Assembly (NCBI GenBank): GCA_964035545.1
Contig: OZ037768.1
Span: 24,268,819-24,332,818 of the forward strand
Length of the DNA: 64,000 bases
From: Bugula neritina
Taxonomy: Eukaryota > Bryozoa > Gymnolaemata > Cheilostomatida > Bugulidae
Direction of reading: 5' to 3'
The position numbers and the translations under genes are program-made. The notes beneath the pieces were generated by a model. The model was given only the letters and a program-made list of their open reading frames with translations, did no database searches and was not told where the DNA came from. This document shows, piece by piece, positions 1 to 64,000 of the stretch (positions are counted from its first letter, which is position 1; each line of letters starts with the position of its first letter).

Positions 1-3000
1 AAACGGTGCATTTTACACCTACGGAACTCTGTAAACTTCGATCAGTTTAGGAACTACTACGTACACTCAAGGTGATCAGCAAGACAAAACATTAGGGATG
101 AAACCAGGATGAGTGGAGTAGTGTGACATTTTGTACACTGACAATACTACTTCTGCCATCAACAACTGATGGACAGGTCAGTGAAGCAGAGAGAGTAATG
201 GCTGTGAAATCGAATGAAGCATTTCCACACACAAGTTTTTATAACAACTCTTTATTTGAAACATTCTAGTGGATTTGCTGGGTTTAAGGTACAATGCGAG
301 GAGTGTTATACAAATTACCTGTGAACAGTTGAGTTGAGAGACAGGTTTGACACAGTAGCACAGTGTATATAGATAAACTCAATAAAACATGGCCTGTGGT
401 AGTCATCTCTCCTGCGATGAACAAATTCTTCTAGATTTATCTATCCTAAGGCTATATATCCACATACTAACTCCGAGGTGAAAGAACTGGCTGTATTATC
501 ATGTCTAGCACCATTCACTGGAAAATATTAAAAATACATCAACTAGCAATGGAACTTATTTATTTTTAACACTTTTTATTATTATTGAAACTGTTAACCA
601 GCATAAAACATTCTAACAGTATAAATAATTAATGGTATATAAATATACACTCTATTATCATATATTTGAACTACAGTACAAAAAAATAGTGAGATGCAAA
701 CAAGAACAATATTATATATACTCTTTGAAAGATAGAAGACATTAGAGCTGTACATACACGACTGCTAAGTAAATCAAGAGTTATAATTTAGCATGAGTTC
801 TAGTTGGATGAGCAATAATTAACTCTCAGATTTGTGAGATATAAAAGACAAGAAACTACCACTTTGAGACTTCTGGTGATAAATAGCAGACGCTAGATAA
901 AAGTGAATTACAGGTATGTTATGGTCAAACAGCTTTGTTATTACACCCAGGTAATAAATCAACTGTAATCCACACCAACAGATTATATCTAAAATCTGTA
1001 GTAGCTGAATATTTCCCTGCAGGCATATATTTTTGATGAAAATAAATTCCACCTAAATAAGAAGCTTTGCGAGATTTCGCAACAGGAAATGATTCAATGG
1101 ATTAAGTGACCAGATAGAAATATTTTAGAGATGATATTATCCCTGCCAAACCCTAACATGTTACAAAGATTTAGCAAAATAAACAAAACACAATATTGAT
1201 AATAAAAATAGGTATTCTACGTCAAATGTTAGTTAATTATCGAAGCTAGCTACAGCAAGCAATGTACGATAATTAAACCACCTATTGGCTATTAAAAATA
1301 AATTTATTTTCTAAATGCACGGTTAATTAAATTTTATTTAATTAGCCATACAGTTTAACCAATCTAGTTTGAAATAAGATAAAATCGTAGATTAAAATAG
1401 AGTGACAGTCAAACTAATGTATTTATATCTAGAGGTAGGTGCAGTAACTGAGAAAATGGGGAAAAAATGAAGGAAATTCACCATTAAAATGAGTTTCTAG
1501 GATATCAGAATGAATAAATTTGAAAATTAGAACACCAACTGGGAGTCAAACACCACATGTTGAAAAGAGGCAAGGCTGAAAACTTACATTAACATTATTA
1601 CCACTAGTACTATCACTATTCTAGTGTTGAATCTCAATAGTGACAGTAATCGTATCGAGACATTCCTAGTTGAGTATCACTGTATGAATATCAAATTACA
1701 TATAGTTGATTAATTGTTACTACTTCTAAACTAAGTCAAATGAGAAGTGGGCAGCTTGTTTTGATTCGGAGAGTATAAAACCATTAGACTTGGTGATTAA
1801 CTAATTCAATTTGTAAACCAAAACAGAAGAAAATTAGTTTTGAAACGAGAAAATACAAAACGTGAAGTTGAACAAGTAACAGGTTACCAGCTAAGAATTA
1901 TCTGACTTTTACTTCAAAAAGAACTAAAACTTACAATACAATATTAAGTTTAACTATTACTAGTAGTATTAGTATTACTATTATATAAACTATTAGTGTA
2001 TTACTACTAGTACTACTAATACTATTACTATAACTATTAGATTTAGTATTAGGATTACTGTTTATACTTCATTAGTTAATGTTGTAGTTATACTAATACT
2101 AATACTAATAGTAATAGTAATAGTATAAGTAATACTAATACTATTAGTATTAGTATTACTTATACTATTACTATTAGTATTAGTATAACTACAACATTAA
2201 GTTTAACTAATGAAGTATTACTATTACTATTAGTATTACTAACAGTATAGTAATACTAATACTTAATCTTATACTTCGTCTTCTGTTCTAGTAATAAATT
2301 TATCTGAGAAATAAAGAAATGTAATTATATCATTATTTCAATATTCATCATGGAAAAACCAACGGAAACCACAATTATTAATTTGTGATTATAAATACCT
2401 ACAATTCCGTTATTCTTCTACTACCTCTAGTATTCCATTAATGTCTCTAAAGAAACACCTTGCTTTTGACTTGACACCTACCTAGCCTGGCAATAAAATA
2501 CTAATAAACGTGAGATAGCCTGTGATCCAAAAGACTTTAAAGTTTTTATCGGAACCTATTTTTCGAACGTACTGAGACCAATTTACTGTAGCTAAAATCC
2601 CAAGGACTGTTGAGCAATTATAGTATGGGTGCTTAAGGAGGCTTTTCTTGTTTGTATGTTTCACGGTGTTATACAGAAATGAGGCTAAAAGTCAGTTGCA
2701 GGTTTTACTTTTAAAACTTATAAAATAAATGTATACTATTTGTTAAATATATTTTTCATATTAAAAAAACATTATTAAAATTTCAAATATTTAAAAAAAT
2801 GTATATGTCAATTTATATTTGTAAAAAAGAAAGTTATATGTTATTGTTTACCCTGTTGTGAATATCAACAAATCAAAGAAAAATTCCTCACGCTTCTTTG
2901 AATTTGAATTGCTTTCAGTTCAGCAAGTCACAAATTTTCGAATTGAGTCAACTATCTCCTGTGGCATTACTGTTACAAAGAGAAAATATTTTAAAGCGAT

Positions 3001-4369
3001 AAATGTTATGCTAATCAATTAAACTACTATTTTACTAAGATGAATTTTTAAATTAAGTTTCAAATTACTTTAACTTTTGTATTTAAATTTCAATTTATTA
3101 ATATTTGTATCAATATCATTAATTCTAAATTTTATTTTTAATTTTAAAAGTTATGTTCAACGTTATGATCAAAGTCATGATCATATTTTTTATTTAGTTT
3201 TCTAATTTATGTCATCATCACTCACCAAATGATCATAATAGTTGATGAAGTTGATATTCTTTTAATTTTGATTTTCAAAAATTTTGTTTAATTGTGAGGT
3301 TTACTTTAACTTTAAGTTTAACTTTAATCACAATGATAATCTTAAAGTTAATCATAATGTTTTATTTAGTTTTACTAAAACAGTAATTGTAAATGTGAAT
3401 GAGTATACCTTTGAATGCCTTTGAAGATATTAGAACACTTGGTTATGGAAGTGTCTCATTTGTTTTGTAGTGTGGACTTCAGGTTAAGTGGTAATTGTGT
3501 CGATTTTTCAAAATGTAAATGGGAATCTTAAAGTTAATCTTGAAGTAATTGATAATCATGAATACTGAAAGTAAATTATTTGCTTTTAGATTAAAATTAA
3601 AACATAACACTTTTATTTTTGTGGTAATTTTACTTTGAGTCTAGAAAAAATAAAATACTAAATAGCCTGTTAAATATAAAAATTATAATTAATTAACAGT
3701 ATGACATTGTAGTATGAGTAACAATGTGAGTAATAATACAATTACAATATCATTATGAATATGAATCATTATGCATTCTACTGCCTGTACTAAGGTGACT
3801 AAGACATCAATTTACGAGTTAGTGTTACACTCGCACTAATCGTTACAGTAGCACTAATAGTAGCTTTGAGTATAGCTACTAGCTGTAAGAAGTAGTTGGT
3901 CGGCGCTCTCAATTTTGTGACTCATCGCTAAATATTATGAGTGTTGACATTTGATCTACTACTAAAGCTAGATATCAGTATTGCTGTTGGTATTCCGTAA
4001 GTGACTATTGCTATTTACACTCATTATCATGTTCATTATTATTATTATGATGCAAACTAGTAAATGTTATTTTTACTTTGATAATTAAATTATTAAAATA
4101 TTTGCATCGATCATGCCACCATAACAATCCTAATTTTAACAGTATTCAGGTAGTTATACTCAGGTCTGTTGTACAACTTTTACTTTAATTAGTGTGAGGT
4201 TTTGACCTAGGGCTAGATAGCAGTATGGCTGCTATGTATATGTGGGCATTTTTAATTTAATATATACGAGTTCAAGTTGGTTAGTGTCTGTGTTGTATAT
4301 ATTTATACCACCTAATAACTCTACGTTTATGTATCATTTTCCAGATACTGTTGCTGTTAACTTTATGAA
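1..4369. other. Non-coding 5' region
   Basis: AT-rich sequence with no coding region I can support. The short open frames here have no family resemblance and no splice partners. The stretch holds a large inverted repeat (separate entry) and long degenerate runs of three-base-periodic words (act/att/agt and aag/ttt types), especially around 1950-2280 and 3040-3400. The CEP41 promoter must lie near its right end, but I see no clear motif. Confidence 0.6.
2065..2217. repeat. Imperfect inverted repeat, about 75-bp arms
   Basis: The left arm starts at tacttcattagtt and reads through a tract of tactaatac and agtaatagt words to about 2141. The right arm is its reverse complement with small indels and ends at aactaatgaagta. 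There is almost no loop, so the sequence could form a long hairpin. It may be a fold-back MITE or a palindrome born from the surrounding three-base repeat. I see no coding potential and no clear target-site duplication. Confidence 0.7.
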
Positions 4370-7300
4370 ATGTCTTCTATGGGTGTAATCAAACCACGCA
4401 CAGCCAAGAAACAAGATGTAAGTTCATTCAGCATTATTCACACACACCACACATATTACAACATAACATCACATTGGCTATAAGATAGATTAAAGTAAGG
4501 TATAATTCTTCCCTATCATATAAAAGACTTGCCAGTGTATTACTGCTATACAGTCATGTTTCAGCAGTATATTGTTATACTGTACTCTCTTTTATAGCCT
4601 ATGAAAAAGCGAATTCCCAGAAACCCCCGATATAAAGATGTTGAGGCTGTTGTTGATTCTGGTATGATACTCATACGATACGATATCATACTAATATGAT
4701 ACGATATCATACTCATACGATATACATACGCTACATTGTTATACTTGCAATACTAGATACTTTATGTCTATTGTGCAAAGTGTATAGTACAAATTGCTTT
4801 CCTTTCCTTTGGTAGACTAGTTTATATGTCACTTTATCAGGCGTAACTTTCTGTATATTTACTGCCATTAGTAGATTGATGTTATGATTTCAGGGTCCAG
4901 TATGACCAAGTATCTTAAAAGACTTGAAGAAATTCGTACAAGTAAGTCCATTTGTTTTACGCAAATTAAATTGTGGTTGCAATTTGTGAGAGTAAAATTG
5001 TATTATATTGTATGTATTTAACATATTATATTGTATGTATTTAATGTAATCCATTACAGTTCTTTAGTCAAAACACACTTTTCTCCCCTTCACTGCATAG
5101 CATGTTGACCAGCTCCTGTATTTCAACATAATATTTGCTTCCCTATAAATAATTTATTCTGATTTATTATTCTACACAGTTGTCCTCTCTCCCCGGGGAG
5201 TGCGGATCTATATAGATATATATTATCCATTGCTCTATAGTCTATAGCATGAATACTGATATACCATGTGATGTTATAGCATGAATACTGATGTATCACA
5301 TGATATTATTTGTTTCTAGACTATAAATACAAGCCAAATGAGTTGTTTAAAAGAATGAAAGTCACTACTTTTGTGCAACTTGTAAGTATTCCTATGAACT
5401 ATTTTGTTTATTAGATTTTCTTGTTTATTTCTTTACTTATATGAGTTTATTGTGCATGTTAATGTATACCAGTTGTATACTTGGAGTACTTATGGGGTAT
5501 TTATTATAGTTCTTTATATTTAATGTATCAATAGTTGTGTAAAGTATTGTAGTATTACTACTGACTGCTTGTTAACCATCCTGTGTCAACTATCTTAGCA
5601 TTTCATTACAGTGTTTCCAGTTATACTAGAAGTAAATAACTACTTAGCTTCAATGTCAGTTTTAGCTAATATGTGGCTTATGTTTAATAATTGCGCATGT
5701 GATATTTGATCAATTGTTTATAGTTGTGTTCACCTCCTGGTATGCTATATGGTATTACTACTACAGTAAATTTTCTGTGTTTCAATGTTTATGCATAAAA
5801 AGCATAGTTTGTTAAACATAAATTTTTACAATATTGAGAGGTTTAAGTTTTAAGTGTTGACATATAATTAATCATAGAATTATTTTCCTAGAATTTAATA
5901 GAAGATGAAATATGATTTGTTGGGGATAGAATTGTGAAAAGCAGAATTGAAATATTAGAACTTCTAAACTATAATAAATTTTAAGCTAGCGATTTTTCTT
6001 CTGTAGATAATACAAGTGTCATCTGTAGACGGGGACATGTTCTTCGATGATCAGAGTGAATGTAAGTTGATAATCAGAGTTGATGTGCAGTTTATTCTCT
6101 AATTCAGAGTTGATATGCAGTTTATTCTCTACTTCAGAGTTGATATGCAGTTTATTCTCTAATTCAGAGTTGATATGCAGTTTATTCTCTACTTCAGAGT
6201 TGATATGCAGTTTATTCTCTAATTCAGAGTTGATATGCAGTTTATTCTCTACTCTGGTCATGTGACTTGCAGTTGGTGACAGGCCGACCACGACAGACAC
6301 AGAGCTTCTCTCTGTCAACGGAGACGCTGCCGGTCAGGTGGATGAGTCAGGGGATGCTGTCAGACAGAGCAGCTCGGAGATGACAAATGGTGGAAGTACA
6401 GCCCGATCTACTCTGCACGGGTATACAGTATATATACTACGCAGTTCATTAAGCAAAACATCATAAAGTATAGACACCCACATGCATTCGCCTGTCATAC
6501 TAGAACTCTTACTTTCTTCTTTACTGGCAGCAAGAACAGGTAACCTGCTGACACATGTCAACTCGCACCAACTCGCTGCTGAAAGACTGGTTTGTGTTCG
6601 CAAATCCTTTCAAGTGCACCTTTTTATTTCCCCAGTCATCTCTCGCTCAGCATACACAGTGTGTTGATGTTACAGCGTGACGCTGCCTCAGCTACGTGCT
6701 GCCGGGTGTTGACTGCATGTGTCCTGGTGTTGTTAGGTTGATCACGGGAGTTGGTGAGTTTGACTTGAAGGAAGGAGTCAACTCGGGGAGTGAGAAGTCG
6801 CCTCCCCCCAACTTCACTCAGCCCGACCCGAACTTAGAGGAGACACCTTTCCTTCTGCTGGACGTGAGAGATGCGGATGAATACAACTTGTGTCACATCA
6901 TATCAGGTAGTATGTCACATCATATCAGGTAATGTGTCACATCATATCAGGTAGTGTGTCACATCATATCAGGTAGTGTGTCACATCATATCAGGTAATG
7001 TGTCACATCATATCAGGTAATGTGTCACATCATATCAGGTAATGTGTCACATCATATCAGGTAGTGTGTCACATCATATCAGGTAGTGTGTCACATCATA
7101 TCAGGTAGTATGTCACATCATATCAGGTAATGTGTCACATCATATCAGGTAGTGTGTCACATCATATCAGGTAGTATGTCACATCATATCAGGTAATGTG
7201 TCACATCATATCAGGTAATGTGTCACATCATATCAGGTAGTGTGTCACATCATATCAGGTAGTATGTCACATCATATCAGGTAGTGTGTCACATCATATC

Positions 7301-10053
7301 AGGTAATGTGTCACATCATATCAGGTAATGTGTCACATCATATCAGGTAATGTGTCACATCACAGCAGGTAGTGTGTCACATCATATCAGGTAGTGTGTC
7401 ACATCATATCAGGTAGTGTGTCACATCATATCAGGTAATGTGTCACATCATATCAGGTAATGTGTCACATCATATCAGGTAATGTGTCACATCACAGCAG
7501 GTAGTGTGTCACATCATATCAGGTAGTGTGTCACATATTATATGCTTTGTTATTTGTATATCTTTGTCTAATGTGTTTATTTTTTATACAGCGGAAAACT
7601 TTCCAGTTTCTTTACTGTCAAGGAGCTGTAACTATGAGAGCAAGTCAATGTTGGCCTATGTAAGTATTATACACTGCAGTGTAAGTATTGTACACTGTAG
7701 TGTAAGTATTGTACACTGTAGTGTAAGTATTGTACACTGTAGTATAAGTATTGTACACTGTAGTGTAAGTATTGTACCTTGTAGTGTATGTAAGTATCAT
7801 ACAATACATATTGTAATGTGCTACTTAGACATATACTTATGATTATAGAGCATATACTTATCAAGTATCATTGCTTTGCTGAATTTCTCATTGGATAAAT
7901 CTTCAGCTGTGAGAGTTATCTATTTGTGTTAGTTATGACAACTCCCAGTGCTCATTGTACTAAATACATGACATAGTAACACATGTCACTGTGTCATAGT
8001 GTCACATGTCATAGTGACACATGTCACTGTGTCATAGTGTCACTGTGTGTCATAGTGTCACTGTGTGTCATAGTGCCACTGTGTGTCATAGTGCCACTGT
8101 GTGTCATAGTGTCACTGTGTGTCATAGTGTCACTGTGTCATAGTGTCACTGTGTGTCATAGTGCCACATGATATGGTAACGCAGAGCTGTTATCTGTTTT
8201 ATAGAAGAATCAGCCTGGCAAGATTATCATACTCTACGATGAAGATGAGCGGGTGGCCCCGAAAGCTGCCACAACACTTGTGGAACGAGGCTATGACAAC
8301 TTGTTTCTACTATCTGGTGGTACGTCTCATCTCTGATGGGATACTTCGTTTATAGTAGATGCAGTGTTTCATTGTAACTCATAATTAACACATTTCGCAA
8401 TCACAAATATTTTGATACAATCTTGGAATGAATATGCAACCTTGTCTTCTTTCTTGACTTGAAAAAGCTGTAATAAAATACTGATTATAGATGTATTTAA
8501 GCTGCTAGTCTTGGGTGTGAATATTTGTCATGTCTCTCCCCCTTGCCACTGGCCAACAGTTGCATAACATTGGAGTTGTGATCTCATGTGAATGCCACAG
8601 TGTATTACTATTATATCACCACAGTGTGATGTTGTGTTGCTATGGTTACCAGGTCTAAAGGTCGCAGGTAAACTATACTCTGTTGGGCTAGTTACCGGGA
8701 CTATACCTGCTAGCATTCTGCCCTCTAACAAGGGGCAGCCAGTGGTACCTCCCAGCAAGCAGCTCTTCACCAGGGAGGACATGTTTGCCCTGCTCGACCA
8801 ATCAGAAAGCTCGTACGATACAAAGAGTACAGTAGCTAGTAAGTGTCCTTAGCAACAGGGAGTTGTGTTCTCACAAATATAGCTCTCTGTATATTATACT
8901 AACATTAGCCAGACAGTAAAGGAAGTAGTGGCAGCTCTAGATAGAGAGAGGGGGGGTTACACAATGCCCTGAACAGTGTGTATTTAGATGTACTGCACCT
9001 TATCTCACAGTCTTGCTGTGTCAATTATTATTCTTTTCTGACATTGTGAGAAAGATGGAAAATATGGGAAACTTTTAAACATAATTAATATTCTTGAAAG
9101 AGGAATGCAAGCTTGTTAAGCTAATGAAGACATTTTCTTGCGTAACTCTAACAATATTATAGAATAAGGAATAATAGTAACTGTATTATATTGGAAGGAC
9201 TAAACACAGTGAATAGCGGTGAAGCCAATTCAGCCAAACAACTCAGACTACTGCTTTCATTTCAATCAATAAAATCTTACCTTAAGCTTGTTATTGTGGC
9301 TTCTGGGCAGGGAGGTTTAATTCATGTCCATGTACAAGGTGCAACATCTGTTTTCATATTAGCTGTGATGTAATCTCTTTCTCCCAATGAAAGTAAACAT
9401 CTGTCCTCTACATCTGCCAACTCATTAAATTTATTAGTGTCTAAAAATGGACTTTCAGCCACTTCCTTATTGTAAACAGTTGGTAATCTATTACCTAATA
9501 TCTCACTGTTTTTTAAAATTGTTTTAAGTATTTCTTAATGTTTTGCTTGAATTTATTTCAACAAGTTGGAAAATCTAATTTTGAGACTAGAATAACCTTC
9601 ACCTTGTCATAACCTTGACCTTGTCATCTGCTTGTGTAGGACAGGGCAAAGTACCTGCTATGACAAGTTTGAGCAAGTGTCTGTCACTACTGTGACATCA
9701 CTTGACACTACCAGCTGTAAGTGACTAGTGTTGACTGAGTCAACTTAGTTGGAGCGATCTTTGCTCTTTGGTAGCCTAGATTGGGCAGAGGTTAGGGGTC
9801 CCGCTGGTTAGATGTAGAGCTGTGGCAGGGAATAGGTTCTAGGAAGTATCACAAGATAACAGGGTTTCATTCCTGACCCAATATTCAAACTTATTACCAG
9901 ACATTGCATATGATATGTTATCCAATGTGATACACTCTCAGTTCTGTGTTTGTAGGCAGAATGAGTAGTAGGGGCGCCCCGTCTACCGCCCGCACCAGCT
10001 CCTCTGTTCTCTCAACCAGCACTCAGGTTCTACACAGGAAACCCTTCAGATAA
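4370..10053 (+). CDS. CEP41: CEP41, centrosomal/ciliary rhodanese-like protein (11 exons)
   Basis: Exons: 4370-4417, 4598-4661, 4894-4941, 5320-5381, 6007-6061, 6273-6420, 6737-6906, 7592-7659, 8205-8319, 8653-8838 and 9956-10053. They join in frame to 353 aa; the human protein is slightly longer. The N-terminus has the family hallmarks [23 protein letters not shown] and [18 protein letters not shown]. An acidic/Ser-rich linker leads to the conserved [18 protein letters not shown] stretch. A rhodanese fold follows (about residues 178-262), with [13 protein letters not shown] and [20 protein letters not shown]. The place where active rhodaneses carry catalytic Cys reads DEDER, so enzymatic activity is not expected. 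CEP41 is known to support tubulin glutamylation in cilia by helping TTLL6 entry. The Ser/Thr-rich tail ends at TAA 10051-10053. Introns 5, 7 and 8 carry minisatellites built on splice-site sequence. Confidence 0.94.
6092..6255. repeat. 30-bp minisatellite in CEP41 intron 5
   Basis: About five and a half copies of a unit reading cagagttgatatgcagttta plus ttctctaatt, with aatt and actt alternating between neighbours, so a 60-bp higher-order repeat is visible. The word atcagagt just before the exon 5 donor resembles the start of the unit, and each unit contains an atgcag|t word that looks like a 3' splice site. Confidence 0.9.
6889..7540. repeat. 22-bp minisatellite copying the CEP41 exon 7 donor junction
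   Basis: About 29 copies of tgtcacatcatatcag followed by gtagtg or gtaatg. The first copy is the true 3' end of exon 7 (codons for C-H-I-I-S) plus its 5' splice site at 6907. Every later copy therefore repeats the last 16 exon bases and a candidate GT donor. The unit is 22 bp, so successive donors fall in different frames. Confidence 0.95.
7650..7795. repeat. 21-bp minisatellite copying the CEP41 exon 8 donor
   Basis: About six copies of gtaagtattgtacactgtagt, starting exactly at the exon 8 5' splice site (gt at 7660-7661). Each copy carries the full donor consensus gtaagtat. The unit is seven codons and is open in the exon 8 frame. Confidence 0.93.
7980..8172. repeat. Short tandem repeat in CEP41 intron 8
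   Basis: Irregular copies of the words gtcatagtgtcactgtgt and gtcatagtgccactgtgt end about 35 bp before the exon 9 acceptor. The unit does not copy the acceptor itself. Confidence 0.85.
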
Positions 10054-10084
10054 TTCACAGTACACAAGTTGACCTGCTGCATTA

Positions 10085-10198
10085 CTTACTTCTGGTTGTT
10101 TCTCACTTACTCTTCACTTACTCTTCACTTCTCACTTACTCTTCACTTCTCACTTACTCTTCACTTCTCACTTACTCTTCACTTACTCTTCACAACTT
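10085..10198. repeat. Pyrimidine-rich tandem repeat after CEP41
   Basis: About six copies of an 18-bp unit, cttactcttcacttctca, beginning about 30 bp after the CEP41 stop codon, probably in its 3' UTR. Confidence 0.85.
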
Positions 10199-13100
10199 GT
10201 ATGTTACCTGATTCGGTCTGCTTCTAGTTAATTAGAAGACCAACTTGATTCCGTCCAGCGATGTCTATAGCTATGTTTGTGTCATCCATGTATCTGCTGT
10301 GCAATTTTATTTTACCAAGTCTAATCAGTCCCCCCCCCTCCCCCTGACGTTATGCTTTACTAGTTGTGTATTACATTCATATGTATATATTATTGCTCCT
10401 GTATGTTCTATGCCTTGAATGAAAATTATTGTATTGAGAAATGTTTGTAAATCTATTTTGTGACATTGACTAGTGATACTCTGTGAATATCTGTACTGAC
10501 AGTTCTTGCTTGCCTTGTTTGTTTATGACTGTTATTTGGTAATGCAGCGTTTTCATGTGGCTGCATTATCATGATGGTTCTTTTCTTTATAAATTCCATG
10601 TTCTTTTTATAATAATAATCAACATATACTATGATATAACTCTGATAATATACTGTAGCTGTTTATCTAGCTCACTCTTATGTAAGTCTATATTACCCTC
10701 TCCTACGTCTCTGTTTGAGTCTGGCAGCCAAATTCATTTCCTCTCTAATAATTGCAGACAGCCGGCTGGATGACTAGCAGTCGAATCGATAACGTTTAGC
10801 CGGCCTGCACACATGTCTTCTTTGTTGAGCTAATGGGTTTGGATATGAAAGACATATAACGCATTCTTGTGGTTACGTAACAGTTCCACTTCAGCCCTCT
10901 TTACACGTACAAGTTGCTCATTAAATGCATTATATAAATTCATTAGCTTACAAGCTTTCCAACAGCCTTAGAAATTCTTGCTAAAATAAAATATAAAGCT
11001 GCTAAAGAGAAATAATGTATAAAATAATATACCTGGCGGTTATGAAAAGGTAATAATTGAAAACTGGTTATTTAATAGAACTGACACGAATCCAATTTCA
11101 TTCTCTACTTATACTGATAACTACCTTGACTAGTTAGAGTCTTATTTGGGTAGGGGTTGTTAAAAGATGCAATAAGGTGAAGAGAAAGTTGGAAACTAGC
11201 TAGTACACCTACTACCAATAATACAATATGTCTGTTGACTAGTGAAAAGTGGCGGGAGCCGTAGGAACCTGCCCATGAAAACACTTGAACAGCTTTTAGA
11301 AAATTAGTCTAAATGAATTATTTATACTTAATGGTTGAGCAGATTAAAAACTCTTTCCCACAGCAAGAGAAGAATCTTCCTTTTCTTATATAGAAGGTTC
11401 TAGTTCTAAATTCTTACTACATTACTAAATTGACAGTAACATGACTGTATACAGGTGTACTACATACATGTAGGTCATGTATTGTTCCCATACAGTTACC
11501 AGTATCAGTTGGTGTTTACAAGTAAAGTGAAAGGATTTCTTGTTTCTAGTTAGCTGATCAATACTTAAACCAGAAAATCAGTGACTTGTGATGTGTATTA
11601 CATGAGTTTAGGTAATAATGACACAGGTAATAATGGCACAAATGGAAAAATAGATAAAAATGGTGCACTGATGTTAAATTTTCCCAAGCCCTCACCTCTA
11701 AACTCAAACCCTAATATTGAAAATGGGCTCTTTTTACCTGTGCCATTTTTACCGGATACTGTATTACACCAAACGTGGCCAGTTTCTGAATAAAAATTGT
11801 ATTAGTAATGTTGGAATAGCATGATTTCTTAGATTAATTTATGTATTTCGGTTTGGGGGGCACTAGGTGAAGGTACATGCAGCCAGTGAAAAGAGTAACA
11901 ATCAAGGATTGGATTTACTTGGAATTAATAAAAATTTCTTCTCTGCCACTTTGAAATCCCTCGAGTCATGTTGGTCACATGACTTAAATCTTGAATCATG
12001 CAACCAGAATGACTTGAAGCAAAAGAAGCACACATCATCTTGACTCATAAGACCTCAGCTACAAACATAACCGGTTGTGGATCACTAACCAATCAGATCT
12101 AAGTATCCCTAAGCTACAGAATATTTCAGAGCTTTGCTATCATTTTTATCTTGATCAGATCAACCAATAGGATCTGCTGTTTCAGAAGTTATTGGACCAA
12201 TGATAATGTATGTAGATATAAAGATTTGAAAGTACCCAACACCAAGTTATGCTAAGAAAGTGAATGCATTTGTAAACCCAGTGCAACCAGTTGGGGATTC
12301 ATCAACCATTCAGATTTATATGATGAAAGATGGAATATATAATAGCTCATAGGTTAACTTGTAACATAGCTTTTATGATGCTAGAAAAAGCTTTGTATAT
12401 ATTATAGCTAATTTTTTTGGCTTTTTTAAAAGCTACATTAGCTTGTGCTAAAACATACACAGGCAAAATTTTATTTTGGCCGTAACATTTATTATTATAT
12501 ATTAAGTTTTATTCATAGCTATTGCACATGTTTAAGTATCATTATTTACAAGTGAATAGTGCACATACAAGCTAGAAGTCGTTGCAGTATGTCTTTGAAA
12601 ATTATATTTTTGTGATCACTGTTTGGGGGAAAAATGTACAACTAATAAAATACAAATATCAGAAAAGTGTATTAATCTATTGCAATAAATATTATCAAAA
12701 TTATAAGTATTAGTATACTAACAGTGATATACAAATATTAAAGCTAGTCTATTAGTTAAATTAATCTCAGTCGAGTAATATTTTCATTTTGTTGAAAGCC
12801 TACTAGTGGGGGAAAATTTCTTATATTAGTTCTGACAAACAAACACCTTGCAAGTACCTGCCTACTGATCTGATAAACACATTCCAAGCACTTGAGACAA
12901 ACACAAACAGACACTTAACAATCTGTTATGTAATCTCTAAACAGAAGCTTTCAAGTACTGGCAGGTGCAAACAAAAGAATAGTGTTACCTCAAGAGTTAA
13001 CATGCTGTTTTCATGATACATTTCAACATAATATAATTATACTAATTAACATTCTGTTTATCACTGCTAACCAAGTCTATATGGAAACATTGCTATGAAA

Positions 13101-14435
13101 TTTTGCTTAAAAATAAAAATTATTATGCAAGATATAATATTAAAACAATACTTTACTATTGTTTAAATTTTGCAAACATTTCGTTTTAGGTTTAAAATTA
13201 GCAAAATCAAAAGTGCAAACAGATGAAAAAAAAAATTACAAAAACAAATACATGCAGATAGACATTGAATATATACCTTCAGAGTTACCCTAAGACTAAG
13301 AGTGTGTCTGAATATAATGCAGAGGCAGCGTTTGAACCCGACAGCTTTTTGATTATTACTCAAAAAGTTGAATACAAGCACACATTATGAGCAACAATCA
13401 AAACACTGCATTCAGGAACTGTTAGCTGATGGAGAAAATCCTCAGACACTTTTCTAGATGAAGTTTCTATAAACCAACTTGCAAACCTTGTGCCTCAGCA
13501 TCTCTTAGTGCTTCTTCAACTCCTTTGACACACATCTTTTATACGAAATAGCCAAAACTAATTATTTTAATTCAATGCTTGGAACAATGGGTAGCCAATA
13601 GCTGACCAGATAGCCAGTGGACAAGCTGACCAATGCCTGGCTTACACAGCTGCACCGTTATAGCTTATGGCATACTTGTATTATCCATAGAAGCAAAGTT
13701 TGAATGAACTGAGAGTGGGTTACGTAACTGGTTGTTTACTGCTTTTAGTTGAGAATAGTTTACGTTGAAATATTGATTCATTTGTCCCTCAACCTGCATT
13801 ACTAAATGAAAAATGTAATTTACTGTAGTAGTAGTAGTAGTAATATTTTATAAAACTGTCTAGTTTTCAGTTTTCAGCCCATAGACTATATTTTATTGAT
13901 TAACTCAAAAAGGGGAAAATTTCTTTCTCAGACATGTTCGAGTGGCAAAGCTGTTGATATTTGATGTTTTCAAATACTAGACTTTTCTTCAATACTCCCT
14001 GGTTGTAACTATGTGCCATTTTGACCCAAGTATTTAAATATAATGCACACCTGGTGTGTAGAAGTTTGGGCGATGCATAATTTAAAAATATAGACTGTAG
14101 TTTTGATATCAAAATGACAATTACAATGGTTACACCTCAAACATGAGCTCCAAACAGTTAAAGCTAAGATAAAATGGTAACAGGAATAATACTTAAACAA
14201 AACTATACACTAAAATATCATGGAAAATGGAATAAAACTTCTGGTCCATGTAATAAACCTTTTGACTTTATTGTATTTATTATATTGCATTTTGCATGTA
14301 TTTTCAATCCTTTTGTTTTGAAATATTAATTTTATATTACAACACACTGCAAGTATTTACATGGTTGTTTAAATCTTTGTATACTTTTAGTCAGAAAAGG
14401 GAACTTTATGGTTGTACCTGGGGAATACCTATGAT

Positions 14436-14735
14436 AATAGTTTGTAATATATATGATGATAGTTTGTAATATATATGATGATAGTTTGTAATATATATGA
14501 TAATAGTTTGTAATATATATGATAATAGTTTGTAATATATATGATAATAGTTTGTAATATATATGATAATAGTTTGTAATATATATGATAATAGTTTGTA
14601 ATATATATGATAATAGTTTGTAATATATATGATAATAGTTTGTAGTATATATGATAATAGTTTGTAATATATATGATAATAGTTGTGAGTAATATATATG
14701 GTAATAGTTTGTAATATATATGATATAGTAGTTTG
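14436..14735. repeat. 22-bp AT-rich minisatellite
   Basis: About thirteen copies of gataatagtttgtaatatat followed by at, with single-base variants (gatgatag, gtagtatat). The long minus-strand open frame across it is only a product of the repeat. Confidence 0.93.
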
Positions 14736-16283
14736 GGTTGTATGGATACATTTGCTTGTTCATTTATAAAACTGAAATTGGTGGTTTCAGTTTGAGTGGA
14801 AATGCTGTAGAGTAGACAACTTCTGCATTTCTTTCAAGTCCAATAAAAATTATTAGAAATTGAATTTAATTTATAAAACAAATATAAAACCATAAGACAA
14901 AAACATAACACTGTGTATAATATTATATCATCAAATAAATATGCCATTTACTGTCCATAGCTCATTAAACTGCACATTGTCCAGATACAGGCCTAGTATT
15001 TGATGTAGAGGAGGTAAATTGTATAGCTCTGTTTTGTCTTAAAGACTGAGAACCTATGTTGGATATATAACAATTTGAGGCTGTGTGTATGACTGCCGCA
15101 GGAGCTTTTTGATTGTCTGAGGAAAGCTTTTTGTAAAAGTTTTTGCAATAGCGTTTTACTGGTGGCTTTTGTTTAATGAGTCAGTGTAGCTCAATTTTTC
15201 TCTTGTTAAAGATGCAGGCAACTTAAACTTTACTGTCCAAATAATTGTAATATAATATATTTGATTTTGCTATGAATTGAGTGTTAGTCTAGAGATTTAG
15301 CTTTAGTGTGTGCTATATGAGGCTGGTGAAACACTCCCCCCCTTCCTGCAGCAGGATTAATGTTTACCCTCTACTGTCATCAAAGTTCTAGCAAATTTTC
15401 ACTGGTAATTTATAGCTAGAAACTTAAACATAGTCCAGAGTGAACAGAATATCTTGATACTGCGAATAGATTCTCTTAGTTATTGTAGCGAATTAGCTGT
15501 AAAATACTGTTACTGTATATTATATAGATATTTTAAAAGTAGAGTACAACTCCTAATATACTCTGAAAAATATGTTTGTGAAATTCTTTGAAGGTTAAGT
15601 AACAGGTTATACAAATAAACGCAAGCCTGTTTATAATATAAAATAATATAAATTTATGGATACGTTTTAATGAAAATATAAGCTATAAACTTTTTAATTG
15701 AAACTATGTATTACACATCATGTTCTTGAAAAGCTAGACAAAATTGCATTCCATTATATCAAGTTAACAATGAATAATTGAAATTCTGCACAATTATAAT
15801 AAAGACCAAAAAAATACTTTTAGACTATGAGACATTTACGCAGAAACTAACATTTTTTCTAATGGTACTGGACCTATCGGTATTGTAATATTATACGTGG
15901 AGATGTTGCTGTTATTAATCAAGTGGAATGAATCGTAACTGTGAAGTGTATGAAAGATAGCTGTTCAAATTCTAGGACATATCAGTTTATATAACTTTGC
16001 TTCATTATTATTATAAGCATATAGTTATAATAAGTGCTGTTGCCATACACTTACATTAGTTAGTTATTATTTCATACAAATGTATATAAAACTATATAAT
16101 ATTATCTGTCATTGTGGTGATACAACATTATATTTGTGAAATATTGCAATTATTAAAGAGTTATAATCATTATTTCTGAAGTTTTAACAACTACAGTGAT
16201 GATGTTTTTTGTTTTCTAAAAGAATATTAAAATTTATACAAATGCGGCGAAGTTTATTCGGAGTTGTCTACTATGAAGTAAAG

Positions 16284-16291
16284 TTACGTCA
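16284..16291. promoter_or_regulatory. CRE/ATF-like site upstream of ARIH1
   Basis: TTACGTCA (TGACGTAA on the other strand) lies about 150 bp before the ARIH1 start codon. It matches the ATF/CREB half-site family. The position is right for a promoter element, but a single eight-base match can occur by chance. Confidence 0.3.
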
Positions 16292-16443
16292 CAAGTAGAC
16301 TATAACATCAACATTGCGTTGCCCCATACTGACTCATTAATAAATAATTCAACCAAGTCTAATCGAGGGAAAGTAATAAATTATTGTTAATTTTTGGCTT
16401 ATTTTGAGCCAGCCTCTTGTAATTCTGAATTTAAATATTTAAA

Positions 16444-19400
16444 ATGGATAGCGAAGAAGAAATGTATGATGAATCTGAAGAGGAGGAGGTTAGTGATGAT
16501 GATCATAATATGGTTATGGAACCTGAAGTTAGCAGTACTACGGCCACTTACGATAGCCAGGATGAAACCTATCCACACGAAGTCCTCTCACCTGAAATGA
16601 TTGTTCAACATATGATTGACTGTATTAAAGACGTCAATACTATTGTAGAGGTATTACTATTATTTTTGCATATTGTTTTTAATAGGACTTATATCTCATC
16701 TATGATAATCATAGTGAGTAACTTAAATTTTGTTGTTGGAACTTGGTTCAACTCCAAGTTCAAGCTGAGATCTTGATTTTAGTAGTTACAACAACTGAAC
16801 ACGTTAATTCACCTCTAATATCAAGTTATAGACTGGAATTCATTATAATAAAGTGATTTTATGTTGCTATTTTAGTTTACATTTATTGTTGATTAAAAAT
16901 AATTATTATTTAAGAAGTCCTACATTTTAAAGGCTGTTTTAACAATGCTTGCAGTCAGTGCGAGTGTCACTATGAGATGACCATCGAAATCGATTTCGAT
17001 ATCGTACTAATACTAATATAGATGCACTCCCTTACTCTTAGCTATATTTTTCACAAGAGATGAAAGTGATTAAAACATTATTGACTGGTTACAATTAATT
17101 AAAAGTAATATTTTCATTTTGTTGTATGAATTTTATTAGAAATCCAGATTGGTAATCCCCCACTCTCTATTCAATTCAATGGCAAACTTAATTTGCAATG
17201 CAAACTATTTACAATTAATAAACAAATACACATTCAATTCACTGTTGATAGATTTTAATGAATATAACCAGAATGTAATGAATGCTAAGTGTATGAAGCT
17301 CTAAGCTTCTATAGTTTGAGCTTATTATGTTGCATTCTGTTGCTAACAACACCAGGCTAAACCCCAGTTCAGATTATAAAAGTTGGTGTTTTTAATAGAA
17401 ACATTTATGTTCTGTTTTGGACTAAACTTTTTATTCATAGATTTCAAATCTCTCAGCGCCAAAGTTGAGATTTATGTATTAGTTGAGAGTTGAGGAGTGA
17501 ACAACCCTCAGACTAGTCAGTTATTAGATCTGATTGTGTGCTGCAGTTACCCGCCACAATCACTAGGATTCTACTCAACCATTTCAAGTGGGACAAGGAG
17601 AAGCTGATAGAGAAGTACTATGATGGTGACCAGGAGAAGCTGTTTGCTGAAGCTCATATCATAAGTCCTTCTAGAAGGGGCCAAGCTTCTGGTTAGTCTA
17701 ATCAGTATTTTGTTTTATTCTGATCTTTCAGAGGTGTTCACTACTAGAGCTATTGTCTTCCTTGCAACGAATGGCTTTAGTAGAATTCACTGTACCTAAA
17801 CTGCTTTACCTTGATAAGAATTAAGCAAGTATTCTTTGTTCTAAATTATTAGCCATCATGTTGATGTACAAGGCTGCAGTAGGTAGAAGATATTCTGACA
17901 CATAGCATTTCACACAGCAGTTTTCATTGCTGTGGTGAATATCTGTGGCTACTTTCAGGCTCCTCCAATCAAGTGTCGGTCTCCTCAACAACTCGAAGTA
18001 CCAGAAGCAGAGCCGCTGCCACAGTCAGGTCCGCTGACTGTGAAATATGTTTCTCAACGCTGCCGACCACGGTAAGCAGGGAACACTACTCACTCACACT
18101 ACTCATTAACTACTCACTCAATACTCACTCACTCAGTCTCATTCATTACTCAGTCACTCACTCTCTAATCACTCACTACTATAACTTATACTCTTATGTT
18201 TAAGTACATTACACAGTATAGCACATGGTTGATATATGATATTAGTCATCATATTGTTTAACATTATCACTGCACTGCACTATGTTATGAAGGTAATGAC
18301 AGGCTTAGAATGTGGACATCTCTTCTGTGAACAATGTTGGAGCATGTACCTCACCAGCAAGATATTACACGAGGGGATCAGTGAGACCATTTCCTGTCCG
18401 GCGCACGTGTGCGGCATATTGGTGGACGACGCCACCGTCATGTAAGTTCCACTCGCGATCTAATACGAGTAGCTTGCTATCAGTAGAATATGTGCTTTAA
18501 AAAGTTGTTCTCAAATGCATGAAATGGAATTGCTGTTGATGATGTAACTGATTGTTTTACACTTTTCTATTGGCTAAATCAATAAATCAATAGTATTGTA
18601 AGCATCATTATAAAGATAGCTGCAAACTAATTGCATTTAGATTTATACTCTCCAGATCATGTTGTGATTATGTATGAATATACGACACAAATTGTCTGCT
18701 CTTTGTTTTAGGAGGCTGGTTAGAGACCAAAGAGTAAGACTGAAATATCAACATTTAATCACAAACAGTTTTGTAGAGGTAAGTGTTGAAAGTGATTCCT
18801 CTTTTTTCCACGCAATGAAATATGCTGTTATTGCTGTATGATCAACTTTTATAAGAATATGATAGTAAACTTGGAGTTATCTCCTTGTTTGGGTTAAATT
18901 TTGGAATTGTTTCCTCTCTCACAACTGTTGTACATGTATTATTTGTGATAAAGACAACTAGCACATAATGGTTTCTTATAGTAGATGTTTTAGATAACAG
19001 ATATAATAGATAATAAATTATTTAAATAATATACTTTGAGTTCATCATTTTGAAGATTGACCGTAATATATTAATACTTGAATATTTCATTTAGTTTTCA
19101 CCATTTATTCATAAAAACTTTAAAAACCAAATTATAAAGGTTCTGATTTATATTATGTTTGTTATCAAGAGTGACATTTTAAACTGTAATACACTGTAGT
19201 ACACACTACTGTAAAGTGTTTGCTGTAGTTACACATGTTTGCTGTAGTTACACATGTTTACTGTAGCTACACATGTTTGCTGTAGCTACACATGTTTACT
19301 GTAGTTACACATGTTTACTGTAGTGTAACAGACTACTACGCTGGTGTCCTGCTGCCGACTGTGGTAGAGCTATCAGAGTCAACTACGTGGACAGTAAACC

Positions 19401-22400
19401 AGTTACCTGCACCTGTGGACATCGATTCTGGTCAGTGTCTGCTTGTAATACATCTGCTAGTTATACGTATGCTAGTTATACGTCTGCTAGTTATACGTCT
19501 GCTAGTTATACGTCTGCTAGTTATACGTCTGCTAGTTATACGTCTGCTAGTAATACGTCTGCTAGTTATACGTCTGCTAGTTATACGTCTGCTAGTTATA
19601 CGTCTGCTAGTTATACGTCTGCTAGTTATACGTCTGCTAGTTATAAGTCTGCTAGTTATACGTCTGCTAGTTATACGTCTGCTAGTTATACGTCTGCTAG
19701 TTATAAGTCTGCTAGTTATACGTCTGCTAGTTATACGTCTGCTTGTAATACGTCTGCTAGTTATACGTCTGCTAGTTATACGTCTGCTAGTTATACGTCT
19801 GCTAGTTATAAGTCTGCTAGTTATACGTCTGCTAGTTATACGTCTGCTAGTTATACGTCTGCTAGTTATAAGTCTGCTAGTTATACGTCTGCTAGTTATA
19901 CGTCTGCTTGTAATACGTCTGCTAGTTATACGTCTGCTAGTTATACGTCTGCTAGTTATAAGTCTGCTAGTTATACGTCTGCTAGTTATACGTCTGCTAG
20001 TTATACGTCTGCTAGTTATACGTCTGCTGAATATACATCTGCTAGTTATACGTCTTTATTTACTATATAGTATATACTTACTATATAGTATATACTTACT
20101 ATATAGTATATACTTACATATTTGTAGCTTTAGCTGTGCCGAGTCTTGGCACGACCCTGTCAAGTGTTTCTGGTTGAAGAAGTGGGTTAAAAAATGTGAT
20201 GATGACAGCGAGACTTCTAATTGGATAGCTGCTAACACTAAGGTATTTGATTGGATAGCTGCTAGCAACAAGGTATTTGATTGGATAGCTGCTAACACTA
20301 AGGTATTTGATTGGACAGCTGCTAACACTAAGGTATTTGATTGGATAGTTACTAACAACAAGGTATTTGATTGGATAGCTACTAACAACAAGGTATTTGA
20401 TTGGTAGGAATGCCCCAAGTGTCAGGTGACCATAGAGAAAGATGGCGGATGTAATCACATGATCTGTAGAAATCAGAGCTGTAAAGCTGACTTCTGCTGG
20501 GTGTGTCTGGGTCCATGGGAACCACACGGTTCATCATGGTGCGTATATATAGTATATATTATACAGGTATATTATATATATCACGCAGGTATATTATATA
20601 TCACGCAGGTATATTATATATATATTACGCAGGTATAGTATATATTACACAGGTATATTATATATATTACACAGGTATATATTATATATCACGCAGGTAT
20701 ATTAAATATCACGCAGGTATAGTATATATCACGCAGGTATATTATATATCACGCAGGTATAGTATATATCACGCAGGTATATTATATATCACGCAGGTAT
20801 AGTATATATCACGCAGGTATATTATATATCACGCAGGTATAGTATATATCACGCAGGTATATTATATATCAGTAGTTTTAAAAAACTACCAAAATCCTTT
20901 TCAAATTCTAGAAAACTGTATATTATTAAATAAAAGACCTATAAATTACTCTAACAGCATAACTTTTCTAGGTGTACAAATAGATAAAAATTTAAATTGG
21001 AGCTTGCACATCTCAAACCTACTTACAAAATTACGACCACTTAGTGGATTAATATACCGATGTTCTGAATATCTCCCTCAAAAAATTTTACTTTTGATAT
21101 ATAATTCTTTCATCAATTCCAAGTTAAATTATTGTGCAGAGGCCTGGGGAAATGCAGCTAATACCCATCTAAACAAGATTTTTATTTTTCAAAAAAAGGT
21201 AATGCGTATCATGAACAAAAAACCGTTTGACCATCCATCAGCGCCTCTATTTACTAAGCATAAAGTTCTCTCAATATACCAGATTTACCGTTTTAAAGTG
21301 TTAAAGAAAGCTCATTCTTTTTTCTACTCTGACAATTTTTTTCCCACTCACTCTATCAATACACGTCAATCATTCATAAATCTCCCCCTTCCTCACTCTC
21401 AAACAGCAGCAGGTCACAGAAGAAACTGTTATCAGGAGGTGGCACTATGGAATGAACTGCCAATCCCTTTACGGTCAATTAGCAACCCTAATGAATTTGG
21501 GAGGAAGTTGAGGCTTTATCTGTTAGAATAGTTGTATTTTTTTTGTATTTTTCTGGATAGAGTCGCTGTCAGCTCGTGTTGGCCCGCGCATGACTAGCTA
21601 GGCTATAGCGCAATGGGCCTCATCATCGCCTCCTTGGCATTTTCTAATGTCCTTGTGTTATTAAATACCTTTGATGAAATAAACCAAACAAACAAACAAA
21701 CAAACAAACAAACATATCACGCAGGTATAGTATATATCACGCAGGTATAGTATATATCACGCAGGTATATTATATATCACGCAGGTATAGTATATATCAC
21801 GCAGGTATAGTATATATCACGCAGGTATAGTATATATCACGCAGGTATAGTATATATTACGCAGGTATATTATATATCACGCAGGTATAGTATATATCAC
21901 GCAGGTATATTATATATCACGCAGGTATATTATATATCACGCAGGTATATTATATATCACGCAGGTATATTATATATCACGCAGGTATAGTATATATCAC
22001 GCAGGTATAGTATATATTACGCAGGTATATTATATATCACGCAGGTATATTATATATCACGCAGGTATATTAAATATCACGCAGGTATATTATATATCAC
22101 GCAGGTATATTATATATCACGCAGGTATATTATATATCACGCAGGTATATTATATATCACGCAGGTATATTAAATATCACGCAGGTATATTATATATCAC
22201 GCAGGTATATTATATATCACGCAGGTATAACTGTAACCGGTTCGATGAAGACGCTGCCGTCAAAGCTCGGACAGCACAGGAAGTGTCGAGGGCCGCACTA
22301 CAGCGCTACCTCCACTACTGTAACCGATACATGAATCACATGCAGAGTCTCAAGTTTGAACACAAGGTTTGTCTCCCCTTCCTCTCCAACCCTCGGGTTT

Positions 22401-23387
22401 GTCTCTCCTTCCCTCTCCAGCCCTCTAGTTTTCTTACTCACCACAATGTGGACTGTCTGGTGGTTTTACTCGTTTCATTGAAGATTAAATATGCTCATAC
22501 ATGATTATATATAAACTTATGCTGTGATATCGTAGCTCTACGCCAAGATTAAGGCCAAGATGGAGGAGATGCAGAAACACAACATGTCATGGATAGAGGT
22601 GCAGTTCCTGAAGAAAGCTGTGGACGTCCTCTGCCAGTGTCGTCAGACGCTCATGTTCACTTACGTCTTCGCCTTCTATCTCAAGAAAAATAACCAATCC
22701 ATTATCTTTGAGGTAGTCTCTTCAAGTTGTGAGATGATAGCATTATTCCCGTATTACAAAGTTTAGTGTGCTGAGGTGTTTGTCCTGAACAGCTTGGTTT
22801 AGTTGGAGTTGTCATAACATGTTTTTCATAGATTAACTATTAGACTAGATGTTATCATTGCTGGTAGACTACACAGCAGACTTTCTTAGTATAGTAATTC
22901 TCTTGTATGTTTAGGATAATCAGAGAGACTTGGAGCAGGCTACAGAGCAACTTTCAGAGTACCTGGAGAGGGACATAACTTCCGATATTCTCATAGATAT
23001 CAAGCAGAAAGTACAGGATAAATTCAGGTATTTCGTCTAGATCGTGAATATTCTGCTATGAAGTCACTTCAAAGCTAAAAGAATGTTTAGAGAATTTATG
23101 ATGAGTCATTTACTGATAGTTTGGTGCAGTTTTAGGAGACATCAGTATGTTGTTTTGCTCCTCTTGTGTCTTAATTAAAAAAATTAATTTACTCTAATTT
23201 TCACATCTAACTGCTAATTTGGTTGATATACACAGCAATATACCACCTAATTGACTGGTATTTCCAGCAATATACTACTCAATTGACTGGTATTTCCAGG
23301 TACTGTGACACAAGAAGGTCAGTATTATTAGCACATGTTCACGAAGGATACGAAAAGGAATTGTGGGAATATCAAGGTAGCCTGTAA
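16444..23387 (+). CDS. ARIH1: ARIH1, ariadne-type RBR E3 ubiquitin ligase (12 exons)
   Basis: Exons: 16444-16650, 17547-17691, 17959-18071, 18293-18441, 18712-18778, 19324-19430, 20128-20242, 20408-20538, 22225-22366, 22536-22712, 22915-23027 and 23300-23387. They join in frame to 517 aa. The order is an acidic N-terminus, a UBA-like segment ([19 protein letters not shown]), RING1 from CEIC at 145-148, an IBR with [16 protein letters not shown]2 beginning ECPKC at 302-306, and the Ariadne domain with [14 protein letters not shown] and [13 protein letters not shown]. The thioester cysteine in DGGCNHMIC is present (Cys316, equivalent to human Cys357). ARIH1 is activated by neddylated cullin-RING ligases and adds the first ubiquitin to their substrates. 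Exon 4 is taken from 18293 because phase 0 is kept. Introns 5 to 8 are minisatellite-rich, and intron 8 also holds a LINE fragment. Confidence 0.97.
19210..19323. repeat. Tandem copies of the ARIH1 exon 6 acceptor
   Basis: About six copies of a 19-20-bp unit, gtttgctgtagttacacat or gtttactgtagctacacat, run directly into the true acceptor tttactgtag|TGTAAC. Each copy contains the ctgtag 3' splice site. Confidence 0.88.
19441..20055. repeat. 15-bp minisatellite in ARIH1 intron 6
   Basis: About 41 copies of gctagttatacgtct, with a minority of aagtct and gcttgtaatacgtct variants spaced through the array (a higher-order pattern). It begins about 10 bp after the exon 6 donor. In the exon 6 frame it reads as an open TSASY pentapeptide repeat until a stop at about 20068. 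It is followed by a short tatatagtatatact repeat up to about 20115. Confidence 0.95.
20213..20407. repeat. 30-bp in-frame copies of the ARIH1 exon 7 end; intron 7 is all repeat
   Basis: Exon 7 ends with codons for NWIAANTK followed by the donor gtatttgat. The whole 165-bp intron 7 (20243-20407) is five and a half further copies of this 30-bp unit (attggatagctgctaacact plus aaggtatttg). The unit is ten codons and stays open in the host frame. The only in-frame stop is the TAG at 20405-20407, which is also the 3' splice site. Confidence 0.95.
20545..20871. repeat. 20-bp minisatellite, left part, ARIH1 intron 8
   Basis: Copies of gtatattatatatcacgcag with gtatagtatatatcacgcag variants. This is the same array as 21713-22230, split by a LINE insertion. 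The unit contains the cacgcag|gtat of the true exon 9 acceptor. Confidence 0.94.
20872..21712 (+). mobile_element. 5'-truncated non-LTR retrotransposon (LINE) fragment
   Basis: An open frame from 20872 to 21531 encodes the C-terminal part of a LINE reverse-transcriptase protein. It has the motif [12 protein letters not shown], followed by [20 protein letters not shown] and [14 protein letters not shown], and ends shortly after ALWNELP. The catalytic RT palm is missing, as in 5'-truncated copies. A 3' UTR of about 140 bp and an (aaac)n tail follow. The flanks tatatatca / atatcacgcag fit a short target duplication of about 6 bp inside the 20-bp repeat. The family is probably a Jockey/CR1/L2-like lineage, but I cannot place it further. 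The frame is intact, so the insertion looks young. Confidence 0.9.
21713..22230. repeat. 20-bp minisatellite, right part, ARIH1 intron 8
   Basis: About 26 further copies of the cacgcaggtatattatatat unit, running directly into the real 3' splice site cacgcag|GTATAACTGT at 22224/22225. Each copy therefore holds the acceptor plus the first bases of exon 9. Confidence 0.95.
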
Positions 23388-24309
23388 ACCCCAGTAGACT
23401 CTGGACAGTGGTTGTCGACATTCTCATTAGCTATAGCCTAATTTCCATCTCCAAGCTTTGCTGTTGAGGGACTGTGACGGAGGTGATAGGAGACGTTCCC
23501 GTTAGGACTCTTCTGTTGACGAGATACTCTTGTCTGCTGCTAAATATTGACAAGTCTCTCACTTGTAGCCACTGAGGCTTAGTTAGTTCTATTAAACTGA
23601 CTGTATTTATTCTATGCTATGTCTCTTCATTATTAAGACAATATTTTATGCCTATTAATAAATTTTAATGTATTTTGTATGCATCTGACAGTAGAAGTTT
23701 GTTCGTTTGTTTCCACGTAAAATTTCTTACAACATGTTGAGATGTAAATAAATGTTGAAACCTGATAAATATATATTGGCTTTTTCTGTTTTTTTCAGTG
23801 TATTCTATCTTGAATTACAACATACTCGCTACACTACAACATGTACTCACTACACTACAACATACTCACTACACTGCAACATACTCACTACACTACAACA
23901 TACTTGCTACACTACAACATGTACTCACTACACTACAACATGTACTCACTACACTACAACATACTCACTACACTGCAACATGTACTCACTACACTACAAC
24001 ATACTCACTACACTACAACATGTACTCACTACACTGCAACATGTACTCACTACACTACAAAATGTACGCACTACACTACAACATATACTAAATATATAAT
24101 TGTAATTCTATTCAGGAGAATTAAACCTCTGTAACAAGTCGGGTGCTTAATTTGAGGTTCTAAAGTCGTACGTGACCTCCTAACCTTAAATTCTGCACTC
24201 CAGTCATTAATAAATAACTATATGTAGCTATTGGTAACAATATATACTCAATATGTATTGTTATCAGTATAATAAACTCAATATCAATTCTTGTATGAAC
24301 CGCAATGGC
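23388..24309. other. ARIH1 to FReD-A convergent spacer
   Basis: This region lies between the ARIH1 stop codon and the FReD gene A stop codon, which face each other. It contains the ARIH1 3' UTR with several aataaa-type words and an 18-19-bp tandem repeat. I see no gene in it. Confidence 0.6.
23821..24092. repeat. 18-20-bp minisatellite downstream of ARIH1
   Basis: About fourteen copies of acatactcactacactaca or acatgtactcactacactac, mixed in no strict order. The overlapping open frames seen in all three plus frames come from the repeat. Confidence 0.92.
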
Positions 24310-24566
24310 TCATCTGGTGATGAGCATTCTCACTGCTTTCAAAGAGTAGTAAAAACCTCTCCAAGTTTGCCAAGAAATCCCATCTCTGTTTGGAACTGGA
24401 ACGTTTTTGGGATACCAGATTCCATTGAGATGTGAGAGGTGACATTTACGGTACCACCAGCCACCTAAAACAATGACATTGATCCCTGAGTCCCTGGTTA
24501 CTGTGATGTGACTTATCAACCTGTAGGTAGATAATCTTAGCCCAGATCTGCAGTTACACTAGCTAG

Positions 24567-24788
24567 CAGGGTTGGGGTCAAATACTTATGAATGTAATTA
24601 ATTGCAATTACAATTACATGATAATTTGTCTATTACAATTACAATTATAATTACAGTTGAAATAAATGTAATTAATTACAATTACAATTATATTTTTATA
24701 CATCAATTACAAATTACATTCAATTACTTGAAAAAATGTAATTAATTACAACCAATTACAATTACAAATTACAACTACCCCAACCCTG
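24567..24788. mobile_element. hAT-like MITE, 222 bp
   Basis: The terminal inverted repeats are CAGGGTTGGGGT on the left and ACCCCAACCCTG on the right. Both ends are flanked by the same 8-bp word CTAGCTAG (24559-24566 and 24789-24796), the target-duplication length expected for hAT elements. The interior is a degenerate aattacaatt repeat with no coding capacity. It sits in the intron before the last exon of FReD gene A. Confidence 0.85.
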
Positions 24789-25035
24789 CTAGCTAGTTAG
24801 TGCTACCTCTTTCCCAACACGAATATTGTCCAGGTCCAGTCCGAGCCGATTCTAGTTTTGGCTGACAGCAAATGTATTTAAAGTAAGGTTGAGTTATTCA
24901 TAAGCCCCATTTATTTAAACTGATTTAATAACTTTTTATTAGGCTGAGGAGAAAAAGCTTTGGTGACCGTTTTCTTGGTGTTCAGGAGCCCAGCCAATGG
25001 CCAATGGAAGCTTGGCTTTTAACTCAATGCTACCA

Positions 25036-25430
<395 letters not shown>

Positions 25431-26699
25431 ATCCTACCCTTATACATTTGTGCACAGTGCGTATGGTGGTTGTCATTGTCTGCGTCAAAAGTGCTAAACT
25501 TCTGCCCATTATGTTCTCCCATAAATGAATCTCCGGAGTCGTCCCCACTGTAGCCAGATACCTGGAGTAAGCAGAACTGTGATATTACCTGTGCTATCGT
25601 TAAACACACTACCTTGATAAGTCATTATTTTCAAAGAAAATGTGTTTTCTAGTTTTTGAGGGAAGTGGAAATCATAACTGTCCATAAAACAGCAACTACA
25701 TAGATGCATGTAAATTGTACATGCCTTTACAACTATAATTGAAATAAAATACTATAATTTACAGCTTTGTTTTTATAGATCTAAATAATTTTTCTAGTCC
25801 ACTAAAACACTATTTGGTTTGAAACTGCTTCAAATAATATAGTTCTAAAAAGACTTATGGGATATATTATATATGCTAACTGTACCAAGAGCAAATTATT
25901 TATTTATTACATTATACTTATATTCAAATATTGTTAAGCTTTAGCACTTGTTGGAATCTATATTCAACCTGCTTTGAGATGTAACTGAATGTAAATAATT
26001 GATTGATCATATTATTACTATATAGAATGAGAAAAGAGTACCCACCGAGAGAAGATAATTACTGTAACTGTCTCCTATGTAGAACGTAGAGTAGTTGGCC
26101 TTCTTAACTTTTCCTTCAAAGTCTTCCAAGTAAATACTCAGTTTCTGGTTGTTTCTAGTCAAGTAGTAGATGTGATCCAGTCCTAAACAGGAAGTAGAAG
26201 TTTGAGTATTTAGTTTCTCATTAAAAATGAGTAACTTTTCAGTGTTTAAATCCAGTTTACTTGTTGCTATAATTGTGACATCATTAGAACGAGAGCAGTT
26301 ACAACACACAATATCAACCAATGAACAGCTACAACACACAGTATTAACCAATGAAACACACCTAGCCAGAATTCACCATAGAGGTCACCAAACCCATCAA
26401 CATAATCCTGCCAGCCTCTGTAGAAGTCCACTGAACCATCCATCCTTCTCTGTATTACAGTCCACCCATGTTCATCATCAAACTCACACCACACTGGAAA
26501 CTTAGCCAAGGAGAATGGATCTTGTAGGAGATATACTCCGGGACATCTCTCTCCAGACTCAAACACCTCCTCACAATCTGAGGTTAAGAACTGAGTTTAT
26601 AAAACTACAATATGTTTCATTGGACAGTATTCATTAGTAACTTTATGTATAATTATACTCACCCTTGTAATATGTCTTTGGGTCTTTCCTTTTATTCTA

Positions 26700-26950
26700 C
26701 AAACAAATATATATCATAACACTACCATACTCTTATTTATTACTCATATTATATTACTATATTCTTATTTATTACTCATATTATATTACTATAATCTTAT
26801 TTATTACTCATATTACATTACTATATTCTTATTTATTACTCATATTATATTACTATATTATTATTTACTACTCATATTATATAATTACTATATTCTTATT
26901 TATTACTCATATTGTATTACTATATTCTTATTTATTACTCATACTATAAT
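26700..26950. repeat. AT-rich minisatellite in the FReD intron after the PAN exon
   Basis: About eight copies of tattcttatttattactcat plus attatattacta (about 30 bp) fill the intron and abut the PAN exon donor. Homologous arrays occupy the same intron in the other copies, at about 32810-33031, 38882-39103 and 43110-43270. Confidence 0.9.
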
Positions 26951-27938
26951 ACCTGAATTAACTGCCAGCTTTGATCTCTAGCTGTACTGGTGTTAAAAAC
27001 TTCTTTCTAGAGAACAAGTGGAGAGGATGTTGCATTGCTGTGAAATCTTGTTATATAAGGCAGCTCTACACTTTTCATCTTTCTCACACAACTGGCAGCA
27101 AATAGTAATCTCTGGTACCCCTGCGGCAGCATCATATATGATGGACATTTGTAATATTATTATAATTATTATACAATTATGATATAAAATATAGTAATAT
27201 AAGATAAAGGAAATATATGATATATAAAACTAGATAATATACTAACCTGTATGATTCTTATAGAACTCTGTCTCTGGTATTGAATGTATCTCTACATCAG
27301 ATATGATACTGTATACTGATGTACTGTGCCCAGATGTAACTAACAAAGTTATACACATGCAACTACTGCCTTCCCTACCATGTATAATATGTTCCTCATT
27401 ATGTAATGTCTTATGTCTTCCAATGCTGGAAAAGAAACATGCTCTGGTTTGATTTAGCTGTGGATATGGTTTGGAAAATTATAACTCTTTATAAGCTAGC
27501 ATATTAAATAATTATTATTGATTTAAATTTTCTAACATTTTAAATATCGATCTAAAATAAACCTTTGGGAATTCTGTTGGGACATATTTACATAACTAAT
27601 TGCATTATGCACTGCTTTAATATTCTTTTATACATAACCTTATTATTACTTATATATCATAATATACCCTAAACAATATGACATACAAGAATATATTGAG
27701 GGTGACAGACAATTTAGTAAACTGCTGGCAATATGCCAGTTTCAACAAAGGTATCTGTTCATTATTCTTTTGTTTATTGTAAAAGCAGGCGCCAACAGAA
27801 AATTTTGATTGGAGGAATTATATAACTAGATAATAAATTATGTCATGTGTGGTTGTGTTTGAATGTTTGTAGCCAGCAGACATGTAGAGTATATAATATT
27901 CTAGACAGCTAAACTTGGACCATATCTAGTAAGGTTGA

Positions 27939-28611
27939 CCCCTCATTCACACTTACCGTATCGTACGCCGTAACAGCAAAAATAAAATGGCGACGCTGTT
28001 GCATTTTGTCAACGGGTGTTCACACATTGCCGTAAAAATACAACGCATGACGTTGAGTTGTGACCAATCATAATGAGGTTAATTTTTGTCTGCGGTGATT
28101 TGGATATTATTTACAAATTATTCGCAAAATTCTTATCAAAAGATGTTATATAAATGCTATTTACTAAATAAAAGCAATTACATAGAAAGAATCTTTTTTA
28201 AAAATATATTCGTTTTTAAAATAATTGTGCAAACTAATTTAAATAATGAATATTTAAGCCGTCCAAATCATTTTTAAGTTTTTGGTTTGCTTGATTTTAT
28301 GATTAGGGAAAGCTAGATTTTTAAGCTGAGTTTAATTCAAACAAGCCGGATAAAGATTTTTTAATCTTTTAAAACTTTTGAATTGATTAAATTAAATCAA
28401 AAATAAGCGATTAAAATAAACTAGCGAAAATGTTCTTTAAATTTTAGTACCAGATCAACTCTACCCAATAGGAGCCCGCCGTTATTTTTTTAATCAAGCA
28501 CTGCTTGATCAACGCCGCAACGTATACCGGAGTACGATTTAGCCCGGATGTTAACAAAAATCGCTAAAATTTGCTGTTACGGCGTACGGTACGGTAAGTG
28601 TGAATAGGGGG
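27939..28611. mobile_element. piggyBac-like MITE, 673 bp, copy 1
   Basis: Terminal inverted repeats of about 40 bp: CCCCTCATTCACACTTACCG on the left, and the reverse complement of CCCCCTATTCACACTTACCG on the right, each continuing into a cgtacgccgtaacagcaaa block. TTGA flanks the left and TTAA the right, consistent with a mutated TTAA duplication. The homologous place at about 40081-40092 reads aaggtttaaactac and lacks the element, giving an empty site. An inner palindrome, gatcaagcactgcttgatt, lies near the right end. I see no transposase. Confidence 0.87.
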
Positions 28612-30608
28612 TTAAACTACAGACAGTTGAATGTAGATTATAGACAGTAAAAGTTAGTTGCTTTAGCTCGCACAAAATATACGTTTGTAAGTCTGGCTTT
28701 AAAATCATAATTTTCAATAGACAATAATTTACATCTAGTTAAAGCACTTGCCTTCATCAGTTTTTGCAAAATGATTTTTTTAAATAGCTTATAATTGATA
28801 ACTGTTACAAAGAACAAGGGACAAGGTTATTACGACAGGAGTTGTCCTTCCATCGCAAGGCTATCAAGTGGTTGAAATACTGAAACTGTTTATTATTAAG
28901 TATCGAGAATAAAATGTATATAGTTTCAATTCCATTAATTAAAAGATTGGAGTAGAAAAAAGAAGTTAAATTTAATAGCAGAAGAAGAAAATTGGGCTGT
29001 CTACCGTTATCTGTTTGTATTCAAAACCTTCATTTTCAACAACAAGCTAATTTTTACAGAAACTAACTTTAAACATTGTTAGCTGCTGACAGCATTTTTT
29101 TGCAAATGAAGCAGCAGCTGATAAGACCATATTTATGCAGTCCTTTCTTTTCTTCTCGGGCTCCTTTTGTTGAAACAATTTTATGTTTTTTACTTTTTAT
29201 TCTCGCAATTAAGTCATGAACTCAAGTCATTTATCATAGCTACTCCTCTTTCTATAGTTCACACAGTGAGAGCTTTAATTATTCTTTACTTTTCTACTCC
29301 AACTCAGTGTTGACTGGTTGTTTGTATATAATATTTTATATCATTTGTCAATATTTGTACACATTTGATTAATATTCATTTATTTTTATATCAAGCTTTC
29401 TTAGCCCACAGTATTTGGCTTGATGCAATACTGGTATAGTTTTTCAGGACTATTTATCTATGCAAGTGACACTGGGTGTGTTTTATGTTCCTCAAGCACT
29501 TGACGAGCACTTGTTGACTGTTTTACTGTTTCTACATAATGTTGAGTTACATATGTTGGTTAATAAACTCAATGAACTGTATCTACCCACTGTATGTTGT
29601 TTTGTATTACATAACTAAAGAGTTCTATTTATAGCAGGAGACAACTTATATAAATAGTGTAACTCTATGATTAGAAAATAACTACAAGAATAGCATACAC
29701 CCAGGTGTTTGCTAGATGATAGATATTATTGTATAATACTTTATGTTGTCACCATAACTTCCTACTTCTTCATATTCAACATTATAATCTACCAGCAGCA
29801 ATGGTTTGGGTGGTTTTTCTTACAACAAAGTTATTTTAGACAAACCAACTTTTGCTGTTAGTTTGTTTCAAATATTGAATTTCAGAGTCAAATCCTTAGG
29901 TCATCTCCAAAATATAAAATAAAATAAAATCTCTATAATGCAATAAAATAAATACTTAAATTTAGTTGAAAGATAACATAACAAAGTCAAAAGAAGAAAA
30001 CAGACAAGGTGGAATTATAGAAACACCCTCGAGATAGAAATTTTCCTACTATAAGTTTTATAGTAAAAAAGTCTTGGCATAATGAAATCTTTATTATAAA
30101 CTAAAATATATGCTTTCAATACCAGCTGCCTGTTTCTGTACAGTTGCATGTTGGTACAGTTATGTGATGGTACAGTTATGTGATGGTACAGTTATGTGAT
30201 GATACAGTTGTGTGATGATACAGTTATGTGATGGTACAGTTGTGTGATGGTACAGTTATGTGATGGTACAGTTATGTGATGGTACAGTTGTGTGATGGTA
30301 CAGTTATGTGATGGTACAGTTATGTGATGATACAGTTGTGATGGTACAGTTATGTGATGGTACAGTTGTGTGATGATACAGTTATGTGATGGTACAGTTG
30401 TGTGATGGTACAGTTATGTGATGGTACAGTTATGTGATGGTACAGTTGTGTGATGGTACAGTTATGTGATGGTACAGTTATGTGATGATACAGTTGTGAT
30501 GGTACAGTTATGTGATGGTACAGTTGTATGATGGTACAGTTATGTGTTGGTACAGTTATGTGATGGTACAGTTATGTGATGGTACAGTTATATGAACCAA
30601 ACAACATC
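28612..30608. other. Spacer between FReD genes A and B
   Basis: No coding region recognised. It is the upstream flank of gene A and the downstream flank of gene B (both minus strand). Nearly identical sequence recurs at 34684-36680, and a more diverged version lies at about 40085-41676. The right part is a 14-bp minisatellite (separate entry). Confidence 0.65.
30138..30595. repeat. 14-bp minisatellite downstream of FReD gene B
   Basis: About 32 copies of gtacagttatgtgatg (14-15 bp), mixed with gtgtgatg variants. It ends about 15 bp from the gene B stop codon. The array is repeated intact at 36210-36667, and only about three copies are left at the matching place near gene D (41615-41660). Confidence 0.94.
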
Positions 30609-33468
30609 TTATCTGCTGATCATCATCTTTACCGCCTTCAAAGAGTAGTAAAACCCTTTCCAGGTGTACCACACGATTCCTTGTGCATACGGAGAAGTTA
30701 CATTTCTAGCATACCACTCTCCATTGAGATGTGACATCAGACAGTCGTCGTACCACCATGCCCCTGTATACCAGATATAATGACATTAAGATGTGACGCA
30801 AAACAACCAGTGAACCACCATGCCCCTGTATAGAATCATTTAAATAAGATATAATGGCATTTCATCAGCCAATAGCACGTTGAGATACAGCCATGTTGTT
30901 ATACACTCACTGCTAGATTATCATAATGATGTCACATTTGGTAATGGCATTTACCCTTGTATAGTTGTGCACAATGCGCATTGATGTTGTCATTGTCCAT
31001 ATCAAGTGTGCTAAATTCTTTTCCATTGTGATCAATTGGTGAAACATTGAAAGAATTTCCGGAATCATCTCCACTGTATCCAGATATCTAAACAAGTTAC
31101 AGGATGCAGCGAGACTTTGCAATTCAAAGGATTGCTCTATCTTGTCTAATAAATGGCCATTTAGGTCAAACACACATAATATTGTGTTTTTCTAAGCATG
31201 CATTGACAAAAAGCATTTGACCAAAGGTAAAAAAACTTAGTTGAAGTTGAGGGTGTAGATTGGTAACAGCCAAAACGCCGATTTTGAAATGAGCTGGGAA
31301 ATGTGACGTAACAGCGCCAGCATTCCTGCTGGTCACGTGACTATACAAATGAATAACTATAGAAATATGACTGTGAGATGTAATCTTTTAGCTTGCAATT
31401 TGTATATTTATAGAAGTGCAAATGTGAATTATCTCAATCTATAGTTTTTTGACATTTTAAATAACATGTATGTGATAACATTAGGCTATATTTTGCTTGT
31501 AAACATTAGAAAAAAGCCTTGCAAAAACATGCATTCTTTAGGATGAATGCCTGCGATAGATCTAAACTAAGTCAGATTGTGCAATATTACTGGTGCACCA
31601 AAGCTGACCTATATAGCGCACTGTAACTGCTTGAGCGTAATTGGTTGATGTTGTGCCCAGCAACCTTGAATACTAACGTTATAGTTAGCACGTGCAGCAT
31701 AGTTACTGGCGTTCACACGTCACGTATTAGGCTATTCTTTTTCATGGCTGAAAATTTTACCTCCCTCAAAATTGGAATTTTGAAAAGCTGTTTTCTAGGC
31801 ACATAGCCCTTTGCAAAGCCACAATTGTTTGCATACACATTAGATTATAGTTCATAATTATAATGTGATTGTAATAAACTAAGATTGAGCAATCCTTTAA
31901 TACAAATATTCGGAATCAAAACAGTTGATGATTGAATTGAAGTTTTCTAATATTTATAACATCTATTGCCACTATACATATTATATTACCTGTTCAATCT
32001 GTATCTGAATGTAAATAATTAAATAAGTAGATAACTAGTATGAGAAGAGAGTACCCACCGAAAGAAGATAATTACTAGAACTGTCTCCTATGTAGAACGT
32101 AGAGTAGTTGGCCTTCTTAACTTCTCCTTCAAAGTCTTCCAAGTAAATACTCAGTTTCTGATTGTTTCTAGTCAAGTAATAGATGTGATCCAGTCCTAAA
32201 CGGGAAGTAGAAGTTAGAGTATTTAATTTCTCATTAGAAATAAGTAACTTTTCAGTGTTTAAATCCAGTTCATAAAATACGTTAGGATGCTATATAATTA
32301 TAATATCATGAGACAGATAATAGCTATAACACAAGTATCAAACAAAAAGCAGTTACAACACACAAGATCAACCAATGAACAGTTACAACACACAATACTA
32401 ACTAATGAACAGTTACAACACACAGTATTAACCAATGAAACAAACCTAGCCAGAATTCACCATGGATATCACCAAACCCATCAACATAATCCTGCCAGCT
32501 TCTGTAGAAGTCCACTGAACCATCCATCCTTCTCTGTATTACAGTCCAGCCATGTTCATCATCAAACTCACACCACACTGGAAACTTAGCCAATGAGAGT
32601 GGATCTTGTAGGAAATATACTCCGGGACATCTCTCTCCAGACTCAAACACCTCCTCACAATCTGAGGTTAAGAACTGAGTTTATAAAACTGCAATATGTT
32701 TCATTGGACAGTATTCATTAGTAACTTCATGTATAATTATACTCACCCTTGTAATGTGTCTTTGGGTCTTCGCTTTTATTCTACAAACAAAGATATATCA
32801 TAACACCACTATATTCTTATTTATTACTCATATTATATTACTATATTATTGTTTATTACTCATATTATATTACTATATCATTATTTATTACTCATACTAT
32901 ATTACTATATTATTATTTATTACTCACATTATATTACTATATTCTTATTTGTTACTCATATTATATTACTATATCATTATTTATTACTCATACTATATCA
33001 CTATATTATTATTTATTACTCATATTATAATACCTGAATTAACTGCCAGCTTTGATCTCTAGCTGTACTGGTGTTAAAAACTTCTAGAGAACAAGTGGAG
33101 AGGATGTTGCATTGCTGTGAAATCTTGTTATATAAGGCAGCTCTACACTTTTCATCTTTCTCACACAACTGGCAGCAAATAGTAATCTCTGGTACCCCTG
33201 CGGCAGCATCATATATGATGGACATTTGTAATATTATTATAATTATTATACAATTATGATATAAAATATAGTAATATAAGATAAAGGAAATATATGATAT
33301 ATAAAACTAGATAATATACTAACCTGTATGATTCTTATAGAACTCTGTCTCTGGTATTGAATGTATCTCTACATCAGATATGATACTGTATACTGATGTA
33401 CTGTGCCCAGAACAAAGTTATACACATGCAACTACTGCCTTCCCTACCATGTATAATATGTTCCTCAT
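30609..33468 (-). pseudogene. FReD gene B: PAN plus fibrinogen C-terminal domain, damaged N-terminus
   Basis: Exons in transcript order: 33324-33468 (N-terminal), 33034-33197 (PAN), 32747-32780, 32446-32661, 32059-32195, 30955-31087 and 30609-30763. From the PAN exon to the TAA stop (30609-30611) the frame is open in every exon and all phases match gene D. The PAN part has [11 protein letters not shown]; the FReD has [26 protein letters not shown] and [18 protein letters not shown]. The N-terminal exon has a 2-bp insertion and an 8-bp deletion, so no ATG is in frame with the PAN exon. It is therefore non-secreted, non-functional, or uses an unseen first exon. The last exon has a second upstream acceptor (see findings). 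Confidence 0.7.
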
Positions 33469-34010
33469 TATGTAATGTCTTATGTCTTCCAATGCTGGAA
33501 AAGAAACATGCTCTGGTTTGATTTAGCTGTGGATATGGTTTGGAAAATTATAACTCTTTATAAGCTAGCATATTAAATAATTATTATTGATTTAAATTTT
33601 CTAACATTTTAAATATCGATCTAAAATAGACCTTTGGGAATTCTGTTGGGACATAATATTTACATAACTAATTGCATGATGCACTGCTTTATTATTCTTT
33701 TATACATAACCTTATTATTACTTATATATCATAATATACCCTAAACAATATGACATACAAGAATATACTGAGGGTGACAGACAATTTAGTAAACTGCTGG
33801 CAATATGCCAGTTTTAACAAAGGTATCTGTTCATTATTCTTTTGTTTATTGTAAAAGCAGGCGCCAACAGAAAATTTTGATTGGAGGAATTATATAACTA
33901 GATAATAAATTATGTCATGTGTGGTTGTGTTTGAATGTTTGTAGCCAGCAGACATGTAGAGTATATAATATTCTAGACAGCTAAACTTGGACCATATCTA
34001 GTAAGGTTGA

Positions 34011-34683
34011 CCCCTCATTCACACTTACCGTATCGTACGCCGTAACAGCAAAAATAAAATGGCGACGCTGTTGCATTTTGTCAACGGGTGTTCACACATT
34101 GCCGTAAAAATACAACGCATGACGTTGAGTTGTGACCAATCATAATGAGGTTAATTTTTGTCTGCGGTGATTTGGATATTATTTACAAATTATTCGCAAC
34201 ATTCTTATCAAAAGATGTTATATAAATGCTATTTACTAAATAAAAGCAATTACATAGAAAGAATCTTTTTTAAAAATATATTCGTTTTTAAAATAATTGT
34301 GCAAACTAATTTAAATAATGAATATTTAAGCCGTCCAAATCATTTTTAAGTTTTTGGTTTGCTTGATTTTATGATTAGGGAAAGCTAGATTTTTAAGCTG
34401 AGTTTAATTCAAACAAGCCGGATAAAGATTTTTTAATCTTTTAAAACTTTTGAATTGATTAAATTAAATCAAAAATAAGCGATTAAAATAAACTAGCGAA
34501 AATGTTCTTTAAATTTTAGTACCAGATCAACTCTACCCAATAGGAGCCCGCCGTTATTTTTTTAATCAAGCACTGCTTGATCAACGCCGCAACGTATACC
34601 GGAGTACGATTTAGCCCGGATGTTAACAAAAATCGCTAAAATTTGCTGTTACGGCGTACGGTACGGTAAGTGTGAATAGGGGG
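34011..34683. mobile_element. piggyBac-like MITE, copy 2
   Basis: Identical in layout to the copy at 27939-28611 and offset by exactly 6072 bp. It reached this place by segmental duplication, not by a new insertion. Confidence 0.88.
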
Positions 34684-36680
34684 TTAAACTACAGACAGTT
34701 GAATGTAGATTATAGACAGTAAAAGTTAGTTGCTTTAGCTCGCACAAAATATACGTTTGTAAGTCTGGCTTTAAAATCATAATTTTCAATAGACAATAAT
34801 TTACATCTAGTTAAAGCACTTGCCTTCATCAGTTTTTGCAAAATGATTTTTTTAAATAGCTTATAATTGATAACTGTTACAAAGAACAAGGGACAAGGTT
34901 ATTACGACAGGAGTTGTCCTTCCATCGCAAGGCTATCAAGTGGTTGAAATACTGAAACTGTTTATTATTAAGTATCGAGAATAAAATGTATATAGTTTCA
35001 ATTCCATTAATTAAAAGGTTGGAGTAGAAAAAAGAAGTTAAATTTAATAGCAGAAGAAGAAAATTGGGCTGTCTACCGTTATCTGTTTGTATTCAAAACC
35101 TTCATTTTCAACAACAAGCTAATTTTTACAGAAACTAACTTTAAACATTGTTAGCTGCTGACAGCATTTTTTTGCAAATGAAGCAGCAGCTGATAAGACC
35201 ATATTTATGCAGTCCTTTCTTTTCTTCTCGGGCTCCTTTTGTTGAAACAATTTTATGTTTTTTACTTTTTATTCTCGCAATTAAGTCATGAACTCAAGTC
35301 ATTTATCATAGCTACTCCTCTTTCTATAGTTCACACAGTGAGAGCTTTAATTATTCTTTACTTTTCTACTCCAACTCAGTGTTGACTGGTTGTTTGTATA
35401 TAATATTTTATATCATTTGTCAATATTTGTACACATTTGATTAATATTCATTTATTTTTATATCAAGCTTTCTTAGCCCACAGTATTTGGCTTGATGCAA
35501 TACTGGTATAGTTTTTCAGGACTATTTATCTATGCAAGTGACACTGGGTGTGTTTTATGTTCCTCAAGCACTTGACGAGCACTTGTTGACTGTTTTACTG
35601 TTTCTACATAATGTTGAGTTACATATGTTGGTTAATAAACTCAATGAACTGTATCTACCCACTGTATGTTGTTTTGTATTACATAACTAAAGAGTTCTAT
35701 TTATAGCAGGAGACAACTTATATAAATAGTGTAACTCTATGATTAGAAAATAACTACAAGAATAGCATACACCCAGGTGTTTGCTAGATGATAGATATTA
35801 TTGTATAATACTTTATGTTGTCACCATAACTTCCTACTTCTTCATATTCAACATTATAATCTACCAGCAGCAATGGTTTGGGTGGTTTTTCTTACAACAA
35901 AGTTATTTTAGACAAACCAACTTTTGCTGTTAGTTTGTTTCAAATATTGAATTTCAGAGTCAAATCCTTAGGTCATCTCCAAAATATAAAATAAAATAAA
36001 ATCTCTATAATGCAATAAAATAAATACTTAAATTTAGTTGAAAGATAACATAACAAAGTCAAAAGAAGAAAACAGACAAGGTGGAATTATAGAAACACCC
36101 TCGAGATAGAAATTTTCCTACTATAAGTTTTATAGTAAAAAAGTCTTGGCATAATGAAATCTTTATTATAAACTAAAATATATGCTTTCAATACCAGCTG
36201 CCTGTTTCTGTACAGTTGCATGTTGGTACAGTTATGTGATGGTACAGTTATGTGATGGTACAGTTATGTGATGATACAGTTGTGTGATGATACAGTTATG
36301 TGATGGTACAGTTGTGTGATGGTACAGTTATGTGATGGTACAGTTATGTGATGGTACAGTTGTGTGATGGTACAGTTATGTGATGGTACAGTTATGTGAT
36401 GATACAGTTGTGATGGTACAGTTATGTGATGGTACAGTTGTGTGATGATACAGTTATGTGATGGTACAGTTGTGTGATGGTACAGTTATGTGATGGTACA
36501 GTTATGTGATGGTACAGTTGTGTGATGGTACAGTTATGTGATGGTACAGTTATGTGATGATACAGTTGTGATGGTACAGTTATGTGATGGTACAGTTGTA
36601 TGATGGTACAGTTATGTGTTGGTACAGTTATGTGATGGTACAGTTATGTGATGGTACAGTTATATGAACCAAACAACATC
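34684..36680. other. Spacer between FReD genes B and C
   Basis: Near-identical copy of the 28612-30608 spacer. No gene recognised. Confidence 0.65.
36210..36667. repeat. 14-bp minisatellite downstream of FReD gene C
   Basis: Second copy of the 30138-30595 array. Copy number and the order of variants look unchanged, which again argues for a very recent duplication, because such arrays usually change length quickly. Confidence 0.94.
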
Positions 36681-39548
36681 TTATCTGCTGATCATCATCT
36701 TTACCGCCTTCAAAGAGTAGTAAAACCCTTTCCAGGTGTACCACACGATTCCTTGTGCATACGGAGAAGTTACATTTCTAGCATACCACTCTCCATTGAG
36801 ATGTGACATCAGACAGTCGTCGTACCACCATGCCCCTGTATACCAGATATAATGACATTAAGATGTGACGCAAAACAACCAGTGAACCACCATGCCCCTG
36901 TATAGAATCATTTAAATAAGATATAATGGCATTTCATCAGCCAATAGCACGTTGAGATACAGCCATGTTGTTATACACTCACTGCTAGATTATCATAATG
37001 ATGTCACATTTGGTAATGGCATTTACCCTTGTATAGTTGTGCACAATGCGCATTGATGTTGTCATTGTCCATATCAAGTGTGCTAAATTCTTTTCCATTG
37101 TGATCAATTGGTGAAACATTGAAAGAATTTCCGGAATCATCTCCACTGTATCCAGATATCTAAACAAGTTACAGGATGCAGCGAGACTTTGCAATTCAAA
37201 GGATTGCTCTATCTTGTCTAATAAATGGCCATTTAGGTCAAACACACATAATATTGTGTTTTTCTAAGCATGCATTGACAAAAAGCATTTGACCAAAGGT
37301 AAAAAAACTTAGTTGAAGTTGAGGGTGTAGATTGGTAACAGCCAAAACGCCGATTTTGAAATGAGCTGGGAAATGTGACGTAACAGCGCCAGCATTCCTG
37401 CTGGTCACGTGACTATACAAATGAATAACTATAGAAATATGACTGTGAGATGTAATCTTTTAGCTTGCAATTTGTATATTTATAGAAGTGCAAATGTGAA
37501 TTATCTCAATCTATAGTTTTTTGACATTTTAAATAACATGTATGTGATAACATTAGGCTATATTTTGCTTGTAAACATTAGAAAAAAGCCTTGCAAAAAC
37601 ATGCATTCTTTAGGATGAATGCCTGCGATAGATCTAAACTAAGTCAGATTGTGCAATATTACTGGTGCACCAAAGCTGACCTATATAGCGCACTGTAACT
37701 GCTTGAGCGTAATTGGTTGATGTTGTGCCCAGCAACCTTGAATACTAACGTTATAGTTAGCACGTGCAGCATAGTTACTGGCGTTCACACGTCACGTATT
37801 AGGCTATTCTTTTTCATGGCTGAAAATTTTACCTCCCTCAAAATTGGAATTTTGAAAAGCTGTTTTCTAGGCACATAGCCCTTTGCAAAGCCACAATTGT
37901 TTGCATACACATTAGATTATAGTTCATAATTATAATGTGATTGTAATAAACTAAGATTGAGCAATCCTTTAATACAAATATTCGGAATCAAAACAGTTGA
38001 TGATTGAATTGAAGTTTTCTAATATTTATAACATCTATTGCCACTATACATATTATATTACCTGTTCAATCTGTATCTGAATGTAAATAATTAAATAAGT
38101 AGATAACTAGTATGAGAAGAGAGTACCCACCGAAAGAAGATAATTACTAGAACTGTCTCCTATGTAGAACGTAGAGTAGTTGGCCTTCTTAACTTCTCCT
38201 TCAAAGTCTTCCAAGTAAATACTCAGTTTCTGATTGTTTCTAGTCAAGTAATAGATGTGATCCAGTCCTAAACGGGAAGTAGAAGTTAGAGTATTTAATT
38301 TCTCATTAGAAATAAGTAACTTTTCAGTGTTTAAATCCAGTTCATAAAATACGTTAGGATGCTATATAATTATAATATCATGAGACAGATAATAGCTATA
38401 ACACAAGTATCAAACAAAAAGCAGTTACAACACACAAGATCAACCAATGAACAGTTACAACACACAATACTAACTAATGAACAGTTACAACACACAGTAT
38501 TAACCAATGAAACAAACCTAGCCAGAATTCACCATGGATATCACCAAACCCATCAACATAATCCTGCCAGCTTCTGTAGAAGTCCACTGAACCATCCATC
38601 CTTCTCTGTATTACAGTCCAGCCATGTTCATCATCAAACTCACACCACACTGGAAACTTAGCCAATGAGAGTGGATCTTGTAGGAAATATACTCCGGGAC
38701 ATCTCTCTCCAGACTCAAACACCTCCTCACAATCTGAGGTTAAGAACTGAGTTTATAAAACTGCAATATGTTTCATTGGACAGTATTCATTAGTAACTTC
38801 ATGTATAATTATACTCACCCTTGTAATGTGTCTTTGGGTCTTCGCTTTTATTCTACAAACAAAGATATATCATAACACCACTATATTCTTATTTATTACT
38901 CATATTATATTACTATATTATTGTTTATTACTCATATTATATTACTATATCATTATTTATTACTCATACTATATTACTATATTATTATTTATTACTCACA
39001 TTATATTACTATATTCTTATTTGTTACTCATATTATATTACTATATCATTATTTATTACTCATACTATATCACTATATTATTATTTATTACTCATATTAT
39101 AATACCTGAATTAACTGCCAGCTTTGATCTCTAGCTGTACTGGTGTTAAAAACTTCTAGAGAACAAGTGGAGAGGATGTTGCATTGCTGTGAAATCTTGT
39201 TATATAAGGCAGCTCTACACTTTTCATCTTTCTCACACAACTGGCAGCAAATAGTAATCTCTGGTACCCCTGCGGCAGCATCATATATGATGGACATTTG
39301 TAATATTATTATAATTATTATACAATTATGATATAAAATATAGTAATATAAGATAAAGGAAATATATGATATATAAAACTAGATAATATACTAACCTGTA
39401 TGATTCTTATAGAACTCTGTCTCTGGTATTGAATGTATCTCTACATCAGATATGATACTGTATACTGATGTACTGTGCCCAGATGTAACTAACAAAGTTA
39501 TACACATGCAACTACTGCCTTCCCTACCATGTATAATATGTTCCTCAT
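36681..39548 (-). CDS. FReD gene C: PAN plus fibrinogen C-terminal domain
   Basis: Exons in transcript order: 39396-39548 (N-terminal), 39106-39269 (PAN), 38819-38852, 38518-38733, 38131-38267, 37027-37159 and 36681-36835. Protein sequence from the PAN exon on appears identical to gene B. The ATG matching that of gene D (39546-39548) is followed by a frame break from a 2-bp insertion. A later ATG at 39505-39507 is in frame and gives about 316 aa beginning MCITLLVTSGHSTSVYS, where the hydrophobic stretch is too short for a confident signal peptide. The gene may be expressed but poorly secreted, or it may be decaying. The FReD keeps its cysteines and the DxDND calcium motif. Confidence 0.75.
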
Positions 39549-41676
39549 TATGTAATGTCTTATGTCTTCCAATGCTGGAAAAGAAACATGCTCTTGTTTG
39601 ATTTAGCTGTGGATATGGTTTGGAAAATTATAACTCTTTATAAGCTAGCATATTAAATAATTATTATTGATTTAAATTTTCTAACATTTTAAATATCGAT
39701 CTAAAATAGACCTTTGGGAATTCTGTTGGGACATAATATTTACATAACTAATTGCATGATGCACTGCTTTATTATTCTTTTATACATAACCTTATTATTA
39801 CTTATATATCATAATATACCCTAAACAATATGACATACAAGAATATACTGAGGGTGACAGACAATTTAGTAAACTGCTGGCAATATGCCAGTTTTAACAA
39901 AGGTATCTGTTCATTATTCTTTTGTTTATTGTAAAAGCAGGCGCCAACAGAAAATTTTGATTGGAGGAATTATATAACTAGATAATAAATTATGTCATGT
40001 GTGGTTGTGTTTGAATGTTTGTAGCCAGCAGACATGTAGAGTATATAATATTCTAGAGAGTAAAACTCTAACTATATCTAGTAAGGTTTAAACTACAGAC
40101 AGTTGAATGTAGATTATAGACAGTAAAAGTTATAGTTGCTTTAGTTCGCACAAAATATACGTTTGTAAGTCTGGCTTTAAAATCATGATTTTCAACAGAT
40201 AATAACTTACGTTTAGTTAAAGCACTTGCCTTCATCAGTTTTTGCAAAATGATTTTTTAAATAGCTTATAATTGATAACTGTTACAAAGAACAAGGGACA
40301 AGGTTATTACGACAGGAGTTGTCCTTATATCGCTAGACTATAGCGTGGTTGACATACTGAAACTGTTTATTATTAGGTATTGAGTATAAAATGTATATAT
40401 TTTCAATTCTATTGGTTAAAAGGTTGGAGTAGAAAAAAGGAGTTAAATTTAATAGCAGAAGAAGAAAATTGGGCTGTGTGTATTTAAAACCTTCAGTTTA
40501 ATTTAGCAACAAGCTAATTGTTACATAAACTAACTTTAAACATTATTAGCTGCTGACAGTATTTTTTGCAAATAAAGCAGCAGGTGATAAAACCATATTT
40601 ATACAGTCCTTTCTTTTTTACTCGGGCTCCTTTTGTTGAAACAATTTTATGTTTTTTTTTACTTTTTATTCTCGCAATTAAGTCATGAACTCAAGTCATT
40701 TATTATAGCTACTCCTCTTTCTATAGTTCACACAGTGAGAGCTTTAATTATTCTTTACTTTTCTACTCCAACTCAGTGTTGACTGGTTGTTTGTATATAA
40801 TATTTTATATCATTTGTCAATATTTGTACGCATTTGATTAATATTCATTTATTTTTATACCAAGCTTTCTTAGCCCACAGTATTTGGCTTGATGCAATAC
40901 TGGTATAGTTTTTCAGGACTATTTATCTATGCAAGTGACACTGGGTGTGTTTTATGTTCCTCAAGCACTTGACAAGCACTTGTTGACTGTTTTACTGTTT
41001 CTACATTATGTTGAGTTACATATGTTGGTTAATAAACTCAATGAACTGTATCTACCCACTGTATGTTGTTCTGTATTACGTAACTAAAGAGTTCTATTTA
41101 TAGCAGGAGACAACTTATATAAATAGTGTAACTCTATGATCAGAAAATAACTACAAGAATAGCATACACCCAGATGTTTGCTAGATAAAGAATATTATTG
41201 TATAATACAGACACTTTATGTTGTCACCATAACTTCCTACTTCTTCATATTCAACATTATAATCTACCAGCAATAGGTTTGGGTGGCTTTTCTTACAACA
41301 CATTTATTTTAAACAAATCAACTTTTGCTGTTAGTTTGTTTCAAATATTGAATTTCAGAGTCAAATCCTTGGGTCATCTCCAAAATAAAAAATAAAATAA
41401 AATAAAATATCTATAATACAATAAAATAAATACGTAAATTTAGTTGAAAGATAACATAACAAAGTCAAAAGAAGAAAACAGACAAAGTGGAATTATAGAA
41501 ATACCCTCGAAATAGAAATTTTCCTACTATAAGTTTTATAGTAGAAAAGTCTTGGCATAATAAAGTCTTTATTATAAACTAAAATATATGCTTTCTATAC
41601 CAGCTGCCTGTTTTTGTTCAGTTGTGTGATGGTACAGTTATGTGTGATGGTACAGTTATGTGAACCAAACAACATC
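39549..41676. other. Spacer between FReD genes C and D
   Basis: Homologous to the other two spacers but more diverged after about 40060 and lacking the MITE. It contains the empty insertion site at about 40081-40092. No gene recognised. Confidence 0.65.
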
Positions 41677-43711
41677 TCATCTGCTGATCATCATCTTTAC
41701 CGCCTTCAAAGAGTAGTAAAACCATTTCCAGGTCGACCACACGATTCCATGTGCAAACGGAGAAGTTACATTTCTAGGATACCACTCTCCATTAAGATGT
41801 GACGAAAAACAACCAGCGAACCACCATGCCCCTGTATAAAATCATTTAAATAAGATATAATGGCATTTCATCAGCCAATTGCATGTCGAGACATAGCAAT
41901 GCTGTTACACATTCACTGATGCGTTATCGTTTGCTATAGATTATCATAATGATGTCACATTTGGTAATGATATCTACCCGTAAATTTTTGTGCACAACTT
42001 TCACCATCGCGGTTGTCATTATCCATATCACGTGTGCTAAATTCTTTTCCATTGTGATCAATTGGTGAAACATTGAAAGAATTTCCAGAATCATCTCCAC
42101 TGTATCCAGATATCTAAACAAGTTACAGGATGCAGCGAGACTTTGCGATTTAATACACATAATCGGAATCAAAACAGTTGATGATTGAATTGAAGATTGC
42201 CAATATTTATAACATCCTTTGCTACTATATATATTAAATCACCCGTTCAGTCTGTATCTGAATGTAAAGAATTACATAAATAAGTAGATAACTAGTATGA
42301 GAAGAGAGTACCCACCGAGAGAAGATAATTACTAGAACTGTCTCCTATGTAGAATGTAGAATAGTTGGCTGATTTAACTTCTCCTTCAAAGTCTTCCAAG
42401 TAAATACTCAGTTTCTGGTTGTTTCTAGTCAAGTAGTAGATGTGATCCAGTCCTAAACAGGAAGTAGAAGTTTGAATATTTAGTTTCTCATTAGAAATAA
42501 GTAACTTTTCAGTGTTTAAATCCAGTTTATAAAATACGTTAGGATGCTATATAATTATAATATCATGAGACAGATAATAGCTACAACACAAGTACCGTAT
42601 CAACCAAAAAGCAGTTACAACACACAAGATCAACCAATGAACAGTTACAACACACAGTATCAACCAACCAACAGCTACAACACACAAGATCAGCCAATCA
42701 ACAGCTACAACACACAAGATCGAGCAATGAAACACACCTAGCCAGAATTCACCATAGAGGTCACCAAACCCGTCAACATAATCCTGCCAGCCTCTGTAGA
42801 AGTTCACTGAACCATCCATTCTTCTCTGTATTACAGTCCAGCCATGTTCATCATCAAACTCACACCACACTGGAAACTTAGCCAAGGAGAGTGGATCTTG
42901 TAGGAGATACACTCCGGGACATCTCTCTCCAGACTCAAACACCTCCTCACAATCTGAGGTTAAGAACTGAGTCTATAAAGCTACAATATGTTTCATTGGA
43001 CAGTATTCATTAGTAACTTCATGTATAAGTATACTCACCCTTGTAATGTGTCTTTGGGTCTTCCCTTTTACTCTGCAAACAAACATATTATTATAACACC
43101 TTGCATCACTATATTCTTATTTATTACTCATATTATATTACTATATTCTTATTTATTACTCATAATATTATATTACTATATTCTTATTTATTACTCATAT
43201 TATATTACTATATTCTTATTTATTACTCACACTATATTACTATATTCTTATTTATTACTCATATTATAATACCTGAATTAACTGCCAGCTTTGATCTCTA
43301 GATGTACTGATGTTAGAAACGTGTAGAGAACAAGTGGAGAGGATGTTGCATTGTTGTGAAATCTTGTTATACAAAGCAGTTCTACACTCTTCATCTTTCT
43401 CACACAACTGGCAGCAAATACTAATCTCTGGTACCCCTGCGGCAGCATCATATATGATGAGCATTTGTAATATTATACTATTATACTATTATACAATATA
43501 AAATATAGTAATATAAGATAAAGGAAATATATGATATATAAAACTAGATAATATACTAACCTGTATGATTCTTATAGAACTCTGTCTCTGGTATTGAATG
43601 TATCTCTACATCGGATATGATACTGTATACTGATGTACTGTATACAGATGTAACTAATAAAGATATACACACAAATACTGCCTTCCTTATCATGTATAAT
43701 ATGTTCCTCAT
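41677..43711 (-). CDS. FReD gene D: secreted PAN plus fibrinogen-related protein, intact
   Basis: Exons in transcript order: 43561-43711, 43273-43436, 43039-43072, 42738-42953, 42316-42452, 41978-42113 and 41677-41831. They total 993 nt and close in frame at TGA (330 aa). Residues 1-25, [10 protein letters not shown] plus a VFVCISLLV core, form a good signal peptide. A PAN/apple-like Cys module follows (about 50-105, [24 protein letters not shown]). The FReD spans about 117-330, with [45 protein letters not shown], the calcium motif DMDNDN and [19 protein letters not shown]. FReD proteins usually bind acetylated sugars or act as secreted recognition or adhesion molecules. The ligand here is unknown. 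This is the only clearly complete member of the cluster. Confidence 0.88.
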
Positions 43712-44847
43712 TATGTAATGTCTTATGTCTTCTAATGATGGAAAAGAAACATGCTCTGGTTTGATTTAGCTGTGGATATGGTTTGGAAATTTATAACTGC
43801 ATATTAAATAACAATTATTATTGATTTCAATTTTTTAAACATCTTATATATTTAAAACAAATACTTGATAATTCTTTTTGTATATTTAAAAAGTTAACTA
43901 CATAATATAGTGTTTCAATATGATACATACAACACATTTAATATTCATATATATTCTCAACCAATCAATATTTCAACATCACACATGAAGTAGACTCTGC
44001 GTGTATGAAGTTAGAGCTGTAATTTCAGTCCATGAATATTATTTAATGTATATTTTATTTCTTCAGATATTGTGTTGATGAACAGTTTTTATATGGAGAA
44101 AATATGTATTGCTTAGATGAAGATTTTAATTGTGGTTATATGCATTTAAACACCAAAATAATATTACATAACTTTCATAAAACAGCTGCAGAAAAATGAA
44201 CGTTTATTCTTTTTTGGTTTTATTGTAAAATAATGCTACCAAAATTATAAGTAGAAATAAAAATCAATTAAACTCGATTATAGAAAAAACAAAGTTTTGA
44301 TGTGCAGGTTTTCTGTATCTATTGGTTTATGATAAGTTTTATTTTAAACATTAAGTTTGTTGTAAACAAACAGTCCATCTTGGAATCTCATTAGAAGCCA
44401 TTTTAAGTTTTAACAGCAGCTTGAATGGTGCTATATCACTGCATTATACTTAGTTAGTGATTTTAGTTTGAAAATGAGATTGTGTACGCTTATTGTCGTG
44501 TGTAATGAGAACAGGTAGTAATTAGGGTCATTAAGGCCTAAGCAGGTAATATTACAGGTAGAGCTAGCCCAATATTCGACAGAGCGGGATAATTTAAAAA
44601 GCGGATATGTAATTGTAAAACGTAAGAAAAGTAAGTCAGTTGGCGAGTTGTCTGTTCTTAATAGCTGTTTTACTGAAAGTTCTTGATTGGTTAGTTATGT
44701 TTAACTGCTGATGATTGTCCAATCAAAACAACGGAATTTATTCAACCATAAAACTCATATTTTCAAATTTATTGTGCCAAGTGGGAATTACTCGCGAATT
44801 TCATTTAAATAATTAAAGGCTTTAGTTTACACCTGCTCAAATTAAAA
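43712..44847. promoter_or_regulatory. Bidirectional spacer between FReD gene D and PLK1
   Basis: The start codons of gene D (minus) and PLK1 (plus) are 1.1 kb apart and face away from each other, so both promoters lie here. Near PLK1, ctcgcgaa (about 44791) resembles an E2F/CDE core and ttcaaa (about 44762) a CHR core; known animal PLK1 promoters use CDE/CHR. Spacing and order are not canonical, so these matches are weak. Confidence 0.35.
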
Positions 44848-50994
<6,147 letters not shown>

Positions 50995-52972
50995 CATTTA
51001 TGGAATAATCTTATTTTGATATGCTATGGTCTTTATTTGAAAATAAGTTTTTGTAATAGCACATTTTTAGTGGCTTATATTTTATGTTGCTGTTTCAGCC
51101 TTGGTAGTGGTTTAATGTAGTAGCTGTATTATTATTATTGTAATATTTCTAAACCTTCCACTGAAATAGTATTTATATGGGTATATTATGAATGATTGTG
51201 AAAACCACTTGTATGCATCATCTCCTATAGCTAAATAATACAATAATTATAATCTTTGAAAACTCAAACTTTTGTTGTAAAATTTCCTTGTCTACTAAGT
51301 TGATTGTTCCATGTTGGAAGTTGTCTACACATTACTAAAACATAATGTATTTTGGTGATGTGGAGAAAACTTCCACAGATGAGGGCATATTATGTAATAT
51401 GCCAGCATCTGCAGGATTATGATGAATATGATTTATTGTGCACAAGACATGGTAACTAGTTGATTAGTACAGAGAGAGTGTATACATAAAACATTAGCCA
51501 TTTAACTGAAGGCTGTTCATAGCTTTTTCTATAAAAGCTGGTATAGTAACAATATGCTATAATAGAATATTGGTATAGAATAGAATATTGGTTTATAGTA
51601 CTATTTTTATACTCGCGGAAGAAGTCGCAAAGCTATTCTGATAGGTCAAATCACTCAGTGTGATATATCGTGCCCTTTAACCCTTGGGATTTACCTAGTT
51701 TTCCGTCTGTCGTCGATCATCTTCCTGTGGCTGTTGTGTTCATACTAATAGTAATAAGGCTGATTGTCAACAACGTTTATTCATCATCTGATACTCTCAC
51801 TGTATTAAATAAATTTATAATCATTATTTTAATGTAGCTTGAGACACTTAAAAAGTAAATTTAATAGTTACAATACTTTTGATTTATTTCGTTTCTCATT
51901 TGGCAAAAATTAGAAATAAGATGAGCTGCCAATTTGAAAATTTTGATTCGATTTCGATTTGAGTTTAAAATTGGTAATTAAATTAGAATATCTTAGAAAA
52001 TTGTTTAATATTATTATTGTTATGAATTCAATTGTAAGTTTATTAAATTTAATTAAATATGTTAAGCTAAAACTTGGTCTATAATTTTAATAATATTATA
52101 AATTAAAATTTATTATATTATTCTTTACTTGTAGTTTAAGTTATATTATTACTATATAATAGTATATTAGTATTGGTAATATTACTATAAGTATTACAAT
52201 TTACTCGTATATCACTATTAGTATTACTATTATTATTAGTATAACTTATCAATTTTTAGTTGAAATACAAAGTGTTTATTATTTATTTTATAACTTTATT
52301 CATTGTCAACTTCAATGTCATTCATTCATTGACATTATGATTATGATTATGATTATCACTTTAAGTTAATAATTATGAATATTACCGAAAATATCAATAT
52401 GATTGTAATAATTGATTATCATTACTGAACTATTTTTACTTTTCAGATGAACGGCTCAAGTTGTTGTTAGTAACTAAAAGTAAATAACTTGTGGTCAATA
52501 AATCATATGATAAGGATTTTCATCATCATAATGACTAATGATGAAAATTGATCTTCAGATATACTAATAGTAATACTAATAGTAATACTAATAGTAATAG
52601 GAATACTTATCGATATACTCACAGTCTCACACTCATAGTCATACTACTACCAGTCATACCACACCGGTCATTTCTTCAAGTACAATAACTTGGTCGAATA
52701 TTGTGTGCTTCAGCTTTGAGTTCAGAGCAAAACCAAGTTCAAACCTTAAAACCTAGATTTTATTTTTGCTATCCAAACACACCATCACTGACACCATGAC
52801 TCACTATGATTATGTGTATTGCGATTGTCATCATTATGTCCTGCTACTTGTTGTATCTTGGTTTACACCCTTTCTAGTATGGTTATTACCATCACATTCA
52901 GTTTTACTGCTACTGTTATTATAAGTATAGCTATCTCTAAGATACCAGTTATGGTATTTGAGTAGTGCGAGT
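50995..52972. other. PLK1 to acid phosphatase spacer
   Basis: It contains the PLK1 3' UTR, then AT-rich sequence with degenerate act/att/agt triplet runs at 52180-52260 and 52555-52650. No gene recognised. Confidence 0.6.
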
Positions 52973-55900
52973 ATGAAATTGATCATAATACTTTTTGTTA
53001 TAGCTGGAGTGATGAATGGCATACTTGGTCTAATAGTGGTACTACTAGTAGCTAACAGTGCCACTCAAGTCTCCAGTAGCTCCCTGATAGTGGCTAATGT
53101 GGTTCGTATATCATTCATATATTCTGCTAGTGAAGCATATCAAACTTGTGGTTGTATATTCAAGATTTGTGCACTACTTAATATAAGCAGTAGTTGAGTT
53201 TTTCATTCTTGTTTACTTTGAATAACTATAACGTCGTCTATTGGAGGATTTTGCTTGTAAACTATTTTTTCCATGAAACTTTGAGCTGTGGGAAATGTAG
53301 AGGGCTGTAAATCATGTTCAGTCAGCTGGGATTAACTTGTTATTGATAAATGATTTATTTGTAGTAATACAGTATACATTTATAGTAATACAGTATACAT
53401 TTATAGTAATACAGTATACATTTATAGTAATACAGTATACATTTATAGTAATACAGTATACATTTATAGTAATACAGTATGCATTTATAGTAATACAGTA
53501 TACATTTATAGTAATACAGTATACATTCATAGTGTGCGTTGTACTGGCTAGTAGAAGTCTTGTGTATTTTTCTCACTTTCTGAAGTCAAGCAAACTTTGT
53601 AGATCAAATAATTTGCTTTGTGTTCAGTTATTCCGACACGGCGATCGGTCCCCGACAGCACCCCTTCCTAAGAATCAGTACAGCAACGAGTCCTATTGGC
53701 CCTTTGGATGGGGAGAATTGACCAATGTGAGTACTGTGGTGATGACTCCCAGAGAGAAGGCAACTTCTGATTTTCATAACCGAGTGATTATAATATACTA
53801 ATTGTTACAGAGATTTCGTATAGAAGGCCAAAAACTACTTAACACATTTTAGCAGACTTGAAATCTATAGTCTATTTGTATTTAGATTTAATAAATTGGC
53901 AGAAAATGGTGTTTTGTTGGATGCTGTTTAAACTGAAATGCACGTTACATTTTAGTCGTAGTATTCAACTGCTATATCGACGTGTACTGCATGTTTGTAG
54001 ACCGGGCGGGAGCAACAGTACAGACTCGGTCTCTTTCTAAGGCAGAGATACGACTCAGTGATTGACGATGTCTTCAACTATAAAAATGTTGGTATTATTT
54101 GCTGCAGCCTTGTTATCATTGATCTCTATTTTGTGTTATTGTGGCCAAACAAAGCAGCGTATAACTGAATATAACTCGACTTTGTTACCAGATAGAAGTT
54201 CGCAGCTCCGACAAGGACAGGTGTTTAGTCAGTGCCTACAGCAACCTGGCCGGCCTCTTCTCCAGCAACAACTCCGAGACGGAAGACCTGAAACTGCCGT
54301 GGATGACATGGCAGCCACTTCCTGTTCACACGCAGCCGGCCATCACTGACGAGGTTTGTGTGCCGCACCTGGTATACTGTGTCACTGTGTGCAGGTACTG
54401 TATTACTGTGTGCAGATACTGTATTACTGTGTGCAGACACTGTATTACTGTGTGCAGACACTGTATTACTGTGTGCAGATACTGTATTACTGTGTGCAGA
54501 TACTGTATTACTGTGTGCAGATACTGTATTACTGTGTGCAGACACTGTATTACTGTGTGCAGACACTGTATTACTGTGTGCAGGCACTGTATTACTGTGT
54601 GCAGACACTGTATTACTGTGTGCAGATAGTGTATTACTGTGTGCAGATAGTGTATTACTGTGTGCAGATACTGTATTACTGTGTGCAGACACTGTATTAC
54701 TGTGTGCAGACACTGTATTACTGTGTGCAGATACTGTATTACTGTGTGCAGATACTGTATTACTGTGTGCAGATACTGTATTACTGTGTGCAGACACTGT
54801 ATTACTGTGTGCAGATACTGTATTACTGTGTGCAGATACTGTATTACTGTGTGCAGACACTGTATTACTGTCTGCAGACACTGTGTTACTGTGTGCAGAT
54901 ACTGTGTTACTGTGTGCAGACACTGTGTTACTGTGTGCAGACACTGTGTTACTGTGTGCAGACACTGTATTACTGAGTGCAGATACTGTAGTACTGTGTG
55001 CAGACACTGTATTACTGTGTGCAGATACTGTATTACTGTGTGCAGACACTGTATTACTGTGTGCAGACACTGTATTACTGTGTGCAGATACTATATTACT
55101 CTGTGCAGATACTGTATTACTGTGTGCAGATACTGTATTACTGTGTGCAGATACTGTATTACTGTGTGCAGATACTGGCCATGGATAGACCGTGTACTCT
55201 GGGAGAGAAAGAGCTGGAGCGGGTATTCTCCACCCCCACTATACAACAGATAAACTCAGACTATGCGGAGTTCTTTAACCTGGTGGGTAACAATACTGGC
55301 GTGGATCTCTCCGAGAATGGTTTCAGAGATATCTGGACAGTAGCGGACTTCATGTACATCCAGGTGAGTCATGTGACATCCTGTGGTAGGTGATGAAGTA
55401 ATATTCTGTACTATGCTATAATAATATAATGTTCCTCCTATCTCTGCATAGGGAATATACTATCCCCCGCTACCAGACTGGACTACTGAAGGAAACATAA
55501 AGTGTAACGACAACCCAACCATCTCATGCAAAGACAAGACGGTGTACGAGATAATGAGAGAAATGAATGACTTACAGTTCTACGTTATGTACAACTCAAC
55601 CGAGCTGCACAAACTTGACGGGGGTATATGATATATCCTCATCTAGTATATGATATACCCTCATCTAGTATATGATATATCCTCATCTAGTATATGATAT
55701 ACCCTCATCTAGTATATGATATATCCTCATCTAGTATGTGATATATCCTCATCTAGTATATGATATATCCTCATCTAGTATATGATATACCCTCATCTAG
55801 TATATGATATACCCTCATCTAGTATATGATATATCCTCATCTAGTATATGATATATCCTCATCTAGTATATGATATTCCCTCATCTAGTATATGATATAT

Positions 55901-57924
55901 TCTCATCTAGTATATGATATACCCTCATCTAGTATATGATATACCCTCATCTAGTATATGATATATCCTCATCTAGTATATGATATACCCTCATCTAGTA
56001 TATGATATATTCTCATCTAGTATATGATATATCCTCATCTAGTATATGATATACCCTCATCTAGTATATAATATATCATATCCTTATCCAGGTCCAGTTT
56101 TGACGGATATCGGGAAGAAGTTTGGAGAGTATTTGGCAGGAAAAAGATCCGTCACGTACAACATTTACTCGGCGGTGAGTTTTCAGTATCCTTAGACTCT
56201 AACTGACTTGGCAATCTGTATACTCTACTCTGTATACTCTGTATACTCTACTCTGTATACTCTACTCTGTATACTCTGTATACTCTGTATACTATACTCT
56301 GTATACTCTACTCTGTATACTCTACTCTGTATACTCTGTATACTCTACTCTGTATACTCTACTCTGTATACTCTGTATACTCTACTCTGTATACTCTGTA
56401 TACTCTACTCTGTATACTCTACTCTGTATACTCTGTATACTCTACTCTGTATACTCTGTATACTCTACTCTGTATACTCTACTCTGTATACTCTACTCTG
56501 TATACTCTACTCTGTATACTCTACTCTGTATACTCTACTCTGTATACTCTACTCTGTATACTCTACTCTGTATACTCTGTATACTCTACCTGTATACTAT
56601 ACTGTATACTATACTGTATACTATATGAATATATCATCTACCATGTATCATACATAATACTGTCATCCCACACCATTGCCTTTCTCACGAGATTCACTCA
56701 TCTGTACGTCAACCTTTCAAACCGTTTTGAGACAGCAGGTTGTGTCAGACCAGGTAACTAGAAACATGTCAACTATTATATAAACTCATTGCTGACTTTC
56801 TTGTGACTATTGCAATTGCTGACTCTACGTTATATTTAGCACGACACGACAGTGTCTGCCGTTCTCACCGCCCTCCAGATCTCGGACGCTAAGCAGCCAA
56901 AGTACACCGCCACGGTCATGGTTGAGCTGCACAAGTCAGCTGGTGATGCTCAAGGTCACGAGGTCAAGGTCTTTTACAAGCCAATCACTGACAGCTCTTT
57001 TATTGTGGAGAAAAATCTGCCAGGTGAGAGAGTTTAGTCTGCGGCGTGAGTGAGTAGGTGTGTAGTGATACGCCGTGAGAAGGTGTGTAGTGATACGTCG
57101 TGAGAAGGTGTGTAGTGATACGCCGTGAGAAGGTGTGTAGTGATACAGTGTGAGAAGGTGTGTAGTGATACGCCGTGAGAAGGTGTGTAGTGATACAGTG
57201 TGAGAAGATGTGTAGTGATACGCCGTGAGAAGGTGTGTAGTGATACGCCGTGAGAAGGTGTGTAGTGATACAGTGTGAGAAGGTGTGTAGTGATACATTG
57301 TGAGAAGGTGTGTAGTGATACAGTGTGAGAAGATGAATCATTAGTATTTTGTGTTTCAGGTTGCCCAAGTCCTTGTAAACTTGAAGACTTCCTACAATAT
57401 GTCAAGAGATTTGAAATTTCTAACTGGGACGAGGAGTGTGGGAATAATGTGCCGACAACTCCGGCTCCACCATCCACAGACAGCCTCGGTCTCACTCACC
57501 GTACGTCTGCTACTTGTATATACGTCTGCTACTTGTATATACGTCTGCTACTTGTATATACGTCTGCTACTTGTATATACGTCTGCTACTTGTATATACG
57601 TCTGCTACTTGTATATACGTCTGCTACTTGTATATACGTCTGCTACTTGTATATACGTCTGCTACTTGTATATACGTCTGCTACTTGTATATACGTCTGC
57701 TACTTGTATATACGTCTGCTACTTGTATGTACGTCTGCTACTTGTATATACGTCTGCTACTTGTGTATACGTCTGCTACTTGTATATTTACAGAGGAGAA
57801 GATAACAATCATCGCCTGCTCCACCGTAGTCGTGGTATTCTGCCTCATTCTACTGATTATGTTTGTGAGAAAAAGGAGCTCTAGGTCTATGGCACCGTAC
57901 CTGTCCCTTGGCGTTGGTGAGTAG
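52973..57924 (+). CDS. ACP2: Lysosomal-type histidine acid phosphatase (10 exons)
   Basis: Exons: 52973-53101, 53628-53726, 54001-54087, 54192-54353, 55172-55363, 55452-55623, 56092-56174, 56840-57023, 57360-57500 and 57794-57924. They join in frame to 459 aa. A hydrophobic N-terminal signal comes first. The catalytic LFRHGDRSP follows, with His47 as the phospho-accepting nucleophile. After it come LRQRYD, IEVRSSDKDRCLVSAYSNLA and WQPLPVHTQP, and the HD proton donor lies at 309-310 (HDTTVSAV). The ectodomain ends in a Pro/Thr-rich stalk, one transmembrane helix (about 420-441) and an 18-residue tail with PYLSL. That fits a YxxPhi sorting signal, as in type I lysosomal acid phosphatase. The enzyme hydrolyses phosphomonoesters at acid pH. 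ACP2 is the closest named relative, but the ACP2/ACP3/ACP4 split is vertebrate, so orthology is approximate. Introns 1, 4 and 6-9 carry minisatellites. Confidence 0.93.
53358..53532. repeat. 21-bp minisatellite in acid phosphatase intron 1
   Basis: About eight near-perfect copies of gtaatacagtatacatttata. Each unit holds both a gta word and an acag word, but it lies about 95 bp from the real acceptor and does not copy it. Confidence 0.95.
54391..55171. repeat. 21-bp minisatellite copying the acid phosphatase exon 5 acceptor
   Basis: About 37 copies of atactgtattactgtgtgcag, running into the true 3' splice site gtgtgcag|ATACTGGCC. Each copy has the acceptor plus the first six exon bases. The unit is seven codons (I-L-Y-Y-C-V-Q) and is open in the exon 5 frame from about 54980 to the exon, so upstream acceptors would add heptapeptides. 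Confidence 0.96.
55624..56065. repeat. 22-bp minisatellite of GT..AG units, acid phosphatase intron 6
   Basis: About 20 copies of gtatatgatatatcctcatcta plus g shared with the next unit. It begins exactly at the exon 6 donor. Each unit starts with gtatat and ends in catctag, so it looks like a donor and an acceptor in miniature. Confidence 0.95.
56215..56620. repeat. tactctgta-type tandem repeat, acid phosphatase intron 7
   Basis: Mixed 9-bp (tactctgta) and 14-bp (tactctactctgta) units, about 400 bp in all. It does not copy a splice junction. Confidence 0.93.
57036..57335. repeat. 25-bp minisatellite in acid phosphatase intron 8
   Basis: About twelve copies of gtgtgtagtgatacgccgtg plus agaag, alternating with acagtg variants. 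It starts about 13 bp after the exon 8 donor gtgagaga. The word gtgagaag inside the unit resembles that donor. Confidence 0.92.
57497..57785. repeat. 19-bp minisatellite at the acid phosphatase exon 9 donor
   Basis: About fifteen copies of tacgtctgctacttgtata. The first tacgtctg is part of the true donor cacc|gtacgtctg at 57501. The array fills the intron, with only a short ttacag acceptor at the end. Confidence 0.94.
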
Positions 57925-58920
57925 CCTAAATACCCACCACTACCCACCACTACCCACCACTACCCACCACTACTCACCAGCACTCATCAATATTCATCTA
58001 TACGGCAAGGTATTGATCTCATGGTCTACAGACACACCCCACATGTCATTCCACCATGCCTTGCTGACTGAACACTTCTGTGTAATTCACTCTTGAACAC
58101 TTGTTGAGTTGAGATTCATTGGCTTTTCATCTGCTTTCAACAGAAGCCGAAGTGTTTTACTTTTAATCAAATATTCCTGTAAGTTTTTTTGTTATGAGTA
58201 ATCGAATAATTTTACAACGAAGTAGTGTAGTTTTATTACATATGCGTCCATATTGTATACATCGACATCATTTCCTCTGCAATTATAATGTAACTTTTCT
58301 GTTTTAGTAGCACTTGTTCTCTATTGTCTTGCAATTTACTGGAATTGTAAGAAAATTACTTTTTTCAACTGTTTTTATTTTCATTTCAGCTTTAATTGAT
58401 GCATAATTACACTGTTCTATGTATTCACATGGAGATAATACACCTGTTGAACTATTATATAATGCCTATTTTGTTTATTTGTATATCATCTTTGTTTTGA
58501 CATTTCATGGCGCCTTTGTTGATTAATAGTAGTTGGATGTATAGCCACGTATTTGATTCCTTTCAACAGTTCAACAGTTACACTATTGTATCTTACTCTG
58601 TTTCAAGTGCCTTATAATAATAATTTCTACATTGGATAAGCAAATCCTGATTTTTATTAAGTCTGGTTAGCATTTCAGTTACTAGTTGCTTTCACCTGGA
58701 TGATTGTTGAAACATTCAAATTCCACTGAGCATGTTTTTGGCGAACAAGCTGTATAGAATGTGGGTTTAGTTCTTGTACATCTTATCAGAAACAGGTCAT
58801 GTCACTGCTATCATGTGACCAGTCTGATGTGACATCTTTCATGTGACATCATGTTGTGCGCAATGCATTACACACAGATATGTAACCCTGCTTTTTTGGA
58901 TGGTTTGAATCAGCCTCGAT
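57925..58920. other. Acid phosphatase to CatSper spacer
   Basis: It begins with four copies of a 10-bp unit, tacccaccac (57928-57970), then AT-rich 3' UTR-like sequence. The CatSper promoter must lie near the right end. No gene recognised. Confidence 0.55.
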
Positions 58921-61900
58921 ATGAATATTGACGAATTGCAGGATACAAATCTGATTAATGGCCGGGCAGCAATTTTCAAGGTACATTTTATTTGTTTATG
59001 CTTATTTGATAACTGAAAGTTTAGGAAAAACTGGTTTTTGAGATTTCAAGCTGCACAAGTACAAAAACTATTTGCAACTATGAGTCACTGTCGGGATTTA
59101 GTCACATGATCTTAAATTTGGCAAATTATTTACCTTTTTTTGCAGGAAAACCTGTGTAATTATTTTGAATTCGTTAGATTTGAAACTGTTAAATGGAAGA
59201 CGATGTTTGGTTAACGTTAAATCCAAACTTTTGTCACTAAATTTTGGAATTTCTAGTTAATGTTAAATATAAACTTTTTGTCACTTGATTCATTCATGTG
59301 TGTTCTTAGATGTTACGATAACTCCTACTGTTTTCGTAGAACTTGCTGATTACCAAGTTCCGGCTAGTTGAGAAAATTGGTAGCAAAGTGGTGTTTAGTA
59401 AAGAAACATGTGCCGAGCTTGTAGAGGTCAAAGGACTCATGGATGAGCTTATGACTAACAGTCCAGATGCCAAAGTATGCAATTCCTGCAGGGTTCTACC
59501 AATTCTTTCTATTTTTATGAGCTTTATTCTTTTTTCTTTATAGATCCTATTGTTTGGAGTTTTTGAGAACAAAATGTTGTATTCAAGCTGCCGTGATTTT
59601 ATGTTGTTAGCCATATAATGTCTTAGTCATGGTCATCTTCGTATAAGTATGTTGGAGGGTTCTTATTAATATGGCATTTCCTGTTGGAATATATTTACTG
59701 TTTTTAAATTATTTATTTTTAAGCACTTTGCAAAACCAAAGTATATATAATACTGGGAAGATTATTGAATGGGTTGCTGTATCTGATTGCTTTATTATAT
59801 TATAATGTCACATTTGATTGGTTGAAAATAATCTAATGCTACATCTGATTGGGTGATTGAATCTATTGACTCACAGGTGAAGTATTCGCTGAAGAGAGTC
59901 AAGAACCGCACGGTGAAGCCAAAGTCAGTGCGTGGTTGGCTGAAGGATCAGAACAGAACTATGAATCTGTTCACTGTCATCACATACCCGATACTCCGGT
60001 GGGTAAGATGGCTTCTCCACAGCAACCTCTTCCATCGCTTCTTCTACCTTGTTGCTCTCTGGAATATGGCTTCAGTCGGTAAAGTCGATAATCTCATTTC
60101 ATTGTCTTGCAAGTGTTTTATTATTTGCTGTGGTTGTGTTATTTGACAAATTGGTAATGCAGTTATTTGTACCGGTAATGTGATAATTCATATGCGTAAT
60201 GTGGTAATTCATATTGATAATATGATAATGGAAATTAGTAATGTGGTTAATCATATTGGCAATGTGATAGTTTGTTTTAAAACTTTTGGGAGTCTACAAT
60301 AAGTTAGGATGGTTTTAACTTTTAATGAGTTTAGGGTATATCATAGTAATACTTTATAAGCAGACGCATGTCTGTACTACAGAGTAAAATACAATAAGAG
60401 TAATGTAGGAGTACTAATCAGTGTACTATTGGCAGCACTAGACATAGAATATGGACAGACTGGGCTTATGGCTGGCACTGATACATTCACGGTGCCTGTA
60501 ACTAGTAAAGCAATTAAGGTCAACCTAGCCATTGCCCAAATCACGCTGACTATCCTGCTGCTGCTCGAACTTGCCATGAAGTGGATCTTGGATTTCCAGG
60601 TACGTCTCTCTCTTTGCTTAGTATTTATGTCACTTTGAATATTGTGTGATTGTCATGTACTATGAGTCACTGAATATTGTGTGATTGTCATATACTGTGA
60701 GCTATTCTGTGAATTATAACTTGCTGTAGGGATACTGGAGAAGGTTCTGGAATTACGTTGACTTCTTTGTTGTCATATCTACTGCACCATTTAGTAAGTA
60801 TTATCATATCTACTGCACCATTTAGTAAGTATTATCATATCTACTTCACCACTCAGTACGTAACAAGATATATACTGTAAGTCTCTCTCTCTGTTTGCAG
60901 TTGGCACATTCTTTGAGTGGTATGAGTTAGACTTTGTGGGGGAGATCACGCTGCACGCCTGTAGAAGTTTGATTGCCCTGAAGCTTATTCACGAACTCGA
61001 TGCTCTCAAAGCTGTGTTGGAGTTGCTAGCCCTCACTGTAGCCAGCATGGTGCGACAACTTCTATGTTTATTTCAAGTTCTTCTAAGTTTTCTTTTCAAA
61101 ATTTATAATATGTACATCATATTTTGCTACAGGCTGTTTCCCAGTCTATGTTTAACATTTCCTGTTCTGATGGCGCTTGTAGGTGTACGTTGTCAGTTTC
61201 ATCGTGATGCTGACCTTCCTGTGTGGTCTGATAGGTACGACCCTCTTTGATGTTCACGTCATCCCTCCTTCTCAGGCCGGCCTCAATCTCAATGAAGTGA
61301 AGGAGTGGGAGGCTGCCTATGTCTTCAGTCATGGTTCGTTCGTATGTTTGTGTGTCTGTCTGCATGTCTGTTTGTCTAACTCTGATTCAGAATGACTGAG
61401 TTCTTGATTATGTTTTAATTTAGTTGCTTTATTGTATGGTTTGTTTGCTACGAGTCATAATAATAAATATACTAAAATAAACTAGAATATACAAGAATAT
61501 ACTAGAATAGACTAGAACATACTAGAATATCCTAGAACATACTAGAATATTAGAACATACTAGAATGTACTAGAATATACTAGAACATATTAGAACATAC
61601 TAGAATATACTAGAATTTCAACTGATTATGATGTTCCTCTCAGGCCTAGGAAGATCTCTGCTCATAATATTCAAACTCTTCACTCTGGACGGTTGGTACA
61701 AGTTCTACAAAGACTTTGCCCTGATCCACGACATCTATGCTTCTTCTATTTTCATCTTCACTTGGGTCTTCCTCTCTGCGTTCCTCCTCGGCAATCTCTT
61801 CCCTGCTCTACTCATTACCAACTTTCAGCGAATCAGAAGTGAGGTTAGTAAATGGGTAAAGTTACAGCTGCTTAGATGTCGCATTCTTCAGCACACATTC

Positions 61901-63948
61901 TCTAAAAACTGAAGTCTATGATTTTACAGTATTTGATAAGTTGGTGCAGCTAAACCCCCTAGACACCCCCTATGACACCTCATTGGGTATTTATGTTCAA
62001 CGAGTTGACGCGAATCTCTTCCCGTTCAATAGGAGCCTGGCGCAATTTTTTTAATCAAGCAGTGCTTGATCCTGACATACCGTAACGTAGCACGGTCAGC
62101 CCCGCCACGTTTAAAATTGGCTGACATTTGCTGTTACGGTCTACGTTACGGCAAAGTATGTCTGGGGAGAAAAGCTATATACTATTAACTGCTACTGCTC
62201 CACTTGAGAGCTAAAAGCACTCAATTCTGAGAGATTATCTCCTTTGCAGTTGAAAGAAGAGATGGAGCACTCAGAGATTGTGAGAGAGATGAGTCAGGAG
62301 ATTCTGCTGTTGGGAGATCAGATGCAGAACAACAGGATTCCTCTGGCAACAAATGTATCTAATGAGTCAACTGGTGAGTCATAGCTTGTCTGGTGATGAG
62401 TCATAAGTTATCTGACCAGTCATAGTACATGTGGTAATGAGTCATAGTGTATGTGGTGATGAGTCATAGTATATGTGATAATGAGTCATAGTGTATGTGA
62501 TAATGAGTCATAGTACATGTGGTAATGAGTCATAGTGTATGTGGTGATGAGTCATAGTATATGTGATAATGAGTCATAGTGTATGTGATAATGAGTCATA
62601 GTATATGTAATAATGAGTCATAGTGTATGTGATAATGAGTCATAGTATATGTGGTAATGAGTCATAGTGTATGTGGTGATGAGTCATAGTATATGTGATA
62701 ATGAGTCATAGTGTATGTGATAATGAGTCATAGTATATGTGGTAATGAGTCATAATACATGTGATAATGAGTCATGATAATTTATTTGATATGCATGGAA
62801 TTTCTAACTATTATCCTCTGCTATATTATACTGTAGAAGCTTCTAGTTTCAGACTGTATCAGCACTGCATTATGTTTTATATACAGTTTTGATTTACAGT
62901 CACTGATAAGATTGGCGTTGATGTGGTACTCAAAGCAACTTCCTACTCTGAGACTAGCATACACACAGTTGATATTAGTGAAGCCTTCCTTGATAAACTC
63001 TACGCACACCCCACTCTACCTGTATGTATAGCTAGCTCCTCCCACCCTACCTGTATGTATAGCTAGCTCCTCCCACTTTACATGTATGTATAGCTAGCTC
63101 CTTCCACTCTATCTGTATGTATAGCTAGCCCCTCCAACTCTACCTGTATGTATAGCTAGCTTCTCCCACTCTACCTGTAGGTATAGCTAGCTCCTCCCAC
63201 TCTACCTGTATGTATAGCTAGCTCCTCCCACTCCACCTGTATGTATAGCTAGCTTCTCCCACTCTACCTGTACGTATAGCTAGCTCCTCCCACTCTAGCT
63301 GTATGTATAGTTAGCTCCTCCCACTCTTTCTGTATGCATAGATAGCTCCTCCCACTTTACGTGTACGTATAGATTTAATTAACATCCTCATTACAGGGAG
63401 AAATGCACTCTGATACATATGGACTAAAGTCTAGCAAGTCTGAGATATATGGTAAGCATTATGTTGTATATATTGGTATTTTAGTTTCACTGCCATCCTT
63501 AGAGATATTATACTATACATATATATCTATTATCTCTGGATAATTGTATCTTTATCCTATACAGTACTGTGCATTTCTAGCCATCCACCTGAGTTGTTTA
63601 TCTTGTATCCTAGCAACCACACCCATAGTAGCCGTCCAATCAGCTACTCCTCCCACCCAATCACCAAAGTCTTCCCTCGCATCAGAATCTGGAGCCACAC
63701 CTACTCAAGAAGTCTTTTCAAGAGCCACGTCTGCAGCTGCCAAGGGCACATCCACACCCACTAAAGACACGCCCACTGGTTCTCTAACCACACCCCCACT
63801 TCCTCCAAGAGCTTCTTTTGCCTCCGCCCCGAAAGAGAAACTTTTTCTGTCTCAGCTTGACCTCGCCAGTCTGATGAGGATAATGCCGTCAGAGTTGGAG
63901 CCCGGCAGACCTATGACGGCGGTGAGTGATGACCTCCGTGCTGCCTAG
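58921..63948 (+). CDS. CATSPER2: CatSper2-like sperm cation channel subunit (12 exons seen, 3' end uncertain)
   Basis: Exons: 58921-58980, 59340-59474, 59877-60078, 60436-60599, 60730-60793, 60901-61049, 61183-61333, 61644-61843, 62250-62373, 62900-63021, 63397-63451 and 63581 (or 63613)-63948. They join in frame to about 597 aa. It is a single six-transmembrane ion channel domain. S3 contains FWNYVDFFVV; S4 is CRSLIALKLIHELDALK with few positive charges. The pore has FKLFTLDGWYKF, whose Thr322-x-Asp324-x-Trp326 is the CatSper selectivity-filter pattern. S6 ends in NFQRIRSELKEEMEHSEI, close to the CatSper2 pattern NFQNIRKELNEEM, and a coiled coil follows. CatSper is the flagellar alkalinisation-gated calcium channel. 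A strong donor (gcg|gtgagtgatg) at about 63921 suggests the last exon may splice beyond the window instead of ending at TAG 63946-63948. Other CatSper subunits are possible. Confidence 0.72.
60757..60856. repeat. Two to three copies of the CatSper exon 5 donor junction
   Basis: The last 24 or so bases of exon 5 plus the donor (catatctactgcaccattta|gtaagtatt) are repeated at once as a perfect second copy, then a decayed third one (catatctacttcaccactcagtacg). The period is about 32 bp. Confidence 0.9.
61465..61622. repeat. actagaata/actagaaca repeat in CatSper intron 7
   Basis: About fifteen loose copies of a roughly 10-bp unit, tactagaata or tactagaaca. Confidence 0.88.
61950..62166. mobile_element. 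Diverged, shortened MITE related to the piggyBac-like copies
   Basis: From about 61998 on it aligns with the right half of the 27939-28611 element: an aataggagcc word, tttttttaatcaagcagtgc followed by ttgat (the inner palindrome), then atttgctgttacggtctacg leading to the terminal gggg. The left end is eroded and I see no clear TTAA. It lies in CatSper intron 8, so this family has inserted at least twice in the window. Confidence 0.75.
62360..62775. repeat. 22-bp minisatellite at the CatSper exon 9 donor
   Basis: About eighteen copies of aatgagtcatagtatatgtg plus gt, with gtgatgagtc variants. The true junction reads aatgagtcaactg|gtgagtcatag, so the unit keeps the exon end aatgagtca and the donor-side gagtcatag. 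Confidence 0.92.
63009..63370. repeat. 31-bp minisatellite copying the CatSper exon 10 donor
   Basis: About twelve copies of cccactctacctgtatgtat plus agctagctcct. The first copy is the true exon 10 end (codons for P-T-L-P) plus its donor gtatgt at 63022. Confidence 0.95.
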
Positions 63949-64000
63949 CAATTAGCTGGCTGGCCCTTCGTGGGAACTTTACCCCCTACGGGTTACCTTG

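Follow-up and report, generated by a model that had tools for sequence, protein, structure and literature searches.

Tandem arrays at exon-intron junctions of genes near a Bugula neritina chromosome end

Genes and tandem arrays of the window

The window, the whole 64,000-nucleotide stretch of DNA that was analyzed, belongs to Bugula neritina chromosome 4 and lies ~0.5 Mb from the assembled chromosome end, the last 400 bases of which contain no telomere repeat. Five genes were curated in the window and their 48 introns are all GT-AG. The identities of the genes rest on matches to Pfam, PDB sequence, and homologues, and the coding spans are as follows:

4370..10053, + strand: CEP41, 11 exons (curated model; Pfam and homologue matches)
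16444..23387, + strand: ARIH1, 12 exons (curated model; homologue matches)
46357..50994, + strand: PLK1, 9 exons, 5' end not modeled (curated model; sequence matches)
53012..57924, + strand: histidine acid phosphatase (ACP), 10 exons (curated model; Pfam)
58921..63451, + strand: CatSper2, 11 exons, 3' end not modeled (curated model; Pfam and mouse CatSper2)

The homologue search for CatSper2 gave no match at an E of 1e-30, and the support for its introns is therefore taken from Pfam and from a match to mouse CatSper2 that extends to residue 388. Genes at other loci were modeled with an ab initio gene finder that was trained on the five curated window genes only and validated on these training genes alone, where it recovered 50 of the 53 window exons exactly and predicted 57. 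Self-retraining of the gene finder was dropped as the exact window exons fell from 51/53 at first to 32/53 after three rounds.

Tandem arrays were identified with TRF (period of at least 9, score of at least 50, overlaps removed). The whole window holds 70 arrays and none of these lies wholly within the 7,051 bp of curated coding sequence. Curated introns contain 37 of the arrays, spread over 31 introns, and 17 of the 48 introns are free of arrays. The unit sequence and period vary from intron to intron, with the exception of the two arrays of ARIH1 intron 8 that have a common unit, the unit lengths are not confined to multiples of three, and the GC content exceeds 50% in only 1/37. An assembly artefact was rejected as an explanation, given the published QV of 53.7, the use of HiFi reads, and the differences among the copies of an array. 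The non-array sequence of array-bearing introns is shorter than the length of array-free introns (P 0.001), and in 22 of 56 array-bearing introns the part left outside the arrays is shorter than any array-free intron.

Arrays that cross or abut a junction

Sixteen of the 37 intron arrays cross a junction or come within 2 bp of one and the other 21 do not touch a junction. A sequence-only reading of this DNA had stated that the array units of several genes contain exon bases together with the splice site, and this is real for 8/37 arrays, which include 5 to 23 exon bases. The crossing arrays (six on the donor side and two on the acceptor side, with periods of 18 to 45 bp), as determined from TRF and the gene models, are:

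6889..7536, + strand: CEP41 intron 7, 22 bp x 29.5, donor crossed, 18 exon bases (end of ..LCHIIS) plus GTAG; GT in 29/29 copies
20220..20404, + strand: ARIH1 intron 7, 30 bp x 6.2, donor crossed, 23 exon bases (NWIAANTK); GT in 6/6
48894..49508, + strand: PLK1 intron 6, 45 bp x 13.7, donor crossed, 16 exon bases; GT in 14/14
49892..50631, + strand: PLK1 intron 8, 18 bp x 41, donor crossed, 9 exon bases (HTK); GT in 41/41
60773..60862, + strand: CatSper2 intron 5, 31 bp x 2.9, donor crossed, 21 exon bases; GT in 3/3
63010..63374, + strand: CatSper2 intron 10, 31 bp x 11.7, donor crossed, 12 exon bases; GT in 12/12
21714..22229, + strand: ARIH1 intron 8, 20 bp x 25.8, acceptor crossed, 5 exon bases; AG in 26/26
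54374..55177, + strand: ACP intron 4, 21 bp x 38, acceptor crossed, 6 exon bases; AG in 38/38

The PLK1 introns numbered 7 and 9 in the earlier reading are taken here as introns 6 and 8. That 12 to 23 exon bases would agree with a unit by chance is not credible; this was judged rather than computed, and the units allow mismatches. The exon end at CEP41 intron 7 aligns without gaps to CEP41 of Watersipora, mouse, and Lingula, and human ARIH1 aligns without gaps at the junction of ARIH1 intron 7, an intron with just 3 bp outside the array. The ACP intron 4 junction is placed by the reading frame and the Pfam match only, and the exon end at CatSper2 intron 10 falls outside the PDB alignment and is model-based. 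The unit of ARIH1 intron 8 is found again at 20548-20871.

The remaining eight touching arrays abut a junction with at most one exon base. They are given below (from TRF) together with the array of CatSper2 intron 9:

4663..4722, + strand: CEP41 intron 2, 21 bp x 2.9, begins 1 bp in from the donor
7659..7792, + strand: CEP41 intron 8, 21 bp x 6.4, adjoins the donor, 1 exon base
19217..19324, + strand: ARIH1 intron 5, 19 bp x 5.7, adjoins the acceptor, 1 exon base; AG in 6/6
20060..20126, + strand: ARIH1 intron 6, second array, 18 bp x 3.5, ends 1 bp short of the exon
22366..22425, + strand: ARIH1 intron 9, 30 bp x 2, adjoins the donor, 1 exon base
23233..23299, + strand: ARIH1 intron 11, 32 bp x 2.1, last base exactly at the acceptor
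55624..56077, + strand: ACP intron 6, 22 bp x 20.6, first base exactly at the donor, 0 exon bases
57502..57787, + strand: ACP intron 9, 19 bp x 15, begins 1 bp into the intron and stops 6 bp short of the exon
62418..62779, + strand: CatSper2 intron 9, 22 bp x 16, TRF start 44 bp into the intron

Thirteen cases of units with exon bases had been listed earlier. Eight of them clearly cross, four merely abut with 0 or 1 exon base, and in CatSper2 intron 9 the donor at 62374 is reached by degenerate copies only (by eye). The arrays of CEP41 intron 2 and ARIH1 introns 6 (second array), 9, and 11 are additional to that list.

Crossing arrays were also found in other chromosome-end genes, where 4/29 arrays have at least 3 exon bases: OPLAH intron 8 (17 exon bases), FNIP intron 8 (3), and introns 7 and 9 of a CFAP58-like gene (7 and 11). 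The CFAP58-like intron 9 array extends from 1 bp past the donor through the 11 exon bases, and the donor lies within an exon-like copy.

Splice signals are retained in the copies, with GT kept in 29/29, 41/41, and 44/45 donor-side copies and AG in 26/26 and 38/38 acceptor-side copies of crossing arrays. In CatSper2 intron 5, nine tenths of real donors outscore the inner copies, and the first copy as well. Alignments with human ARIH1, CEP41 of three animals, and OPLAH reveal no protein insertion at the outermost junction, and the conserved protein fits the outermost copy in the cases checked. The outermost splice site would be the one used in the RNA, as far as protein conservation can tell.

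Junction counts and chromosomal setting

The title of the earlier reading suggests that junctions are preferred sites for the arrays. When the arrays of the five window genes were slid rigidly within their own introns (10,000 trials), the mean number touching a junction was 4.6 and the maximum was 11, compared to 16/37 observed. The sliding null is too weak because crossing is forbidden by its design, and the counts were also compared with a position-blind null. In the latter, all settings of which are our own choices, one duplicated unit of the TRF period is placed uniformly with an ancestral intron of at least 60 bp, the length of which was set in two ways: the array collapsed to one unit, or the length of array-free introns. 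At least 3 exon bases were seen in 8/37 window arrays, and 9.9 (collapsed) or 5.2 (array-free length) are expected. With the other chromosome-end genes added, 12/66 arrays cross where 17.9 (collapsed) or 12.1 (array-free length) are expected, which is near the position-blind model for introns as short as these. The probability of so few under the collapsed length is 0.04, and the model is only approximate because crossing arrays are fewer than it expects there. Among the window arrays of at least 4 copies (n=22), 7 have at least 3 exon bases as compared to 2.9 (array-free length, P 0.02) or 7.0 (collapsed) expected. A preference for junctions is not supported by the counts over all arrays.

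Could junctions nonetheless be favored sites of duplication, either by repair at breaks linked to transcription or splicing or by AG/GT microhomology? The touching class of the window (16/37 vs 6.4 expected with the array-free length, P 0.0002) and the eight arrays that abut with at most one exon base speak for it. The excess is weak with the collapsed length (12.1 expected, P 0.08), it is not repeated in the other chromosome-end genes (5/29 touching vs 8.0 to 9.8 expected), and arrays with at least 3 exon bases, over all arrays, are not in significant excess in either set. We consider this explanation unlikely; the excess of touching arrays in the window is left unexplained because it is absent from the other chromosome-end genes.

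These counts exclude 27 arrays with unproven exons. Left out were introns 13-15 of L022, a lectin-like gene without a match in Pfam, and introns 1 and 4-7 of L023, where a poly-leucine false exon was predicted, together with intron 1 of L026, introns 1-3 of L028, the second gene of L025, and the weak models L027, L029, and L030. If counted, three of the 27 would be crossing arrays (by 22 in L022 intron 14, by 9 in L023 intron 4, and by 27 in L029 intron 2). In 200 kb of chromosome interior with unverified gene models, 0/36 intron arrays touch a junction vs ~4 expected (P 0.01), a shortfall for which either the position-blind model or the gene models there may be at fault.

Dense arrays are present at most of the chromosome-end sites read, as 7/9 are array-rich and 2/9 are poor (0.5% and 3.9%). 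The median array cover is 21% in 14 end stretches of 10 kb (6 from the window) vs 1.7% in 21 interior stretches that represent two independent sites only (200 kb and 10 kb), and by independent site the contrast is not significant (P 0.15). In a survey with three queries, all derived from the window and with only the best candidates scored, 44 of 74 places resembling these arrays lie within 2 Mb of a chromosome end where 13.3 are expected.

Origin of the arrays and related systems

The reading that we favor, with a probability of about 0.72, is that position-blind local tandem duplication near chromosome ends, filtered by selection, explains the arrays. Stretches of ~10-50 bp near B. neritina chromosome ends would often be duplicated in tandem, by break repair or slippage, and become minisatellites regardless of location. 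Selection would purge the duplications in coding exons and those internal to introns would persist. A duplication that crosses a junction would persist if the outermost copy on the exon side retains a complete splice site; the exon would then be unchanged and all other copies, including their exon bases, would turn into intron. The arrays would subsequently expand, with the copies kept alike by mutual exchange, at the expense of the former intron body, so that certain introns end up consisting almost entirely of array. That local tandem duplication has struck junctions repeatedly had already been proposed from the sequence and is supported here for junctions that already existed, with the splice site still present in the outermost copy. 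Since the model gives about the observed number of crossing arrays, it would convert a puzzling pattern into a measurement of the rate of end-proximal tandem duplication.

A more far-reaching version, toward which we remain tentative and slightly skeptical, is that the chromosome-end zones are zones of intron remodeling in which intron bodies are steadily replaced by junction arrays and, among the dozens of splice sites of similar strength in the introns of essential genes, only the exon-adjacent one yields the conserved protein. If true, the genome would offer a natural experiment on splice-site choice at large scale, one in which dozens of equivalent AGs lying upstream have to be passed over.

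It is also conceivable that the introns are new, born by tandem duplication of an exon holding AG/GT (the Rogers model), and that the array is a scar of this birth. Some introns are indeed nearly all array (for example ARIH1 intron 7 and CFAP58-like intron 9), and the published account of human boundary minisatellites includes novel introns (PMC2812944). Six donor-side window units (CEP41 intron 7, ARIH1 intron 7, PLK1 introns 6 and 8, and CatSper2 introns 5 and 10), however, run on with intron bases that are unlike the next exon (by eye), as in ARIH1 intron 7 where the unit continues GTATTTG and the next exon reads GAATGCC. In these six the junction, and with it the intron, therefore predates the array; gain may still apply to CFAP58-like intron 9. 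Intron gain was rejected as a general cause since these six duplicated segments are not wholly exonic, and we regard it as very improbable; the proposal that introns grew from copies of their own junctions applies to the arrays and not to the origin of the introns.

A dispersed mobile minisatellite that inserts at or near splice sites is equally improbable. The non-crossing array of ARIH1 intron 6 does have relatives of 93-96% identity at C4:24564092-24564665 as well as relatives on chromosome 3 (89% and 95%), so the earlier statement that no single mobile repeat is involved does not extend to this array. It holds for the two of eight crossing arrays that were searched (CEP41 intron 7 and ACP intron 4), which have no relative above 78% identity. 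The lack of such relatives for these two arrays and the presence of exon bases of the own gene in crossing units led us to reject a single mobile repeat as the general cause. Retention of the arrays for a function such as a splicing buffer or the regulation of intron length is scarcely credible: GT or AG is kept almost throughout the inner copies of crossing arrays, but homogenization would likewise preserve splice signals, units and periods differ by intron, and 17/48 introns do without arrays.

The arrays had been thought to match no named system, and yet the "mirages" of amphioxus do match. As described in the published accounts drawn on here, mirages are minisatellite-like repeats over a donor or acceptor boundary with gene-specific unit lengths and many AG/GT copies, found in Adh3, troponin C, and globin, with similar repeats in PGBD5 (PMC3087553, PMC3902484). 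Bugula likewise has tandem repeats that span the boundary (8/37 in the window and 4/29 in other end genes), at both 5' and 3' boundaries, with gene-specific units and copies with splice signals. Going by the same accounts, the systems differ in that Bugula is a bryozoan whose window crossing units measure 18-45 bp, as opposed to 150-160 bp in globins and 10-72 bp in Adh3, and in that normal mRNA splicing was tested in amphioxus whereas in Bugula splicing is read from protein conservation alone. Bugula arrays have up to 45 copies, occur in all five modeled window genes and near chromosome ends, and sometimes form nearly the whole intron. Length polymorphism and somatic instability are further traits of mirages in amphioxus. 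The Bugula junction arrays are thus an oddity of a known kind, common here, which seems to arise as a side effect of local duplication that is blind to position. Boundary-spanning minisatellites have been published mainly for a few amphioxus genes, and in Bugula, a member of a different phylum, they recur from one gene to the next. The setting near chromosome ends and the ability of the arrays to form nearly the whole intron seem to be new.

Introner elements also mark many introns of one genome by one process and have a sequence common to all, which the Bugula arrays do not. Intron gain by tandem genomic duplication reportedly goes back to Rogers 1989, Zhuo 2007, and Gao and Lynch 2009. In the portion of the literature considered here, the extra AG/GT sites arise from the duplication (PMC3443670), and an exon is duplicated to give a new intron, whereas in Bugula it is the junction of an existing intron. 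Minisatellites with units of ~30 bp alter gene structure in human segmental-duplication genes, some of them at an exon-intron boundary, and are read in that account as novel introns with the repeat often retained in transcripts (PMC2812944), unlike Bugula where the junction pre-exists. Mammalian subtelomeric minisatellites are described as clustering toward chromosome ends, with a GC-rich end-clustered class in human (PMC3486850). By that description the Bugula arrays are alike in their clustering (7/9 end sites rich, P 0.15 by site) and different in that they fill introns and just 1/37 exceeds 50% GC.

Gene models may fail at array-bearing introns and annotators should be cautious. For tests of splice-site choice, the arrays supply ready-made introns in which a single donor or acceptor is present 6 to 45 times. 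At the acceptor of intron 8, the NCBI B. neritina ARIH1 protein is missing 22 residues, which is probably a model error.

Exon bases and splice sites within intron arrays

TRF was run on the window (G000:C4:24268819-24332818 of the B. neritina assembly, 0.46-0.53 Mb short of the end of the 24,795,343-base contig), and the 128 rows were reduced to 70 tandem-repeat arrays once overlaps, short periods and low scores were dropped. Thirty-seven of the 70 fall within the 48 introns of five genes: CEP41, ARIH1, PLK1, a histidine acid phosphatase (ACP) and CatSper2. The sequence-only reading that array units hold exon bases plus a splice site was borne out for 8 of the 37, which contain 5 to 23 exon bases. 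Another 8 stop within 2 bp of a junction and hold at most one exon base, and 21 touch neither junction. These exon bases encode protein, and conservation holds where it was checked (NWIAANTK in ARIH1, CHI of LCHIIS in CEP41), so the template is the exon and not the array.

The exon limits of the five genes were set from reading frame, GT-AG sites and homology. The ARIH1 model aligned with human ARIH1 across residues 38-513 with gaps confined to ~residues 118-140, and no gap was found at the array junctions within this alignment. For PLK1, the alignment displayed covers the kinase domain, and in the match table polo-box residues 315-542 match 6-235 of the chain; these lengths are near-equal, leaving no space for an additional 6 or 15 residues. 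The CEP41 model was compared with Watersipora, mouse and Lingula CEP41, the CatSper2 model is supported by mouse CatSper2 up to residue 388, and homology support for the ACP model comes solely from Pfam. The best match to the window ARIH1 is the B. neritina ARIH1 protein at NCBI (96% identity, 100% of the query), apparently an AUGUSTUS model of a draft genome. It differs at one residue and is without 22 residues that are conserved in human ARIH1 and sit at the array-crossed acceptor (window 20539-22224).

The same pattern was observed in genes at other chromosome-end sites, where the models are ab initio:
OPLAH intron 8, on chromosome 4 between the window and the end next to it: 21 bp x 45, with 17 exon bases coding ..VIYSLR
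CFAP58-like gene intron 7, opposite end of chromosome 4: 7 exon bases in the array
CFAP58-like gene intron 9, L025:3892-4542 (a stretch at that opposite end): entire intron is array
FNIP gene, chromosome 1: 3 exon bases in the array

The hydantoinase alignment has no insertion at the OPLAH intron 8 junction. In CFAP58-like intron 9 the donor sits in an exon-like first copy, which resembles the true start of the exon more closely than the displayed inner copies do; the intron is a possible case of remake or gain.

The splice dinucleotide is largely kept in junction-phase copies. GT is present in CEP41 intron 7 (29/29), ARIH1 intron 7 (6/6), PLK1 introns 6 (14/14) and 8 (41/41), CatSper2 introns 5 (3/3) and 10 (12/12) and OPLAH intron 8 (44/45), and AG in ARIH1 intron 8 (26/26), ACP intron 4 (38/38) and CFAP58-like intron 9 (15/15). 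Site strength was scored with a matrix built from the same 48 introns, with the threshold set by the weakest tenth of real sites. In CEP41 intron 7, 13/28 inner copies reach it, all 13 above the first copy; the counts are 25/40 for PLK1 intron 8, 43/44 for OPLAH intron 8, 37/37 for ACP intron 4 and 0/2 for CatSper2 intron 5. No inner copy was found in CEP41 intron 2 or ACP introns 6 and 9 under a rule of 9/16 bases matching around the junction; by eye, the intron half of the two ACP donors, GT included, repeats in the array and the exon half alone differs. Judged from their sequence, inner copies are potential splice sites.

Placement of arrays and probable loss of intron bodies

The sequence-only reading had also proposed to test whether arrays touch junctions more often than shuffled positions would. 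They do against a rigid slide, which by design forbids crossing (three or more exon bases in the array) and gives a mean of 4.6 touching arrays (crossing, or within 2 bp) where 16/37 were observed in the window, but not convincingly against a position-blind null in the pooled set. The latter, judged fairer, duplicates a stretch of one unit length, placed uniformly at random among the positions that overlap the intron. For the pooled set, the window is joined by 45 introns, holding 29 arrays, from Pfam-supported genes at further chromosome-end sites.

Arrays seen, and expected under the position-blind null when the array is reduced to a single unit (collapsed) or the intron is given array-free length
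Window, crossing: 8 seen; 9.9 collapsed; 5.2 array-free
Window, touching: 16 seen; 12.1 collapsed; 6.4 array-free
Window, the 22 arrays with at least 4 copies, crossing: 7 seen; 7.0 collapsed; 2.9 array-free (P 0.02)
Same 22 arrays, touching: 11 seen; 8.7 collapsed; 3.7 array-free (P 0.0003)
Pooled, crossing: 12/66 seen; 17.9 collapsed; 12.1 array-free
Pooled, touching: 21/66 seen; 21.9 collapsed (P 0.67); 15.0 array-free (P 0.06)

On these counts there is no convincing case for a junction preference, although the answer hinges on the ancestral intron length assumed. A surplus of exactly abutting arrays is confined to the window; one possibility is that the exon-derived part of the intron copies drifted from the constrained exon.

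In the window and end genes, 56 array-bearing introns retain a median of 94.5 bp of non-array sequence, against a median length of 202 bp in 37 array-free introns (P 0.001). In 22 of the 56 the remainder is below the shortest array-free intron (54 bp). The earlier intron body was probably lost or overwritten, since a normal intron with an added array would retain more non-array sequence.

Related arrays are the 'mirages' of amphioxus (PMC3087553, PMC3902484) and human minisatellites at exon-intron boundaries, interpreted as novel introns (PMC2812944). Among the matches listed from the open-licence literature, no further report of such arrays was recognised in bryozoans or elsewhere. The word 'intron' is absent from passages of one B. 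neritina genome paper (PMC7576161); another describes assembly tzBugNeri2.1 with nine chromosomes (PMC11480708).

Distribution toward chromosome ends

Subtelomeric clustering is reported for human in PMC3486850. In B. neritina, array cover at nine sites lying 0.1-0.5 Mb inside contig ends is 33, 59, 37, 17, 0.5, 30, 36, 3.9 and 20% (the window); in the interior it is 2.5% both over 200 kb of chromosome 1 and over 10 kb of chromosome 4. The contrast is strong by 10-kb stretch (14 vs 21 stretches, P 2e-5) and not by independent site (P 0.15), because the interior sites number two. DNA resembling three window arrays was found, among the matches listed, at 74 distinct places (20-kb clusters, window excluded) on nine chromosomes; 44 of the 74 lie within 2 Mb of an end versus 13.3 expected, counting best candidates only (for one array, the best 40 of 45). 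This clustering may owe part to particular families spreading between ends. The ARIH1 intron 6 array (window 19437-20055) has relatives in three further locations, and two of these lie no more than 0.25 Mb from a chromosome end:
G000:C4:24564092-24564665
C3:29315041
C3:32213620
These are 89-96% identical, and some minisatellites therefore spread between loci.

Nine contig ends were inspected over 60 to 400 bases each. CCCCAAA/TTTGGGG telomere-like repeats stand at five (C4 start, C1 end, and C5, C6 and C7 start; L031, L034, L035, L036 and L037), irregular and mostly of the TTTGGGG type, which differs from the usual animal repeat, TTAGGG. No such repeat was found at the C4 end (nearest the window) or at C1, C8 and C9 start, hence 'chromosome end' is used here for the point where the assembled chromosome stops.

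Other features were noticed. By eye, the ARIH1 intron 8 array holds a retrotransposon-like insert with a CAAA-repeat tail (window ~20872-21713), flanked on either side by one and the same array unit. On the minus strand at window ~24300-44000 are tandem gene copies ~4-6 kb apart, fibrinogen-related in appearance as read, all of which share 30-bp and 32-bp minisatellites. A predicted exon in a lectin-like gene contains, in frame, a 27-bp coding repeat (L022:9728-9926). Kinesin matches on small G000 contigs (C42, C52, C97, C120, C149, C153, C154, C165, C189, C190 and others) have many internal TAA and TAG and almost no TGA, a pattern that fits a ciliate-like code in which TAA and TAG specify amino acids; these contigs probably come from an associate in the assembly.
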